A DNA stretch of 64,000 bases from Cytobacillus massiliigabonensis (GTDB taxonomy: Bacteria > Bacillota > Bacilli > Bacillales > Cytobacillaceae): NCBI RefSeq assembly GCF_900199725.1, contig NZ_LT904904.1, positions 344,412 through 408,411 on the forward strand. Reading direction: 5' to 3'. The notes under the pieces were generated by a model, which did no database searches, had not been told where the DNA came from, and saw nothing but the letters and a program-made list of their open reading frames with translations. Each line of letters opens with the position of its first letter. The stretch's first letter is position 1. This document shows, piece by piece, positions 1 through 64,000 of this stretch. The translations under genes were made by a program, and so were the position numbers.

Positions 1-642
1 CTCATTATGAATCCGTGCCATAACTGCCGGATCTTGATTTTTTAGCTTTTCTTCCATTTCTGCCGCCATCAGCTGTGTTTGTGAAACATGCGCTTTAATG
101 GCAGCAAGCTTTAAATCAGCAACATCACTTACATTGTTAACAATGTCTGCTTGCCCGATCTCCTCTTCGCAATTATTAGAAAAGGCAACACAATGAACCT
201 TCGGACGGTTGTTTTCAGGCATAGCTTTTACAGCTTTAATGACTGCTGCACCGGTTGCATCATGGTCAGGATGTACGGCATAGCCTGGATAAAACGTAAT
301 AATTAAAGAAGGCTTTACTTCCTCAATAATTGATCCCATATGGGCTGCTAATACAGCTTCATCTTCAAACTCTACTGTTTTATCCCGATAGCCGAGCATG
401 CGTAAATCGTTGATGCCAAGGACATTTGCAGCGTCCTGCAGCTCTTTTTTTCTAATTTCCGGCAAGGTTTCCCTCGTAGCAAACGGAGGATTTCCCATGT
501 TTCTGCCCATTTCTCCAAGTGTCAGGCAAGCATATGTTACAGGGATCCCACTCTTTGTATAGGATGCAATGGTTCCTGAAACACCAAATGCTTCGTCATC
601 TGGATGAGGGAAGACGACTAATACATGTCTTTCTTTTTCCAT
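1..642 (-). CDS. bshB2: BshB2-type bacillithiol deacetylase (PIG-L family), 3' end cut off
   Basis: Zinc-dependent N-acetylglucosaminyl-malate deacetylase of the LmbE/PIG-L family, the second step of bacillithiol synthesis in the cytoplasm. Translation from the ATG at 640-642, which has an AAGGAG box 8 bases upstream, gives HPDDE at residues 13-17 (zinc and catalytic motif) and a second motif HPDHDATG near residue 122. The frame stays open for 214 codons to the window edge. The family is about 220 residues long, so only the tail is missing. It lies 39 bases downstream of yojF on the same strand, the same pair as B. subtilis yojF-yojG. BshB1 and BshB2 are both PIG-L proteins; the yojF neighbour favours BshB2. 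Confidence 0.9.
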   Translation of the reverse strand, partial: MEKERHVLVVFPHPDDEAFGVSGTIASYTKSGIPVTYACLTLGEMGRNMGNPPFATRETLPEIRKKELQDAANVLGINDLRMLGYRDKTVEFEDEAVLAAHMGSIIEEVKPSLIITFYPGYAVHPDHDATGAAVIKAVKAMPENNRPKVHCVAFSNNCEEEIGQADIVNNVSDVADLKLAAIKAHVSQTQLMAAEMEEKLKNQDPAVMARIHNE

Positions 643-681
643 GTCTATTCTCCTTTCTTTCACTTTATGTTCCGATAAACC

Positions 682-1026
682 CTAAAAGGGCTGTTCGCTT
701 AATTGCAAAGAGACTGCCAGTTTGCCGCTAAAGTCATGTCCGGCTAATAGCAGCCTTCCTTTATCATCCACTTCAAAATGGGTAATTCCTTCCGCGTACA
801 CCCAGCCAAAGCTCATTTTCAGACCAACACGAAAAGGTCCGTTTCCTGTTATTTTCCCATGCTCATATTGTAAAAGTGCATTTCGTATATATGCACCTGA
901 AGAGAAAAAGGACTCATCGAAATGAGAAGCATATGCCCCGTTCGTTGTTTCTAAATGGATATACACTTCCTTTTGGGCAAAGCGATCCAATTCTTTTTGT
1001 ACGTGATCAATAATTACCGGTTCCAT
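682..1026 (-). CDS. yojF: YojF family protein (DUF1806)
   Basis: Small cytoplasmic protein of 114 residues matching the YojF/DUF1806 family, which is almost always found immediately upstream of bshB2. Its biochemical role is not established; the conserved pairing suggests a link to bacillithiol metabolism, which is inference. The ATG start is preceded by AAGGTGG six bases upstream. I see no signal peptide, membrane segment or cysteine cluster. It is probably co-transcribed with the deacetylase. Confidence 0.85.
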   Translation of the reverse strand: MEPVIIDHVQKELDRFAQKEVYIHLETTNGAYASHFDESFFSSGAYIRNALLQYEHGKITGNGPFRVGLKMSFGWVYAEGITHFEVDDKGRLLLAGHDFSGKLAVSLQLSEQPF

Positions 1027-1121
1027 CCTAATCCACCTTCTTCGTACGTTATTCCCATTTCTATCTCAATTTCAATTTTTATTTTACTAAAAAAGGAATG
1101 GAAAAGCGAAATTCATGCTTA

Positions 1122-1291
1122 CTAGAAAAGCGCAATCGCCTTGGTTATCGCCGTACAAACTGGAAGGGCCGCGACTGAGATAAAGGAAACACGAAGAGCG
1201 ATAGCGATTCGATGTTGACTTATCGCAGGGAGGGGACCTGAAGTTTGATAGGCGATAGGCGATGGAGCTAGACAATTCTCTAACTTTAGAG
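1122..1291. repeat. Dispersed palindromic element, family A (copy A1)
   Basis: Begins CTAGAAAAGCGCAA and ends GAGCTAGACAATTCTC. The interior (GTACAAACTGGAAGGGCC, then ACTTATCGCAGGGAGGGG, then TTTGATAGGCGATAGG) reappears inverted at 57434-57584. It fills most of the gap between yojF and pdxK, and no protein is predicted in it. Confidence 0.8.
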
Positions 1292-1313
1292 TGCTTTCTT
1301 GTACGTTAAAAGA

Positions 1314-1337
1314 AAACAGAGCCGCTGGGCTCTGTTT
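1314..1337 (-). terminator. Rho-independent terminator of pdxK
   Basis: Ten-base-pair stem AAACAGAGCC / GGCTCTGTTT with a four-base loop. On the - strand it is followed by TTTTCTTTT. It overlaps the stop codon of pdxK. Confidence 0.8.
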
Positions 1338-2175
1338 ATGAATTAAGCTGTTCTTCTTCCAAGCGGCCTGCACCAAAGCGGCGATATGCCCCATGCATCG
1401 TTGGTCCAACATACTCATTTAATTTAAATCCATGGCTTATAGCAGCTGTAATGAAATCCTTTGCAATTTCCACTGCTTCTACCACTGTTTTCCCTTTTGC
1501 TAATTCTGCAGTAATGGCTGATGAATACGTGCAGCCTGCGCCATGAGTGTAAGTAGTATCAATTCGATCGCTTTCAAACAGTTTAAATTCTTTTCCATCA
1601 TATAAAAGATCCACAGCTTTTTCATGCTGCAGCTTGCTCCCGCCTTTAATAAGGACATACTTTGCACCAAGCTCATGAATTTTTACAGCTGCTTCTTTCA
1701 TATCATCAACGGTTTTGATCGGTCCCGTTTGAGCCAATTGCCATGCTTCAAAGAGGTTAGGGGTGACAACCGTTGCACGGGGAACAAGAATCGTTCGTAA
1801 TGCTTCCGCTGTTTCCGGGTGAAGCACCTCATCTTCTCCTTTACAAACTAATACAGGATCAATAACTACCCGATCTAATTTATTTTCGTCTATCACTTTA
1901 GCAGCAAGTTCGATAATTTCAACCGAACCAAGCATGCCTGTTTTCATTGCATCGATTCCTGTGGATAAGACGGTTTCTATTTGTGTTTCTAATGTATCAA
2001 GGGCAATTGGAAAGACATTATGATTCCAGTTGTTTTTTGGATCCATTGTTACAATGGTTGTAAGAGCCGTCATTCCATAAACACCTAGTTCCTGGAATGT
2101 TTTTAAGTCAGCCTGGATACCTGCGCCTCCGCTTGTGTCAGATCCAGCAATAGTTAAGACTTTTTTCATCGTCAT
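1336..2175 (-). CDS. pdxK: Pyridoxine/pyridoxal/pyridoxamine kinase (ThiD-like)
   Basis: ATP-dependent kinase of vitamin B6 forms, of the ribokinase/ThiD fold used for PdxK in bacilli. The N-terminus has TIAGSDTSGGAGIQADLKTF, the substrate-binding start of the ThiD/PdxK family. VVIDPVLVCKG and the C-terminal anion-hole motif YTHGAGCTYSSAI are both present; the latter holds the usual catalytic cysteine. A length of 279 residues is normal. I chose the ATG at 2175, nine bases after GGAGG, over an in-frame TTG six bases upstream. B. subtilis has its pdxK in the same ywd neighbourhood. The alternative is hydroxymethylpyrimidine kinase ThiD, but overall resemblance to Bacillus PdxK is stronger. Confidence 0.88.
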   Translation of the reverse strand: MTMKKVLTIAGSDTSGGAGIQADLKTFQELGVYGMTALTTIVTMDPKNNWNHNVFPIALDTLETQIETVLSTGIDAMKTGMLGSVEIIELAAKVIDENKLDRVVIDPVLVCKGEDEVLHPETAEALRTILVPRATVVTPNLFEAWQLAQTGPIKTVDDMKEAAVKIHELGAKYVLIKGGSKLQHEKAVDLLYDGKEFKLFESDRIDTTYTHGAGCTYSSAITAELAKGKTVVEAVEIAKDFITAAISHGFKLNEYVGPTMHGAYRRFGAGRLEEEQLNS

Positions 2176-2322
2176 TTGCAAATTCCTCCTTGAAGTATTG
2201 CTTCATTAAATAAGATGGCATTGTTTTTTCTATTATAACAATAATCACTTTTACGAGAAACTTTAATTCAAAAGGCTTTTATTCCCAATTGCTATTCTCT
2301 ATTATAAACGTAGGTGATAAAA

Positions 2323-2994
2323 ATGAGAAGAATACTATACATAGAAGATGATTTAGAAATTGGCAGCTGGGTGCAGGAGGATCTAGTGCAGAGAGGATTT
2401 AACGTCCAATGGCTGAAAACAGGCGAAGGAGCTGAAAAAGCAGTTATCAATAGTGATCTTGTCATATTAGATGTGATGCTTCCTGGACTTGACGGCTTTA
2501 CTGTCGGACAGCGGATTAAAAAAGAGGCACCATATGTCCCGATACTAATGCTCTCGGCACGTACAGCTGTAGATGATAAGCTGCAAGGCTTACAATTCGC
2601 TGATGATTATGTAACAAAGCCCTTTCATCCAGATGAGCTCGCTGCAAGAATTGAGGTATTGTTAAGAAGATCTGGTCTATCGGTTTCAAATGAGATAAAG
2701 CTAGGTCATTTATGTGTGAATCTTTCCGAAAATACGATTATTGATCAGCGGAATGGAGAGGAAATTATTTTAACTGGCAAGCAGTATCAGATTTTTATGC
2801 ATTTTATTAAGCACCCAAACCAGATTCTAACAAAGGAGCAGATCTATGAATCCGTATGGGGGGAGCAGTACATGGAAGGCGACAAAACCTTGATGGTTCA
2901 TATTCGCTATCTTCGTGAAAAAATAGAAACAAACCCAAGTGCACCTGAAATAATAGAAACAATCAGAGGAATTGGCTATAGGGTGAAGCAATGA
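2323..2994 (+). CDS. OmpR/PhoB-family response regulator
   Basis: Receiver domain at residues 1-115 and winged-helix DNA-binding domain at about 125-222. Phosphoacceptor D50 lies in LVILDVMLPG, the acidic pair is D9-D10, and the conserved lysine is in VTKPF. The C-terminal TLMVHIRYLREKIE and IRGIGYRV are typical OmpR winged-helix motifs. The ATG at 2323 has TAGGTGA just upstream; an in-frame GTG nine bases earlier sits inside that ribosome site and is less likely. The stop overlaps the histidine kinase start by four bases. The probable target is the ABC exporter operon downstream (inference from position). Confidence 0.93.
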   Translation: MRRILYIEDDLEIGSWVQEDLVQRGFNVQWLKTGEGAEKAVINSDLVILDVMLPGLDGFTVGQRIKKEAPYVPILMLSARTAVDDKLQGLQFADDYVTKPFHPDELAARIEVLLRRSGLSVSNEIKLGHLCVNLSENTIIDQRNGEEIILTGKQYQIFMHFIKHPNQILTKEQIYESVWGEQYMEGDKTLMVHIRYLREKIETNPSAPEIIETIRGIGYRVKQ

Positions 2995-4340
2995 AACTGA
3001 AAAACTCACTATTAAATCAGTATCTATTAATTATCCTTTTCGCTATCATGATCGTGCCGATTTCCTTTTTATTTATTTCCATGTTATTTATGAATGCCTA
3101 TTTTACTAATGAGGAGCCGAATAAATATCAAAATGGCACGGATTTAGAAACGATGTGGCATGAAGAGGCACGAAGCCTGGCTGGTGCTTCTGATATACAA
3201 ATAAACGAAAGGCTAAGGGAAATAAAAAATGAGTATACTGAGGCATCGATATTTTGGGTAGATGAAACGGGGCAGACGAGAGAAAGGCTGCCTGAAAACA
3301 TTTCTGTTCCAGCAACATGGTCACAAGCCTTTACGATTGATTATATGAAAAAAAATCGCGGATTAGAGGTTGATCCGTTTACAGTCGTGGCTTTAATTGG
3401 CACGAAAAAGGATGAGGGATTTATGGTTCTTCAAGTCCCGCGTTCAGCTATGCTATCTACTGGACAAAGTTTGCAGGAACGGTACAGCTATGCAATTATG
3501 CTTGCTGTAGTAGCTGTATTAGCAATCTTTATATTTATCTCATGGATTTTCTTTTACAAAATTAGAAAGCGCCTTTTACGGCTTCAGCAGGCTATGTCCA
3601 ATCCAACAGATAGCGGCATTCCGGATTCAATCAGTGTTGATAAAAGGGATGAAATTGGGCAGCTCGAAGTTTCCTTTAATGAAATGATTCATCAGCTTGA
3701 AATCAGCCGAATCCGTGAGAAGGAAGAAGAAATGCTTAGAAGACAGCTAATTGCAAATTTATCACATGATTTAAGAACACCGTTAACAACGATTAGAGGG
3801 CATGCCTTCAGCTTGAAGAAAGAAGAATTGAGTAATAAAGGCAAAGAATCACTCGATTTAATCGACAATAAAATTGGCTATCTAGGGCAGCTAATTGAAA
3901 ACCTCCTTTCTTATACATTATTAACAACAGGAAAGTATCCGTATTATCCAGAGAGGACAGATATGGTCCGCTTAGTAAAGACATCTTTTGCGTCGTGGTA
4001 CCCAGTTTTTGAAGGAGCAGGTTTTCAAATGCATGTGGAGTTTCCGGAAGAGACCTTTTATTGGGAGGTTGATCCGCAAAGGATGGAACGTGTGTTAGAT
4101 AATTTTTACCAAAATATTTATCGGCATGCACGTAAAGGTGCGTATATTGGTGTGCAGATCGATGCTCATCTTCAGCAGATCATTATTGAAGACCATGGTC
4201 CAGGAATGAGAGGGGAATCGATTGAAAAAGGTGCAGGAATTGGGCTTTCCATCGTTTCTCTGATGTTAAAGGACATGAAGCTTAAGTGGGAAACGGAAAC
4301 AGGCGAGCAGGGAACAATGATTCGAATAATGTGTAAATGA
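2991..4340 (+). CDS. Membrane sensor histidine kinase with HAMP domain
   Basis: Membrane segment at about residues 10-34, an extracellular domain of about 130 residues, a second membrane segment at about 166-190, HAMP linker, then dimerisation/phosphoacceptor and ATPase domains. Phosphoacceptor H259 lies in NLSHDLRTP, the N-box is VLDNFYQNIYRHA, and the G-boxes are DHGPGMRG and GAGIGLSIV. It overlaps the response regulator by four bases, so the pair is translationally coupled. The large extracellular domain sets it apart from BceS-type kinases, which have almost no outside loop. It probably senses a peptide or envelope stress and controls the ABC genes at 4573-6922 (inference). Confidence 0.93.
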   Translation: MKLKNSLLNQYLLIILFAIMIVPISFLFISMLFMNAYFTNEEPNKYQNGTDLETMWHEEARSLAGASDIQINERLREIKNEYTEASIFWVDETGQTRERLPENISVPATWSQAFTIDYMKKNRGLEVDPFTVVALIGTKKDEGFMVLQVPRSAMLSTGQSLQERYSYAIMLAVVAVLAIFIFISWIFFYKIRKRLLRLQQAMSNPTDSGIPDSISVDKRDEIGQLEVSFNEMIHQLEISRIREKEEEMLRRQLIANLSHDLRTPLTTIRGHAFSLKKEELSNKGKESLDLIDNKIGYLGQLIENLLSYTLLTTGKYPYYPERTDMVRLVKTSFASWYPVFEGAGFQMHVEFPEETFYWEVDPQRMERVLDNFYQNIYRHARKGAYIGVQIDAHLQQIIIEDHGPGMRGESIEKGAGIGLSIVSLMLKDMKLKWETETGEQGTMIRIMCK

Positions 4341-4348
4341 TAGAAAAG

Positions 4349-4374
4349 AGCTGGCTATATGTTGGCTTTTTTTT
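4349..4374 (+). terminator. Weak hairpin with U-run after the histidine kinase gene
   Basis: AGCTGGC pairs with GTTGGCT only through several G-U pairs, but a run of eight T follows directly. It is a possible leaky terminator, leaving the ABC genes partly co-transcribed with the two-component genes. Confidence 0.4.
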
Positions 4375-4375
4375 A

Positions 4376-4480
4376 TTGGTTGATAAGAGGTCAGAATTGG
4401 CTGATAAACACACGAAATTGGCTGATAAATTAGTAGAATTGGCTGATAAAGGACTGAAATTGGCTGATAAATATTAAAAA
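4376..4480 (+). repeat. 21-bp tandem array R1 (five units, TTGGCTGATAAA core)
   Basis: Five units of exactly 21 bp at 4376, 4397, 4418, 4439 and 4460. Each has the fixed 12-mer TTGGCTGATAAA (first unit TTGGTTGATAAG) followed by about seven variable bases and AA. It lies between the kinase terminator and the ABC operon. It is one of six arrays with this spacing in the window. Confidence 0.95.
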
Positions 4481-4572
4481 TGGAAAAAACATGAGGTTTT
4501 TAAACGAATTTTAAACTTCGTTGCCCTTCGTTTTAACCAAGGCTGGTTATGATGGATACCGAGGTGATGGAG

Positions 4573-5487
4573 ATGAGTGAATTTATTATTGAAACAAATC
4601 AATTAACGAAGAAATTTTCGAAGAGATATGCGGTAGAGAATATTGATCTCAAAATAAAAAAAGGAGAAATCTACGGGTTCCTTGGTCCCAATGGAGCAGG
4701 GAAAACAACTACGATTCGGATGCTTCTTGGATTAGCCAAACCGACAAAAGGGTCTATTCATATATTTGGAAAGGATATGAAAAACGAAAAACTCAATGTT
4801 TTAAGAAGAGTAGGTTCTTTAGTAGAGTATCCATCCTATTACGGACATTTAAATGCGTACGAGAATTTGGAGGCTATTCGTATTCTGCTCGATGTGCCTA
4901 AATCAAGAATTAATGAAGTGCTTTCGATTGTAAGATTATCGAATGAGGCGAAGAGACCAGTTAAAGGATTTTCATTAGGAATGAAGCAAAGATTAGGGAT
5001 TGCAGCTGCACTTTTAGGGAATCCTGAGCTGCTTATCTTGGATGAACCAACAAATGGACTTGATCCTTCAGGTATCCTTGAAATAAGAGAACTCATTAAA
5101 AGTATGCCAAAAGAACATGGCATGACGATTCTCGTATCAAGCCATTTATTATCAGAAATGGAACAGATGGCAACCCAGGTTGGGATCATTTCAAAAGGAA
5201 AAATGATTTTTCAAGACTCTATTGAAACGCTTAGACAAAGAGCACAAAGTAAAATTGCTATTAAAGTAGATCAAACAGAGCTTGCATGGAGAAAGCTTCT
5301 CTCAAAAGGGAGGCAGGCAGAAATGGATAACAATCAAATATATCTTCCTCATACATCGGATGAAGAAATTTCTGCTGTGATTAGTGACCTTGTTCATGAC
5401 GACTTCTCTGTGTACAGAGTCCAGGAAGAGAAAAAATCGCTTGAAGATATTTTCCTGGAGCTTACTGGCGGGGAGGGGAGTCTGTAA
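4573..5487 (+). CDS. ABC transporter ATPase, lantibiotic/bacitracin-protection type
   Basis: ATP-binding subunit of an exporter of the BcrA/LanF class (304 residues). Walker A is GPNGAGKTT, the signature is FSLGMKQR (a variant common in this class), Walker B is LLILDEPTNGLDP, and the switch histidine is in SSHLLSEM. The C-terminal 90 residues are the usual extension that contacts the permeases. I chose the ATG at 4573, which has GAGGTG six bases upstream; further ATGs lie at 4549 and 4567 in frame. The stop overlaps the first permease start by one base. Substrate is unknown; antimicrobial peptide removal is the family expectation. Confidence 0.9.
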   Translation: MSEFIIETNQLTKKFSKRYAVENIDLKIKKGEIYGFLGPNGAGKTTTIRMLLGLAKPTKGSIHIFGKDMKNEKLNVLRRVGSLVEYPSYYGHLNAYENLEAIRILLDVPKSRINEVLSIVRLSNEAKRPVKGFSLGMKQRLGIAAALLGNPELLILDEPTNGLDPSGILEIRELIKSMPKEHGMTILVSSHLLSEMEQMATQVGIISKGKMIFQDSIETLRQRAQSKIAIKVDQTELAWRKLLSKGRQAEMDNNQIYLPHTSDEEISAVISDLVHDDFSVYRVQEEKKSLEDIFLELTGGEGSL

Positions 5488-6197
5488 TGCTGAGCATTCT
5501 AGCTTCGGACTTTATCAAGATAAAAAGAAAGATGATTTGGTTTTTGATATTTCTTGGCCCTTTCGGTGTTGTAGCACTCGAAGCTGTTAACTTTGGGCTT
5601 CGGTATGACTATTTAACAAAGGTTCATGAAAAGGATTTATGGGCGGGACTGATAGGCGAGGCAAACTATTTAGCCATTCCTGCCCTTATGCTTGGGCTGA
5701 CGCTTATTGCGTCGATGATTTCTAACATTGAGCATCAAACAAATGCATGGAAGCAGCTTCTTGCATTGCCTGTTTCAAAGCTGCAGGTTTTCACCGGGAA
5801 GTTTGTCTTAACAGCCCTTTTGCTTTTTGTATCAAGCACGTTTTTGTTAGCAGGGATTATTGTACTCGGTATCTTTCTTAAATTTGGAACAGACCTCCCG
5901 TTGCTTTCTTTGCTTAAAATGTCTTACTATCCTTATCTTGCGGCTATGCCTTTTATCGCCCTGCAAATCTGGCTTTCCGTCACAATGAAAAATCAAGCCA
6001 TCCCTTTGGTTATCGGAATTGTTGGTACGATTCTATCTTTGATGTCCTTTCGGTTCCCTGATTGGATGCCTTGGAAATGGCCATCATTAAATAATGGCTG
6101 GGATGATCCTTTGTATTCCGTCATTTTTGGACTTGCTTGCGGATTGGCCGTTTACTTGATTGGTTTGCTTGATTTTGCAAGAAAGGATGTGAAGTAA
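5487..6197 (+). CDS. ABC-2 type permease, lantibiotic-immunity family (first subunit)
   Basis: Integral membrane protein of 236 residues with about six hydrophobic segments. It carries the family motif WKQLLALPVS near residue 90, found in LanE/LanG-type permeases of peptide-protection exporters. It overlaps the ATPase gene by one base and the next permease by one base, so the three genes form a tight operon. It is a paralogue of the following gene. The N-terminus (ILASDFIKIKRKMIWFL) has the usual amphipathic start. The exported compound cannot be told from the sequence. Confidence 0.87.
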   Translation: MLSILASDFIKIKRKMIWFLIFLGPFGVVALEAVNFGLRYDYLTKVHEKDLWAGLIGEANYLAIPALMLGLTLIASMISNIEHQTNAWKQLLALPVSKLQVFTGKFVLTALLLFVSSTFLLAGIIVLGIFLKFGTDLPLLSLLKMSYYPYLAAMPFIALQIWLSVTMKNQAIPLVIGIVGTILSLMSFRFPDWMPWKWPSLNNGWDDPLYSVIFGLACGLAVYLIGLLDFARKDVK

Positions 6198-6922
6198 TGG
6201 GAAAGGTATTGAGGTCTGAGTTTTTAAAACTGAGAAAATCAGCCATATGGCTGTTAATTTTTATTAGTCCTGCTCTATCCTTTTTAGTTGGCCTTGGTGA
6301 ATCCGTGGAGGATATCCCACATAAATGGGAGATGGCGGTCACTTATATGGCATTTATACATGCTCTCTTATTTTTGCCATTGCTAACTGGTGTTTTTTCA
6401 GCCTTTATTTGCCGGTATGAGCATATTGGAGGAGGCTGGAAGCAGCTGCTTGCGATGCCTGTCTCCCGAGGCAATGTTTTTATCGCTAAATTCCTGATCG
6501 TCATTGGCCTGCTTGCTATCACACAGCTTCTATTTGCATCAGGAGTATTGCTTGTTGGACAATTAAAAGGGTTCGAAGAAGCGATTCCTTGGAAGACGAT
6601 AGCAATAAGCTCGTTAGGAGGATTGATTGCCTGCCTTCCGCTTGCTGCTCTGCAAATCTTTGTATCTGTTGCATGGTCAAGTTTTGCTGCTCCATTAGCT
6701 ATTAATGTTATATTTACACTGCCAAATATGTTAGTGGTAAACTCAGAAAAATATGGTCCATTTTATCCGTGGGCACAGCCATTTTTAGCAATGGTTCCAA
6801 CAGGACAGGATGGATTTGGAGCAATGAATGTAACGATGGAGACATTGCTGCTTGTCATATTGGGAAGTTTTATCTTGTTTTTCCTATCGGGATTTATATA
6901 TTTTCAAAGAAAAGAAATTTAG
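6197..6922 (+). CDS. ABC-2 type permease, lantibiotic-immunity family (second subunit)
   Basis: Second membrane subunit (241 residues, about six hydrophobic segments) with the same motif, WKQLLAMPVS, as its upstream neighbour, consistent with LanE/LanG pairs. The start ATG overlaps the upstream stop (TAATG). A good terminator follows 2 bases after the stop. With the ATPase it should make a heteromeric exporter in the cytoplasmic membrane. Control by the adjacent two-component system is inference. Confidence 0.87.
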   Translation: MGKVLRSEFLKLRKSAIWLLIFISPALSFLVGLGESVEDIPHKWEMAVTYMAFIHALLFLPLLTGVFSAFICRYEHIGGGWKQLLAMPVSRGNVFIAKFLIVIGLLAITQLLFASGVLLVGQLKGFEEAIPWKTIAISSLGGLIACLPLAALQIFVSVAWSSFAAPLAINVIFTLPNMLVVNSEKYGPFYPWAQPFLAMVPTGQDGFGAMNVTMETLLLVILGSFILFFLSGFIYFQRKEI

Positions 6923-6923
6923 C

Positions 6924-6950
6924 TCCTTCCAATTTTGGAAGGATTTTTTT
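6924..6950 (+). terminator. Rho-independent terminator of the ABC exporter operon
   Basis: Nine-base-pair perfect stem TCCTTCCAA / TTGGAAGGA with a two-base loop, then seven T. Confidence 0.9.
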
Positions 6951-7258
6951 GTATTTGGGAAAGTAGTATAGTAATTTTCACTAATTTTTCACAAAAATTT
7001 TCAACAATTTATTGAACAAATGATCTTTCTTTAAATTGCCACTATCTAAACGTGATAAATGTTACTGCCGTTATAGCTTGTTCCTTTTACTATAAATACT
7101 GTAAGAATAAATTTTCACATTAATCTCATATTTTATTGCAAGTTTTCGTGATAATTGTCGCAGAAGAGTTAAAACGGTTCTTCTTATAATAAAAAGGGAG
7201 ATCATTCCGTATACACATGATATGGCTTACGCTTCCTTTAGCAAAAGGGGTGGAAACG
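6951..7258. other. AT-rich gap before the formate dehydrogenase island
   Basis: About 300 bases without a gene. It should contain the promoter of fdhD. A TATAAT lies at 7185-7190, but I see no convincing -35 box at 16-18 bases. I also find no palindrome of the FNR type (TGTGA, six bases, TCACA) in it. Nothing else recognisable. Confidence 0.5.
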
Positions 7259-8023
7259 ATGAATAAAAAGGGATGTCCTGAGGAGTATCCGATTACTCTC
7301 ATAATAAATGGGTATGAGGTAGCCGTTTTCCAGCTGACAAATCAAGATTTGGAGGACTGGGTTTACGGCTATTTATTTTCTGAAGGAATGATAGAAGAAG
7401 CAGAGGATATTCAGTCTATTGCTTGTGAAGAAGGCTCTGGAACACTTTCAGTCATTTTAAGGGAAGGGTTTAATCCTGAAATAATGTTTTCGAAGAAGAA
7501 GCACTACACGGCTGGCTGTGGAAGAGGAGTAACCTTTTTTTCCATGACAGATGTGAAGACATTTAATAAGGTGCAATCCAACAATACGTATCTATTAAGC
7601 TACATTTTGAAGAAGCGCAGTGAATTTGCTAAAAACTCTCCATTGTATACGGAAACAGGGGGCATGCATGGTGCCTGTATTGTTCATGCAAATGGAGAAA
7701 TAGTGATTCGTGAGGATATCGGCAGGCATAATGCGGTTGATAAAATTATTGGACATGCGATCAGGAAAAAGTGCAGTCCGGAAGAGTTGATATTGCTGAC
7801 AACTGGGAGGGTTTCTTATGAAATGCTTTCGAAAGCAGCAAAGTTTGGCTTTTCTGTTATTGGATCAAGAACAGCTGCGACAAAGCAGGCTATTCAGTTA
7901 GCGAAATTTCTAAATATTGAGGTAGTTGGCTATTTAAGGGGAAGAATGGCTATCTTATATACGTCATTCGGAAGGGTCATTAACGATCTGGAAGAAAAAA
8001 ATGCGGGGGTTCATCCAAACTAA
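7259..8023 (+). CDS. fdhD: Formate dehydrogenase accessory sulfurtransferase FdhD
   Basis: FdhD transfers sulfur from a cysteine desulfurase to the molybdenum cofactor of formate dehydrogenase, and is needed for enzyme activity. The protein has the family start EYPITLIINGYEVA, the loop YTAGCGRGVTFFS holding the conserved cysteine, ETGGMHGA, and REDIGRHNAVDKIIG. I chose the ATG at 7259, which follows GGGGTGG; an in-frame ATG 42 bases upstream lacks a ribosome site. Length is 254 residues. It heads the island and lies 45 bases before fdhF. Only one cysteine is visible in the active loop rather than a CxxC pair, as I recall for several Gram-positive versions. Confidence 0.93.
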   Translation: MNKKGCPEEYPITLIINGYEVAVFQLTNQDLEDWVYGYLFSEGMIEEAEDIQSIACEEGSGTLSVILREGFNPEIMFSKKKHYTAGCGRGVTFFSMTDVKTFNKVQSNNTYLLSYILKKRSEFAKNSPLYTETGGMHGACIVHANGEIVIREDIGRHNAVDKIIGHAIRKKCSPEELILLTTGRVSYEMLSKAAKFGFSVIGSRTAATKQAIQLAKFLNIEVVGYLRGRMAILYTSFGRVINDLEEKNAGVHPN

Positions 8024-8068
8024 TTGGGTTTTATATATGTTCTATTTATGGAAAAGAGGGGAATATAG

Positions 8069-11047
8069 ATGGAATTTACAAGAAGGCAGTTTCTGAAATT
8101 GACCGGGGCTGTGGCAGCAACTCTCGCGGTTGTTGAGCTTGGCTTCGACGATAAAGGAGCGAGAGCAAAAACAAGAGAGTTCAAGATTGCAGAACTTAAG
8201 CCTACACCAACCATTTGTCCTTATTGCGCGGTTGGCTGCGGTATTTTAGTTTATTCTAAAGGCGATGATGTGGTGTATACGGAGGGGGATCCGGATCATC
8301 CAATCAATGAAGGAAGCTTATGCAGCAAGGGAACAACTGTAAGACAGGTGTATACAAGTGAAAAACGGATAACCAAACCGATGTACCGTGCACCTGGAAG
8401 TGATAAGTGGAAAGAAGTAGATTGGGACTTTGCGCTTGAAAAGGTAGCAAAAAATATTAAAGAAACACGTGACCGTACATTTATCCATAAGGAAAATGGA
8501 CTGACAGTCAATAGAACAGACTCTATTGCCTATCTTGGCGGTGCAGCATTAGATAACGAAGAGTGCCATTTGCTGCAGAAATTGTTCCGCGCTGGACTCG
8601 GACTCACCTATATTGAACACCAGGCCCGAATATGACATAGTTCAACGGTTGCCGGTCTGGCACCTACATTTGGTCGTGGAGCAATGACAAACCACTGGAA
8701 TGATCTTCAGCATGCCGATGTATTAATGATTATCGGTGCGAATCCCGCTGAAAATCATCCAATTAGCTTTAGATGGATATTAAAAGCACTAGAAAAAGGC
8801 GGGAAGCTTATCTCTGTTGACCCGCGTTTTACAAGAACCTCGCAAATGGCAAATGTGTACGGCCAGCTTCGTTCAGGAACGGACATTGCCTTTATCGGAG
8901 GGATGATTAACTATGTGCTGCAGAACGAATTATTCCATAAAGAATATGTCGCTTCTTATACAAATGCTTCTTATATTGTGGAAGACACGTATTCATTTAA
9001 TGATGGAATGTTTAGCGGCTATGATAAAGGAAAGAGAAGCTACGATAAAACGAAGTGGGCTTTCAAAACGGATAAGGATGGAAAAACGCTTAAAGATCCA
9101 ACTCTAAAAGATCCGAAGTGTGTGTTCCAGCTGATGAAGAAGCATTTTTCCCGTTATGATATTGACACCGTTATTGGTGTAACAGGCACTTCGAAGGAAA
9201 CGTACGAAGAAATATGCAAAACATACGCTTCAACTGGTGAAGTAGGAAAAGCGGGTACAATCCTATATGCAATGGGTGGAACACAGCATACGGTAGGTAC
9301 GCAAAACATTCGCTCTTATGCGATTCTTCAGCTGCTTCTTGGAAACATTGGAATTTCTGGAGGCGGTGTGAATGCATTGCGCGGAGAATCTAATGTTCAA
9401 GGTTCAACCGATTTCGGTCTTTTATATGATAATGTGCCAGGATACATGCAAGTTCCTACAACTGCAGAAACAGATTTTACTTATCAAGGGTTCCTTGACC
9501 GGATCACCCCTAAAGACGGCTATTGGGTAAACAAGCCGAAGTTCTACACAAGCATGATGAAATCCTTCTATGGGGACAACGCAACAAAGGCAAATGAATT
9601 TGGCTATCACTACTTGCCTAAGCTTGCAGCAGGCAAAAATTATTCATTTATGCGATTGTTTGATGCGATGCATCGGAAAGAGCTTGAAGGTTTATTGTTA
9701 TTTGGATCAAATCCTGCCGTTGGCGGACCAAATGCAGGGAAAGAAATCGAGTCTCTCAGCAATCTAAAGTGGATGGTTGCAGTAGACCTTTTCGAAACAG
9801 AAACTTCTTCTTTCTGGCAAAAAGAAGCAGGAGCAGACCCAGCGTCGATTCAGACGGAAGTTATATTCCTTCCTGCAAGCGGTTCTTTTGAAAAAGAAGG
9901 CTCGGTTACGAATTCAGGACGCTGGATGCAATATCGCTGGCAAGCCATTAAGCCAAAGGGTGAATCGAAGGCGGATTTAGAGATTGTGCATATGCTCGCG
10001 CGTCGTTTAAAGGATATGTATAAAAATAGCTCAAATCCAGCAGATATGCCAATGAAGGCAATGACATGGGACTACGGTGAAAGTGACCACCCTGATATTG
10101 ATCTCGTTTGCAGAGAAATAAATGGCTATGACATGAAAACGAAAAAACAAGTAAAAATATTTGGTGATTTAAAGGATGATGGATCTACATGCAGTGGTAA
10201 CTGGATCTATTGCGGTTTCTACCCTGAAAATGAAAACCTGGCTAAACGCCGGGACAGCACAGATGAAGGAATGGGCAATTTCCTGAATTGGTCATATGCA
10301 TGGCCAGCCAATCGCCGTATCCTTTATAACCGTGCAAGTGCGGACCTGAATGGAAAGGCATGGAGCAAGACAAGAGTTGGCATCGAATGGAATGCTGCTG
10401 AAGGAAAATGGAAGGGAAATGACGTTCCAGATTTCGTTGTAACGAAGGGACCAGATGATCCAACTTTTGTTGATCCGTTCCTTATGATGGCAGGAGGAAA
10501 AGGAGCATTATTTGCTTCTATTAACGAAGGACCGCTTCCTGAACATTACGAGCCATATGAAAATCCGATGTCAAATTCATTCTCAAGTGTTCAGCTGAAT
10601 CCAGCCGTGCAATTTGGTGAAGAAGAAATGAATGCACAAGGGGATGTATCAAAGTATCCAATTGTTGCAACTACCTATCGTCTATCCGAGCATTGGCAAT
10701 CTGGAGCGATGACGCGAAGCCAGGAATGGCTGGCAGAGCTTGTTCCTCATATGTTCGTAGAGATCAGTGAGGAATTGGCAAAAGAAAAAGGCATTAAAAA
10801 TAAGGATAAAATCATTGTTTCATCCGCACGTGGTGAAATTAATGCTTATGCAATGGTGACGAAGCGTTTTAAACCATACAAATTAAAGGATAAAACGGTT
10901 CACCATATCGGTATGCCATGGCATTTTGGATATAAAGGCATTGTCACAGGCGGCTCAGCAAACCGCTTAACACCGCATATTGGAGATGCAAACTCAACAA
11001 TACCAGAATACAAAGCATTCCTTTGCGATGTTAGGAGGGCAAAATAA
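8069..11047 (+). CDS. fdhF: Selenocysteine-containing formate dehydrogenase, catalytic subunit (UGA read through)
   Basis: Molybdopterin- and Fe-S-containing catalytic subunit, 992 residues when the in-frame TGA at 8633-8635 is read as selenocysteine (U189). The flanking residues EHQARI-U-HSSTVAGLAPTFGRGAM match the Sec site of FdnG-type formate dehydrogenases. The N-terminus has a Tat signal (TRRQFLKLTGAVAATLAVV), so the enzyme is exported folded. The 4Fe-4S motif is CPYCAVGC plus a fourth cysteine in GSLCSKG. Downstream lie the bis-MGD domains and the C-terminal molydopterin-dinucleotide-binding fold with YRLSEHWQSGAMTR. A SECIS hairpin begins 11 bases after the UGA. It is followed at a one-base overlap by the Fe-S subunit gene. 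This is a whole gene, not two fragments. Confidence 0.95.
8633..8635 (+). other. In-frame UGA decoded as selenocysteine
   Basis: The TGA falls exactly where FdnG/FdhF enzymes carry the Mo-ligating selenocysteine or cysteine, between conserved QAR- and -HSxTVAGLAPTFGRG. The frame resumes without any shift on the other side. Confidence 0.95.
8647..8664 (+). promoter_or_regulatory. SECIS element for selenocysteine insertion
   Basis: GGTTGCC-GGTCT-GGCACC forms a stem-loop with a single bulged U in the 5' arm and the loop GGUCU. The bulged U and apical GGU are what SelB recognises in E. coli fdhF, and the spacing of 11 bases after UGA is the same as I recall for E. coli fdhF. Confidence 0.93.
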
Positions 11048-11865
11048 TGGCTGAAACAATTAAATTAGTGGATGTAACAAAATGTGATGGCTGCCGTGCA
11101 TGCATGGTGTCATGTAAGAACTGGAATGATCTCCCATCTGAAATGGAGGATTTCCATGGAAGCTATCAATCTCATGAAAAGATTACGGCAAATACATGGA
11201 ATGTCTTAACTTTTAATGAACAAGAAAGAAGTGATGGCGGGCTTGACTGGCTTTTCCGCCATTCCTCCTGCTTGCATTGTACGGAGGCTGCATGTGAGAA
11301 GGCTTGTCCAGAAAATGCGATTAGCCATACAGAGTTTGGATCAGTTGTTGTTGATTATGATACATGTGTTGGCTGTGGCTACTGTGTACAGGCATGTGGG
11401 TTTGATGCAATCAATCTAGCAACATATGTAGATAAAAATGGAAAAGAGTTCAGGAAGGCACAAAAATGTACACAATGTACGGACCGTTTAGAGGAAGGGC
11501 TCCAGCCTGCGTGTGCAACTGCTTGTCATACAGGAGCGATTGTTTATGGGGATAAGGATGAACTTCTTTCCTCAGCTGAGGATCGTTTAGCGCAGATTAA
11601 AGAGCGTTACCCGAATGCAAACATATACAATCCACAAGGCATTAGCGGAACAAATACGGTGTATATCCTTGCTGATAAACCGACAACATACGGTTTACCA
11701 GAAAACCCTAAAGTGGCTCTTTCGCAAATAGTTTGGAAGGATTATGCACAGCCAATTGGAAAAATGATGCTTGGTGCGACAACAATGGCCGTTATTGGTT
11801 CATTCATCGCAACCAATTTAAACAAGAAGAACCATTCCAGTGAAGGAGACCAGAGCCATGAATAA
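11047..11865 (+). CDS. Formate dehydrogenase Fe-S subunit (FdnH/FdhB type)
   Basis: Electron-transfer subunit of 272 residues with four ferredoxin-type cysteine groups: CDGCRACMVSC near residue 12, CLHCTEAACEKAC near 78, CVGCGYCVQAC near 109, and CTQCTDRLEEGLQPACATAC near 140. These hold four 4Fe-4S clusters that carry electrons from the catalytic subunit to the cytochrome. A C-terminal hydrophobic helix (MMLGATTMAVIGSFIATNL, about residues 239-257) anchors it in the membrane, as in E. coli FdnH. It overlaps fdhF by one base and the cytochrome gene by eight bases. Confidence 0.95.
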   Translation: MAETIKLVDVTKCDGCRACMVSCKNWNDLPSEMEDFHGSYQSHEKITANTWNVLTFNEQERSDGGLDWLFRHSSCLHCTEAACEKACPENAISHTEFGSVVVDYDTCVGCGYCVQACGFDAINLATYVDKNGKEFRKAQKCTQCTDRLEEGLQPACATACHTGAIVYGDKDELLSSAEDRLAQIKERYPNANIYNPQGISGTNTVYILADKPTTYGLPENPKVALSQIVWKDYAQPIGKMMLGATTMAVIGSFIATNLNKKNHSSEGDQSHE

Positions 11866-12532
11866 AAGTGGAAATCAAAAAACGGTTAAACGTTTTAATT
11901 TGGGCTTCAGAATTTCACACTGGGTAAATGCAGCAGCCTTTTTTGTTCTATATATTTCAGCCTTGCCAATGTATACCGAGTTCTTTGACTGGCTATATCC
12001 TGTTTTTGGCGGACCTGCAGGTGCTAGACTCGTGCATAGAATTGCGGCAGTTGCCTTTATGCTTCCACTGCCAATTATGATTATTTTTGATTGGAAAGGT
12101 TTTAGTAATTGGGCGAAAAATATTTTCTCTTGGAAGAAGCATGACCTGCAATTCTTCCCCCAATTTATTAAAGAGTTTTTCGGAATGAAAGCAAAGGTGC
12201 CGAAGCAAGATTTCTTTAATGCAGGTGAAAAAATTAATTCCTGGTTAATGATTATTACAACAATTATGCTGATCTGTTCAGGACTAATCATGTGGTTCCC
12301 GCAATACTTTTCGTATGGAATCATTATGTGGGCATATCCAATGCATAGCATTGGTTTAGGTCTGGCTGCAGCTGTTGCTGTTGGTCATATTTATATGTCT
12401 CTTGTTACAGCAAAACCTTCAATGAGGGGGATTATCAAAGGGGATGTATCCGAGGAATATGCGAAGGATCACCATGGCCGCTGGTATGATGAGCTTCAAG
12501 CGGCACAACCGAAAAAGAAAAAACATGCGTAA
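11858..12532 (+). CDS. Formate dehydrogenase cytochrome b subunit (FdnI type)
   Basis: Integral membrane dihaem cytochrome b of 224 residues with four hydrophobic segments, the quinone-reducing subunit. Likely haem-ligand histidines lie in GFRISHWVNA, RLVHRIAAV and, in the last helix, PMHSIG and VGHIYMS. I chose the ATG at 11858, which has AAGGAG nine bases upstream; an in-frame GTG 18 bases earlier overlaps that box. It overlaps the Fe-S subunit by eight bases. With the two upstream genes it gives an N-type, membrane-bound formate:quinone oxidoreductase facing the outside (inferred from the Tat signal). Confidence 0.93.
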   Translation: MNKSGNQKTVKRFNLGFRISHWVNAAAFFVLYISALPMYTEFFDWLYPVFGGPAGARLVHRIAAVAFMLPLPIMIIFDWKGFSNWAKNIFSWKKHDLQFFPQFIKEFFGMKAKVPKQDFFNAGEKINSWLMIITTIMLICSGLIMWFPQYFSYGIIMWAYPMHSIGLGLAAAVAVGHIYMSLVTAKPSMRGIIKGDVSEEYAKDHHGRWYDELQAAQPKKKKHA

Positions 12533-12578
12533 CCATTCATATCCTTGGGATAATTGATAACCGAATAATAATAGAGAG

Positions 12579-12616
12579 GAGCTACCCTGGATAAAGGGTA
12601 GCCTTTACTCTCTTAA
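12579..12616 (+). terminator. Hairpin between the cytochrome and fdhE genes
   Basis: Eight-base-pair perfect stem GCTACCCT / AGGGTAGC with a six-base loop, flanked by AGAGAG and CTCTCT that can extend it. There is no clear T-run, so it may act as partial terminator or RNA-processing/stability site separating structural genes from fdhE. Confidence 0.5.
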
Positions 12617-12634
12617 ATGAAAGTGGTGTTTTCG

Positions 12635-13438
12635 ATGGCAAAAATGAATGTTCTTGATGAAAACTATGAAAAACTGCAGCAGGAGATTCAGACATTAAGT
12701 GAAAAATGGAGAAGAGAAATCTCCAATTTATCAGTAAATTGCATAGGGGATGCAGCGGAGAACGGTTCACCAATCCTTCCTCAAGCAGACCTTTCTATTG
12801 ACTTCAGCCAATATCAATTATTTATTGAAGAGCTGCTGCACCTCCTTGGTCAAAATAATGAGGGTATGATTCATTTAGCAGATAAAATAAGAGGACTATT
12901 AACGATAGATGTCTTACAAACATGGTTTGAAGAAGCAATCGTTGTGAACCATTTCTACTTTAATAACTATGCAGATGAAAATAATCTTCCAGTATGGCTT
13001 CCTATTTTCCTTGCTGAACAAGCAGCACGTCCTTTTTTACAAGAGGCAACCGTGCGATTGGAACCGCAGTTAAAGGAGATGAACCATGCTTCTAGCTGTC
13101 CATCCTGTGGTGAACCTGCACGCTTTGCCTTACTTAACAAGAAAGGCAAGAAGGAGCTGACATGTCCAAGATGTCTACATGCATGGGAGGAAAAGAAAAT
13201 TAGCTGTGCGCACTGCGGATCAGAGGACGAGCTGGTAATCCTTAAAGTAGAAGGCGACGAAAGTGCGGAAATTCATGCATGTCATAAATGTAAAGGGTAT
13301 ACTAAAGTCATTGATAGCAGAAAGATGTTTAAAAAGGAATCTCCAACCCTATTAGATGTAAAAAGCATTCATCTCGATTATATTGCTCAAGAAAAGGGCT
13401 TTGGCGGTTTAGAGGATTCAGGTAAAGGGACTCACTAA
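12635..13438 (+). CDS. fdhE: Formate dehydrogenase accessory protein FdhE
   Basis: Rubredoxin-like maturation factor of 267 residues for respiratory formate dehydrogenases, thought to bind and quality-check the Tat-exported catalytic subunit. The C-terminal half carries four CxxC motifs: CPSC, CPRC, CAHC and CHKC, which bind iron or zinc. The N-terminal half is helical. I chose the ATG at 12635 because GTGGTG lies six bases upstream; an in-frame ATG 18 bases earlier has no ribosome site. It is separated from the structural genes by about 100 bases with a hairpin, and runs on into mobA with a 23-base gap. Confidence 0.9.
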   Translation: MAKMNVLDENYEKLQQEIQTLSEKWRREISNLSVNCIGDAAENGSPILPQADLSIDFSQYQLFIEELLHLLGQNNEGMIHLADKIRGLLTIDVLQTWFEEAIVVNHFYFNNYADENNLPVWLPIFLAEQAARPFLQEATVRLEPQLKEMNHASSCPSCGEPARFALLNKKGKKELTCPRCLHAWEEKKISCAHCGSEDELVILKVEGDESAEIHACHKCKGYTKVIDSRKMFKKESPTLLDVKSIHLDYIAQEKGFGGLEDSGKGTH

Positions 13439-13461
13439 TTTTCAGGAGCAGGTGAGAAGAA

Positions 13462-14082
13462 ATGAGGACGACAGGAATTATTATGGCTGGCGGCAAGTCA
13501 AGCAGGATGGGGAAGAATAAAGCTCTATTAAAAATAGGTGAAAAAACGGTCATTGAACATATTGCAGCAGAGCTTGAAAAGACTGTGTCGGATCTGATGA
13601 TTGTGACAAATACATTGGAAGATTATCAATTTCTTAATCTTCCAATGGTTGAGGACGAGTGGAAGGGAATGGGTCCGCTTGCAGGCATTCATGCAGGATT
13701 AAAAGCATCTAAAACGGATAAAAACCTTGTAGTGGCATGTGATATGCCATTTGTTTCCTCAGAACTAGGAGGAATTTTACTAGGTTTCCTAGAGGATTTT
13801 GATGCAGCTGTTCCAAATATTTCAGATCAGCTTCATCCATTGTTTGCAGCTTATCGAAAAGATGTTCACGAGGAAATTAGCCATTCTTTACAGAAACAGG
13901 AGCTGCGTATCAGGCAATTTTTTCAAAAGATAAATACAAAAATTGTCTTAGAAGAAGATCTCCAAAAGCTGCATTTTCCTTATCAAACCCATCATTTCTT
14001 TAATATGAATCATCCGGATGAATTTGAGGAAGCCCTAAAAATGGCAGCTGGACATCAAAAAGAAAGCAGAGAGTTATCATGA
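13462..14082 (+). CDS. mobA: Molybdenum cofactor guanylyltransferase MobA
   Basis: Attaches GMP to Mo-molybdopterin to make the MGD cofactor required by formate dehydrogenase. Nucleotide-binding N-terminus is IMAGGKSSRMGKNKALL. Also visible are MGPLAGIHAGL and the metal-binding CDMPF. Length of 206 residues is normal. The ribosome site GGAGCAGGTGAGAAGAA lies just upstream. The stop overlaps the start of moeA by four bases (ATGA). No mobB follows. Confidence 0.94.
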   Translation: MRTTGIIMAGGKSSRMGKNKALLKIGEKTVIEHIAAELEKTVSDLMIVTNTLEDYQFLNLPMVEDEWKGMGPLAGIHAGLKASKTDKNLVVACDMPFVSSELGGILLGFLEDFDAAVPNISDQLHPLFAAYRKDVHEEISHSLQKQELRIRQFFQKINTKIVLEEDLQKLHFPYQTHHFFNMNHPDEFEEALKMAAGHQKESRELS

Positions 14083-15308
14083 AATTTTTCCAAGTGAATT
14101 CTGTAGAAGAAACGTTTGATTTGATTAGTAAATATGTGAAACCGCTAGAAGAGTCTGTAACCATTCCGCTTTTTGAAGCGCTTCATTTCGTTTTAGCTGA
14201 AGATATCTATGCCTGCGAAAATGTTCCTGATTTTCGCCGTTCGACCGTAGATGGATTTGCTGTTAAAGCAAAGGATACATTTGGTTCATCCGAAAGTCTG
14301 CCAGGCTTTCTTACTCTTGCAGGAGAAGTTCAAATGGGTCAAGTTCCTCCAAGAGCGCTGCAAGCTGGAGAAGCGATGTATGTGCCTACTGGAGGCATGC
14401 TCCCTGATGGCAGTGATGCGGTGGTGATGATTGAGCATTGTGAAGATTTGGCTGGATTAATCAATGTATTCAAGCAGATAGCCCCAGGAGAGAATGTCAT
14501 TTCTGTCGGAGAGGATATTAGAAAAGAGACCATTCTTTTAGAAAAGGGGACAAAGCTTCGTTCACAGGAGTTAGGCGCACTTGCCTCTCAAGGAATAACA
14601 GCGGTTTCGGTGATAAGAAAACCGGTAGTCGGCTATCTTTCCTCAGGTGATGAAATTGTTCCAATCGAAACAGAAAGCCTAGCCCCAGGCGAAATACGAG
14701 ATATGAACGGGATAACAATTGGTGCTCTTGTGACCGAGTGGGGATACGCCTTCCGGTATGGGGGAATTGTCAAAGATAGCCGCGAAGAGTTTGAACGAAG
14801 GGCCAAAGAACTATTGGCAGAAACAGATTGTTTAATTGTATCTGGCGGCAGCTCAGTCGGCACGAAGGATTATTCAGCAGACGTGATTCAATCACTTGGT
14901 AAACCAGGTGTGTTCGTGCATGGGATATCCATTAAGCCTGGAAAGCCGACAATTTTATCTTTAGCTGATAAAAAGCCTGTCATTGGTCTCCCAGGTCATC
15001 CAGCATCAGCTGTTATTATTTTCCACCTATTCGGAAAGGCAATCTTAGAACAGCTGCATGGAGCAAGAAAGCGAGAAAAACAGCTGACTTTTGCAAAAGT
15101 AACGAAGAATATTCCCTCATCACCAGGACGGACAGATTATGTGAGAGTACGATTGGTTGAGGAGAATGATGTTTGGTACGCCGATCCGATTATTGGAAAA
15201 TCCGGTCTTATCTCTACTCTCGTTCAAAGTGATGGAATGATCGAGATCACAGCAAGGCGTGAAGGTGTTCAAAAGGGAGAACTCGTTCCAGTAAGAATTT
15301 TTAGGTAG
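14079..15308 (+). CDS. moeA: Molybdopterin molybdenumtransferase MoeA
   Basis: Inserts molybdate into adenylated molybdopterin. Typical motifs in order: RRSTVDGFAV, VPTGGMLPDGSDAVVMIEH, the MPT-binding-like domain with PVVGYLSSGDEIV, LIVSGGSSVGTKDYSAD, GISIKPGKPT and IGLPGHPASA. The 409-residue length is normal, with an intact C-terminal beta domain (FAKVTKNIPS onward). It overlaps mobA by four bases and is followed 13 bases later by a second MoeA-like gene. Confidence 0.95.
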   Translation: MKFFQVNSVEETFDLISKYVKPLEESVTIPLFEALHFVLAEDIYACENVPDFRRSTVDGFAVKAKDTFGSSESLPGFLTLAGEVQMGQVPPRALQAGEAMYVPTGGMLPDGSDAVVMIEHCEDLAGLINVFKQIAPGENVISVGEDIRKETILLEKGTKLRSQELGALASQGITAVSVIRKPVVGYLSSGDEIVPIETESLAPGEIRDMNGITIGALVTEWGYAFRYGGIVKDSREEFERRAKELLAETDCLIVSGGSSVGTKDYSADVIQSLGKPGVFVHGISIKPGKPTILSLADKKPVIGLPGHPASAVIIFHLFGKAILEQLHGARKREKQLTFAKVTKNIPSSPGRTDYVRVRLVEENDVWYADPIIGKSGLISTLVQSDGMIEITARREGVQKGELVPVRIFR

Positions 15309-15321
15309 GGGGTGGAATTAG

Positions 15322-17256
15322 ATGTCAACATTCCATTTCAAGAGGAAGGTATATTTAGAGGACAAGCCACGGCATGAGGCAGTTCAACAAATGCTTGCCC
15401 ATTTTGAATCAAAGCAAGAGATCGAATGGCTGGACAGCTCAAGTTCGCTAGGAAGAGTATTAGCTGAGCCTGTTTTTGCAAACAGTTCCATGCCCCATTA
15501 CCATGCGTCTGCGATGGACGGGATTGCTGTAATTGCAGAGGAAACCTTCTCAGCACATGAGCAGCAGCCGATTCAGTTAAAACGAAATGAAGATTTTGTA
15601 TATGTTGATACAGGAAATGAAGTTCCTTCTCCTTTTGATGCAGTGATTATGATTGAACAAGTAAATGAGCTTGCGGAAGATACAATTGAGATTATTGAAC
15701 CTGCCGTACCTTGGCAGCATATTCGGCCTATTGGAGAGGATATTGTACAGGAGGAGATGCTGTTTCCTCAAGGTCATCGTATACGGCCTGTTGATATCGG
15801 AGCTCTACTTGCATCAAGAACGGTGACCGTTCCAGTAGTGAAAAAGCCGATCGTCACCATTATTCCAACAGGGAACGAGTTAGTTTCCGCGGTTGACTCT
15901 GTCTCTGCTGGCCAATTAATTGAATTTAATGGCACTGTATTTGCCAATTATATACATGAGTGGGGCGGAGAACCATGCCTGCACCCGATCGTGAAAGATG
16001 AACCGGAGGAATTGCGGGCGGCTCTTTTGGAGGCTGTCAAACATTCTGATATGGTTGTTATTAATGCAGGCTCTTCGGCAGGATCAAAAGATTACACCGT
16101 CCATATGATTCAAGAGCTTGGAGCGGTTTTTACTCATGGAGTGGCAACAAGACCAGGCAAGCCTGTAATCATAGGGAAAATCGAAGATACTATAATCATT
16201 GGGGTTCCTGGGTATCCTGTTTCTGCCTACTTAGCGCTTGAATGGTTTGTCAGACCATTAATTTATGAAGTATTGCAAATACCTGAGCCAGTAAGGCCAA
16301 AGCTTAAGGTGAAAGTTGGACGCCGTATCGTTGGGACAATGGGGGCAGAGGATTTTATCCGAATGAATATTGGATTTGTAGATGGAGAATATATCGCGAA
16401 TCCGCTTCCTAGGGCCGCTGGAGTAACTATGTCGTTAGTCCGGGCAGATGGTATTCTAGTAATACCTCCTACTAGCCTAGGGTATGAACAAGGCGAATAC
16501 GCAGAAGTTGAATTGTATAAGCCGTTAGAAGAAATTCAGCAATCAATCGTTTGTATTGGAAGTCATGATTTAACGATTGACCTCCTTTCATCACATCTGA
16601 AAAAAGTAAAAAGAGATTCAAGGATTATGTCATCTCATGTCGGAAGTTTGGCAGGAATAATGGCAATTAAGAAGGGAGAGGCACATGTGGCCGGCATCCA
16701 TCTTCTTGATCCAGAAACAATGGAATATAATCAATCCTATATTGAAAGATTTTTGGCTGATAAAGAGGTTGTTCTTTATCCATTTTTAAAACGAAAACAA
16801 GGCTGGCTATTGCCGAAGGGCAATCCACTTGATATACAATCTATAAAAGATATTGTTCAAAAACAGGCACATTTCGTTAACCGCCAAAAAGGGGCAGGCA
16901 CAAGAATTCTTTTTGACATGCTTTTAAGAGAAGAAGGGATTGGGTCGGAAGCCATTATAGGCTATGATAGGGAAATGTTCTCCCATTTAAGTGTGGCGGC
17001 AGAGGTAAAAGGAAATCAGCATGCAGTAGGGCTAGGAATCTATCCAGCCGCAAATGCAATGGGGCTTGATTTTCTCCCTGTTGCGGATGAACACTATGAT
17101 TTACTTATGACAAAGGAATTCTTCGAAAGCCAAAAGGGCAAGGATTTAATCGATGCGATACAGTCGGAAGAGTTTATCGAAAAAGTAGAAGGAATTGGCG
17201 GGTATCTTCTAGAAAGGAATCCTAATCCAATCTACTTTAGCAAAAGTCTGTGTTAA
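15322..17256 (+). CDS. MoeA fused to a periplasmic-binding-protein-like domain
   Basis: A 644-residue two-part protein. Residues 1-405 are a full MoeA domain (HASAMDGIAV, DTGNEVPSPFDAVIMIEQ, GSSAGSKDYTVH, ATRPGKPVIIG, GVPGYPVSA). Residues about 415-644 are a substrate-binding-like module (SHDLTIDLLSSHLKK, GSLAGIMAIKKGEAHVAGIHLLDPE, NRQKGAGTRILFDMLL, VAAEVKGNQHAVGLGIYPAA), related to the tungstate/molybdate-binding or LysR-ligand domains. There is no signal peptide, so it acts in the cytoplasm. This MoeA-PBP architecture is known from other Firmicutes and archaea. Its role beside ordinary MoeA may be sensing or presenting molybdate or tungstate (inference). Confidence 0.9.
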   Translation: MSTFHFKRKVYLEDKPRHEAVQQMLAHFESKQEIEWLDSSSSLGRVLAEPVFANSSMPHYHASAMDGIAVIAEETFSAHEQQPIQLKRNEDFVYVDTGNEVPSPFDAVIMIEQVNELAEDTIEIIEPAVPWQHIRPIGEDIVQEEMLFPQGHRIRPVDIGALLASRTVTVPVVKKPIVTIIPTGNELVSAVDSVSAGQLIEFNGTVFANYIHEWGGEPCLHPIVKDEPEELRAALLEAVKHSDMVVINAGSSAGSKDYTVHMIQELGAVFTHGVATRPGKPVIIGKIEDTIIIGVPGYPVSAYLALEWFVRPLIYEVLQIPEPVRPKLKVKVGRRIVGTMGAEDFIRMNIGFVDGEYIANPLPRAAGVTMSLVRADGILVIPPTSLGYEQGEYAEVELYKPLEEIQQSIVCIGSHDLTIDLLSSHLKKVKRDSRIMSSHVGSLAGIMAIKKGEAHVAGIHLLDPETMEYNQSYIERFLADKEVVLYPFLKRKQGWLLPKGNPLDIQSIKDIVQKQAHFVNRQKGAGTRILFDMLLREEGIGSEAIIGYDREMFSHLSVAAEVKGNQHAVGLGIYPAANAMGLDFLPVADEHYDLLMTKEFFESQKGKDLIDAIQSEEFIEKVEGIGGYLLERNPNPIYFSKSLC

Positions 17257-17284
17257 TACTGGATGTTGATTATTTATTTGTTGA

Positions 17285-17425
17285 TTGTAGCGGAAGGCAC
17301 GAGACTCCTGCGGGAAGAGTAGGACAGGTGAGACCCCGCAGGAGCGAAAGCGACGAGGAGGCTCACCGCCTACCCCGCGGAAAGCGAGTGCCTGGAACGG
17401 AAATCAACCTTTACCAACTGAGGTT
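17285..17425. repeat. Dispersed GC-rich element, family B (copy B1)
   Basis: Contains GCACGAGACTCCTGCGGG, a CAGGTGAGACCCCGCAGGAG stretch, GAGGCTCACCGCCTACCCCG and GGAAATCAAC in this order. The same order is present at 35150-35292 and 56410-56510. It occupies the gap between the MoeA fusion and moaE. Confidence 0.85.
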
Positions 17426-17468
17426 TGTATTTACGAAAAAAAGCCTTTAACAAAAAGGAGTTGATTAA

Positions 17469-17933
17469 ATGAATTATGCCATTTCGAAGGAACCAATTAA
17501 CGTACAGGAAGTAATTGATAAAGTTGTACAGCGTGAAGCAGGTGCGATTACTACCTTTATAGGAACGGTTCGCGAATTGACGCATGGGAAGAAAACATTG
17601 TATTTAATATACGAAGCATACGAATCGATGGCTGTGAAAAAGCTCGAACAAATAGGAAATGAGATTAAAGAGCGCTGGCACGGATCAGAGGTGGCGATTA
17701 CCCATCGAGTAGGGAAGCTGGACATAACAGATGTAGCCGTAGTCATTGCCGTTTCAACTCCCCATCGTGCAGATGCATATGAAGCGAATCGATATGCGAT
17801 TGAGAGGATTAAGGAAATTGTGCCAATTTGGAAAAAGGAGCACTGGGAAGACGGGCAAGAATGGATTGGAAATCAGCTAGAAACAGTTGCCTATCCAAAA
17901 GGAAAACCGGAGGAGAGTGACTTAAATGAATAA
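17469..17933 (+). CDS. moaE: Molybdopterin synthase catalytic subunit MoaE
   Basis: Large subunit of molybdopterin synthase, which converts cPMP to molybdopterin using sulfur from MoaD. Motifs visible: AGAITTFIGTVRELTHGK, YEAYESMAVKKLEQI, ITHRVGKLDI, STPHRADAYEANRYAIERIKEIVPIWKKE with the active-site lysines, and EWIG. The 154-residue length is normal. AAGGAG lies upstream of the ATG. It overlaps moaD by eight bases. It is cut off from the moeA genes by a family B repeat but remains co-oriented. Confidence 0.95.
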   Translation: MNYAISKEPINVQEVIDKVVQREAGAITTFIGTVRELTHGKKTLYLIYEAYESMAVKKLEQIGNEIKERWHGSEVAITHRVGKLDITDVAVVIAVSTPHRADAYEANRYAIERIKEIVPIWKKEHWEDGQEWIGNQLETVAYPKGKPEESDLNE

Positions 17934-18159
17934 AATTTTGTTTTTTGCTCATTTACGTGATACTGTCGGTGAAGAGTCAATCATGATGGATGCAAAAGGA
18001 AAAACGATAGCAGATTTGAAACAGATGGTTTTGGAAAAATATCAAACAGTCAGCCTTGAAAATGTAATGACAGCTATTGACGAGGAATTTGCTTCGGATG
18101 AGGATATCATTCATGAAGGAAATGAAATAGCCTTTATTCCTCCAGTTAGCGGTGGCTGA
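17926..18159 (+). CDS. moaD: Molybdopterin synthase sulfur carrier subunit MoaD
   Basis: Ubiquitin-fold sulfur carrier of 77 residues ending in the diagnostic Gly-Gly (PPVSGG), which is adenylated by MoeB and then thiocarboxylated. It overlaps moaE by eight bases. The N-terminus ILFFAHLRDTVGEE is typical. Confidence 0.95.
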   Translation: MNKILFFAHLRDTVGEESIMMDAKGKTIADLKQMVLEKYQTVSLENVMTAIDEEFASDEDIIHEGNEIAFIPPVSGG

Positions 18160-18202
18160 TAAGGGAGAAAAAGATGTCATTTTTATAAATAGTAAGAAAC
18201 CA

Positions 18203-18398
18203 TCTCTAAGTTAGAGAATTGTCTAGCTCCAGCGCCTACCCCGACGTACAGGACGTACTAGTGTCGACAGTGCGACAGGACGTCGCGTTTTTGTCGACCT
18301 CGAGGTCACAAGCCAAGCCTCCCAGAAAGGTAAAGAACACCTTTCCGTGAGGCTCGTCTTGTGCTTGTCGGGGGTGACCTAGGCGCTTCCGCATTTCT
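18203..18398. repeat. Dispersed palindromic element, family A (copy A2)
   Basis: Starts CTCTAAGTTAGAGAATTG and TCTAGCTCCAGCGCC, and ends CTAGGCGCTTCCGCATTTC. The arms CACAAGC / GCTTGTG flank an inner hairpin (AGAAAGGT-AAAGAAC-ACCTTTC). It is longer than other copies because of an extra GTCGAC-rich internal block also seen in copy A7. It fills the moaD-moeB gap. Confidence 0.85.
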
Positions 18399-18418
18399 TA
18401 CTGAAAGGAGTAGGGCAC

Positions 18419-19438
18419 ATGGATGAAAGGTACTCTAGGCAAACACTGTTTTCACCTATTGGGAAAGCGGGACAAGAGAAAATTTGTTCAAAGCATGTAT
18501 TGATGATAGGTGCAGGTGCGTTGGGCTCAGGCAATGCAGAAATATTAACAAGGGCTGGAGTAGGCAAGCTGACTATCGTTGATAGGGACTATGTAGAGGC
18601 TAGCAATCTTCAGCGTCAGCAGCTGTATACTGAGCGAGATGTAGAAGAAAAGCTGCCTAAAGCAGCAGCTGCTGCAAAACGGCTGAAGAAGATTAATTCT
18701 GATGTAGAGATAGTGGCATTTATTACGGATGCAACACCTGAGAAGCTGGAGGAGCTTGTTCAAGGTGTGGACCTAATCATTGATGCAACAGATAATTTTG
18801 AAACGAGAATGGCGATCAATGATGTCTCACAGAAATATCAGATCCCTTGGATTTATGGAGCGTGTGTCGGCAGTTTTGGCATGAGTTTAACCATTCTTCC
18901 AGGAAAGACGCCCTGCTTAAATTGTATTCTGAAAAAGATCCCCATTCAGGGAATGACATGTGATACAGGCGGGATCATTGGTCCTGCTGTTCAGATGGTT
19001 ATTTCACACCAATCAGCTGAAGCATTGAAAATCCTTGTTGAGGACTGGCAAGCTGTTCGTACGACATTTGTTAGCTTTGATCTATGGAGAAATCAATATA
19101 CGAGCATGAAGGTTTCGAAAGCGAAGGATGCAGGCTGTTTATCATGTGGGGAAAATAGAACCTATCCATATTTAGATAGTGAGAATATGACTAAGTCAAC
19201 TGTTCTTTGCGGAAGAGACACGGTACAGATACGCCCGCCAAAACAAAAGAATATCCAGTTAAATGAATTATCCCAGCAATTAAAAGAACTTGGATATAGG
19301 GTGAAGGGGAACCCTTATTTATTATCTATTGAGATAGATGAACAGCGTCTTGTTATTTTCAATGATGGACGTGCACTTATACATGGGACTAAAGATTTAA
19401 CACAAGCAAAAACAATTTATCAGCGACTGCTCGGGTAA
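18419..19438 (+). CDS. moeB: ThiF/MoeB-type adenylyltransferase (MoaD activation)
   Basis: E1-like enzyme of 339 residues that adenylates the C-terminal Gly-Gly of MoaD (and possibly ThiS). Visible are GAGALGSGNAE (ATP-binding), DRDYVEASNLQRQQLY, DATDNFETR, and the zinc pairs CLNC and CLSC. A C-terminal extension of about 75 residues (DTVQIRPPKQKN onward) is common in Bacillus MoeB/ThiF. GAAAGGAG lies upstream of the ATG. Its position after moaE-moaD favours MoeB over ThiF. A terminator follows the stop directly, closing the island. Confidence 0.92.
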   Translation: MDERYSRQTLFSPIGKAGQEKICSKHVLMIGAGALGSGNAEILTRAGVGKLTIVDRDYVEASNLQRQQLYTERDVEEKLPKAAAAAKRLKKINSDVEIVAFITDATPEKLEELVQGVDLIIDATDNFETRMAINDVSQKYQIPWIYGACVGSFGMSLTILPGKTPCLNCILKKIPIQGMTCDTGGIIGPAVQMVISHQSAEALKILVEDWQAVRTTFVSFDLWRNQYTSMKVSKAKDAGCLSCGENRTYPYLDSENMTKSTVLCGRDTVQIRPPKQKNIQLNELSQQLKELGYRVKGNPYLLSIEIDEQRLVIFNDGRALIHGTKDLTQAKTIYQRLLG

Positions 19439-19442
19439 TAGT

Positions 19443-19475
19443 AAAGCTCTGACTATATATTGGTCAGGGCTTTTT
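19443..19475 (+). terminator. Rho-independent terminator closing the formate dehydrogenase/Moco island
   Basis: Eleven-base-pair stem AAAGCTCTGAC / GTCAGGGCTTT (one G-U) with a T-run, five bases after the moeB stop. Confidence 0.85.
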
Positions 19476-19487
19476 CTACGTAAAAAA

Positions 19488-19572
19488 ATAAATTGTCGTT
19501 CTGATTAATTGAACAAGCCTTTATGTACGGAGTAATAACAAGCGCAGTGAAATTAGGCAGACCGGTATTTAC
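19488..19572 (+). repeat. Structured intergenic element, family S (copy S1)
   Basis: Core TGAACAAGCCTTTATG followed by GTAATAACAAGCGCA, enclosed by imperfect arms ATAAAT / ATTTAC and CGTTCTG / CAGACCG. The same core with different arms occurs at 27944-28027 and 41363-41445, and a diverged core with wholly different arms at 20314-20380. Confidence 0.75.
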
Positions 19573-19619
19573 ATATAAGTAAAAGTTTTCTGTACGACAA
19601 TATTCCCCAGGAAATGAGA

Positions 19620-19635
19620 TGTTTCACGTGAAACA
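19620..19635. other. parS site for ParB/Spo0J
   Basis: TGTTTCACGTGAAACA is a perfect 16-bp palindrome matching the Spo0J (ParB) binding consensus TGTTNCACGTGAAACA. It lies between moeB and the next small gene, outside coding sequence. It marks this stretch as belonging to the origin-proximal part of the chromosome. Confidence 0.92.
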
Positions 19636-19744
19636 GACAGCATTTGTCATTATACGAGCCGTAGCAGAGGAATAAGAAGGATGGATCGAAAAAATCAGCT
19701 AGTTCATGTATAATGAAACTTAATTAAAATGAGGAATGGGAAAA

Positions 19745-19921
19745 ATGGAGAAAACCAGAATTGATTGTTTCAAATGTAAATATTTCTATGTTACGTGGGA
19801 TCAAAGGTTTCCAAAGGGCTGCAAAGCGTTTCAATTTAAAACAGCAAAGCTCCCATCAGTAGAAGTACTCCGTGCATCAGGTGAGCCTTGCTTACGATTT
19901 GAAAAAAAAGCTGATAAATGA
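19745..19921 (+). CDS. Small four-cysteine protein of unknown function
   Basis: A 58-residue protein with CFKC near the N-terminus, then GCKAF and PCLRF, giving four cysteines spaced like a small zinc ribbon. It resembles short proteins that are sometimes mis-named uracil-DNA glycosylase in bacilli; it is far too short for that enzyme and lacks its motifs. GAGG lies about ten bases before the ATG at 19745; an ATG nine bases earlier is too close to that box. It stands between the parS site and ywdI, the place where ung/ywd genes occur in relatives. Function unknown. Confidence 0.7.
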   Translation: MEKTRIDCFKCKYFYVTWDQRFPKGCKAFQFKTAKLPSVEVLRASGEPCLRFEKKADK

Positions 19922-20013
19922 TAGTTCGTCTTTAAGTTTTCAAATTAGGTTATAAGCGAAAGCTCGTGAGTCAATAGGATCCAATTATGTACCGATAAAT
20001 AGAGGTGAAAATA

Positions 20014-20286
20014 TTGAACATTTCCGTCCAGCAATTGCTAAGGAAAATTGAAGAGGAATTGCATGAAGCTAAAGGAAATACGAATGAGGCTAGAATAAGA
20101 GAAAGAATCTATTCGATTAAATCACTATGTGAGCTCATACTAGACGAACAGGTTCAGCCAGCTGCTCAAAAAAATACATTTGTTTCTCAACAACCAGCTC
20201 ATCATGCACAGCCAGTTAGTATTCAGCAGCCTAAACGTCTAGAAATGGAAGATGATGCAAATGGAGATTCATTGTTCGATTTCTGA
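20014..20286 (+). CDS. ywdI: YwdI family protein (DUF5327)
   Basis: A 90-residue protein with a helical N-terminus (SVQQLLRKIEEELHEAKGN), a glutamine/proline-rich middle, and an acidic end DSLFDF. It matches the YwdI/DUF5327 family, whose role is unknown. I chose TTG at 20014, six bases after AGAGGTG, over a GTG at 20005 inside that box. Order ywdI-ywdK-gerQ matches B. subtilis with ywdJ missing. Confidence 0.75.
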   Translation: MNISVQQLLRKIEEELHEAKGNTNEARIRERIYSIKSLCELILDEQVQPAAQKNTFVSQQPAHHAQPVSIQQPKRLEMEDDANGDSLFDF

Positions 20287-20313
20287 AAAATGGCTGCTTG
20301 CTGTTAAAAATAA

Positions 20314-20380
20314 GCCTTTGATATACACATGAATGGGTTTGATTCGAATGAATAACGTAATGAACGGGTATATCAAAGGC
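20314..20380 (+). repeat. Structured intergenic element, family S (copy S2)
   Basis: Perfect 13-bp arms GCCTTTGATATAC / GTATATCAAAGGC enclose about 41 bases that include ATGAATGGGTTTGATTCG and GAATAACGTAATGAA, a diverged form of the S core. No T-run follows, so this is not an ordinary terminator. Confidence 0.7.
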
Positions 20381-20436
20381 AATTGGCTGCACCAACAATG
20401 TTAGTTAAAAAAGACATAAAGAAAAGAGGAATTTAA

Positions 20437-20808
20437 ATGAAATTATTTATTATTCTTGGTGCAATTAATGCTTTTTTATCAGTTGCTCTAGGAGCGTTCG
20501 GTGCGCACGGCCTTGAAAAAATGGTAGAACCGAAGTATTTAGAAATCTGGAAAACAGGTGTCACCTATCAAATGTTCCATGCGACAGGATTATTAGTAAT
20601 AGGTGTCCTTCTAGGGAAATTGCCAGCAAGTGCTTTATTATCCTGGTCAGGGTGGATGATGCTAATCGGGATTATCTTTTTCTCTGGAAGCTTATACATA
20701 CTGACGGTAACGAAAATTGGAGTTCTTGGTGCGATCACACCAATTGGCGGTGTTTGCTTCTTAGTTGCATGGGTATTGTTAATCATCGCAGCAGTAAAGC
20801 ATTTATAG
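20437..20808 (+). CDS. ywdK: DUF423 family membrane protein YwdK
   Basis: A 123-residue membrane protein with four hydrophobic helices. It has the family start INAFLSVALGAFGAHGLEK, then TGVTYQMFHATGLLVIG, WMMLIGIIFFSGSLYIL, and the end GVCFLVAWVLLIIAAVKHL. The function of DUF423 proteins is not known. AAGAGGA precedes the ATG. It is followed by a strong terminator and converges on gerQ. Confidence 0.9.
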   Translation: MKLFIILGAINAFLSVALGAFGAHGLEKMVEPKYLEIWKTGVTYQMFHATGLLVIGVLLGKLPASALLSWSGWMMLIGIIFFSGSLYILTVTKIGVLGAITPIGGVCFLVAWVLLIIAAVKHL

Positions 20809-20815
20809 GAATAGA

Positions 20816-20850
20816 AAGAGCTTTGACGTTTTTCGTCAAAGCTCTTTTTT
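20816..20850 (+). terminator. Rho-independent terminator of ywdK
   Basis: Thirteen-base-pair stem AAGAGCTTTGACG / CGTCAAAGCTCTT with a T-rich loop, then six T. Confidence 0.93.
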
Positions 20851-20918
20851 ACATAATAAGGCAGAATTGTGTTTTCGAGTTTGAGAATGGCCTAGCGCAA
20901 GTAGCTTATGCGTTTTTC

Positions 20919-21398
20919 TTATCTCGGACTATATTGTGAAAGGCTTGGTGCACCACCGAATGATGGATAATCATACTCGATTTCTTCTTCGAATGTGACA
21001 TAGTCTAAGTAAACCATTGGAATTAAGAATCGCATGCCTGTTTGCGGGTCGCTTAAGATTACGTGATCCCTGCCTGCAGCTTCGATTATGCCTTCGAATT
21101 TTTTGGCATTCCACTCCTGATTATTTTCAAATGTGGCATAAACCGTAGCAAGTTTTCCTTTGTTTAAACGCAGAATGTTTTCGATATAGGATTGCTCAAT
21201 CGGAAGCATGCCTGGAACTTGTGGAGCTTGTGAGGGGGCACTGCCGCCTCCTGTTGTCGGAAATGGTACAGTTTGCATTTGCGGAAAGGTAATTGGCTGC
21301 ACTCTATATGCAGGAGAATTTGCAGTTCCTCCTGTATATGGCTGCTGCTGATACCCGTAGTATGGGTTGGCTGTGTACTGATTAAAGTTTTGACTCAC
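20919..21398 (-). CDS. gerQ: Spore coat protein GerQ
   Basis: Spore coat protein of 159 residues needed to localise the cortex lytic enzyme CwlJ, and in B. subtilis a substrate for transglutaminase cross-linking. The N-terminal third is Q/Y/P/G-rich low complexity (YYGYQQQPYTGG). The conserved C-terminal domain runs from SYIENILRLNKGKLATVY through AAGRDHVILSDPQTGMRFL to VTFEEEIEYDYP. It starts at GTG with AGGAGGG six bases upstream. Expression in the mother cell is expected from the family. It converges with ywdK. Confidence 0.93.
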   Translation of the reverse strand: MSQNFNQYTANPYYGYQQQPYTGGTANSPAYRVQPITFPQMQTVPFPTTGGGSAPSQAPQVPGMLPIEQSYIENILRLNKGKLATVYATFENNQEWNAKKFEGIIEAAGRDHVILSDPQTGMRFLIPMVYLDYVTFEEEIEYDYPSFGGAPSLSQYSPR

Positions 21399-21583
21399 AC
21401 TTTTCCCTCCTAGAAATCAAAGTGAAGCTTCATATAAAGCTCAGGAGAATAGGGGTTTAATAGACTAATGGAAAACGATATGGATATTAAATACTCACTA
21501 ATTCATTAGTATGTATAGGCATGTTTTTTTATGCTTTTTTTCTAATCAAGAAAATTGTTTTAGTATACTTGGAGTAAAAAAGC

Positions 21584-21619
21584 CAAAAGAAAGCCTCCTT
21601 TGCATGATGCAAAGAAGGC
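21584..21619 (-). terminator. Rho-independent terminator of hemQ
   Basis: On the - strand GCCTTCTTTGCA pairs with TGCAAAGGAGGC around a three-base loop, then TTTCTTTT. It lies 10 bases beyond the hemQ stop. Confidence 0.88.
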
Positions 21620-21629
21620 AAGCTAATAA

Positions 21630-22376
21630 TTAATTTATGTGTAAAAGCTGTGCAATACGATCTTCTTCAAGAAGATTTCCTACGAAGAATGAACCGAATT
21701 CTCCATATCTTGCACTTACTTCATCAAAACGCATTTCATATACAAGCTTCTTAAATTGAAGGGCATCATCAGAGAATAAAGTTACTCCCCATTCATAATC
21801 GTCGAAGCCTACAGAACCAGTAATAATCTGTTTTACTTTTCCTGCGTATTGGCGGCCGATCATTCCATGGCTGCGCATCATATTTCGGCGATCCTCCATT
21901 GGAAGCATATACCAGTTATCATTTCCTTGACGGCGCTTATCCATTGGATAGAAGCAAACGTGTTTGGACTTAGGCAGAATAGGATATAAACGTGCCAATA
22001 TTTCTGGACTTTGGTATGGATCCTGATCTGAAGGCAGGTAGTTGCTTAATTCAACAACGGAAACATAAGAGAATGTAGGAACTGTGTACTCTGCTAGTTT
22101 CGTTTTATTGAATTCATTTTCAATTTCATTTATTTCCTCAAGTGTCGGTCTTAGAATCATTAGCATAAAGTCAGCCTTCTGGCCAACAACTGTATATAAT
22201 GCATGGCTTCCCTTTTTCTCGCTTTGAGTAGTGTTCCACTTATCTAAAAGGGATAAAAACTCATGGATAGCTGCTTGGCGCTCATCACTTGACAACATCT
22301 TCCATGATGTCCAATCGATTGCACGGAAGTCATGTAAACTATACCAGCCTTCAAGCGTTTTTGCTGCTTCACTCAT
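21630..22376 (-). CDS. hemQ: Coproheme decarboxylase HemQ/ChdC
   Basis: Last enzyme of the Gram-positive coproporphyrin-dependent haem pathway, in the chlorite-dismutase fold (248 residues). Visible: [13 protein letters not shown] at the start, [12 protein letters not shown] with the reactive tyrosine, [16 protein letters not shown] with the proximal haem histidine, and [15 protein letters not shown]. The start is the ATG at 22376, eight bases after AGGAG. It is divergent from pta with a 495-base gap, the same pair as B. subtilis ywfI-pta. Confidence 0.95.
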
Positions 22377-22571
22377 TACTATCACTCCTAATATGTATAT
22401 GTGCGAATAATCACACCATAACTATATCATAGTTTCCCCAAATGATAATGGAATAAAACTCGTTAAAATAATAGTTATCGATTAATATGACAGATTTGTG
22501 GATATTTTGTTACAAGAAGCAAATATTAAGGGGCGTTAATGTTTATAAATGAGTAACAATTGGAAAATACA

Positions 22572-22716
22572 TAAGAAAAGCGCAAGCGCCTTGGTGTCAC
22601 CCCCGACAAGCATAAGACGAGCTGGGTGGGAGGTTGTTCTTTAACCTTCTAGCCAGATTTGCTTATGACCTCGAGGGGGTAGCCGCCGAAGCTAGACAAT
22701 TCTCTAACTCCAAAGT
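22572..22716. repeat. Dispersed palindromic element, family A (copy A3)
   Basis: Begins AAGAAAAGCGCAAGCGCC, contains CCCCCGACAAGCATAAGACG and TTATGACCTCGAGGGGG as complementary arms with an inner hairpin (GGTTGTTCTTTAACC), and ends GCTAGACAATTCTCTAAC. It is in inverted orientation relative to copy A2. The rest of the hemQ-pta gap is AT-rich and should hold the two divergent promoters. Confidence 0.85.
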
Positions 22717-22870
22717 TATACTTTCTTATCTTTTGAGAAAAAGACTTTTTATATGTGATAAAACAAACTTGATATTTTACTTTAGTAACGTATTCTAAAA
22801 GAGGAAGCTATATTGATTAAATGGGGAATCATAGATAACTGTATATAATTGAATAGTAGGAGGAGCTTTT

Positions 22871-23848
22871 ATGAGTGATTTATTTTCAGTTTTGAAAGAG
22901 AAAGTGAGTGGAAAGGGTTTAAAGATTGTTTTTCCAGAAGGAATGGATGAGCGGATATTGGCGGCGGCAGGCAGATTAGCAGCTGAAAAAATGATTATGC
23001 CAATTTTAATCGGGAATGTTGAGTCGATTGAAGCAAAGGCGAAGGAACTGGATATTTCATTAGAAGCTGTGGAGATTTATGATCCGAGCAGCTATGAAAA
23101 AATGGATGAGCTTGTGGCTTCCTTTATAGAACGAAGAAAAGGGAAAGCGACTGAAGAAGATGCACGGAAGATTTTATTAGATGAAAACTATTTTGGAACG
23201 ATGCTCGTGTATACGAATGAAGCAGACGGGTTAGTGAGCGGTGCTGCACATTCAACAGCAGATACAGTACGCCCGGCTCTTCAAATTATTAAAACTAAGG
23301 ATGGCGTTGGCAAAACCTCTGGTGTTTTTATTATGGTTCGTGAAGAAGAAAAGTATATTTTCGCAGACTGTGCAATCAATATTTCACCCGATAGCCGGGA
23401 CTTGGCTGAAATTGCGATTGAAAGTGCAAAAACAGCCAAAATGTTTGATATCGAACCTCGTGTAGCTATGCTAAGCTTTTCAACGAAAGGCTCTGCAAAG
23501 TCGCCAGAAACAGAGAAGGTCACCGCTGCTGTTCAGGAGGCGAAATTACGCGATCCGCAGCTGGTCTTGGATGGAGAGTTCCAATTTGATGCGGCATTTG
23601 TGCCTTCTGTTGCAAAAAAGAAAGCGCCGGATTCTCCGCTCCAAGGGGATGCCAATGTGTTTATTTTCCCTAGCTTGGAAGCTGGAAACATCGGCTATAA
23701 AATTGCCCAGCGCCTTGGCGGCTTTGAAGCAGTTGGACCGATTTTACAAGGATTAAACCGCCCGGTAAATGATTTGTCCCGCGGATGTGATGAAGAGGAT
23801 GTATACAAGCTAGCCTTAATTACAGCCGCACAGGCATTAAATCAATAA
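22871..23848 (+). CDS. pta: Phosphate acetyltransferase
   Basis: Converts acetyl-CoA and phosphate to acetyl phosphate in the overflow-acetate pathway (325 residues, cytoplasmic). It has IVFPEGMDERILAAAGRL, GMLVYTNEADGLVSGAAHSTADTV-type substrate motifs (here GTMLVYTNEADG and VSGAAHSTADTVRP), FSTKGSAKSP, and the end NDLSRGCDEEDVYKLA. GGAGGAG lies upstream. It is followed by a terminator, array R2, then lipL. Confidence 0.96.
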   Translation: MSDLFSVLKEKVSGKGLKIVFPEGMDERILAAAGRLAAEKMIMPILIGNVESIEAKAKELDISLEAVEIYDPSSYEKMDELVASFIERRKGKATEEDARKILLDENYFGTMLVYTNEADGLVSGAAHSTADTVRPALQIIKTKDGVGKTSGVFIMVREEEKYIFADCAINISPDSRDLAEIAIESAKTAKMFDIEPRVAMLSFSTKGSAKSPETEKVTAAVQEAKLRDPQLVLDGEFQFDAAFVPSVAKKKAPDSPLQGDANVFIFPSLEAGNIGYKIAQRLGGFEAVGPILQGLNRPVNDLSRGCDEEDVYKLALITAAQALNQ

Positions 23849-23857
23849 AAAATTGGG

Positions 23858-23889
23858 AAGAGCTAGTCACTTATGTCTAGCTCTTTTTG
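23858..23889 (+). terminator. Rho-independent terminator of pta
   Basis: Nine-base-pair stem AAGAGCTAG / CTAGCTCTT, loop of ten, then T-run. Confidence 0.88.
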
Positions 23890-23897
23890 ATATAATG

Positions 23898-24040
23898 GGT
23901 TTGGCGAATATACGGCTACATTTGGCGAATAAAATGGAATTTTGTCCAATAAAAGTCGGTGGACGGCGAATAAAATAAAATTTTGTCCAATAAAGGTAAG
24001 CGGACGGCGAATAAAATACTGAAGCCGTCCAATCATTGAT
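23898..24040 (+). repeat. 20-21-bp array R2 (GGCGAATAAA alternating with GTCCAATAAA)
   Basis: Seven units with the core positions at 23906, 23927, 23947, 23968, 23988, 24009 and 24030, spacings 21, 20, 21, 20, 21, 21. Units alternate between GGCGAATAAAA and TTGTCCAATAAA. The first unit (GGCGAATATA) and last (GTCCAATCAT) are degenerate. It lies just 3' of the pta terminator. Confidence 0.92.
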
Positions 24041-24088
24041 TAAATTAAGGCAGGCAGATCGCCTCCTTCAGATAGAGGAGTACAATAG

Positions 24089-24922
24089 ATGAAAGATATA
24101 TTACAGCAAGAGCAATGGAGAGTTATTGATGAATCGGTTTTGGGCAAACATTTGCCTGCACTGCACTCATTTGGAATAGATGATACGTTATGTGCATCAG
24201 TTGGAGGCGGTATGGTTCCAGCGACGGCTCGAAGCTGGGTGCATGAAAAGACTATTGTATTAGGCATCCAAGATACAAGGCTTCCTTTTTTGGAAGAAGG
24301 CATTGATTTTCTAAATAGCGAAGGCTATCAGGTTATTGTCAGAAACTCTGGCGGGTTGGCAGTAGTGCTGGATGAAGGCGTGTTAAATATTTCACTCATC
24401 TTTCCAGAAGGAGAAAAAGGCATTGATATTAACCGCGGCTATGATGCGATGTGGATGCTTATTAAAGAAATGTTTTCAGATTTTAAAGCAGACATTGAAG
24501 CAAAAGAGATCGTTGGTTCTTATTGTCCAGGGAGCTATGATCTTAGCATTGGCGGTAAAAAATTTGCTGGCATTTCTCAAAGACGGCTCCGCGGCGGGGT
24601 AGCTGTCCAAATTTATCTTTGTGTAGACGGAAGCGGCAGCGGCAGGGCTGAGTTAATTGAACAATTTTATCAAATAGCAAGAAAGAATTCAGAAACTAAA
24701 TTTCAATATCCTGTGATTAAACCATCCGTCATGGCATCCTTGTCAGAGTTATTGAATATAAATCTAACAGTGCAGGATGTTATGTTCCGGTTTTTAACTA
24801 GTCTGAAAAACAGGTGCAATCATTTATTCTCAGGCGGGCTGACTGAAGAGGAACATAAATTATATGAAGCTTATTATGATCGTGTCGTCCAGCGGAATGT
24901 AAAAATACTCGGTGAGAACTAA
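24089..24922 (+). CDS. lipL: Octanoyl-[GcvH]:protein N-octanoyltransferase LipL
   Basis: Amidotransferase of the lipoate pathway that moves octanoate from GcvH to the E2 subunits of 2-oxoacid dehydrogenases (277 residues). It belongs to the biotin/lipoate ligase fold: [21 protein letters not shown], then [26 protein letters not shown]. The cysteine in SYCPGS fits the catalytic cysteine of LipL, which separates it from lipoate ligases. Its position next to pta matches B. subtilis ywfL. Confidence 0.93.
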
Positions 24923-24927
24923 TAACG

Positions 24928-24962
24928 AAAAGCCGTACCTCGGGAAGAGGTCCGGCTTTTCT
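24928..24962. terminator. Terminator of lipL, possibly bidirectional with rsfA
   Basis: AAAAGCCG-T-ACCTC pairs with GAGGT-C-CGGCTTTT, loop GGGAA. T and A runs are present on both sides. Confidence 0.88.
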
Positions 24963-25052
24963 TAATCGAGGCATGCTGCCTACCTTCTCCTATTACTGTC
25001 TAAGCCTTCCACATGACAAGTGAAAGACCTCTCTCTGTCTAGATACATGGTC

Positions 25053-25793
25053 TTACTCAGCGACCTTTTCTAAATTTCCGTTTCGGTCCATTTTAAATTT
25101 GGTTGCAGGTCTTTCCTCTTCATCAAAGAGTACAAGTTTGCGAGCGCGATTCATAATTTTCATTAAGGTCTCGTAATCTTCTTGAATGGTTACGGTATTT
25201 TGTTCTAACTGGCCAATTTTCCCTTCAAGCTCATCATTTCGGCTCTTAATCTGGGCATTTTCCCGCTTTAATCTTTCATTCTCATTTCTTAAAATATCCA
25301 ATTGAATACTCGAGTGTTTTAAAGATTGTAAGTATGAAATAACACGATCGAGATTGATCTCTGAACTGACAGGATAATTTTGGACTTCATTATAGACTGG
25401 TGCAGACTTCACTTCAATTATTTCTTCAGCATACTCTTCAATGTAGTCCTCATTTGCTGAAACTGGCTCTGGCAATGGAATAGTAGTAGTTTCAATCTCA
25501 GTTAATTCTGGTACTGGCGGTGAATATAGAAGCTTTTTCTTTCCGCCTTGATCTTTTCCAAGAATTCGCTGTCTTTGCTTCCTCTGCTTCTTTGCAAGCT
25601 GGAGCGCTTTCTCATATTGATGTCTAACAACAGCATTCCAGCGAAATCCACAGGCTGCAGAAGTGCGATCAAGCTTATCGCCAACTTCCTCAAAGGCGTT
25701 CAATTGCGTACTGCCCTCTCTTACATGCCTTAATACTGTTTCGGCTAGCAATAAATCATTTTCATCTGTCCATGCATCTTGACGAACTTTCAT
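25053..25793 (-). CDS. rsfA: RsfA family prespore transcription regulator
   Basis: A 246-residue protein with an N-terminal Myb/SANT-like DNA-binding domain ([19 protein letters not shown], then [19 protein letters not shown]), a variable acidic middle, and a C-terminal coiled coil (about residues 160-215: [19 protein letters not shown] and onward). This is the RsfA layout; B. subtilis RsfA fine-tunes sigma-F-dependent prespore genes and lies in the same ywf region. I chose the ATG at 25793 after GGGAG; an in-frame TTG 15 bases upstream is less likely. It converges with lipL. Confidence 0.88.
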
Positions 25794-26117
25794 TTCCTCA
25801 ACTCCCAATTTAATTTTGCAATTTTTTTAAAACCTTAGTTTAAGGATGGACAACTTTGGGTGAATTTATACAAATTGGATTAAAAGGATAGTAGATTTTT
25901 ATAAAAACAATAGATAGGTATGATAAAATAGAACTTGTAATTTGCTTGAAACAGCGTTCAAAAAATATATAAATTTCCATATTGCTAGCGGGGTAAAACG
26001 GCTTGCAAAGAAAAAGGTAAAGCTGTAAAATACAGCTTGAGCCAAGTGAATAAGAATAACTAGCATCGGCAAAACTTATAGATAATATGCTAGACCGCAG
26101 AAAGGGTTGTAATATAG
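25794..26117. other. AT-rich gap with a small palindrome
   Basis: Divergent promoter region of rsfA and the DUF1450 gene. A symmetric AAGCTGTA-AAA-TACAGCTT lies at 26020-26038 and could be an operator or short hairpin. No protein or known RNA recognised. Confidence 0.45.
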
Positions 26118-26342
26118 ATGGCAAACGAATTTCGTGTTTGCGATGATTGTCTAGGCGTAAACTTAAAAACATTAATTCCTCTTTTAAAAGAAATAGATCC
26201 AGAGGCAAAAATAGAAATAGGATGTCAATCCTATTGTGGGCCAGGCAGGAAGAAAACATTCGCGTTTGTAAATAATCGTCCGCTAGCAGGTCTAACGGAA
26301 GAAGAATTAAAGGAAAAAATAAATAAAAAGCTGAAAAAGTAA
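26118..26342 (+). CDS. DUF1450 small protein
   Basis: A 74-residue cytoplasmic protein of the DUF1450 (YuzB-like) family. Cysteines occur in VCDDCLG and [12 protein letters not shown], a thioredoxin-fold ferredoxin-like arrangement. The C-terminus is a lysine-rich helix ([15 protein letters not shown]). Role unknown. Followed at once by a terminator, so it is a single-gene unit. Confidence 0.85.
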
Positions 26343-26378
26343 AAATCACCTTTGAAGAGTGTCCTAAGGTGATTTTTT
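26342..26378 (+). terminator. Rho-independent terminator of the DUF1450 gene
   Basis: AAAATCACCTT pairs with AAGGTGATTTT across a loop of about 14 bases, followed by T. Confidence 0.85.
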
Positions 26379-26451
26379 GTTTTCAAGCAAATTTTGTGTC
26401 TAGCCAGTGTCGGAAAATAGGACAGTATAACATTTTTTGAAATTTGGGAGC

Positions 26452-26525
26452 TGTCTAGCGGAAACAGCTAGATTGCTGAGCCCTTCTGCGTTTGTACGGC
26501 GATGATCAAGGGGCTTTCACTTTTA
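26452..26525. repeat. Short relic of family A (copy A12)
   Basis: Begins GTCTAGCGGAAACAGCTAG and carries GTTTGTACGGCGATGATCAA near the end, matching the ends of copies A1 and A10 with most of the interior gone. Confidence 0.55.
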
Positions 26526-26623
26526 ATGTTTGTCGAATATAGCTGAAATATCAGAAAATGTGTAGTGAATTGCGTTTGAAATCAAGATATAATAGAAGGA
26601 AGTTGGAAAATCGGAGGTAAAAG

Positions 26624-27925
26624 ATGGCATATTCCATGGAGAAGCTGCGTGAAGAAAAGGTGTTTAAGGATCCTGTTCATCGGTATGTTCATGTGAGGGA
26701 CCGGGTCATCTGGGATTTAATTGGCACAAAGGAATTCCAGCGGCTAAGAAGAATTAAGCAGCTTGGAACAACCTATTTAACCTTCCATGGAGCCGAACAT
26801 AGCCGTTTTAATCATTCGCTCGGTGTTTACGAGATTGTCAGACGGATTGCTGATGATGTGTTTAATGGAAGGCCGGAATGGAATGAAGATGACCGCCTCC
26901 TCTCTTTATGTGCTGCATTGCTTCATGATTTAGGACATGGTCCTTTCTCGCATTCCTTTGAGAAAGTCTTTGATTTGGATCATGAATATTTTACGAGAGC
27001 TATCATTCTCGGAGAAACAGAAGTGAACCAAGTGCTATCGAGGGTAGGAAAGGATTTTCCTATAAAAGTAGCTGAGGTTATTGCGAAAACGTCAAAAAAT
27101 AAGCTTGTAGTCAGCCTTATCTCCAGTCAGATTGATGCGGACAGGATGGATTATCTTCAAAGAGATGCCTACTTTACTGGGGTTAGCTATGGTCATTTCG
27201 ACATGGAACGCATTCTGCGTGTCATGCAGCCGAAAGAGGATCAAGTGGTCATTAAGCAAAGCGGAATGCATGCCGTTGAGGATTACATAATGAGCCGATA
27301 TCAAATGTATTGGCAGGTTTATTTTCATCCAGTTACCCGGAGTGCGGAAGTCATTTTGACGAAAATTTTGCATCGGGCTAAATATTTGCATGAACATGGA
27401 TATTTCTTTAAATCACAGCCGATTCATTTTTATTCTATGTTTAATGGGGAAATAACACTAGAGGATTATATTAAGCTTGATGAAGCCATTATTCTTTATT
27501 ACTTTCAAATGTGGCAGGAGGAGGAAGATCCAATCCTCCGAGATTTATGCTGCCGCTTTATGAACCGTAATTTATATAAGTACGCGGAATTTGAGCCTGC
27601 GAGGGAATATAAGAAGCTTGCAGAGCTGTCTGTCTTATTTGAAAAAGCGGGAATTGATCCTGATTATTATCTTGTGGTCGATTCATCATCAGACTTGCCG
27701 TATGACTTCTATCGCCCAGGTGAAGAGGAAGAGCGGCTACCAATCCAATTATTAATGAAAAACAAAGAGATTCGAGAGCTTTCAAGAGAATCAGAGATTG
27801 TAGACGCGATCTCCGGGAAAAGACGGACCGATCATAAATTGTATTATCCAGCGGATATCCTGCAGGATGATTCGTCCGAGCCGCTGATTAAGAAGCAAAT
27901 TCGTAAGCTATTGGAAATGGAATAG
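26624..27925 (+). CDS. ywfO: HD-domain phosphohydrolase YwfO
   Basis: HD-superfamily protein of 433 residues related to dGTP triphosphohydrolases; homologues hydrolyse dNTPs, but the substrate here is not fixed by sequence. Metal-binding residues: H64 (RFNHSLG), H101-D102 (LLHDLGHGPFSHSFE), and the aspartate in SQIDADRMDYLQRDAY. The length equals the B. subtilis protein. GGAGG lies before the ATG. It is followed by structured element S3. Confidence 0.92.
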   Translation: MAYSMEKLREEKVFKDPVHRYVHVRDRVIWDLIGTKEFQRLRRIKQLGTTYLTFHGAEHSRFNHSLGVYEIVRRIADDVFNGRPEWNEDDRLLSLCAALLHDLGHGPFSHSFEKVFDLDHEYFTRAIILGETEVNQVLSRVGKDFPIKVAEVIAKTSKNKLVVSLISSQIDADRMDYLQRDAYFTGVSYGHFDMERILRVMQPKEDQVVIKQSGMHAVEDYIMSRYQMYWQVYFHPVTRSAEVILTKILHRAKYLHEHGYFFKSQPIHFYSMFNGEITLEDYIKLDEAIILYYFQMWQEEEDPILRDLCCRFMNRNLYKYAEFEPAREYKKLAELSVLFEKAGIDPDYYLVVDSSSDLPYDFYRPGEEEERLPIQLLMKNKEIRELSRESEIVDAISGKRRTDHKLYYPADILQDDSSEPLIKKQIRKLLEME

Positions 27926-27943
27926 AGATTTTTATATGTAAAA

Positions 27944-28027
27944 GTAAATGGCCGACCGGTGTACTGAACATGCCTTTAGACGTGTGGAATAACTAGCGCA
28001 AGAGTTGTTATGCCGGCCGACATTTGC
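27944..28027 (+). repeat. Structured intergenic element, family S (copy S3)
   Basis: Arms GTAAATG / CATTTGC and CCGACCGGTGTA / TATGCCGGCCG enclose CTGAACATGCCTTTAGACG and GTGGAATAACTAGCGCA. Relative to copy S4, T-A and A-T pairs are replaced by C-G and G-C in the stem while the core is kept. Confidence 0.8.
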
Positions 28028-28094
28028 ATCCTAGGTTATGATTATAAATTTATGATTATTTCAAGTTAAGATATGGGACTAAACGGAGTAGGAG

Positions 28095-28610
28095 ATGAAG
28101 AGCTTGTTAAAAGATCATGCCAAAATCATTCATGCGATTGCCGCTTCGGAGGAAATTATCGGACGAAAAAAGCTGCAGAAGATGGTGTATATCGCTAAAA
28201 AGCTGGCTTTCCCTTTTCAGGAGCGATTTCAATTTCATTTTTATGGCCCTTATTCTGAGGAATTAACATTACGTGTGGAAGAGCTTTGCAATATGGGTTT
28301 TTTAGATGAAGTGAAGGAAAAAAAGGGCGGATATTATCAGTACCGATATACGCTAACGGAAAATGGCAGGGAGTTTTTAAGCCTGAATGAAGTGTCTATG
28401 CCAAATCTTCAAGAATGTTTAACAGATATGAACTGTCAAAATGCCAGATTTCTTGAGCTTGTTTCGACGGTGCTATATTTTGACAATCTTCCGAAAGAAG
28501 AAGTGAAGGAAAAAATCTTTACGTTAAAAAGCAAGCAGCGCTACACCGATGAAGAGGTAGAAACTGCTTATCAGTATATTGCCAATTTAAGAGAAAAAGC
28601 CGGGCACTAA
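28095..28610 (+). CDS. ywgA: YwgA family protein
   Basis: A 171-residue cytoplasmic protein of the YwgA family, function unknown. It is mostly helical with a winged-helix-like segment (IIGRKKLQKMVYIAKKLAFP, then FHFYGPYSEELTLRVEEL and TLTENGREFL), a layout resembling the SocA/YozE-like antitoxin-associated folds; that resemblance is only suggestive. The start is ATG with GTAGGAG upstream. It sits between ywfO and ywhB as in B. subtilis. Confidence 0.85.
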   Translation: MKSLLKDHAKIIHAIAASEEIIGRKKLQKMVYIAKKLAFPFQERFQFHFYGPYSEELTLRVEELCNMGFLDEVKEKKGGYYQYRYTLTENGREFLSLNEVSMPNLQECLTDMNCQNARFLELVSTVLYFDNLPKEEVKEKIFTLKSKQRYTDEEVETAYQYIANLREKAGH

Positions 28611-28625
28611 TGCTCGGCTTTACTT
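28596..28625. terminator. Shared terminator of convergent ywgA and ywhB
   Basis: Eleven-base-pair stem AAAGCCGGGCA / TGCTCGGCTTT, loop CTAA. It overlaps the end of ywgA (stop inside the loop) and the stop of ywhB. Confidence 0.8.
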
Positions 28626-28805
28626 ATCACTAAGGCGTTCCCCGCCAACAGCATAATGATTCTTTGTCATTTCTTCAATAAAGACAACGATATTTTCCTT
28701 TGGTGCTCCTGTAGTTTCGTTTACTGCTGCTGTTACTTTTTCCACAAGTGCTTTCTTTTGCTCCTCTGTGCGTCCTTCAAGCATTTTTACCGTTACATAT
28801 GGCAT
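28620..28805 (-). CDS. ywhB: 4-oxalocrotonate tautomerase family protein YwhB
   Basis: A 61-residue tautomerase with the catalytic N-terminal proline directly after the initiator Met (MPYVTVKMLEGRT). It has the family segments KALVEKVTAAV and VFIEEMTKNHYAVGG. I chose the ATG at 28805 because Pro must be residue 2 and GGAG lies nine bases upstream. The physiological substrate in bacilli is unknown. Confidence 0.92.
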   Translation of the reverse strand: MPYVTVKMLEGRTEEQKKALVEKVTAAVNETTGAPKENIVVFIEEMTKNHYAVGGERLSDK

Positions 28806-28985
28806 AAATAACATCTCCTTGTTATTTTTATATCAATTGTAGCTTTTCATATTTCGGAAAAATGTGCAAGTACTGGGGAAATTGTCTAACTTTCACTTTC
28901 ATAGCAAAGTCGTGTATACTTTTAAATAATGTATAAGGGGAAATACACTCCCTAGATAGGATCTACAGTTCGAAAGAGGGGTTTG

Positions 28986-29648
28986 GTGTGCTTGGAACAA
29001 TTTCTGGCCTTTTCACTTAGGGAAATTCCATATGTTGCGATTACGTTAATGATCGCTTTCACGGTCCATGAGTTTGCCCATGCGTTTGTAGCGTATAAAT
29101 TTGGCGATTCAACCGCACAAAAGCAGGGAAGATTAACGTTAAATCCAATACATCATCTAGACCCATTCGGGACCATCTTAATCTTTATTGCAGGCTTTGG
29201 GTGGGCAAGACCAGTCCCAGTTAATCGTTTTTTCTTTAAGAATCCAAGATTAGCGGGAATCATGGTTTCGATTGCCGGACCGATAAGCAATCTGTTCATG
29301 GCGATTCTCGGATTTATTGTTTGGTATGCAATGCTTGGAATGGGTGCTGCTGCAAGTCTGCCAGCGTTTGTACCGGAGTTTTTGAATATATTTATCCATC
29401 TTAACTTAGTTTTGTTTGTTTTTAATTTGCTGCCGTTTCCGCCATTGGATGGGTATCGAATCGTCGAGGACTTGGCACCTGCGCATTTGCGTCCGAAGCT
29501 TACTCAATTTGAAGCATACGGCTCTGTCATTTTTCTTATACTTGTAATCACACCGCTTGATCAATACACGATACAGCCAATTTTTAGCACGGTTTTGCCG
29601 ATTCTATCTGACGGATTAGGCGATTTCTTTTATCGATTATTTTTGTAA
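28986..29648 (+). CDS. ywhC: Site-2 protease family membrane protein (M50, YwhC)
   Basis: Intramembrane zinc metallopeptidase-like protein of about 220 residues with five or six hydrophobic helices. The zinc motif HEFAH (FTVHEFAHAFVAYKFGD) lies near residue 30, and the third ligand motif near residue 150 is LLPFPPLDGYRI. GRLTLNPIHHLDPFG is typical of this YwhC subgroup. The start is uncertain: GTG at 28986, or TTG at 28983 or 28992, all near GAGGGG; I give the GTG. Substrate unknown. Confidence 0.88.
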   Translation: MCLEQFLAFSLREIPYVAITLMIAFTVHEFAHAFVAYKFGDSTAQKQGRLTLNPIHHLDPFGTILIFIAGFGWARPVPVNRFFFKNPRLAGIMVSIAGPISNLFMAILGFIVWYAMLGMGAAASLPAFVPEFLNIFIHLNLVLFVFNLLPFPPLDGYRIVEDLAPAHLRPKLTQFEAYGSVIFLILVITPLDQYTIQPIFSTVLPILSDGLGDFFYRLFL

Positions 29649-29686
29649 AGTTATATTAGATATAAAATATTTAGAAATGCTGAAGG

Positions 29687-29810
29687 TGTCTAGCTCTAGC
29701 ACCCGGGGGCACGAGGTCATAAGCCAAGCTGTCAAGAAGGTTAAAGAACAGCCTTCTCAAGAGCTCGTTTTATGCTTGTCACCACTGGGCAAGGCGCTGC
29801 CGCTTTTCTA
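29687..29810. repeat. Dispersed palindromic element, family A (copy A4)
   Basis: Begins GTCTAGCTCTAGC and ends GCGCTGCCGCTTTTCTAG. Arms CATAAGCCAAGC and CTCGTTTTATGCTTG flank the inner hairpin AGAAGGTTAAAGAACAGCCTT. The ribosome site of ywhD follows within 10 bases. Confidence 0.85.
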
Positions 29811-29826
29811 GTAAGGAGGAATCCCT

Positions 29827-30339
29827 TTGGAAGAGAAAAAGAAGAAAGACATTGGGTTTAATATTATAAAGAATGATCCGACAGAGGGGCATGGAGGGTT
29901 TGGTTCAGGCTCGTTAAGCCTAGACAATGTGTCTCCTGTCATTATTGATGTGGATGCTGGAGAGGCTTCAATAGAAGTTGGAGCGATGCATGCCCGCAGC
30001 CCTGTGGAAAAGGGAATAAAATTTTTAAAAAGCAAGGAAGAGGTTCCGAATGGAAAACCTTATTGGCTTGTTTGGGTGACCATAGACCGCAAGGAAGAAG
30101 GCCCATACTATGCAGGTGTGACAGCTTGTGAGATGACTGTAGACAGGGAAATTCGCAGAGGATATAAGTCCTTGCCAGAGCATGTAAACCGGATGGATAA
30201 GTCCATTAAGAAGCATATTATTGTTGATCATATGGATCCGAAATCAAAAGGAGTTCTTGCTCAGTTTCTGCAGAATCATAATCTTGGAATGTGGGAACGT
30301 TCCATACAGCAGCTCAAAGACGACTTGCAAGCAAATTAA
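29827..30339 (+). CDS. ywhD: YwhD family protein
   Basis: A 170-residue cytoplasmic protein of the YwhD family with no assigned function. Conserved stretches include KKKDIGFNIIKNDPTEGHGG, GAMHARSPVEKGIKF and YWLVWVTIDRKEEGPYYAGV. It starts at TTG with AGGAGG upstream (TAAGGAGGAATCCCTTTG). It lies after ywhC as in B. subtilis, but a family A element separates the two. A strong shared terminator follows about 130 bases downstream. Confidence 0.87.
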   Translation: MEEKKKKDIGFNIIKNDPTEGHGGFGSGSLSLDNVSPVIIDVDAGEASIEVGAMHARSPVEKGIKFLKSKEEVPNGKPYWLVWVTIDRKEEGPYYAGVTACEMTVDREIRRGYKSLPEHVNRMDKSIKKHIIVDHMDPKSKGVLAQFLQNHNLGMWERSIQQLKDDLQAN

Positions 30340-30469
30340 TTGAAAAGGTGCATGGATTTTGTCGGAATTGTGACAGTTTACTGACTAAAATTTTTAACTA
30401 CTTGCTCAAATCCAATAAAATAAGTAAACTTATAAACAGTGTGAAGACACTATATAAATACTAGGACAC

Positions 30470-30503
30470 GAAAAAACTCGGGGGGACTCCTCCGAGTTTT
30501 TTC
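30470..30503. terminator. Bidirectional terminator between ywhD and pbpG
   Basis: GAAAAAACTCGG pairs with CCGAGTTTTTTC across a GC-rich loop, so a U-run is made in both directions. Confidence 0.9.
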
Positions 30504-30585
30504 AACTATATGATGGAATTGTTAATCTTTTATCGTTTCTTCACAGGTGTGCACTCACTCCGAAAAGATAACGATTGTCCAGAAC

Positions 30586-32649
30586 CTATGACCAATCAAA
30601 CAGTTTCTTGTACCAAGGTTTTTTTGGCTCTTTTTCCTTTTTGGCTGGTTTTTCCTCTGTGTATGGCAAATGGTCTGTACAGTATTCGGTTGGTTCGGTG
30701 CCGCTGACAAAATACGTAAATCGCTTGATTGGACAATTGTCGGTGGCAAGCTTTCCATTTGAAGGATTCACGTATACACCAACTGTCCCTTTCGGCTGCT
30801 TAAAGCCCTTTGCTGGTTTTCCTTTATGAGTATCCTCCATAAAGCGCGCCCAAATATTCTTTGCGTATGATTTGTCTGCTGAACGTGTAATGGCCTTACC
30901 TTTATCATACCCAGTCCAAACAGCAGAGACGAGCTGTGGAGAATATCCAATCATCCAGCTATCCGTATCTGTCGTTCCTGATTTTCCCGCATACGTACGT
31001 GTTAAATTATTAATGACTGTACTCCCTGTAACACTCGTATAGCCATTCAGTTTTGGGTCAAAAATACCTGTCATCATTTGTGTCGTAACATAAGCTAACT
31101 CAGGCTTTAAAATCGGAATTGCCTGTTTATCATGCTGATAAATGACTTTCCCTTGATGATCTTCAACCTTTGTGATCATAACAGGTGAAACCATTTTCCC
31201 GCCGTTTGCCAGGATGCTATAGGCACTCGCCATTTCAATGACCCTTACTCCGGATGTTCCTAAAGCTAATGATGGAACGTTAGCCATTTTTGTCGTGAGA
31301 CCGAATTTTTTCGCTGTGTCGACAAGTGTATTTTCGCCTAAAAATAAATGTGTTTTCACAGCAAAGATATTATCAGATAAAGCAAGTGCCTGAGCCATTG
31401 TAATATCACCATCTGCATACTGGCTATTAAAGTTTTTCGGCGAGTATTCAGACCTTCCATCATCAAAACGGAAGGTTGTCTGCTCACTGCGCATAACCGT
31501 TGAAGGAGTAAAACCCTTCTCAAGAGCCGCATAGTATAGGAGCGGTTTTATGGTAGATCCAGGCTGGCGAACCGCCTGTACAGCCCGGTTAAATGGGCTT
31601 TCCTCATAACTTCTTCCGCCAACCATTGCTTTGACATAGCCGTTTTTAGGATCCATCGCAACTAGTCCTGTTTGGATCTCTGATTCTTTAGAGATCAATT
31701 TCTCTACTGTTTGTTCAGCAATTTCTTGTTGTTTTAAATCGATGGTTGTGTAAACTTTTAACCCGCCAAGCTCAATGACCCGATCGTCCAAATTTAGCTC
31801 CGTTTTTAATATATGACGTACGGTATCCTGAAAATAGGGTGCCGTTTTTGTTTTTGTATGGAGGTGCTTTCCAACGAAAGTGAGCTGTTCATTTAGGGCA
31901 TCCTTAACCACATTTTTGTGAATGAGTTTGTTTTCGACCATAGTTTGTAAAATCAGCTTCTGGCGGCTCTTGGCATTTTCCATTGAGTTGAATGGGGAGT
32001 AGATGCCAGCGCCCTTTGGAATGCCAGCAAGCATAGCAGCTTCGCCAAGAGTCAGCTCGCCAGCTTTTTTTCCAAAATAGAATTGGCTGGCAGCTTCCGC
32101 TCCATAAGCGCCATGCCCGTAATATATCGTATTTAAATAGCCTTCTAAAATTTCCTTCTTCGTATAATTCATTTCCAGCCGTATCGTATAAAAGGCTTCT
32201 AGTATTTTTCGCTTCCATGTTTTTTCGTGTGCCAGGAATAGATTCCGGGCATATTGCTGGCTAATGGTACTTGCACCCTGAACCTTTGCCATTGCTTTGA
32301 TATCTGCAATTAAAGCACCAACGATCCGCTTATAATCAAACCCATGATGGGAATAAAATTTTCGATCTTCTATCGAAATGGTAGCGTCGATTAAATGGGG
32401 GCTGATTTGGTCAAGTTCTACCCAATATCGCTTTTGCCCATTATGGCTCTCTCCGATTACTGTCCCATCATCTGAATAAAATAGTGTTGATTGTGGAACG
32501 GCCAGCGGCGGGGGACCTAGTATTTTTGCATAGAGCAAAATACCAGCACCAATAAGCACGGCTAATGCGAGTCCAATTAAGCTGATAATAAAGAAGGCAC
32601 GAAAATATTTCCCTGCTTTTCTAAATCGCTGATTTGTCATAATCTCCAT
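30586..32649 (-). CDS. pbpG: Class A penicillin-binding protein (PbpG/PBP2d-like)
   Basis: Bifunctional peptidoglycan glycosyltransferase/transpeptidase of 687 residues. A membrane anchor lies at about residues 13-40. The glycosyltransferase domain has EDRKFYSHHGFD and GASTISQQYARNLFL. The transpeptidase domain has SxxK in QPGSTIKPLLYY, SDN in ALSDNIFAVK, and KSGT in YAGKSGTTDTDSWMIGYSP. The C-terminus is lysine-rich. In B. subtilis PbpG (YwhE) acts during sporulation in spore-wall formation. ATG at 32649 follows AGGGGGA. Confidence 0.92.
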   Translation of the reverse strand: MEIMTNQRFRKAGKYFRAFFIISLIGLALAVLIGAGILLYAKILGPPPLAVPQSTLFYSDDGTVIGESHNGQKRYWVELDQISPHLIDATISIEDRKFYSHHGFDYKRIVGALIADIKAMAKVQGASTISQQYARNLFLAHEKTWKRKILEAFYTIRLEMNYTKKEILEGYLNTIYYGHGAYGAEAASQFYFGKKAGELTLGEAAMLAGIPKGAGIYSPFNSMENAKSRQKLILQTMVENKLIHKNVVKDALNEQLTFVGKHLHTKTKTAPYFQDTVRHILKTELNLDDRVIELGGLKVYTTIDLKQQEIAEQTVEKLISKESEIQTGLVAMDPKNGYVKAMVGGRSYEESPFNRAVQAVRQPGSTIKPLLYYAALEKGFTPSTVMRSEQTTFRFDDGRSEYSPKNFNSQYADGDITMAQALALSDNIFAVKTHLFLGENTLVDTAKKFGLTTKMANVPSLALGTSGVRVIEMASAYSILANGGKMVSPVMITKVEDHQGKVIYQHDKQAIPILKPELAYVTTQMMTGIFDPKLNGYTSVTGSTVINNLTRTYAGKSGTTDTDSWMIGYSPQLVSAVWTGYDKGKAITRSADKSYAKNIWARFMEDTHKGKPAKGFKQPKGTVGVYVNPSNGKLATDNCPIKRFTYFVSGTEPTEYCTDHLPYTEEKPAKKEKEPKKPWYKKLFDWS

Positions 32650-32843
32650 TTCGGTGCTTCCCCCTTTCTAGACGAACCTAAAGAATTTCAGCAAAATTGC
32701 TGGAAAATCACTTCTATTTATCTAGTATTGAAAAAATGGCGGGATTTTAAACATTTTTATCAAACACATGTAACTTTTTCTTGCATTTTCGCTAGATTCA
32801 TCTATACTTTTTCTCATGTTTGTAATTATGGTGTTAGGGAATT

Positions 32844-32930
32844 ATAAGAAAAGCGGAGGCGACTTGGTTAATGCCGTACAAACTAAGATGCTTGAAGTTT
32901 GAAAGACGATAGCCCGCCTGCGCAAGAAAA
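32844..32930. repeat. Short family A element (copy A5)
   Basis: AAGAAAAGCGGAGGCGACTT, then GCCGTACAAACTAAGATG and CTTGAAGTTTGAAAGACG, matching parts of copies A1/A10 with the middle shortened. The remainder of the pbpG-speE gap is AT-rich and should hold the divergent promoters; nothing else seen. Confidence 0.7.
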
Positions 32931-32979
32931 TTCTTATTTAAATACATGTCATTTTTTAAATAGAAGGGATGATTCTAAA

Positions 32980-33807
32980 ATGGGATTATGGTTTACTGAG
33001 AAACAAACAGAAAATTTCGGAATTACAATGAAAATTAAGCAGACTTTACATACAGAGCAAACAGATTTTCAAATGCTTGAAATGGTTGAAACAGAAGAAT
33101 GGGGAAATATGCTTTTGCTTGATGGCATGGTTATGACCTCTGTGAAAGATGAATTTGTCTATCACGAAATGGTGGCGCATGTGCCATTATTTACACACCC
33201 TAATCCAGAAAACGTCCTTGTAGTAGGCGGAGGCGACGGCGGTGTCATTCGTGAGGTGCTTAAGCATCCGAGTGTGAAGAAAGCAACACTTGTTGATATC
33301 GATGGAAAAGTAATCGAGTATTCGAAGAAGTTTTTACCGGAAATTGCTGGCATGCTGGATGATCCGCGCGTGGACGTTCAAGTTGGAGACGGCTTCATGC
33401 ATATTGCTGAAAGTGAAAATGAATACGATGTCATTATGGTTGATTCAACTGAGCCAGTAGGTCCTGCTGTTAACCTGTTTACAAAAGGATTTTACGCAGG
33501 GATTTCTAAAGCGCTAAAGGAAGATGGCATTTTCGTTGCTCAATCGGACAACCCTTGGTTTAAGGCAGACTTAATCCGCAATGTTCAAAAGGATGTAAAG
33601 GAAATCTTCCCAATTACAAACCTATATGTTGCAAACATTCCTACTTATCCAAGCGGCATGTGGGCATTTACCATTGGTTCAAAAAAATATGATCCATTAG
33701 CGGTTAGTGAAGAACGCTTCCATGAAATTGAAACAAAATATTATACGAAGGAACTTCATAAAGCAGCATTTGTCTTGCCAAAATTTGTGCAGGATTTAGT
33801 GAAGTAA
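32980..33807 (+). CDS. speE: Spermidine synthase (polyamine aminopropyltransferase)
   Basis: Transfers aminopropyl from decarboxylated SAM to putrescine. It has [19 protein letters not shown] at the start, the [14 protein letters not shown] segment, and the SAM-binding [16 protein letters not shown] and [16 protein letters not shown], then [16 protein letters not shown] with the catalytic aspartate. Length is 275 residues. The ATG at 32980 follows AAGGGATG. The frame is open 81 bases further upstream, but that stretch overlaps the A5 repeat and is not conserved. Array R3 begins 15 bases after the stop. Confidence 0.95.
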
Positions 33808-33821
33808 CCTAGATTTTCAGA

Positions 33822-34165
33822 AATAAAGGCTATATTGCAAATAAAATGAGGTTTTGCAAATATAATGTTAATTTCGCAAATAAAGTTAGGAATTTGCAAA
33901 AATAAAGGTAATATTGCAAATAAAATGAGGTTTTGCAAAAATAATGTTAATTTCGCAAATAAAATTGAGATTTTGCAAAAATAAAGGCAAATTTCGCAAA
34001 TAAAGTTAGGAATTTGCAAAAATAAAGGCAAATTTCGCAAATAAAGTTAGGAATTTGCAAAAATAAAGGGAATTTCGCAAATAAAGCTGGATCCCGCAAA
34101 AATAATAGAAATACCGCAAATTAAAGCGTACCTTTTGCAAATAAATCCAGCCTTTTTGCAAAAAA
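33822..34165 (+). repeat. Long 20-bp array R3 (TTTCGCAAATAAA / TTTGCAAAAATAA), about 17 units
   Basis: GCAAA cores begin at 33837, 33856, 33876, 33896, 33916, 33935, 33955, 33975, 33996, 34016, 34037, 34057, 34077, 34096, 34116, 34137 and 34158, a spacing of 19-21. Units mostly alternate TTTCGCAAATAAAG and TTTGCAAAAATAA. Bases between cores vary but some (GTTAGGAA, AATGTTAA, AATGAGG) recur, showing higher-order duplication. It fills the speE-speB gap. Confidence 0.95.
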
Positions 34166-34215
34166 GACCAAAGGAGCTTCATGCTCCAAATACATATAAA
34201 CGAGGGATGACAGGC

Positions 34216-35085
34216 ATGCGTTTTGATGAAGCATACTCAGGCAATGTATTTATAAAAAGCCATCCAAATTATGAAGAAAGTGAAGCCGTTTTATATGGAA
34301 TGCCAATGGATTGGACGGTTAGCTATCGTCCAGGCTCCCGTTTTGGCCCGGCTCGTATACGTGAAGTATCCATCGGCCTTGAAGAGTACAGTGCCTATTT
34401 GGATCGTGAATTAGAAGAAGTAAAATACTTTGATGCAGGCGATATTCCGCTTCCGTTTGGAAATCCGCAAAGAAGTCTTGACTTAATTGAGGAATTTGTT
34501 GATAAGGTTTTAGCAGAAAATAAATTTCCATTAGGAATGGGCGGAGAGCATTTAGTTTCTTGGCCGGTAATGAAAGCGATGTATAAAAAATATCCCGATC
34601 TTGCCATCATCCATATGGATGCACACACGGATTTGCGTGAGAATTATGAAGGGGAGCCGCTATCCCACTCAACACCTATTCGCAAAGTAGCTGAATTAAT
34701 TGGGCCACAGAATGTTTATTCATTTGGCATTCGTTCTGGAATGAAGGAAGAATTCCAATGGGCAAAAGAAGTGGGCATGCATATTTCAAAATTTGAAGTG
34801 CTTGAGCCTCTAAAAGAAGTGCTGCCAAAATTAGCCGGACGTCCTGTTTATGTCACAATCGACATTGATGTCCTCGATCCTGCGCATGCACCAGGTACGG
34901 GTACGGTTGATGCAGGAGGGATTACTTCTAAAGAGCTGCTTGCCTCTATCCACGAAATTGCCCGTTCAGAAATTAATGTAGTAGGTGCAGATCTTGTAGA
35001 AGTCGCGCCAATCTATGACCCGTCTGAACAAACGGCAAATACAGCAAGCAAACTCATTCGCGAAATGATCCTTGGCTGGGTTTAA
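34216..35085 (+). CDS. speB: Agmatinase
   Basis: Ureohydrolase turning agmatine into putrescine and urea, the step supplying SpeE. It starts MRFDEAYSGNVFI, nearly as in B. subtilis SpeB. Binuclear manganese motifs: GMGGEHLVSWP, IIHMDAHTDLRE, and TIDIDVLDPAHAPGTGT. Length is 289 residues. The frame is open upstream to 34135, but that part is encoded by array R3 and is not conserved. GAGGG lies nine bases before the chosen ATG. In relatives speE-speB is a tight operon; here 408 bases, mostly array, part them. Confidence 0.95.
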   Translation: MRFDEAYSGNVFIKSHPNYEESEAVLYGMPMDWTVSYRPGSRFGPARIREVSIGLEEYSAYLDRELEEVKYFDAGDIPLPFGNPQRSLDLIEEFVDKVLAENKFPLGMGGEHLVSWPVMKAMYKKYPDLAIIHMDAHTDLRENYEGEPLSHSTPIRKVAELIGPQNVYSFGIRSGMKEEFQWAKEVGMHISKFEVLEPLKEVLPKLAGRPVYVTIDIDVLDPAHAPGTGTVDAGGITSKELLASIHEIARSEINVVGADLVEVAPIYDPSEQTANTASKLIREMILGWV

Positions 35086-35149
35086 TAATAAAGCACTTTT
35101 CTAAAAGATTGATGTATAAAACTAGTTGTGCAAATGGAAAAATTGGTTG

Positions 35150-35292
35150 TTTGGAGCGGAAGGTGCGAGACTCCTGCGGGTGGAGTGGACAGGTGAGACT
35201 CCGCAGGAGCTTTAGCGACGAGGAGGCTCACCGCCCACCCCGCGGAAAGCGAGCATCCTGGAGTAGAAATCAACTTTTGCCAACTATGTGTT
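35150..35292. repeat. Dispersed GC-rich element, family B (copy B2)
   Basis: GCGAGACTCCTGCGGG, ACAGGTGAGACTCCGCAGG, GAGGCTCACCGCCCACCCCG and AGAAATCAAC in the same order as copies B1 and B3, ending with GCCAACTATGTG. Confidence 0.85.
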
Positions 35293-35314
35293 ATTTAGCA
35301 ACAATGTTAAAACA

Positions 35315-35344
35315 AAAACGGAGACCCGCTGTCTCCGTTTTTTT
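35315..35344 (+). terminator. Rho-independent terminator (speB side)
   Basis: AAAACGGAGAC / GTCTCCGTTTT, loop CCGCT, then a T-run. It lies after the family B element, so the element would be transcribed with speB. Confidence 0.9.
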
Positions 35345-35407
35345 CCGTTCAGTTATGACTGTCAACTAGCACCAGTTATCGTTTTCTACTATAATGAAAT
35401 GAAAAGG

Positions 35408-35854
35408 ATGTGTGGCCAACAAGTGGAACAAGTGCCTGTAAAAATAAAGGTGAAAACGGATATACGCGATGGGGGCAGTAAGGATACTTTTGAACTTACA
35501 GCTTTTGGACAATACTACAAAAAGGAAAATGCCCGTTTTCTGCAATATAATGAGGAAATGGAAGAAGGCACCGTAAAGACCATTATTAAACTTTCCGATC
35601 AGGAGGGTCTAATTTTACGCAGTGGTGCAGTAAAAATGAGACTTCCTTTTCAAATGAATAAAAAGCTTAGTGGCCGCTATGATACGCCATATGGAGTATT
35701 TGAAACAGCTACTTTAACAAAAAGGTTTGTCCATCATTTTGATGAACAGACAGATATTGGATCGATTGATCTTTTATATGAAATGAGCATACAAGGTGCA
35801 CATTCAGGTACATATCATTTAGTCATAACATTTCAAAAGGAGGAAGAAAAATGA
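35408..35854 (+). CDS. ywiB: DUF1934 family beta-barrel protein YwiB
   Basis: About 148 residues of the YwiB/DUF1934 family, a calycin-like fold of unknown function. Conserved: [22 protein letters not shown] and [15 protein letters not shown]. The start is unclear: ATG at 35399 or 35408, or GTG at 35423; the GTG start would align best with the B. subtilis N-terminus, but none has a good ribosome site. A TATAAT lies at 35390-35395. The stop overlaps argS by four bases, the same coupling as in B. subtilis. Confidence 0.8.
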
Positions 35855-37521
35855 ATAGTGTTGAGCAAATGCAGAGTAAATTAAAACAAGAAATCAAAGA
35901 TGCTGTTCTTAAAGCGAATTTAGCAGCTGAAGACCAAATTCCAGCTGTCATTCTAGAAGTGCCAAAGGATAAATCACATGGGGATTATTCTACGAATATG
36001 GCGATGCAGCTGGCACGTGTTGCAAAAAAGGCGCCTAGACAAATAGCTGAAAGCTTAATCGAGAATTTTGATTCTTCTAAAGCGTCCATTAAAAAAATTG
36101 AAATTGCAGGACCGGGATTTATAAATTTTCACATGGATAACAGCTACTTAACAAATTTAATCCCGGCGATTCTAGAAGCAGGGGATCGATACGGAGAAAC
36201 AGATATCGGCGGCAAGCAAAAGGTTCAAGTGGAGTTTGTGTCAGCGAACCCGACAGGTGACTTGCATCTTGGACATGCCCGCGGAGCGGCAGTTGGAGAC
36301 TCTTTATGCAACATTTTAGCGAAGGCTGGCTATGACGTTTCGCGTGAATATTATATTAATGATGCGGGCAACCAGATTAATAATCTCGCATGGTCTGTAG
36401 AAGCCCGCTATTTCCAAGCACTCGGCATGGAGAAAGAAATGCCTGCAGATGGCTACCATGGCGAAGATATTATTGGCATCGGCAAAAAGCTTGCTGAGGA
36501 ATTTGGTGACAAGTATGTCCATGTAGACGAAAAAGAGCGCTTTGACTTTTTCCGTGCATACGGCTTAAAGGTAGAAATGGCGAAGCTAAAGACAGATCTT
36601 GAAGAATTCCGTGTCCCATTTGATGTATGGTACTCTGAAACGTCTCTTTATAATAACGGCAAAATTGATGCGGCGTTAACAGCATTAAAAGACAATGGCC
36701 ATATTTACGAAGAAGATGGAGCGACATGGTTCCGTTCAACAACTTTTGGTGATGATAAAGACCGTGTTCTCATTAAAAATGACGGCTCTTACACATATTT
36801 AACACCAGATATTGCTTACCATCGGGATAAGCTTGAGCGTGGGTTTGAACAGCTGATTAATATTTGGGGTGCAGACCATCATGGCTATATCCCTCGGATG
36901 AAAGCAGCTATCGAGGCGCTTGGCTATCGTCGTGAGGCATTAGAGGTTGAAATCATCCAGCTTGTTCATTTATACAAAAACGGCGAAAAAATGAAGATGA
37001 GCAAACGGACAGGAAAAGCTGTAACAATGCGTGATCTTGTTGAAGAGGTAGGACTTGATGCCACCCGTTATTTCTTTGCTATGAGAAGTGCAGACACACA
37101 TATGGACTTCGATTTAGACCTGGCAGTTTCTCAATCAAATGAAAACCCTGTATATTATGCGCAATATGCACATGCGCGTATTTCAAGCATTTTACGCCAA
37201 GGGGAGGAACAAGGTATGACTGTCGGCAGTGATGCTGACTTTTCACTAGTTTCTTCAGAGAAGGAAATGGATGTCCTGAAAAAATTAGGCGAATTCCCTC
37301 AGGCTGTTGGAGAAGCAGCTGTGAAGCGTTTGCCGCACAGAATCACAAACTATATTTTTGAATTAGCATCTACTTTCCACAGCTTCTATAATGCTGAAAA
37401 AGTATTAGATGCGGATCATCCTGAACGGACGAAAGCGCGCTTGGCATTAATCAAAGCTGTTCAAACATCCTTGAAAAATGCTCTTGCCTTAATCGGTGTA
37501 TCTGCTCCGGAAAAAATGTAA
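35851..37521 (+). CDS. argS: Arginine--tRNA ligase
   Basis: Class I aminoacyl-tRNA synthetase (556 residues). The N-terminal additional domain is at residues 1-110, the HIGH motif is HLGH in [17 protein letters not shown], and the KMSKS-like loop is KMSKRTG. The C-terminal anticodon-binding DALR domain begins near [17 protein letters not shown] see no T-box leader upstream; argS is coupled to ywiB. AAGGAGGAAGAAAA precedes the ATG. A strong terminator follows. Confidence 0.96.
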
Positions 37522-37524
37522 TCG

Positions 37525-37557
37525 AAAAAGCTGACTCTGCTATAGAGTCAGCTTTTT
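37525..37557. terminator. Bidirectional terminator between argS and clsB
   Basis: Fourteen-base-pair stem AAAAAGCTGACTCT / AGAGTCAGCTTTTT around a five-base loop. The A and T ends serve both directions. Confidence 0.92.
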
Positions 37558-37588
37558 ATGTTTTTGAACCAATTAATTTTAAAGGAGC

Positions 37589-38782
37589 TTACAAAAGCGG
37601 TGCAGCGAGCCTGGCAGCATATTCTTTTAAATTTCGCCTGCGATTTAATTCGGTTAAGGATAATTGCCTGGAAGCCTGAATATCCTTTTTAATGACATCC
37701 TGTACTTTTTTTATGAAAGGCTGATCATAAATATAACAGTTAATTTCATAGTTGATAAAAAGGCTGCGCCTATCGAAGTTTGCTGTGCCAATATCGCAAA
37801 CCTCATCATCAATAATCATTGTTTTGGCATGATAAAAGCCAGTTTGAAATTCATATACAGTAGCGCCATTTTCAAGAAGTTTCCTTAAAGATGAATAGGA
37901 TGCCTCTTTTACAAGGATATGATCGGAAACTTTTGGAACAAGGATGGTTAATGCAATTCCCCTTTCCTGTGCAGCGATTAAGTCAGTTAATAATTTTTCA
38001 CTAGGTATAAAATAGGGCGTACCAATAAATATTTTAGTTTTTGCTCTATTAATTAAAGAGGAAAAGGTGTCTTCCAAAAAGGCACCTTTTGACGGAATAA
38101 TTTGATGCTGAATCTTTCCAGTATGCAGTGGAGGAAAATAAGCGTTATTTGCTAATAGATTGGTCCCGGTCTCTTTATGCCAGTCAGTCAAAAATTCCTT
38201 CTGCAGATCTGCGACACCTTCACCAGCCATTTTTAAATGATAGTCGCGCCATGGGCTTAATTTAGGATCTAAATTTATATACTCCTTGCCAATATTGAAT
38301 CCGCCAATATATCCAATTTCCCCATCAATAACTGTGATTTTCCGGTGATTTCTAGCTTGGAATGTATAGAACAGGTAGGGAAGTTTAGGTGTATGGGCAA
38401 AGGAAAAATGAATCCCATGATTCTTTAGGGATTCAATTGTATTTTTCTTAATCGGAAAGCTCCCCATTCGATCGAGAAGCAAGCGGACTTCTATTCCTTC
38501 ATCCGCCTTTTTCTTTAATATGCTTAGGAATTCTTTACTAATATTGTCGTCCTTTACAATATAAAAGAGGATGTGGATATGATGTGCTGCCTTTTTTAGC
38601 TCGGAAAAGTAGTCGGCAAATAGCTCTGGCCCCTGAGTGAAAATATCGATATTGCTTACCCGAAAAGGGGAGTCTATTCGCTTTAAGCCTTGCAATTGTT
38701 TTTTTCTCCCGAGGGTAAAATCAAGTGAAATCCAAAGAGCAATAATTAGTATGAAAACAGCTATCGTCAGAAAGATCGTCAT
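37589..38782 (-). CDS. clsB: Cardiolipin synthase, ClsB/YwjE type
   Basis: Phospholipase-D-superfamily enzyme of 397 residues making cardiolipin from phosphatidylglycerol. One N-terminal membrane helix (about residues 1-22). Two HKD motifs: HRKITVIDGEIGYIGG and HAKTMIIDDEVCDIGTANFD. The start is the ATG at 38782 with GGGGAG nine bases upstream; the open frame 105 bases further is not conserved and overlaps the fadF promoter. Length and location match the B. subtilis minor synthase YwjE. Divergent from fadF. Confidence 0.9.
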   Translation of the reverse strand: MTIFLTIAVFILIIALWISLDFTLGRKKQLQGLKRIDSPFRVSNIDIFTQGPELFADYFSELKKAAHHIHILFYIVKDDNISKEFLSILKKKADEGIEVRLLLDRMGSFPIKKNTIESLKNHGIHFSFAHTPKLPYLFYTFQARNHRKITVIDGEIGYIGGFNIGKEYINLDPKLSPWRDYHLKMAGEGVADLQKEFLTDWHKETGTNLLANNAYFPPLHTGKIQHQIIPSKGAFLEDTFSSLINRAKTKIFIGTPYFIPSEKLLTDLIAAQERGIALTILVPKVSDHILVKEASYSSLRKLLENGATVYEFQTGFYHAKTMIIDDEVCDIGTANFDRRSLFINYEINCYIYDQPFIKKVQDVIKKDIQASRQLSLTELNRRRNLKEYAARLAAPLL

Positions 38783-38871
38783 TGCTATGTGCTCCCCAGA
38801 AATTAGTTTCCAATTATTATCTCCATGCAGATGTATTCTATAATTAATTTTGCTGAAAAAGAAAAAACTGG

Positions 38872-38899
38872 TTGACTGAATGCTCATTCATTATATAAT
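38872..38899 (+). promoter_or_regulatory. fadF promoter with FadR-like operator in the spacer
   Basis: TTGACT at 38872-38877 and TATAAT at 38894-38899, spacer 16. The palindrome TGAATGCTCATTCA at 38877-38890 fills the spacer. It has the TGAATG and CATTCA half-sites of the Bacillus FadR operator, but with a shorter centre than the B. subtilis consensus. Binding here would block RNA polymerase until long-chain acyl-CoA relieves it (family knowledge). Confidence 0.75.
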
Positions 38900-38991
38900 A
38901 GATACAAGTAATAATATCTGAAAATTAAATTGTATTAAAAATTTTAGACTAATACGTATATTAGGAATCCAAGAAAGGAGCGCTTTATATA

Positions 38992-41103
38992 ATGAATGGG
39001 TTATTATGGATTAACTTAATCGCATTTCTCCTTGTAACCGCTTACGCTATTAGCTTGTTCGTCTATGTGATTAAGACAAGAATAGCGTATATCAAGCTCG
39101 GTAAAAAGGTTGAATTCGATAATAATGTGAAAGAGCGGCTCGGAAAAATCTGGGTGAATGTCTTTGGACAGAAAAAGCTTATGAAGGATAAGAAAAGCGG
39201 AGCAATCCACGTTATGTTCTTCTACGGCTTTATTCTTGTTCAATTCGGCGCAATTGATTTTATTATTAAAGGGATCAAGCCAGGAGCACATTTGCCGCTA
39301 GGCCCACTATATCCAGGCTTTACTTTTTTCCAGGAAATTGTCACGTTAACGATTCTAGTAGCGGTTGTCTGGGCATTCTATCGCCGATACATTGAAAAGC
39401 TTGTCCGCTTGAAAAGAGGCTTTAAGTCAGGTCTTGTTCTTATATTTATTGGCGGGTTAATGCTTTCCGTATTGCTCGGAAATGGTATGAGTATGATCTG
39501 GCACGGACATGAAGGCGCTTGGACAGAGCCAGTAGCATCTTTAATTGCCGGAGCATTCTCCTGGATGGGGGAAACAGCATCTGTCGTCGTTTTCTATATC
39601 GCTTGGTGGATTCACTTGCTATTCCTGCTTGCATTCCTTGTATACGTTCCACAGGGCAAGCATGCACACTTAATTGCTGGACCAGCAAATGTGTATTTTA
39701 ACCGTTTAGAGAATCCAGGGAAATTAACGAAAATTGATTTCGAAGATGAATCACAGGAATCGTTCGGTGTTGGGAAAGTTGAAGATTTCAATCAGCTGCA
39801 AATGATTGACTTCTATGCATGTGTGGAATGCGGACGCTGTACAAATATGTGTCCAGCAACCGGCACAGGCAAGATGCTATCACCAATGGATCTAATTTTA
39901 AAGCTTCGTGATCATTTAACAAATCATGGCGCGGCAGTTACATCTAAGCAGCCATGGGTGCCGACATTTGCGTTTTCGAACACAACAGGCAACCAGCTTG
40001 CTTTAGCCGCATCTGGTAAAGGGGCGCAAGAGGCAGCAGCAGGACTTGCCTACAGCCCAAGCTTAATTGGCGATGTAATTACGGAGGAAGAAATCTGGGC
40101 ATGTACAACGTGCCGAAACTGTGAAGATCAATGTCCAGTCATGAATGAACATGTGGATAAAATTATTGACCTTCGCCGTTATCTTGTTTTAACAGAAGGA
40201 AAAATGGATGCAGATGCACAGCGTGCGATGACGAATATTGAACGCCAGGGCAACCCTTGGGGCCTTAACCGCAAGGAAAAGGAAAACTGGAGAGAAGCGC
40301 GCGAGGATGTATATGTACCAACAGTGAAGGAATTGAAAAAATCTGGAGAAGAATTCGAGTATCTCTTCTGGGTTGGCGCGATGGGCTCATTTGATAACCG
40401 CAGCCAAAAAATTGCCCTTTCTTTTGCAAAATTAATGAACGAAGCAGGCGTTAAGTTTGCGATTTTAGGAAATAAAGAAAAGAACTCTGGCGATACCCCA
40501 AGACGTCTCGGAAATGAATTTCTCTTCCAAGAGCTTGCAACGAAAAATATTGAAGAGTTTGAGAAAAACGAAGTGAAGAAGATCGTGACAATCGATCCGC
40601 ATGCTTACAACATTTTCAAAAATGAATATCCTGATTTCGGATTAGAAGCCGAAGTGTACCACCATACAGAAATTCTTTATGATCTTGTTAAAGAAGGCAG
40701 ATTGAAGCCGCAGTATGCAGTAAACGAAACAATTACCTTCCATGACTCTTGTTACTTAGGACGCTATAACGAAGTGTATGATCCGCCTCGTGAGATCTTA
40801 AAAGCGATCCCAGGCGTGAAGCTCGTAGAAATGGAGAGAAGCCGTGAAACAGCGATGTGCTGTGGAGCAGGCGGCGGTTTAATGTGGATGGAAGAAGAAA
40901 CAGGCCACCGCATTAACGTCTCCAGGACAGAGCAAGCATTGGCAGTGAACCCGGGCATCATCAGCTCTGGCTGTCCATATTGCTTAACGATGCTTTCCGA
41001 TGGGACAAAGGCGAAGGAAGTAGAAGAAAAAGTAGGTACGTACGACGTAGCTGAAATTCTAGAGAAATCCGTCATTGGCGAACAGCAGACACTTGTATCG
41101 TAA
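38992..41103 (+). CDS. fadF: FadF-type iron-sulfur acyl-CoA/ETF:quinone oxidoreductase
   Basis: Membrane-bound Fe-S oxidoreductase of 703 residues. The N-terminal third has about five or six membrane helices. Two 4Fe-4S motifs follow (CVECGRCTNMCP and CTTCRNCEDQCP), then two CCG domains (FHDSCYLGRYN, AMCCGAGGG, SSGCPYCLTM). Such proteins are thought to take electrons from the electron-transfer flavoprotein of beta-oxidation into the quinone pool. B. subtilis FadF (YwjF) has the same length and neighbours. AAAGGAG lies before the ATG. It heads the oxidation cluster. Confidence 0.93.
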   Translation: MNGLLWINLIAFLLVTAYAISLFVYVIKTRIAYIKLGKKVEFDNNVKERLGKIWVNVFGQKKLMKDKKSGAIHVMFFYGFILVQFGAIDFIIKGIKPGAHLPLGPLYPGFTFFQEIVTLTILVAVVWAFYRRYIEKLVRLKRGFKSGLVLIFIGGLMLSVLLGNGMSMIWHGHEGAWTEPVASLIAGAFSWMGETASVVVFYIAWWIHLLFLLAFLVYVPQGKHAHLIAGPANVYFNRLENPGKLTKIDFEDESQESFGVGKVEDFNQLQMIDFYACVECGRCTNMCPATGTGKMLSPMDLILKLRDHLTNHGAAVTSKQPWVPTFAFSNTTGNQLALAASGKGAQEAAAGLAYSPSLIGDVITEEEIWACTTCRNCEDQCPVMNEHVDKIIDLRRYLVLTEGKMDADAQRAMTNIERQGNPWGLNRKEKENWREAREDVYVPTVKELKKSGEEFEYLFWVGAMGSFDNRSQKIALSFAKLMNEAGVKFAILGNKEKNSGDTPRRLGNEFLFQELATKNIEEFEKNEVKKIVTIDPHAYNIFKNEYPDFGLEAEVYHHTEILYDLVKEGRLKPQYAVNETITFHDSCYLGRYNEVYDPPREILKAIPGVKLVEMERSRETAMCCGAGGGLMWMEEETGHRINVSRTEQALAVNPGIISSGCPYCLTMLSDGTKAKEVEEKVGTYDVAEILEKSVIGEQQTLVS

Positions 41104-41115
41104 TTTATAATCAGT

Positions 41116-41182
41116 AGAAATTGAAACACAGCATAATTCATAATATAATTTTATGAATTTTGGGTAAAGTGTTTCAATTTCT
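41116..41182 (+). repeat. Nested inverted repeat after fadF
   Basis: Perfect 14-bp arms AGAAATTGAAACAC / GTGTTTCAATTTCT enclose a second palindrome (AATTCATAA / TTTATGAATT). It begins 12 bases after the fadF stop. The downstream T content is modest (GCTATTTTT), so it may be a terminator or a stability/attenuation structure. Confidence 0.75.
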
Positions 41183-41212
41183 GCTATTTTTAAAGTAAAA
41201 TAGAATAATAGG

Positions 41213-41226
41213 ATAAAGCGCTTACA
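41213..41226. promoter_or_regulatory. Possible CcpA site (cre) upstream of the thiolase gene
   Basis: ATAAAGCGCTTACA agrees with the cre consensus TGWNANCGNTNWCA except at the first two bases. Carbon catabolite repression of beta-oxidation genes is known in Bacillus. Confidence 0.5.
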
Positions 41227-41266
41227 ATTATTGAAATGGAATATGTAAATTTTTTTATATCCTTTT

Positions 41267-41280
41267 CGAGCGAGCGTTCA
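41267..41280. promoter_or_regulatory. Possible TetR/FadR-type operator upstream of the thiolase gene
   Basis: The reverse strand reads TGAACGCTCGCTCG, matching the fadF operator TGAATGCTCATTCA at 10 of 14 positions. Its second half-site is poor. Confidence 0.4.
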
Positions 41281-41362
41281 GTCGTTTACCTAGTCCACTA
41301 ATTGAAACTTCATCAAGAATATCTACTTAGACTTTATTTTTCTTCCAATTTTAAGCACAAAA

Positions 41363-41445
41363 GTAAATAGTCGGTCAGCGTACTGAACAAGCCTTTATGA
41401 CGTAAGGAATAACCAGCGAAGAGAAGTATGCTGACCGACATTTAC
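41363..41445 (+). repeat. Structured intergenic element, family S (copy S4)
   Basis: Arms GTAAAT / ATTTAC and TCGGTCAGCGTA / TATGCTGACCGA enclose CTGAACAAGCCTTTATGACG and AAGGAATAACCAGCGAA. It is the best-paired copy: six pairs, a small internal loop, then twelve pairs including one G-U. Confidence 0.85.
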
Positions 41446-41506
41446 ACATTTTATTTATGAGTGGATTTTGAATATTTAAGTTTAATTGAAAAAAGGAGAG
41501 ATTCGA

Positions 41507-42694
41507 ATGGGGAAGACCGTAATAGTAGGCGGGGCAAGAACGCCTTTCGGCAAATTTGCAGGCGGATTAAGCAGCTTTTCAGCATCTGATCTTGGAGGCA
41601 TTGCAGTAAAGGAGGCTTTAAATCGTGCCGGTGTGAAGCCTGAAGAAGTAGGTGAGGTGATTCTGGGTACTGTTCTCCAAGGGGGTCAGGGTCAAATTCC
41701 ATCGCGGCAGGCAGCACGAAAGGCTGGATTGCCATGGGAAGTGAAGACGGAAACAGTAAATAAAGTTTGTGCCTCGGGTATGCGCAGTGTGACACTCGGT
41801 GACCAAATTATTCGCCTTGGGGATGAAGAGGTTATTGTTGCAGGCGGAATGGAGTCAATGAGCAATGCGCCGTATTTCTTGCCGAATGCCCGCTGGGGAT
41901 TGCGAATGGGCGATGCGCAGGTAAAAGACCTGATGACACATGATGGCTTGAGCTGCAGCTTTACGGGTGTCCATATGGGTACGTATGGCAATGAGGTAGC
42001 AGAAGAGCTTGAAATTAGCAGGGAAGAGCAGGATCGCTGGGCATTAAGAAGCCACGAACGGACAATCGCAGCGATGGAGTCTGGAAAGCTGGCAGAAGAG
42101 ATCGTTCCTGTTGAGGTTCCACAGCGAAAAGGTGAGCCAATTATTGTGGCTGAGGATGAGTCGCCTCGAAAGGACACATCTCTTGAAAAATTAGCGAAGC
42201 TTCGATCAGCCTTCGGTCAAGGTGGAACGATCACAGCAGGGAATGCACCGGGAGTGAATGATGGGGCTGCAGCACTCGTATTGATGAGTGAAGAACGAGC
42301 AGAGCGGGAAGGAAGAAAGCCGGAAGCGATTATTCTGGGGCATGCGGCTATTGCGGTAGAAGCAAAGGACTTCCCGAAAACACCAGGTCTGGTGATTAAT
42401 GAACTGCTTCGGAAAACAGGGAAATCTGTTGAAGACATTGATTTATTTGAAATTAATGAGGCCTTTGCGGCAGTAGCGTTAACGAGCGGAAAAATTGCAA
42501 ACTTAGATGAAAGCAAGGTCAATGTCAATGGCGGTGCCGTTGCCCTTGGTCATCCAATTGGTGCGAGCGGGGCGCGAATCATTCTAACATTAATGCATGA
42601 ATTGAAAAGACGCGGCGGCGGGGTTGGCATTGCGGCTATCTGCAGCGGCGGCGGCCAAGGCGATGCGATTATGATTGAAGTGCCTAAACAATAG
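41507..42694 (+). CDS. Acetyl-CoA C-acyltransferase (thiolase)
   Basis: Degradative thiolase of 395 residues. Catalytic cysteine in [12 protein letters not shown] (about residue 88), histidine in [10 protein letters not shown], and second cysteine in [11 protein letters not shown]. Also NEAFAAVA and [13 protein letters not shown] chose the ATG at 41507, six bases after AAGGAGAG; a TTG 21 bases upstream is in frame but lacks a site. It is the second gene of the oxidation cluster, with its own 400-base upstream region carrying possible cre and TetR-type sites. Similar to B. subtilis MmgA/YhfS; exact chain-length preference unknown. Confidence 0.92.
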
Positions 42695-42804
42695 GTGGCT
42701 ATCTAACCTATTGAAAAAATTTTCGTTTTTATTATCTGAAATCTACGTAAATTGACTAAATTTGAAATACATTATTCAACGAGCAAATTGGGGGAGCAGA
42801 GAAA

Positions 42805-43656
42805 ATGAACGTACAAAAAATTATGGTAATCGGTGCTGGACAAATGGGATCAGGGATTGCACAAGTATGTGCCCAAGCAGGATACAATGTTTTATTAAAT
42901 GATTTGAAACAGGAGTTTGTGGACCGCGGGCTTGGTGTTATTAAAAAGAACCTCAATCGCCAAGTAGAGAAAGAGCGGATGACAGCCCAGCAAATGGAAG
43001 AGGTTTTGAACAATCTTACGCCATCGACTGCCTTAACAGATGCAAAGGACGTTGACTTAATCATCGAGGCTGCAGTTGAGAACATGGAAATTAAAACAAA
43101 GATTTTCGGTCAGCTCGATGAAATTGCACCAGCTCATGCGATCTTAGCAAGCAATACTTCCTCCTTGCCAATTACAGAAATTGCAGCAGCTACAAAACGC
43201 CCTGAAAAGGTGATTGGCATGCACTTTATGAATCCGGTGCCGGTGATGAAGCTTGTTGAAATTATCCGTGGATTGGCAACAGCTGATGAAGTCTACCAAA
43301 CAATCGAAGATATCACAAAGACGTTAAAGAAGGTTCCAGTTGAAGTAAATGACTTCCCGGGATTTATCTCTAATCGAGTATTAATGCCAATGATCAATGA
43401 GGCTATTTTTACTCTATACGAAGGGGTTGCAACAAAGGAAGCGATTGATGAGGTAATGAAGCTTGGCATGAATCATCCAATGGGGCCATTAACTCTGGCT
43501 GATTTCATCGGACTCGATACGTGCCTGTATATTATGGAAACGCTTCATGAAGGCTTCGGCGATGACAAATACCGTCCATGCCCATTATTAAGAAAGTATG
43601 TCAAGGCAGGCTGGCTTGGAAAGAAAACAGGCAGAGGCTTTTACGAATACGCATAA
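42805..43656 (+). CDS. 3-hydroxybutyryl-CoA dehydrogenase
   Basis: NAD-dependent 3-hydroxyacyl-CoA dehydrogenase (283 residues). Rossmann motif IGAGQMGSGIAQVCAQAGY, catalytic histidine in GMHFMNPVPVMKLVEII, and NDFPGFISNRVLMPMINEAI. The C-terminal domain ends GLDTCLYIMETLHEGFGD and KTGRGFYEY. Homologous to MmgB/Hbd. The 110-base gap to the thiolase lacks a terminator, so the genes are likely co-transcribed. It is followed by array R4. Confidence 0.93.
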   Translation: MNVQKIMVIGAGQMGSGIAQVCAQAGYNVLLNDLKQEFVDRGLGVIKKNLNRQVEKERMTAQQMEEVLNNLTPSTALTDAKDVDLIIEAAVENMEIKTKIFGQLDEIAPAHAILASNTSSLPITEIAAATKRPEKVIGMHFMNPVPVMKLVEIIRGLATADEVYQTIEDITKTLKKVPVEVNDFPGFISNRVLMPMINEAIFTLYEGVATKEAIDEVMKLGMNHPMGPLTLADFIGLDTCLYIMETLHEGFGDDKYRPCPLLRKYVKAGWLGKKTGRGFYEYA

Positions 43657-43667
43657 GAGAATGTTGT

Positions 43668-43775
43668 CTTTTGTCGAATAATCGATATATCAGATATTTC
43701 GCAGATAAATGAATGATTTTCGTAGATATATCTTAAATTTCGCAGATAAGTTATCTGTTTTCGCAGATAAATAGG
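43668..43775 (+). repeat. 20-21-bp array R4 (TTTCGCAGATAAA core)
   Basis: Cores at 43676 (degenerate TCGAATAAT), 43701, 43722, 43742 and 43763, the last four spaced 21, 20 and 21. Unit TTTCGCAGATAA with variable filler. It starts 12 bases after the hydroxyacyl-CoA dehydrogenase stop. Confidence 0.88.
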
Positions 43776-43834
43776 TGCGATCAGAAAAAAGTCTAATATA
43801 TAACACCGAAGAATGAGGTCCGGAGGGGATTTAA

Positions 43835-44965
43835 ATGAACCTAAGATTTACTGAAGAGCAGGAAATGATGAGAAAAATGGTGCGTGACTTCGCACAAACA
43901 GAAATTGCGCCATTCGTTGAAAAAATGGAGCAGGGAGAGTTCCCGCGTGAGATTCTGCGCAAAATGGGTGAGCTAGGGTTGATGGGGATACCGATTCCTG
44001 AGCAATACGGCGGATCTGAAATGGATTTTACCTCTTATATTATTGCTATTAACGAGCTTTCAAAAGTGAGTGCGACTGTAGGTGTAATTTTATCTGTTCA
44101 TACATCTGTTGGAACGAACCCAATCGTATATTTTGGGACGGAAGAGCAAAAGCAAAAGTATGTGCCAAAGCTGGCAACCGGCGAATATTTAGGCGCGTTC
44201 TGCTTAACTGAGCCGAGTGCAGGCTCGGACGCAGGAAGCCTAAAATCGAAAGCGCGTAAAGATGGCGACCACTATATCATCAATGGTTCCAAAGTATTTA
44301 TTACAAATGGCGGGGAAGCGGATATTTATATCGTGTTTGCTTCAACCAATCCTGAGCTAGGCAGCAAGGGTATTTCAGCATTCATCGTTGAAAAAGATAC
44401 GCCAGGTCTTGTAATCGGGAAAGATGAACATAAAATGGGGCTGCATGGATCAAGAACGGTACAGCTGAGCTTTGAAGATATGCGTGTTCCGGCAGAAAAT
44501 CTTCTTGGTGAAGAAGGGCAAGGGTTTAAAATTGCGATGGCCAACCTTGATGTCGGCCGCATCGGAATTGCAGCCCAGGCATTAGGAATTGCAGAGGCTG
44601 CGCTTGAGGCTGCAACCGGGTATGCAAAGGAACGTGTTCAATTCGGCAAGCCGATTGCCGCTCAGCAAGGCATCGGTTTCAAACTAGCAGATATGGCGAC
44701 TGCAGTGGAAGCTGCCAAGCTATTAATCTATCGTGCAGCCGACCTGCGCCAAAGAGGGATCAAATGCGGGAAGGAAGCATCGATGGCCAAGCTTTTTGCT
44801 TCAAGAACAGCGGTGGAAGTAACAACAGATGCAATCCAAGTATTTGGCGGCTATGGGTACACGGAGGACTATCCAGTTGAACGTTATTTCCGTGATGCAA
44901 AAATTACTGAAATTTATGAAGGAACAAGCGAAATTCAGCGTATTGTCATTAGTAAACAGCTATAA
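43835..44965 (+). CDS. Acyl-CoA dehydrogenase (first of two)
   Basis: FAD-dependent short-chain/branched-chain acyl-CoA dehydrogenase of 376 residues. Motifs: [34 protein letters not shown], and the catalytic-base region [17 protein letters not shown] with the glutamate in YEGT. The FAD-contact segment [18 protein letters not shown] is intact. AGGTCCGGAGGGG precedes the ATG. It is a close paralogue of the next gene, 33 bases downstream. Electrons would pass via ETF (not in the window) to FadF. Confidence 0.93.
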
Positions 44966-44998
44966 AACAAATCCCATCAATAATGGAGGATAGATGAT

Positions 44999-46138
44999 AT
45001 GAACTTTCAATTAACTGAAGAACATGAAATGATCCGAAAAATGGTACGTGACTTTGCGAAAAATGAAGTAGCTCCGACCGCAGCTGAGCGTGATGAGGAA
45101 GAGCGTTTTGACCGTGAGATTTTTGATAAAATGGCTGAGCTTGGTTTAACAGGCATTCCATGGCCAGAAGAGTACGGCGGCATAGGAAGCGATTATTTAG
45201 CATACTGTATTGCTGTTGAAGAGCTTTCAAGAGTATGTGCTTCAACAGGTGTGACATTGTCTGCACATACTTCACTTGCAGGTTGGCCTATTTATAAGTT
45301 TGGCAGTGAAGAGCAAAAGCAAACATACTTAAGACCGATGGCTCAAGGAGAGAAAATTGGCGGTTACGGCCTAACAGAGCCTGGAAGCGGTTCAGATGCA
45401 GGCGGAATGAAAACGACTGCTCGTCTTGAAGGGGACCACTATATTTTAAATGGATCGAAAATTTTTATTACAAATGGCGGAATTGCTGATATTTACGTCG
45501 TATTTGCGCTTACAGATCCGTCTTCAAAGCATAAAGGAACAACGGCATTCATTGTTGAAGCAGGCTTCGAAGGCTTCTCAGTTGGCAAAAAGGAGAAAAA
45601 GCTAGGCATTCGTTCTTCACCAACAACAGAAATCATTTTTGACAACTGCAAAGTACCCGTTGAAAATGTGCTAGGTGAAGTGGGGGAAGGCTTTAAAATC
45701 GCGATGATGACACTTGATGGCGGCCGTAATGGGATTGCTGCACAGGCAGTTGGTATTGCACAAGGAGCTTTAGATGCATCGATTGAATACGCGAAAGAAC
45801 GCGTACAATTCGGAAAGCCGATTGCAGCCCAGCAAGGCATTGGCTTTAAGCTGGCAGACATGGCTACAAGTGTGGAAGCTTCAAGGTTATTAACCTATCA
45901 AGCAGCATGGCTTGAATCTGAAGGCTTGCCGTATGGAAAGGAATCAGCGATGTCTAAATTGCTTGCAGGAGATACGGCAATGAAGGTAACGACAGATGCT
46001 GTGCAAATTTTCGGCGGCTACGGCTATACAAAGGATTATCCAGTTGAGCGCTTTATGCGTGATGCAAAAATCACACAGATTTATGAAGGGACACAAGAAA
46101 TTCAGCGTCTCGTTATTTCTCGCATGCTGACGAAATAA
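44999..46138 (+). CDS. Acyl-CoA dehydrogenase (second of two)
   Basis: FAD-dependent acyl-CoA dehydrogenase of 379 residues, about half-identical by eye to its upstream neighbour. Motifs: [52 protein letters not shown], and [17 protein letters not shown] with the catalytic glutamate. ATGGAGGATAG lies before the ATG. The tandem pair next to an isobutyryl-CoA mutase suggests division of labour between straight and branched acyl-CoAs (inference). Confidence 0.93.
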
Positions 46139-46269
46139 GGCTTGCATGCAAAAAGAGTTTTAAAGCGGGGTTTCCTCGAAGATCTAGATCGTCTAAGTCT
46201 GCCACACCTGCTGAAAACTTGCCCTAAAGGCATACTTGAAATTGGGGATTGATAAAGGCGGTAGGTAAA

Positions 46270-46908
46270 GTGAAAAAACGTGAAGTACAAGCGTCTGTGA
46301 AAGACGAACGGCTCGTTAAAAAGAGGCGGGATCAAATGATTAAAGGTGCGGTAACCCTTTTTATTCAAAAAGGGTTCCACCGTACAACAACAAGGGAAAT
46401 TGCCAAGGCTTCCGGATTTAGCATTGGCACTTTATATGAATACATCCGGACGAAGGAAGATGTCTTATATCTTGTGTGTGACAGCATTTATGATCAGGTG
46501 AGCGAACGCCTGCAGGAAGATCTCGATACAAACCGGGGAACACTTGAAAGCTTAAGGATTGGCATTGCGGGATATTTCAAGGTGGTTGATGAGATGCAGG
46601 ATGAGGTTCTCGTCATGTATCAGGAGGTAAAATCCCTATCAAAGGATGCCTTGCCTTATGTTCTCAAGAAGGAACTTGAAATGGTTGATATGTTTGAGCA
46701 GGTCATAAATGGCTGTGTAGAAAATGGGGAATTAGACTTAACGGAGGAGCAGGTCAAAATGATTGCTCACAACATCTTTGTTCAAGGGCAAATGTGGGCA
46801 TTCCGCCGCTGGTCTTTGAAAAAAATCTATACAATCGATGATTACATTAAGCTGCAAACTGATTTGCTTTTTCAAGGAATCATCAATGAAAAGGTTAAGC
46901 AGAAATAG
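46270..46908 (+). CDS. TetR/AcrR family regulator of the acyl-CoA cluster
   Basis: A 212-residue repressor. The N-terminal helix-turn-helix is at about residues 15-60 (KKRRDQMIKGAVTLFIQKGF, then TTTREIAKASGFSIGTLYEY), and the C-terminal ligand-binding domain is all helical with FQGQMWAFRR-like end (VQGQMWAFRRWSL). I chose GTG at 46270 because AGG lies just upstream; an in-frame TTG at 46249 has no usable site. Located between acyl-CoA dehydrogenase and icmF, it most likely senses acyl-CoA and may bind the operators near 38877 and 41267 (inference). Confidence 0.85.
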   Translation: MKKREVQASVKDERLVKKRRDQMIKGAVTLFIQKGFHRTTTREIAKASGFSIGTLYEYIRTKEDVLYLVCDSIYDQVSERLQEDLDTNRGTLESLRIGIAGYFKVVDEMQDEVLVMYQEVKSLSKDALPYVLKKELEMVDMFEQVINGCVENGELDLTEEQVKMIAHNIFVQGQMWAFRRWSLKKIYTIDDYIKLQTDLLFQGIINEKVKQK

Positions 46909-46912
46909 AGGG

Positions 46913-47001
46913 AAATGGCTGAAAAATTTTCAGAATTGCTAGATAAACAGTGCGAGATAACTGAACAAAGTTGCTCGATAAACCATGAAACATGCTAGAT
47001 A
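46913..47001 (+). repeat. 20-21-bp array R5 (TTGCTAGATAAA / TTGCTCGATAAA)
   Basis: Core GC dinucleotides at 46918, 46938, 46952, 46973 and 46994, spacings 20, 14, 21, 21. Units include ATTGCTAGATAAAC, GTGCGAGATAAC, GTTGCTCGATAAAC and CATGCTAGATATGG. It begins five bases after the TetR gene stop and ends 30 bases before icmF. Confidence 0.82.
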
Positions 47002-47030
47002 TGGAATCAATCGAATTGAGGGGGAGAAGA

Positions 47031-50000
47031 ATGAGTAATCCAGAAGTTTATAAGCCAAAGAATCATATTCGTTTTGTTACAGCTTCCAGTCTTTTTGATG
47101 GTCATGATGCCTCCATTAATATTATGAGAAGAATTATTCAGGCAAGCGGCGCAGAGGTCATTCATCTTGGCCATAACCGTTCGGTTGAAGAAGTGGTCAA
47201 TGCAGCCATTCAAGAGGATGTTCAAGGGATTGCGATATCTTCCTATCAAGGAGGACATGTTGAATACTTTAAATATATGTACGATCTTTTAAAGGAAAAA
47301 GGCGCGCCGCACATCCGAATTTATGGCGGCGGGGGCGGCGTTATTATTCCGAAAGAAATGAAGGAACTGCATGAATACGGAATCGCGAGAATCTTTTCTC
47401 CTGAAGACGGGCGGCAAAATGGGCTTCAAGGCATGATCAATGTGATGCTTGAGGAATGTGACTTCCCGACGTTCAACACAGAAGCAACAGAGCAAATCGA
47501 AAAATTACAAGACGGGCAAGTGAATGCGATTGCGAAGCTCATTACACTTGCAGAGCACCATGTCAGCATGGAAAAAGAAGCAGCTGCCGCACTAGATTCT
47601 GTAATGGAAAAGGTAAAAACATTAGAAAAATCTGTTCCGGTTTTAGGAATTACAGGTACCGGAGGAGCGGGAAAAAGCTCATTAACTGATGAATTAATTC
47701 GCCGTTTTATTAATGAAATTCCAGAAAAGAAGGTCGCAATCCTATCAGTCGACCCGACGAAACAGAAAACAGGCGGGGCTCTTCTTGGTGACCGCATCCG
47801 CATGAATGCCATCTTTAATTCTCGCGTATATATGCGAAGCTTAGCAACAAGACAATCGAAAAGCGAGCTATCACTCGCCATTAAGGATGCCATTTCTGTC
47901 GTCAAAGCGGCAGGCTTTGATCTCATCGTTGTTGAAACGAGCGGAATAGGGCAAGGGGATGCTGAAATAACTGAAATTTGCGACGTTTCAATGTATGTGA
48001 TGACGAGTGAATTTGGTGCCCCATCACAGCTTGAAAAAATTGATATGATCGATTACGCCGATTTAATTGTCATTAACAAATTTGAACGAAAAGGCTCAGA
48101 GGATGCAAGACGCCAAGTTCAGAAGCAGTACCAAAGAAGCCATATGCTGTTTGAAAAAGAAATGGATGAAATGCCGGTATACGGAACCATTGCCAGTCAA
48201 TTCAATGATCCGGGAACAAATGCTGTTTTCGCAGCCTTAATTGAAAAGATTAATGAAAAGTCTGGAACAGATTGGCAAACCTCTTTTTCTAAAAATGCGC
48301 TAGTCGAAAAACAAAACGTCATTATTCCAAATGAGCAGCGCTATTATTTAAGAGAAGTATCTGAGACTGTTCGCGGCTATCATAAGAAAGCAAATGAACA
48401 GGCGGACCTTGCCCGCAAGCTGTTCCAGCTTGAAGGGGCCATTCTTGCAGTGAAAGAGCAGGGTGCAAACGAGGAAGTTCTTGCATCATTAGAACAGGTG
48501 AAAGCCGATACTGAAGCAAAGCTCACATCAGAAACAAAGAAGATTCTTGACGGCTGGGAAGACTTAACGAAAAAGTACACGGGCGAACAATTTGTCACGA
48601 AAATACGTGATAAAGAAATTTTGACGATTTTAAAGACAAAAAGCCTGTCAGGTCTGTTAATTCCAAAGGTCGCATTGCCGAAATACAAGGATTATGGAGA
48701 AATCATCCGCTGGGTGTACAGAGAAAACGTTCCAGGATCCTTCCCATATACAGCAGGCGTTTTCCCGTTCAAGCGTGAAGGAGAAGATCCGAAGAGACAG
48801 TTTGCTGGAGAAGGAACACCGGAAAGAACAAATCGCCGTTTCCATTATTTATCAAAGGACGATTCAGCAAAGCGTCTAAGCACGGCATTCGACTCGGTTA
48901 CTCTTTATGGAGAAGATCCAGATTACCGTCCAGATATTTATGGAAAAGTAGGGGAAAGCGGAGTTAGTATTTGTACGTTAGATGATATGAAAAAGCTTTA
49001 TGCAGGCTTTGACCTTTGTCATCCATCTACATCTGTATCGATGACCATTAATGGTCCGGCGCCAATTATTCTTGCGATGTTTATGAATACGGCGATTGAA
49101 CAGCAAATCGAGGCGAAGGAACAAGAACTTGGCCGGATATTAACGGAAGCGGAATTTGCAGAAGTAAGGGCACTTACTTTGCAAACCGTTAGGGGAACCG
49201 TTCAAGCGGATATTTTAAAAGAAGACCAGGGCCAGAATACATGTATTTTCTCGACAGAATTTGCTCTCCGGATGATGGGGGATATTCAGCAATACTTCAT
49301 CGATCAAAAGGTTCGCAATTATTATTCGGTATCCATCTCCGGATACCATATTGCTGAAGCTGGAGCAAATCCAATTTCACAGCTTGCCTTCACACTTGCT
49401 AACGGCTTTACGTATGTGGAGTATTATTTAAGCAGAGGCATGGATATTAATGATTTTGCACCAAACTTATCGTTCTTCTTCTCAAATGGTCTGGATCCTG
49501 AATATACAGTGCTTGGTCGTGTGGCGCGCCGCATTTGGGCTACGGTAATGAGAGATAAGTATGGAGCGAATGAACGAAGCCAAAAGCTAAAGTATCATAT
49601 TCAGACATCAGGTCGTTCGCTTCATGCGCAGGAAATTGATTTCAATGATATTCGAACTACATTGCAGGCATTAATGGCTCTTCATGATAACTGTAATTCC
49701 TTGCATACGAATGCGTACGATGAGGCAATTACAACGCCAACAGAGGAATCTGTCCGCAGGGCAATGGCGATACAAATGATTATTACGAAAGAGCATGGGT
49801 TAACAAAAAATGAAAACCCGCTGCAAGGCGCATTTATTATTGATGAATTAACAGATTTAGTTGAGGAGCAGGTGCTTCAAGAATTCGAACGAATCAATGA
49901 TCGCGGCGGTGTGCTCGGTGCAATGGAAACACAATACCAGCGAGGAAAAATCCAAGATGAGTCGATGTATTATGAAATGCGAAAGCATACTGGTGAGCTG

Positions 50001-50297
50001 CCAATTATTGGCGTTAACACATATTTAAATCCAAATCCTCCTTCAGAGGAAGAGATGAACAATATGGAGCTGGCAAGAGCCACGAAGGAAGAAAAAGAAA
50101 CACAAATCCAGAATTTGCGCAGCTTCCAGGAAAGAAACAAAGGGAAAACAGATATTGCTCTGAAACACTTGAAGGAGACAGCGGTCAGCGGCGGAAATAT
50201 TTTTGCCGAACTGATGGAGACAGTCCAAGTAGCAAGTCTTGGTCAAATAACAAGGGCGCTTTATGAAGTTGGGGGCCAGTATAGAAGGAATATGTAA
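47031..50297 (+). CDS. icmF: Fused isobutyryl-CoA mutase IcmF
   Basis: Coenzyme B12-dependent enzyme interconverting isobutyryl-CoA and n-butyryl-CoA, 1088 residues. Domains: B12-binding at about 12-150 (cobalt-ligand histidine H25 in FDGHDAS, with SSYQGGHVE and GGGGGVI), MeaB-like G-protein chaperone at about 200-420 (P-loop [12 protein letters not shown]), linker, and the mutase barrel at about 540-1088. Substrate-site residues fit isobutyryl-CoA: F in AGVFPFKR where methylmalonyl-CoA mutase has Y, and Q in KEDQGQNT where it has R. I chose the ATG at 47031 after GAGGGGGAG; an in-frame ATG at 46992 lies inside array R5. A terminator follows. Confidence 0.95.
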
Positions 50298-50320
50298 TTT
50301 TAAATGGGAGATTAGGAGGA

Positions 50321-50350
50321 GGAAATCGGTGCTGCAGCCGATTTCCTTTT
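50321..50350 (+). terminator. Rho-independent terminator of icmF
   Basis: GGAAATCGG / CCGATTTCC, loop of eight, then TTTTG. Family A copy A6 begins immediately at the T-run. Confidence 0.88.
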
Positions 50351-50470
50351 GTCTAGCTGCGGCTCCTAGGGGCTCGAGTCATAAGTCAGTCTGGCTAGAA
50401 GGTTAAAGAACAACCTTCCATCCAGCCTGTCTTATGCTTGTCGCCCCTGAACAGTCGCCTCCGCATTTCA
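50350..50470. repeat. Dispersed palindromic element, family A (copy A6)
   Basis: GTCTAGCTGCGGCTCCTAGG at the left, CAGTCGCCTCCGCATTTC at the right. Arms CATAAGTCAG / CTGTCTTATG and inner hairpin AAGGTTAAAGAACAACCTT. Confidence 0.87.
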
Positions 50471-50472
50471 GT

Positions 50473-50590
50473 TTGTCTAGCTGCGGCTCCTAGGGGCGAC
50501 GTACAGGACGTACTAGTGTCGACCATGCGACAGGACGTCGCGTTTTTGTCGACCTCGAGGTCATAAGTCAGTCAGGCAAGCAGTCACAGG
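50473..50590. repeat. Family A element, 3'-truncated (copy A7)
   Basis: Begins GTCTAGCTGCGGCTCCTAGG and carries the GACGTACAGGACGTACTAG block also found in A2, but breaks off after CATAAGTCAGTCAGGC. It is directly behind A6 in the same orientation. Confidence 0.82.
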
Positions 50591-50707
50591 TATGTATGGT
50601 TTTCAAAAAATTTCTTTCCTTGCTTATACTTTCCTTTGTGAATCCGATATAATCGAATATAGTAAAACGTGTACTTCACAGATTTGATAGAGCAGGGTGT
50701 GAAATAA

Positions 50708-50905
50708 GTGAAACGGATTTTTGTTTTTATTGGACTATTAGGGGTTTGTATTGGAACAGTCTATCTATATCAGAGGCAATTAGGGGCAATCCCGTTTTTA
50801 TTAATATCCATTTATTTCTTTATTTTAGCCTACAAACAGCTCTCAAAAAAACCAAATCAATGTGACGAAGAAGAAAAAGAGAAGAAAAACGACAGATATA
50901 GCTAG
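50708..50905 (+). CDS. Small two-helix membrane protein, unknown
   Basis: A 65-residue protein: two hydrophobic helices (about residues 3-20 and 27-43: IFVFIGLLGVCIGTVYLY and AIPFLLISIYFFILAY) and a charged acidic/lysine tail (CDEEEKEKKNDRYS). It starts at GTG; the upstream AGCAGGGTGTGAAATAA offers a weak ribosome site. I do not recognise the family. It stands alone between repeats and rpoE. Moderate confidence that it is a real gene. Confidence 0.55.
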   Translation: MKRIFVFIGLLGVCIGTVYLYQRQLGAIPFLLISIYFFILAYKQLSKKPNQCDEEEKEKKNDRYS

Positions 50906-51055
50906 CATAAACAGAAAAATTTTGTTTATAATGAAGAATATGCATTTTAGACCATGCGAATGAAGCAGAATCAATATGTTTAGTAATATTTTTTTGGTTT
51001 ATTTCCCCTTTAAAGAAAGCGCTGAAGGGTTACATAGAGAAAGGACGTGCAAATA

Positions 51056-51619
51056 TTGAGTTTACAAGAATACTCGAAAGAACAATTGCAGGAAATGTCT
51101 TTAATTGAAATCGCATATGAGTTATTAAAGGGAAGAAAAGAAGCTTTGCCTTTCAAAGTAATTATGGATGAAATAACAAATCTTCTTGATCTTTCAGACG
51201 AACAAGTTAGAGCAAAAATTGCGCAATTCTATACAGATTTAAATATTGATGGCCGTTTCTTGGGCTTGGGAGATAACACATGGGGTCTCCGTGTTTGGTA
51301 TCCAATCGATCAAGTGGAAGAAGAAGTGGTAACAGATATTAAGCCGAAGAAGAAGAAGGCGAAAAAGGCTTCGGATGATGAAGATTTAGACCTTGACGAT
51401 TATGATGATTTAGATGAAGAAGATATTGATTATGATGATATTGATGATTTAGAAGAAGATTTACTTGATGAAGATGATGATGACGATTTAATCGAAGATG
51501 AAGAGGATTTAGAGGATGATCTTCTTGATAAAGATGAAGAATTCGATCTTGATGATGAAGATGAGGAACTAGAGGATGACGAGCTTGATCTTGATGAAGA
51601 GGACGAAGAAGATTTATAA
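51056..51619 (+). CDS. rpoE: RNA polymerase delta subunit
   Basis: Delta factor of Gram-positive RNA polymerase (187 residues), which speeds recycling and raises sensitivity to the initiating NTP. The N-terminal HARE-HTH domain is at residues 1-90 (EYSKEQLQEMSLIEIAYELL, then IAQFYTDLNIDGRFL and NTWGLRVWYP). A lysine patch KPKKKKAKK follows, then a tail of about 80 residues almost wholly D/E. I chose TTG at 51056, as in B. subtilis; a GTG nine bases earlier adjoins AAAGGAC. No separate terminator is seen before the pyrG attenuator. Confidence 0.93.
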   Translation: MSLQEYSKEQLQEMSLIEIAYELLKGRKEALPFKVIMDEITNLLDLSDEQVRAKIAQFYTDLNIDGRFLGLGDNTWGLRVWYPIDQVEEEVVTDIKPKKKKAKKASDDEDLDLDDYDDLDEEDIDYDDIDDLEEDLLDEDDDDDLIEDEEDLEDDLLDKDEEFDLDDEDEELEDDELDLDEEDEEDL

Positions 51620-51621
51620 TC

Positions 51622-51664
51622 TTGACTTTTTCCTAGCAGGCTTGTAGAATCATTTTTGGGCTCC
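51622..51664 (+). promoter_or_regulatory. pyrG promoter with GGGC start for CTP-dependent slippage
   Basis: TTGACT at 51622-51627, 17-base spacer, TAGAAT at 51645-51650, and the transcription start GGGCTCC at 51658, eight bases downstream of the -10. In B. subtilis, pyrG transcripts also start GGGC, and low CTP causes stuttering that adds extra G residues. The -35 lies three bases after the rpoE stop. Confidence 0.88.
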
Positions 51665-51696
51665 TTTTAAAAAGGAACGATTCATTATACACGTAC

Positions 51697-51738
51697 AGCG
51701 CTCCCTTACTTTTTATTAAGTAAGCGGAGCGCTTTTTA
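51697..51738 (+). terminator. pyrG attenuator hairpin
   Basis: AGCGCTCC pairs with GGAGCGCT, with TTACTT / AAGTAA inside, then a T-run. The 5' arm contains CTCCCTTACTTTTT, a C/U-rich stretch able to pair with the poly-G 5' end made at low CTP, which would prevent termination. It should also end rpoE transcripts. Confidence 0.85.
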
Positions 51739-51802
51739 TTTTTTCTGTATAAGAAATTATATAATCGAATGATGTGTGCAAATTTTATAATGGGGTAGCT
51801 AC

Positions 51803-52050
51803 GTCTAGCTCCAGCGCCTACCCCCTCGAGGTCACAAGCTTGTCTAGTTGCGGCTCCTAGGGACTCGTGTCATAAGCCAATCCCTTTCAGAAGGTAAAAT
51901 ACACCTTCTTACAGGTCTTGTCTTATGCAGTCGTCCCTGGGCAGTCGCCTCCACTTTTCTAGCAATCCTTACAGAAAGGAAAAGAGCTCCTTTCTGTAAG
52001 GCTCGTCTTGTGCTTGTCGGGGGTGAGCAAGGAGCTTGCGCATTTGATTT
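51803..52050. repeat. Family A element interrupted by another family A element (copy A8)
   Basis: Outer copy: left part 51803-51839 (GTCTAGCTCCAGCGCCTACC to CACAAGC), right part 51963-52050 (CAATCCTTACAGAAAGG to GAGCTTGCGCATTTG). Between them, 51840-51962, lies a complete inner copy beginning TTGTCTAGTTGCGGCTCC and ending CCACTTTTCTAG. Joining the outer parts restores the normal CACAAGC-CAATCC arrangement. No clear target duplication. Confidence 0.88.
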
Positions 52051-52132
52051 TTGCATCGCTAGACCCTCTAAATCAAAACTTTTTTCAAGAATATTGTTGT
52101 TATTTGCTTAGTTTTGAATCAGCTTTGGCAGC

Positions 52133-52200
52133 GAAAATTGACTGGAGCGGAAAACAGCCTCTCTGCCAACTATGATGCAATAAATAGCAGCAATGTTTGT
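52133..52200. repeat. Relic of family B (copy B4)
   Basis: GACTGGAGCGGAAAACAGCC and GCCAACTATGATGCAATAA match only the 3' end of family B copies. The rest of the pyrG leader up to 52300 shows no further structure apart from AT-rich sequence. Confidence 0.6.
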
Positions 52201-52291
52201 GAAACCAGAAACATCAAGCCGTGGATCCGGTATGATGATTTCTTTAATTATGTCTTTAAATAAAGGCGAATATGTACAAACTGATACTTAA

Positions 52292-53908
<1,617 letters not shown>

Positions 53909-53910
53909 GA

Positions 53911-53940
53911 GAAAACCCCCGCTAACTTGGCGGGGGTTTC
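53911..53940 (+). terminator. Rho-independent terminator of pyrG
   Basis: AAACCCCCGC / GCGGGGGTTT, loop of seven. Confidence 0.92.
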
Positions 53941-53949
53941 ACTATAGGC

Positions 53950-54090
53950 GAGTTTGGTCCGTAAATTTCAAAAGTGGCCTGTAAAACAATGAAAGTGGTC
54001 TGTAAATTTCAAAAGTGGCTCGTAAATCAATGAAAGTGGCCCGTTATTCTCCAAAAGTGGTCCGTAAATTCAGAAATGAGGCCTATAGCT
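53950..54090 (+). repeat. 20-21-bp array R6 (GTGGTCCGTAAAT core)
   Basis: GG cores at 53956, 53976, 53996, 54017, 54038, 54059 and 54080, spacings 20, 20, 21, 21, 21, 21. Units such as AAAGTGGCCTGTAAAACAAT and AAAGTGGTCTGTAAATTTC alternate filler TTTCAA and CAATGA. It lies between the pyrG terminator and the end of convergent ywjG. Confidence 0.92.
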
Positions 54091-54119
54091 TATAGATTGA
54101 CCAGAGTCTTGCTTATGAA

Positions 54120-54650
54120 TTACTCATATTCTGCAAGTATTTCTTCAATGGTGAATCGGATTCCATAATAAACAAATAAAGCAGCCATTGATGCTGGAAA
54201 GCCAAAGCGGTTTCCTTCCTCATCAGGCAGCAGCCCTTTTGTCAGTGATAAATCAATATGGACATCAGCCAGATTAACTAAGCTATCATCTTCTTCAGAT
54301 ACAACGGTGGAGATCGCAACAAAAGGAATCTGCTTTTCTGCTAAATATTCGCCTACTTTGACTGCTTCAGCATCTGTTGAATATCTGGAAACAAGTAAAA
54401 ATCTGTCGGCTTCTGAAATGTCATTAAAGTGATCATCAGGATTCCAAATGACTCCTTTTCTTAGCGGCTCCTGGCTTTTTGTTGCTTCATAAGCAACAGC
54501 GTTCATTTCATTTGCTGCAAATATGTATAGATTTCCGCTTCCGACTACAGCTTGAGCAAGCAATCGAGCACTGTCCTCCATTGCCAATTCTTCTTTATCC
54601 TGTATTCTCTTAAACAACCCAGAAAGCTGGGTAGAAAACATTTTTAGCAT
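54120..54650 (-). CDS. ywjG: DUF2529 family protein YwjG
   Basis: A 176-residue cytoplasmic protein of the YwjG/DUF2529 family. Its fold looks like a SIS-type sugar-isomerase domain (GSGNLYIFAANEMNAVAYEA, then FLLVSRYSTDAEAVKVGEYLAEK), but no activity is established. The start is the ATG at 54650 after AAGGAGAG. It is convergent to pyrG and divergent to spo0F, as in B. subtilis. Confidence 0.87.
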   Translation of the reverse strand: MLKMFSTQLSGLFKRIQDKEELAMEDSARLLAQAVVGSGNLYIFAANEMNAVAYEATKSQEPLRKGVIWNPDDHFNDISEADRFLLVSRYSTDAEAVKVGEYLAEKQIPFVAISTVVSEEDDSLVNLADVHIDLSLTKGLLPDEEGNRFGFPASMAALFVYYGIRFTIEEILAEYE

Positions 54651-54749
54651 TTTCTCTCTCCTTATAAAATGTTTCATTATAAATCATGTCTATTATAAGG
54701 GAATGTAGATAAAAAGGTAAAATTATGACCGAGAAATAATTAAACAGGC

Positions 54750-54775
54750 AGGAATTGGCAAGTTTAGAGTAGAAT
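54750..54775 (+). promoter_or_regulatory. Possible sigma-H promoter of spo0F
   Basis: AGGAATT at 54750-54756 and GAAT at 54772-54775, separated by 15 bases, resembling the sigma-H pattern (AGGAWWW, about 14, GAAT). B. subtilis spo0F is known to have a sigma-H promoter. Confidence 0.5.
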
Positions 54776-54863
54776 TATAAGAAGGGGAGTAAAGGAATAG
54801 CCAGCAGGACATCATAGAATTGAAGAAAGAACAATCGTTTTTACGAAGGGAAGAGGTGGCTTA

Positions 54864-55238
54864 ATGAAGGGGAAAATCTTAATTGTTGATGATCAATTTG
54901 GAATTCGGATTTTACTGAATGAGGTTTTACAGAAGGAAGGGTATGATACATACCAGGCAGCAAATGGCATTCAGGCACTCGAAATTGTCTCAAAGCATTC
55001 ACCTGATTTAGTTTTGCTAGATATGAAAATACCAGGAATGGACGGTATTGAAATATTAAAGCGAATGAGGGTCATCGATAAGGGAATTCGTGTAATTATT
55101 ATGACAGCATACGGAGAATTAGATATGATTCAGGAAGCGAAGGACCTAGGTGCCCTTACCCATTTTGCTAAGCCTTTCGATATTGATGATATTCGTTCAG
55201 CTGTTAAGGAATATTTGCCTTTACCAAATACTTTATAA
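54864..55238 (+). CDS. spo0F: Sporulation phosphorelay response regulator Spo0F
   Basis: Single-domain receiver of 124 residues that takes phosphate from sporulation kinases and hands it to Spo0B. Acidic pocket D9-D10, phosphoacceptor D53 in [14 protein letters not shown] in [10 protein letters not shown], and K in [13 protein letters not shown]. It is nearly identical along its length to B. subtilis Spo0F (one residue shorter at the N-terminus). AAGGGAAGAGGTGG precedes the ATG. Own terminator downstream. Confidence 0.97.
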
Positions 55239-55268
55239 GAAGCCCATTTAAATGTGGCTTCTTTTCTC
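55236..55268 (+). terminator. Rho-independent terminator of spo0F
   Basis: AAGAAGCC / GGCTTCTT with an inner CATTTAAATG palindrome, then TTTCTCTTT. Confidence 0.85.
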
Positions 55269-55462
55269 TTTACTAAAATAGTAAAAACAAAAATCAGCCG
55301 ATTAATAGCAATTCTTTTTCTGTTTTGGTATGATACAAATGAATTCCAAAGGATACGCTTTACTTAGAGCGCGGACTTTTGTACATATTCGATTCATATG
55401 AAGGAAAGACTTTAATAAGAATCCGCGCAAAATTTACCGTTTATTTATAAGGAGGAAAAAAG

Positions 55463-56320
55463 ATGCCTTTAGTTTCAATGACTGACATGCTTAATAAAGG
55501 AAAAGCCGAGGGCTATGCAGTAGGTCAATTTAACTTAAACAATCTTGAGTTTACTCAAGCGATTCTTCTAGCAGCAGAGGAAGAAAAATCCCCTGTTATT
55601 CTTGGTGTCTCTGAAGGTGCAGCCCGTTACATGGGTGGATTTAAAACGGTTGTAAAAATGGTAGAAGGCTTACTTGATGATTATAAAATTACCGTTCCAG
55701 TTGCGATTCACTTAGATCATGGATCAAGCTTTGATAAATGTAAAGAAGCGATTGATGCAGGCTTCACTTCTGTCATGATCGATGCTTCACACGATCCTTT
55801 TGAAGAAAATATCGCAATTACTTCAAAGGTAGTTGAATATGCACATGCCAAAGGCGTATCTGTTGAAGCAGAATTAGGTACGGTTGGCGGACAGGAAGAT
55901 GATGTCGTAGCTGATGGCGTCATTTATGCGGATGCAAAAGAGTGTGACGAGCTTGTTAAGCGTACAAAAATTGATTGCTTAGCGCCTGCATTAGGATCTG
56001 TGCATGGTCCGTACAAAGGAGAGCCAAATTTAGGCTTTGCTGAGATGGAGGAAATCGGAAATCTGACAGGTGTGCCTCTTGTTCTTCATGGCGGAACAGG
56101 AATCCCAACAAAAGATATTCAAAAAGCGATTTCTCTAGGTACAGCAAAAATCAATGTAAATACAGAGAACCAAATCGCTTCTGCGAAAACGGTTCGTGAA
56201 GTTCTTGCAGCAAATCCAAATATGTATGATCCACGCAAATATTTAGGACCAGCACGTGATACAATTAAGGAAACAGTCATTGGAAAAATGCGTGAATTCG
56301 GTTCTTCTGGCAAAGCTTAA
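55463..56320 (+). CDS. fbaA: Class II fructose-1,6-bisphosphate aldolase
   Basis: Zinc-dependent glycolytic/gluconeogenic aldolase (285 residues). Zinc and substrate motifs: [54 protein letters not shown] and [17 protein letters not shown] lies upstream of the ATG. It forms its own unit with a strong terminator. Next to spo0F and tal as in B. subtilis. Confidence 0.96.
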
Positions 56321-56336
56321 TAACATCTATTTGAAG

Positions 56337-56370
56337 TGGAAACCGCCTCTTATTCAGCAGGCGGTTTCCA
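56337..56370 (+). terminator. Rho-independent terminator of fbaA
   Basis: Twelve-base-pair stem TGGAAACCGCCT / AGGCGGTTTCCA, loop of ten, then TTCATTTG. Confidence 0.88.
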
Positions 56371-56403
56371 TTCATTTGTCATCATTTTTGAAGGTTCTTT
56401 TTT

Positions 56404-56540
56404 AAGCGAAAGGCACGAGACTCCGCAGGAGCGTGAGCGACGAGGAGTCTCACCGCCCACCCCGCGGAAAGCGAGCGACCTGAAGCGCAAATCAACCTCT
56501 ACCAACTACATTGTATTTAAATACAATGTTTACGAAAATA
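56404..56540. repeat. Dispersed GC-rich element, family B (copy B3)
   Basis: GGCACGAGACTCCGCAGGAG, GAGTCTCACCGCCCACCCCG and CGCAAATCAACCTCTACC. It is shorter than B1/B2: the TGCGGG...GTGAGACTC middle is deleted. It ends with the palindrome ACATTGTATTTAAATACAAT. Confidence 0.83.
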
Positions 56541-56578
56541 GCCTTTTTGAAAAATAATAATAATAGGAGGAATTACTA

Positions 56579-57223
56579 ATGAAATTTTTTATTGATACAG
56601 CAAATATGGAAGAAATTAAAGAAGCGTTCTCTTTAGGTGTGGTTGCAGGTGTAACAACCAATCCATCTCTCGTAGCAAAGGAAAAAAATGTTTCTTTTGA
56701 GGATCGTCTGCGTGAAATTACAGCACTTGTTCCGGGTTCAGTAAGCGCTGAGGTCATCGCACTTGATGCAGAAGGAATGATCAAGGAAGGGAAGGAATTA
56801 GCAGCGATTGCCCCTAATATTACAATAAAAGTTCCTATGACTCCAGACGGATTAAAAGCTGTTCATGCTTTTTCAAAAGAAGGCATCAAAACAAACGTAA
56901 CACTCATCTTTAGTGCGAACCAAGCATTGCTTGCAGCAAGAGCAGGTGCGACCTATGTTTCACCTTTCCTTGGAAGACTTGATGATATCGGCCATAATGG
57001 ACTTGACCTCATTTCTACAATCGCAGAAATTTTTGCTATTCACGATATCCCGACAGAAATCATTGCTGCATCTATTAGACATCCACAGCATGTGACGGAT
57101 GCTGCATTAAGAGGAGCTCATATTGCAACCGTTCCTTATAAAGTAATTATGCAATTATTTAACCATCCATTAACAGATAAGGGGATTGAAGCATTTCTTG
57201 CAGATTGGAATGCCCGTTCATAA
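56579..57223 (+). CDS. tal: Transaldolase (TalC/fructose-6-phosphate aldolase subfamily)
   Basis: Small transaldolase of 214 residues. Start [32 protein letters not shown], Schiff-base lysine in [13 protein letters not shown] (about residue 83), [17 protein letters not shown] and [11 protein letters not shown]. This subfamily includes both transaldolases and FSA; the B. subtilis homologue YwjH acts as transaldolase. AGGAGG precedes the ATG. No clear terminator; a 600-base repeat-filled gap follows. Confidence 0.94.
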
Positions 57224-57291
57224 AAGGAACAACAGCTTCTCTTTAGAAAAGGGACAAAAAGTATTTTTCCTATGTATCAGAATTTATAACT

Positions 57292-57432
57292 TTGGAGTTA
57301 GAGAATTGTCTAGCTCCAGCGGCTAGGGGCTCGAGGTCATAAGTCAACTCATCAAGAAGGCAAAGAAGCAGCCTTCTTGACGATTCGTCTTATGCTTTTC
57401 GCCCCTGGGCAAGCCGCCTCCGCATTTCGGAT
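57292..57432. repeat. Dispersed palindromic element, family A (copy A9)
   Basis: TTTGGAGTTAGAGAATTG and TCTAGCTCCAGCGGC at the left, CAAGCCGCCTCCGCATTTCG at the right. Arms CATAAGTCA / CGTCTTATG, inner hairpin AGAAGGC-AAAGAA-GCAGCCTTCT. Confidence 0.87.
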
Positions 57433-57433
57433 T

Positions 57434-57584
57434 GTCTAGCGAAAGCGTCCTATCGCCTATCAAACTTCAGGTCCCCTCTCTACGATAAGTCAACATCGGT
57501 TCGCTAGCTCACCGTGTTTCCTTTATCGAAAGAACCGGCCCTTCCAGTTTGTAAGGTGATGACCAAGTTGCTTGCGCTTTTCTA
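57434..57584. repeat. Dispersed palindromic element, family A (copy A10, inverted partner of A1)
   Basis: GTCTAGCGAAAGCGTCCTAT, ATCAAACTTCAGGTCCCCTC, GTTTCCTTTATCGAAAG and GCTTGCGCTTTTCTAG. It is the reverse complement, with scattered changes, of copy A1 at 1122-1291, and sits directly behind A9. Confidence 0.88.
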
Positions 57585-57829
57585 GCTGGGTCTTTAGGCT
57601 TAATTTTAACTTTTTTGCATATCGATACATGAGATTTATTTTTTCGTGTAAACTAGATGATGTGAATACTGTCGGAATAGACGAAAATTAATTGGTAGTA
57701 TTATCCATATGCTTATTTTAGGTAGACTGATTACTATTGATCTAGTGCATAATTAGGATAAGCCTATTTACATTTACTATAAACATGCACAGTGTTTGCT
57801 TACACATACGGCTTAGAAGGGAGTTAACA
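57585..57829. other. AT-rich stretch upstream of murZ
   Basis: After the repeats about 240 bases remain before murZ. It should hold the murZ promoter, but I could not pick one -35/-10 pair with confidence. No other structure seen. Confidence 0.45.
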
Positions 57830-59116
57830 ATGGAAAAGCTTATGATTGCAGGCGGTTATCCTTTAAAAGGAACGGTTCGGATTAGCGGGGCGAAAAATAG
57901 TGCAGTGGCTTTAATACCGGCTACGATACTGGCTGATTCGCCCGTCACGATTGAAGGGCTGCCAGATATTTCGGATGTTCAAATTTTAAAGGGACTGCTT
58001 GAGGAACTTGGGGGGACTGTCAGCTTTAATGATGGTGATATGACTGTCGATCCATCTTCTATGATCTCCATGCCTTTGCCGAATGGAAAAGTAAAAAAAC
58101 TGCGTGCCTCTTATTATTTAATGGGTGCTATGCTTGGCCGGTTTAAAAAGGCAGTCATTGGCCTTCCGGGCGGATGCCATCTAGGTCCAAGACCAATCGA
58201 TCAGCATATTAAAGGTTTTGAAGCGCTTGGTGCAAAGGTGACAAACGAGCAGGGGGCAATATACTTGCGTGCGGAAGAGCTGATTGGCGCAAGAATTTAC
58301 CTGGATGTTGTTAGTGTTGGTGCAACAATCAATATTATGCTGGCTGCTGTTAGAGCAAAAGGCAGAACGATCATTGAAAATGCGGCTAAGGAGCCTGAAA
58401 TTATTGATGTGGCCACATTGTTAACGAATATGGGCGCTAAAATAAAGGGCGCTGGTACGGATGTTATTCGGATTGATGGAGTTGACCAGCTCCACGGCTG
58501 TCAGCATACCATTATTCCTGACCGTATTGAGGCAGGAACGTACATGATTCTTGGAGCCGCAGTAGGCGAAGGGGTTTTAATTGATAATGTGATTCCTCAG
58601 CATCTTGAGTCATTGATTGCCAAGCTTCGTGAAATGGGTGTCAAAATTGAAGCAGGGGATGATCAAGTCTTTGTCGGACCGGCAGATCAAATGAAGGCGG
58701 TAGATATTAAAACACTTGTCTATCCTGGCTTTCCAACAGATCTTCAGCAGCCAATTACAACGCTGTTAACGAATGCAGTTGGGACAAGCATGGTAACCGA
58801 TACGATTTATAGTGCCCGTTTTAAGCATATAGATGAATTAAGAAGAATGAATGCAAACATTAAGGTTGAAGGCCGCTCAGCAATTATTCACGGTCCGGTA
58901 AAGCTCCAAGGGGCGAAAGTGAAGGCTAGTGATCTGCGTGCTGGTGCTGCCTTGGTGATTGCAGGCTTAATGGCTGAAGGTGTTACAGAAGTAACTGGGG
59001 TCGAGCATATCGACCGTGGTTACAGCCATTTAGTTGAAAAATTAAATGGCCTGGGAGCAACTATTTGGCGTGAAAATTTAACACAAGAAGAGCAAGAGCA
59101 AATCAAAAACGCTTAA
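57830..59116 (+). CDS. murZ: UDP-N-acetylglucosamine 1-carboxyvinyltransferase (MurA paralogue MurZ)
   Basis: First committed step of peptidoglycan synthesis, transfer of enolpyruvyl to UDP-GlcNAc (428 residues). [18 protein letters not shown] at the start, the catalytic cysteine loop [13 protein letters not shown], and [14 protein letters not shown] near the end. The ATG at 57830 has AAGGGAG upstream; the frame is open 45 bases earlier, but that part is not conserved. Position between tal and glpX is that of the second MurA copy (murZ/murAB) of bacilli rather than the atp-linked murAA. Confidence 0.93.
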
Positions 59117-59118
59117 TA

Positions 59119-59246
59119 CAGAAAAGCGGAGGCGACTGTTTAGCCCCGACAAGCATAAGACGGTCTGACGAGAAGGTTGTTCTTTAACCTTCACGTTAGA
59201 GCGGCTTATGACCTCGAGGGGCTAGGAGCCGGAGCTGGACATTAGA
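59119..59246. repeat. Dispersed palindromic element, family A (copy A11)
   Basis: AGAAAAGCGGAGGCGACTG, CCCCGACAAGCATAAGACGG, inner hairpin AGAAGGTTGTTCTTTAACCTT, CTTATGACCTCGAGGGGCTA and CGGAGCTGGACA. Inverted relative to A9. It fills the murZ-glpX gap. Confidence 0.87.
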
Positions 59247-59289
59247 GAAACAATTAGAATACAGCTAAGAGGTTGAGGGGGAAATATAG

Positions 59290-60252
59290 ATGGAACGCAG
59301 TTTAACAATGGAACTTGTCCGTGTAACAGAGGGTGCTGCCCTAGCGTCTGCCCGTTGGATGGGAAGAGGGAAAAAGGATGAGGCGGATGATGCCGCAACT
59401 TCTGCTATGCGCGATGTGTTTGACACGGTTCCGATGAAAGGAACGGTTGTTATTGGGGAAGGGGAAATGGATGAAGCACCAATGCTTTATATTGGAGAAA
59501 AGCTTGGTACTGGCTATGGTCCACGTGTAGACGTAGCTGTCGATCCCCTTGAAGGAACAAATATTGTTGCATCTGGCGGATGGAATGCTTTAGCCGTTTT
59601 GGCTATTGCTGATCATGGTAATTTGCTTCATGCACCTGATATGTATATGGACAAAATTGCAGTAGGTCCAGAAGCAGTAGGCCAAATTGATATTAATGCC
59701 TCAGTAATTGATAATCTAAAAGCTGTTGCAAAAGCAAAGAATAAAGATATTTCAGATGTGGTTGCTACTGTATTAAACCGCCCAAGACATGACTATATTG
59801 TTAGCCAGCTTCGTGAAGCAGGTGCAAGAATTAAGCTGATTAATGATGGCGATGTGGCTGGTGCGATTAATACAGCTTTTGATCATACAGGAGTAGACAT
59901 CTTGTTTGGTTCTGGCGGAGCTCCTGAAGGTGTTCTGGCAGCAGTGGCTTTGAAATGTCTAGGTGGAGAAATCCAAGGAAAGCTTATTCCGCAAAATGAT
60001 GCTGAAATTGAGCGCTGTCAGAAAATGGGGCTAGATATTAATAAAGTTCTTCTTATGGAAGATTTAGTAAAAGGCGATGATGCCATTTTCGCTGCTACTG
60101 GTGTAACCGATGGCGAGCTTTTACGCGGTGTTCAATTTAAAGGCTCTTACGGATCCACTCATTCAATCGTCATGCGTGCAAAATCAGGAACGGTACGTTT
60201 TATCGAAGGTCGTCATAGCCTTAAGAAGAAACCAAATCTTGTGATTCGTTAA
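59290..60252 (+). CDS. glpX: Class II fructose-1,6-bisphosphatase GlpX
   Basis: Gluconeogenic phosphatase of 320 residues. [35 protein letters not shown], and the metal-binding [17 protein letters not shown] are all present, as are [19 protein letters not shown] and [24 protein letters not shown] precedes the ATG. B. subtilis has glpX (ywjI) at the same place between murZ and rho, beside fbaA and tal, a carbon-metabolism group. Confidence 0.95.
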
Positions 60253-60604
60253 TCTATGTAAGAGAATATTAAATAGAAAACATCAAATGAAAAAGGTCTG
60301 GTGAAGAGCCAGGCCTATCATTTCATTACTCCTTCCTTACTTCTTCATTCAAAATATAGTTGTGAAACCTCTTATTAAGGGGTAAAATAGAAATTGTTTT
60401 TCAAGTAGTAGAGGAATCCTCAAAAAATGACCATTCAACTTAGTTAATGATAGAAAAATAGCTCCTTTTCCGGATCTATCCTCGATTCTTTATTTACTTT
60501 TAGTAGAATTCATTACCTCAAAATCCCTTTTTCTTTTCCATATTTATGGTTTATTTGTACGTATATCGAAAAAGAGATTGAAAATTCAAAAGTGTGGTGT
60601 CTAT
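60253..60604. other. glpX-rho gap with one hairpin
   Basis: AGGTCTGG / CCAGGCCT at 60294-60316, extended by AAATGA / TCATTT, follows glpX but lacks a good T-run. The remaining 280 AT-rich bases form the rho leader. In B. subtilis rho expression is autoregulated; I see no specific motif that proves it here. Confidence 0.45.
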
Positions 60605-61882
60605 ATGGGATTAAACATTTCAAGTTTAGAAAATATGAAGCTAAAAGAGCTTTATGAGCTTGCTCGTGAATATAAAGTATCTTATTACAGTAAATTAACA
60701 AAAAAAGAATTAATATTTGCCATTTTAAAGGCACGTGCTGAAAAGGAAGGCTACTTCTTTATGGAAGGTGTCCTTGAAATCATTCAGTCAGAAGGCTTTG
60801 GATTTTTGCGTCCAATCAATTATTCTCCAAGCTCTGAGGACATCTATATATCTGCCTCTCAGATCCGCCGCTTTGATTTAAGAAATGGAGATAAGGTTTC
60901 TGGAAAAGTGCGCCCTCCAAAAGAAAATGAAAGATATTTTGGCCTGCTTCAAGTGGAAGCTGTTAACGGAGATGACCCAGAAACGGCAAAGGAACGTGTC
61001 CATTTCCCTGGATTAACGCCTTTATATCCGGATTTGCAGATGAAGCTGGAAACCACGCCTAAGCATCTGTCCACTCGAATTATGGATGTCCTTGCACCTG
61101 TAGGATTTGGTCAGCGCGGATTGATTGTTGCTCCGCCAAAGGCAGGTAAAACGATGCTCTTAAAGGAGATTGCCAATAGTATTACGACGAATCATCCAGA
61201 AGTGGAGTTAATCGTTTTATTAATTGATGAGCGTCCAGAGGAAGTAACAGATATTGAGCGTTCTGTTGCAGGAGATGTTGTTAGTTCGACATTTGACGAG
61301 GTTCCTGAAAATCATATAAAAGTGGCTGAGCTTGTGCTTGAACGTGCGATGCGTCTTGTTGAACATAAGCGCGACGTTGTCATTTTGATGGATAGTATTA
61401 CAAGGTTAGCAAGAGCCTATAACCTTGTCATTCCGCCGAGCGGAAGAACATTATCAGGGGGGATTGACCCAGCAGCCTTCCACCGTCCAAAGCGGTTCTT
61501 TGGTGCGGCACGTAATATTGAAGAAGGCGGAAGCTTAACGATTCTAGCTACTGCTCTTGTCGATACAGGTTCACGCATGGACGATGTTATCTATGAGGAA
61601 TTCAAAGGGACAGGAAATATGGAGCTTCACCTAGATCGTTCGCTTGCTGAACGAAGAATTTTCCCAGCTATTGATATTCGCCGTTCAGGAACACGTAAAG
61701 AGGAGCTTCTCATCCAGAAGGATCATCTGGACAAGCTTTGGGCAATTAGAAAATCAATGTCAGATTCTCCTGATTTTGCTGAGAAGTTCTTGCGCAAACT
61801 AAGACAGACAAAATCGAACGAAGAATTTTTCGCCAATCTCTCTGAGGAAATGAAGGCAAAGAAAAACGGAATAAATAAATAA
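60605..61882 (+). CDS. rho: Transcription termination factor Rho
   Basis: Hexameric RNA-dependent ATPase/helicase (425 residues). N-terminal SAP-like domain ([20 protein letters not shown]), cold-shock RNA-binding domain ([20 protein letters not shown]), Walker A in [11 protein letters not shown], Walker [18 protein letters not shown]-loop [13 protein letters not shown] and R-loop. I chose the ATG at 60605, which gives the usual Bacillus N-terminus; the upstream site is weak and an in-frame start at 60578 is possible. Confidence 0.96.
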
Positions 61883-62063
61883 CATACGCTTATTTTAAAC
61901 CAATTATTTCCCTTTCTTAGGAATCGAGAAATCAAATATTGCAAAATAGGTTTGGCCTTGTTATAATAATTCCAGTGTGTTTTTAGATTATACGGCATCA
62001 TCATGAATGCCCGTACTATATACTCTGTTTCAGTATGATTCAGGGCGGAAGGAGATGAAAAGA

Positions 62064-62270
62064 ATGAAAGCAGGAATTCATCCAAATTACAATAAAGCAA
62101 TGGTGAAATGTGCTTGCGGTAACGAGTTCGAAACAGGTTCTGTTCAAAAAGAGATCCGTGTTGAAACTTGTTCAGAATGCCACCCATTCTATACAGGACG
62201 TCAAAAATTCGCTGAAGCTGGCGGACGTGTTGATCGTTTCAATAAAAAATACGGCATTAAGCAACAATAA
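62064..62270 (+). CDS. rpmE: 50S ribosomal protein L31, zinc-binding type
   Basis: Ribosomal protein of 68 residues with four zinc-ligand cysteines, CAC near residue 13-16 (VKCACGNEF) and CSEC ([12 protein letters not shown]). This makes it the zinc-containing C+ form, normally replaced by the C- paralogue under zinc shortage. The ATG at 62064 follows AAGGAG by nine bases; the open frame upstream is not conserved. A strong terminator follows. Confidence 0.96.
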
Positions 62271-62279
62271 TAACAACCA

Positions 62280-62312
62280 AAACAGGCAAGTTTTCTTTCT
62301 TGCCTGTTTTTT
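62280..62312 (+). terminator. Rho-independent terminator of rpmE
   Basis: AAACAGGCAAG / CTTGCCTGTTT, T-rich loop, then a T-run. Confidence 0.92.
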
Positions 62313-62407
62313 ATTGCCTTTCATACTTAAATTTCTCCATAAATGTGTCATTTGAAGGTACTTAGAGATAATATATATTGCAACAGTGTAAGGAGGAGAG
62401 GCCGTTC

Positions 62408-63028
62408 ATGTATGTGATGAAGCATCATGGGTGGGTAGAGGTCATTTGTGGAAGTATGTTCTCTGGAAAATCAGAAGAACTCATCCGCCGCGTGCGCAGA
62501 GCCCAATTTGCTAAACAAAAAATTGTTGTATTTAAGCCGCAAATCGACAATCGCTACAGTGATGAAGAAGTTGTTTCTCATAATGGGACTGCTTTTACTG
62601 CAATCCCTATTTCCCATTCAACTGATATTTTTCAACATATTAATTCAGAAATTGATGTAATTGCTATTGATGAAGTCCAGTTTTTTGATTCAGAGGTTGT
62701 GAAGGTGATTCAGCACCTTGCTAATAGCGGCCACCGAGTCATTGCAGCTGGACTTGATCAAGATTTCCGTGGAGAGCCATTCGGACAGATGCCAGCATTG
62801 ATGGCTATTGCAGAATTGGTTACAAAGCTGCAGGCAGTATGTGCGGTGTGCGGATCACCAGCGAGCCGTACTCAACGCTTGATCAATGGCAAACCAGCAT
62901 CCTATGATGATCCTGTCATTTTAGTTGGTGCTTCAGAAGCGTACGAGCCTCGCTGCCGTCACCATCATGAAGTTCCGAAATCTCCTAGTATTAGTTATGG
63001 GAAAGAAACAACAAATTCAATTTCATAA
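62408..63028 (+). CDS. tdk: Thymidine kinase
   Basis: Type II thymidine kinase of 206 residues (pyrimidine salvage). P-loop [26 protein letters not shown] (Walker B and catalytic acid), [12 protein letters not shown], and the structural zinc ligands [13 protein letters not shown] and CRHHHEVP. I chose the ATG at 62408 after AAGGAGGAGAGG; the frame is open 30 bases earlier. Position after rpmE as in B. subtilis. Terminated by a hairpin. Confidence 0.95.
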
Positions 63029-63046
63029 ATCATATATTATTTATTG

Positions 63047-63078
63047 CTGTCTGAATGATTTCAGGCAGTTTTTTTTTG
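63047..63078 (+). terminator. Rho-independent terminator of tdk
   Basis: CTGTCTGAA / TTCAGGCAG with one G-U pair and a four-base loop, then at least nine T. Confidence 0.9.
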
Positions 63079-63215
63079 GGAAAAAGAAGGTATGGCTGAA
63101 AAGCTGTTGAAGAGTTCGAGTAGTTTCCTAAAAAAATATTGCTAAAAAACCAAAATGCGATATATTAGTTATATGAAAAATTGACGAAATTTTATAACTT
63201 TAGAGGTGAAATGAA

Positions 63216-64000
63216 TTGCGTCCGATCATTTTAGGTATTTTTGCTGCTTTCTTTTTTGCATTTACATTTATATTTAATCGATCGATGGAGCTTTCAGGTG
63301 GCAGCTGGATTTGGAGTGCTTCACTCCGTTATCTATTTATGGTTCCATTTCTTCTCATTATTGTGATGTTCAGAAGAAATTTAAAGCCTCTTTTCTTGGA
63401 GATGAAAAGAAAGCCGGGCATTTGGCTCGTATGGAGCTTTATTGGCTTTGGGTTATTCTATGCACCATTAAGCTTTGCAGCCGCTTATGGACCTGGCTGG
63501 CTTGTTGCTGGGACCTGGCAAATAACCATTGTATCGGGGTCATTGCTTGCACCTTTATTTTTCGAAACAAGGCAAACGGAAAGTGGTCCACTCCGGGTTC
63601 GAAGCAAAATACCAGTTGCTGGCTTGATGATGTCTATCCTCATCTTAGTAGGTGTGGGAGTCATGCAAATAGAGCACGCCGGTCATCTTTCGGCAAAAGC
63701 GATTATTTGGGGCGTACTGCCGGTAGTCATCGCATCCTTTGCTTATCCGCTGGGGAATCGGAAAATGATGGAGGTGTGTGAAAATCGATTAGATGCCTAT
63801 CAGCGTGTATTAGGGATGACGATAGCAAGTTTGCCCTTTTGGCTTCTTCTTTCTGCTTATGGCGCTGTAACGGTCGGTCTGCCTAGCATGGACCAAGCGA
63901 TTCAATCGCTTTTCGTCGCGGTTTGTTCAGGTGTGATTGCAACTGTCCTCTTTTTCAAAGCAACTGATTTAGTGAAGGGAAATATGCCTAAATTGGCTGC
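63216..64000 (+). CDS. EmrE/DMT-superfamily multidrug-type transporter, 3' end cut off
   Basis: Membrane protein whose first 261 residues lie in the window, starting at TTG with AGAGGTG seven bases upstream. Translation gives repeated hydrophobic helices (ILGIFAAFFFAFTFIFNRSM, YLFMVPFLLIIVMF, LVWSFIGFGLFYAPLSFAAA, VAGLMMSILILVGVGVMQ, AIIWGVLPVVIASFAYPLG, ASLPFWLLLSAYGAVTVG). The GPGWLVAGTWQ and LGNRKMMEV segments fit the multidrug-resistance efflux family (EamA-like, PF13536 type). The frame is continuous to the last base, so it is cut by the window edge. Substrate unknown. It probably stands apart from tdk, which has its own terminator. Confidence 0.8.
   Translation, partial: MRPIILGIFAAFFFAFTFIFNRSMELSGGSWIWSASLRYLFMVPFLLIIVMFRRNLKPLFLEMKRKPGIWLVWSFIGFGLFYAPLSFAAAYGPGWLVAGTWQITIVSGSLLAPLFFETRQTESGPLRVRSKIPVAGLMMSILILVGVGVMQIEHAGHLSAKAIIWGVLPVVIASFAYPLGNRKMMEVCENRLDAYQRVLGMTIASLPFWLLLSAYGAVTVGLPSMDQAIQSLFVAVCSGVIATVLFFKATDLVKGNMPKLA

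Follow-up and report, generated by a model that had tools for sequence, protein, structure and literature searches.

The arrays of the window

Why should short direct repeats that follow different genes, and are worded differently at each of them, keep nearly the same spacing? In the window (the whole stretch of 64,000 nucleotides of Cytobacillus massiliigabonensis DNA that was analysed), a sequence-only reading had proposed six such arrays with units 20-21 bp apart, and all six exist. Five of them, at 4376, 23898, 33822, 43668 and 53950, are regular and as described, and were recovered both by tandem-repeat finding and by a strict detector requiring at least four units; the one at 46913 is irregular and escapes both. 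The proposed spacing holds generally, except that steps at 33822 range from 19 to 21 bp and one step at 46913 is 14 bp.

Array 1 (4375..4471, + strand) lies 3' of a sensor histidine kinase gene and comprises five TTGGCTGATAAA-type units 21 bp apart, preceded by a weak predicted terminator (4345..4374, + strand; a hairpin followed by a T run, -11.2 kcal/mol). Array 2 (23900..24036, + strand), with GGCGAATAAA and GTCCAATAAA units at 20/21 bp, occupies the interval between pta and the octanoyl-[GcvH] transferase gene. It follows the predicted intrinsic terminator of pta (23860..23888, + strand), and between the two stands TGATATAAT (23888..23896, + strand), an extended -10-like sequence and putative promoter that could start the transcript of the gene 3' of the array; in 25 of 29 genus-mates, TGnTATAAT occurs at most 130 nt from the pta stop. 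Between speE and speB, array 3 (33813..34166, + strand) contains about 17 units of TTTGCAAAAATAAA / TTCGCAAATAAA at 19-21 bp, which the strict detector cuts in two. A minus-strand ORF within it (33756-34040) was rejected as a coding gene and taken as a repeat artefact, and the arrays were likewise rejected as protein coding, since 20-bp steps break the frame. Array 4 (43670..43771, + strand) carries TTTCGCAGATAAA units at 20/21 bp, 3' of a 3-hydroxybutyryl-CoA dehydrogenase gene.

The irregular array 5 (46917..47003, + strand), between a TetR-type regulator gene and a 1101-aa ORF (46992-50297), has five varied GCTAGATAAA-type units with cores at 46917, 46938, 46952, 46973 and 46994, that is, steps of 21, 14, 21 and 21, one of them shorter by 7 bp. 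Its orthologue in the genus-mate G014 has 7 bp more at the short step and a further unit of 21 bp, and so comprises five units at 21-bp spacing. Array 6 (53953..54086, + strand), six GTGG[CT]C[CT]GTAAA-type units at 20/21 bp, lies within a convergent pair, between pyrG (+ strand) and a minus-strand gene (54120-54677). Before it, a terminator-like hairpin of pyrG (53914..53939, + strand; AACCCCCGC..GCGGGGGTT then T) was recognised by eye, where the terminator scan made no call.

That each locus has its own motif is true within the window; across the genome, cores recur at several loci, the GTGGCC[C/T]GTAAA type at six and TTGGCTGATAAA at three. Rfam covariance models, run on the window at the gathering threshold, gave two matches, none at an array, in keeping with the earlier statement that no known family fits, and no description of such arrays was found in the open-access literature searched.

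Spacing and helical phasing of AT content

The wider sample covered 181 loci (3.6 Mb): samples of this genome and of two genus-mates, together with 80 named loci from relatives, which were the best 80 among at least 578 and among which close relatives dominate. The strict detector found 77 intergenic arrays at 20/21 bp, whereas 13 other period pairs yielded 5 between them, and the intergenic spacing spectrum of the 80 related loci (the best 80 among at least 578) counted 26 at 19 bp, 373 at 20 bp, 637 at 21 bp and 15 at 22 bp. Both results argue that the spacing is not due to chance; in the sampled sequence it is commoner than chance would give, which upholds the two-turn spacing first read in the window. 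Arrays are scattered over the sampled stretches at about one per 47-64 kb in array-bearing samples, and in the set of 80 named loci, the best among at least 578, 37 have one within about 20 kb. Density varies: no array was called by the strict detector in 0.40 Mb of G019, yet its pta site (L182) shows four in-phase cores. A genome pattern of three RTAAA motifs failed as a test: it matched 33 times forward and 7 times reverse, but its reversed control matched 106 and 13 times and, we think, also picks up GCAAATA-type arrays.

AT content in the arrays, whose median length is 103 bp, exceeded shuffled sequence in power 7.75-fold at 10.3 bp and 2.87-fold at 20.6 bp, compared with 1.27 in non-array intergenic controls (n=190). 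Relative to shuffles, the one-turn harmonic topped five harmonics in 57 of 77 arrays. By raw power it was strongest in 39 of the 51 arrays with a high common-core score and in 16 of the 26 with a low one. That score was trained on the first array set and seeded with our own pattern; the set, 75 arrays unscreened for masked bases, has two or more rows that are doubtful (L121, L094 among them). Purine and keto patterns displayed no such preference. AT content phased at one helical turn is the most widely shared property of the arrays. Within the unit, 45 of 50 arrays keep the spacer AT patch at positions 15-18 as compared with 11-14 (p 9e-8), and predicted static curvature, from a wedge model of dinucleotide values, was modestly higher than in shuffles (z mean 1.67, median 0.77, 32% above 2).

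Some arrays have a period of 20 and others one of 21, so that phase drifts along long arrays. The cores therefore lie on one face of the helix, as proposed, to first order, with all-20 and all-21 arrays coexisting; compensation of phase by a step of 20 and then one of 21 is unsupported, as arrays are often all-20 or all-21. Block duplications occur at periods 41, 42 and 79-84. A second intergenic array class has a 52-bp period, equal to five turns, and other recurrent intergenic tandem periods approximate multiples of 20/21 bp or of 52 bp.

Placement relative to genes and replication

With genes called as longest ORFs without curation and the leading strand taken from the GC skew of each locus, a leading-strand gene precedes 60 of 64 array-bearing regions. 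Arrays occur in 36/799 intergenic regions of the ++ type, 24/338 of the +- type and 4/427 of the -+ type, and in 0/126 of the -- type. Reading direction could be assigned with confidence in 50 of the 77 arrays, of which 40 read in the leading-strand sense, bearing out the directional reading proposed for the window, and 10 against it.

Taken together, we favour, with a probability of roughly 0.55, a scaffold at the DNA level that is phased with the helix and stands where leading-strand transcription units end, and whose partner would be either an oligomeric protein or gyrase.

Comparison with known systems

CRISPR repeats are about 23-50 bp long with spacers of similar length, which rules out a CRISPR array for 12-bp cores and 8-9 bp spacers. 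Plasmid iterons are directional direct repeats of variable number at replication origins, whereas the arrays lie after genes. REP/BIME-2 elements are extragenic, lie 3' of genes and are rare in divergent regions, and the arrays share this placement (60/64 and 4/427). A palindromic unit of the REP/BIME-2 kind was not found: 50 of 77 arrays are confidently directional and the median RNA fold z is -0.15, with 24% of 75 arrays below -2.

In the gyrase motif of E. coli, G/C content varies with a 10-bp phase across about 130 bp, and gyrase cleavage sites are enriched in BIME-2 and 3' of operons that are highly transcribed (PMC6379681). BIME-2/REP elements resemble the arrays in their intergenic, operon-end position downstream of transcribed operons, their length of about 100-130 bp and their 10-bp-phased composition, but they are palindromic with a family sequence, whereas the direct repeats of the arrays have a direction, vary in core and are spaced by two turns (PMC6379681). 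One specific form of the scaffold explanation, and a share of its probability, is a Gram-positive counterpart of BIME-2, with the arrays as wrapping sites for DNA gyrase, which would relieve positive supercoils in front of transcription where genes end. The AT peak at 10.3 bp, the 103-bp median length and the position after genes and convergent pairs agree with it. Gyrase, however, does not need a repeated directional core, and both the conservation of the 12-bp core and the orientation bias are left unexplained; we consider this form unlikely.

Three other systems show further likenesses. TAACTGA heptamer direct repeats of Beggiatoaceae, Cyanobacteria and Bacteroidetes likewise form many short, intergenic, directional sets per genome, but have one fixed 7-bp sequence and, in the genome described, lie mostly just 5' of start codons (PMC4679880). 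In the arrays the sequence is variable, the 20/21-bp period fixed and the location after genes; membership was rejected on both cores and placement. BldC-type operators, bound by head-to-tail oligomers with bending of the DNA, share with the arrays directional direct repeats, an AT-rich patch plus a C-G contact, and variable number, whereas their repeats are 9 bp and those described are at promoters (PMC5859096). Directional, helix-phased direct repeats are a trait that the arrays have in common with BldC operators and iterons. The helix-period AA/TT signals of bacterial intergenic DNA and curved DNA are also helically periodic, and curvature peaks in E. coli are said to be often 3' of coding sequences; these signals are statistical, near 11 bp, and not described there as tandem arrays, whereas ours are discrete arrays at 10.3/20.6 bp (PMC516772).

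Transcription and RNA structure

The window arrays had been placed in 3'-UTRs. This fails as a rule, because those at 4376 and 23898 lie beyond predicted terminators and that at 53950 beyond a terminator-like hairpin, and because TGATATAAT before 23898 could start the next transcript. In the sample, a predicted terminator precedes the array in 34 of 60 cases, 14 of them among the 22 from convergent regions. Before the arrays at 33822 and 43668, both between co-directional genes, the terminator scan called none, and these are therefore probably transcribed.

A transcribed array could instead act as a multivalent site for an oligomeric RNA-binding protein, setting mRNA stability or translation of a neighbouring gene. 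Such a role would accord with the directional arrays, 23 of 28 confident ++ arrays reading with the upstream gene, with the two window arrays without a called terminator, and with array 2 if it belongs to the 5' leader of the next gene. Folding speaks on both sides: fold z was below -2 on each strand in 24% of 75 arrays, reaching -2.5 sense and -6.3 antisense at 33822 and -2.2 sense at 4376, so that RNA or cruciform structure is possible in some arrays, but it is inconsistent (median -0.15 sense, -0.42 antisense) and was rejected as a common feature. The positions past terminators, the 0/126 lagging-strand tandem regions, although those genes also yield mRNA, and a phasing close to the DNA helical repeat argue against an RNA platform, which we regard as improbable. 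Of the DNA- or RNA-binding partner put forward by the sequence-only reading, the RNA half is the weaker.

Core conservation and turnover

The unit consists of a 12-bp core that is kept and an 8-9 bp spacer that drifts, both within arrays and between orthologues. The contrast of core versus spacer identity was 0.46, compared with 0.19 under uniform divergence (70 arrays, 322 simulations). Between the window and G014, with core labels assigned manually and a poor alignment at the tail of array 6, 22/233 core and 30/126 spacer sites differ (p 4e-4), array 4 alone contributing 1/65 and 9/37. These two comparisons are free of selection on spacer identity; the 67 'older' arrays were picked for spacer identity below 0.6, and their low spacer value is partly by choice. 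Five pairs judged orthologous from position and motif differ at 34/271 core and 47/150 spacer sites, core sites thus diverging about 2.5 times less, and pooled pairs including non-orthologous ones at 248/1245 versus 276/759. The pyrG orthologue set, read in part, is left out of the counts.

Core wording is diverse: 71 distinct 12-mer consensuses, shifted versions of one motif included, reduce to 36 groups among 77 arrays once strings with a common 8-mer are merged. The skeleton proposed for the window, a G/C start followed by ATAAA, was recovered as NGCNRATAWA in a search seeded with a similar pattern. One site may bear different cores in different species. At the pta site, at least three in-phase cores are present in 18 of 29 genus-mates, the array being kept with altered cores, and unit number varies there as well as in arrays 2, 5 and 6 relative to G014, a trait of variable-number tandem repeats. 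The site of array 3 has no array in G014, and TTGGCTGATAAA arrays are found there in L069 and L071. Local homogenisation plus selection, as first suggested, is supported, and the near-identity of units within an array is attributable to slippage, not function. That the arrays are functionless duplications from slippage favouring two-turn steps in these genomes accounts for the differing unit numbers, the block duplications, the presence or absence of array 3 among close relatives and the rarity in divergent regions (as for harmless inserts), but is very unlikely given the slower divergence of orthologous cores, the phased AT retained in spacers, the persistence of the pta array despite changed cores and the absence from lagging-lagging regions.

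Proposed mechanism and significance

In the DNA-level scaffold that we favour, each unit spans two helical turns and has, besides a directional 12-bp core (loosely NGCNRATAWA), another AT-rich patch at a distance of about 10 bp. AT-rich minor grooves then come to lie on the same side at intervals of 10.3 bp along about 100 bp. The arrays stand past the 3' ends of leading-strand genes, between genes in tandem or convergent order, and we infer that such a stretch is bent or wrapped by a protein touching successive units on one face. Candidate partners are a head-to-tail oligomer that would read the core, or gyrase, which would use the phased AT pattern. The array may mark or isolate the end of a transcription unit, as a topological sink or a barrier to read-through or collision. 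Slippage by whole units lets it grow and shrink, homogenising the locus and turning cores over between species, and selection would then retain phase, AT pattern and a core.

More tentatively, intergenic tandem arrays of Bacillaceae and their relatives might in general hold phase over sequence, using nearly only whole-turn periods (20/21 and 52 bp) with wording that varies by locus and species, the two-turn class being a bent or wrapped boundary at the ends of leading-strand units.

The arrays should be useful as markers, because unit number and core change fast at fixed sites. That their wording differs by site while the repeats stay about two turns apart suggests that in many soil bacilli DNA shape is kept as much as the letters. 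If this is right, many genomes would hold an element beyond the reach of sequence-similarity search, because its wording is less widely kept than its spacing and AT phasing. It would also offer a natural test of whether selection acts at gene ends on the shape of the DNA, on supercoiling or on the control of collisions, and its strand bias would tie it to the direction of replication.

Six arrays in the window and their wider distribution

The sequence-only reading claimed six repeat arrays in the window, with units uniformly spaced at 20-21 bp. All six were seen by direct reading of the sequence, and five of them were also found by tandem-repeat finding. According to NCBIfam annotation, array 1 (starting at 4376) neighbours a sensor histidine kinase and an ABC ATPase, array 2 (23898) pta and an octanoyl-[GcvH]:protein N-octanoyltransferase, array 3 (33822) speE and agmatinase, array 4 (43668) a 3-hydroxybutyryl-CoA dehydrogenase, array 5 (46913) a TetR-type regulator, and array 6 (53950) pyrG. 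Uniform spacing fails for array 5, the one without a tandem-repeat-finder report, whose steps are 21, 14, 21 and 21 bp; in the genus-mate G014 the short step is 7 bp longer and one unit is added, giving five units at 21-bp steps. The claim is otherwise borne out by a 20/21-bp peak in samples of the genome (5.23 Mb, 8 contigs), as near-matches of intergenic 11-mers in 40 stretches plus the window peak at distances of 20, 21, 39-42 and 79-80, and also at 52.

Two other features of the window deserve mention. A formate dehydrogenase alpha subunit is encoded at 8069-11047 (+) with an in-frame UGA at 8633-8635, over which lies an Rfam SECIS_3 element (8630-8688); judged from these signatures, it is likely a selenoprotein in a bacillus. 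An Rfam L31-Firmicutes ribosomal protein leader (62023-62054) lies where the ORF called at 62007-62270 begins; the true start of this ORF is probably further downstream.

A strict detector (at least four units, core identity at least 0.75) was applied to 181 loci (3.6 Mb), comprising 61 of the own genome, 20 each of the genus-mates G001 and G019, and 80 loci of relatives, those ranking highest by SpeE among at least 578. Intergenic arrays at 20/21 bp numbered 77 (19, 3, 0 and 55, respectively), compared with 5 altogether over 13 other period pairs, placing the spacing beyond chance; 6 arrays lay within genes. The intergenic spacing spectrum of the 80 relatives' loci counts 26, 373, 637 and 15 at 19, 20, 21 and 22 bp. 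Among these best 80 of at least 578, 37 carry at least one strict array, including Cytobacillus, Neobacillus, Mesobacillus, Metabacillus, Psychrobacillus, Paenisporosarcina, Rossellomorea, Fredinandcohnia and Ectobacillus, while the other 43, including B. xiamenensis, B. safensis, two Anoxybacillus and Priestia, have none, a weak sign of absence given a single 20-kb locus per genome. The window SpeE shares 97% identity with its counterpart in Bacillus sp. FJAT-29790 and 93-96% with those of Cytobacillus loci that are among the best-ranked of the matches listed.

Unit anatomy and helical phasing

Among the 77 strict arrays, 71 different 12-mer consensuses are present; merging strings with a common 8-mer reduces them to 36 groups. 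The proposed skeleton of a G/C-containing start followed by ATAAA was recovered weakly as NGCNRATAWA, the endpoint of a motif search, seeded with a similar pattern, over the 75 arrays of a first, looser set. Between-unit identity is 0.76-0.89 across 12 positions versus about 0.32 in mid-spacer for 67 of these 75, chosen by at least four units and spacer identity below 0.6. Without the spacer filter, the core-spacer contrast is 0.46 (70 arrays) against 0.19 under simulated uniform divergence, the best 12-mer being picked in real and simulated arrays alike, and it exceeds the 95th percentile of the null in 56% of arrays.

Averaged over 50 skeleton-fitting arrays, AT content shows two peaks per unit about 10 bp apart (positions 5-9 and 15-19), the second of which falls outside the alignment motif and is present in 45 arrays and reversed in 4. 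AT Fourier power relative to shuffles is 7.75-fold at 10.3 bp and 2.87-fold at 20.6 bp, compared with 1.27 at 10.3 bp in 190 non-array intergenic stretches. The one-turn harmonic is the top of five in 57/77 arrays relative to shuffles, and by raw power in 39/51 skeleton-high and 16/26 skeleton-low arrays (purine pattern, 22/77; keto pattern, 15/77). AT-rich DNA phased at one helical turn is thus the most widely shared array property. Predicted static curvature shows only a modest increase (z mean 1.67, median 0.77).

Placement and direction

With the leading strand assigned by GC skew and regions normalised to it, arrays occur in 36/799 leading-leading, 24/338 convergent and 4/427 divergent regions, and in none of 126 lagging-lagging regions (after a leading gene versus not, p = 4e-7; lagging-lagging versus leading-leading, p = 0.010). 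The directional reading noted in the window extends to the larger sample, in which 40 of 50 confident-direction arrays run along the leading strand (tandem 23/28, convergent 11/16). A weak array at L042 19228-19308, outside the strict set, reads against two co-directional flanking genes and is an exception to this direction. The description of the arrays as 3'-UTR elements holds insofar as they follow genes, but not as a rule: where a leading gene lies upstream within 400 bp, a predicted terminator intervenes before the array in 34/60 cases (tandem 20/38, convergent 14/22), so that many arrays would lie outside the mature transcript of the preceding gene. The terminator scan overlooked a hairpin preceding array 6.

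Evolution at orthologous sites

At the speE-speB site, the window carries an array of TTTGCAAAAATAAA type and the sampled loci L069 and L071 carry TTGGCTGATAAA arrays, while G014, the nearest of 30 genus-mates searched, has no array there. Inverted short motifs (such as GGGGGTCAGACCCC, GGGGGACAGTCCCCC or GGTGCCTGTCACC) in the speE-speB spacer of other bacilli (L079, L083, L087, L103, L104, L105, L108 and others) represent a separate kind of dispersed repeat. Past pta, at least three in-phase cores are found in 18/29 genus-mates versus 2/290 shuffles, with cores and unit numbers varying among genus-mates; the array site thus lasts while its core sequence turns over. A TGnTATAAT motif, located at 23888-23896 in the window and recorded also for L162-L190, occurs at most 130 nt beyond the pta stop codon in 25/29 genus-mates; the downstream transcript could then begin with the array.

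Comparison of arrays 2, 4, 5 and 6 with G014 revealed differences at 22/233 aligned core sites and 30/126 spacer sites (p = 4e-4); array 4 alone gave 1/65 and 9/37, and five pairs of relatives' loci judged orthologous gave summed counts of 34/271 and 47/150. These alignments indicate that the cores are under constraint relative to the spacers.

A second class with a 52-bp period

At intergenic periods of 24-120 bp, the same loci gave clusters only at 26 (1), 39-42 (17), 51-52 (24), 79-84 (11) and 102-104 (19); periods of 9-23 and 121-319 bp added 20-21 (14) and, for the most part, near multiples of 41-42 and 52, together with single clusters at 12, 13, 23, 128, 151, 153, 185 and 186. The 52-bp class, known from this survey and with some clusters adjoining masked bases, corresponds to five helical turns and varies in sequence by locus (e.g., L032 7799-8580, L036 7380-7865, L248 17230-17594). 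Its fifth harmonic (10.4 bp) is the top of twelve in 9/19 arrays (p = 8e-6, some rows being non-independent), and several arrays have inverted half-sites, such as GTCCGAA..TTCGGAC and CCTTCAT..ATGAAGG. The contexts of 21 of 22 clusters (++ 9, +- 6, -- 4, -+ 2) include -- and -+, and hence the leading-strand rule fails for this class.

Possible mechanism

The 20/21-bp arrays combine a period fixed at two helical turns with AT phasing at one turn, a constrained core, a direction, a typical placement and turnover in whole units. We give somewhat better than even odds (roughly 0.55) to a helix-phased scaffold, in which successive units on one helix face would be read or wrapped by a protein, with either of two partners counted. 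A head-to-tail oligomer, for which BldC (PMC5859096) offers a comparison, would account for direction and core; gyrase, for which the E. coli gyrase motif (PMC6379681) does so, would account for phasing and placement. Neither covers every array feature. Further comparisons are the TAACTGA heptamer direct repeats (PMC4679880) and the helix-period AA/TT signals of bacterial intergenic regions (PMC516772).

An RNA-level role of the arrays is less likely than such a DNA scaffold, because terminators are predicted before many arrays, tandem regions on the lagging strand lack arrays, and folding is not consistent: among 75 arrays, fold z is below -2 in 24% on each strand, and the medians show no consistent rise (-0.15 sense, -0.42 antisense). 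Neutral slippage alone does not explain the arrays, as it leaves core constraint and phased spacers unaccounted for. The alternatives offered by the sequence-only reading, slippage with selection or a DNA/RNA-binding partner, agree with whole-unit turnover under core constraint, less so on the RNA side.

No account of such arrays was found in searches of open-access literature, in keeping with the initial statement that no described family is known to fit. Since array classes exist at both two and five helical turns, a helix-based cause becomes more likely.
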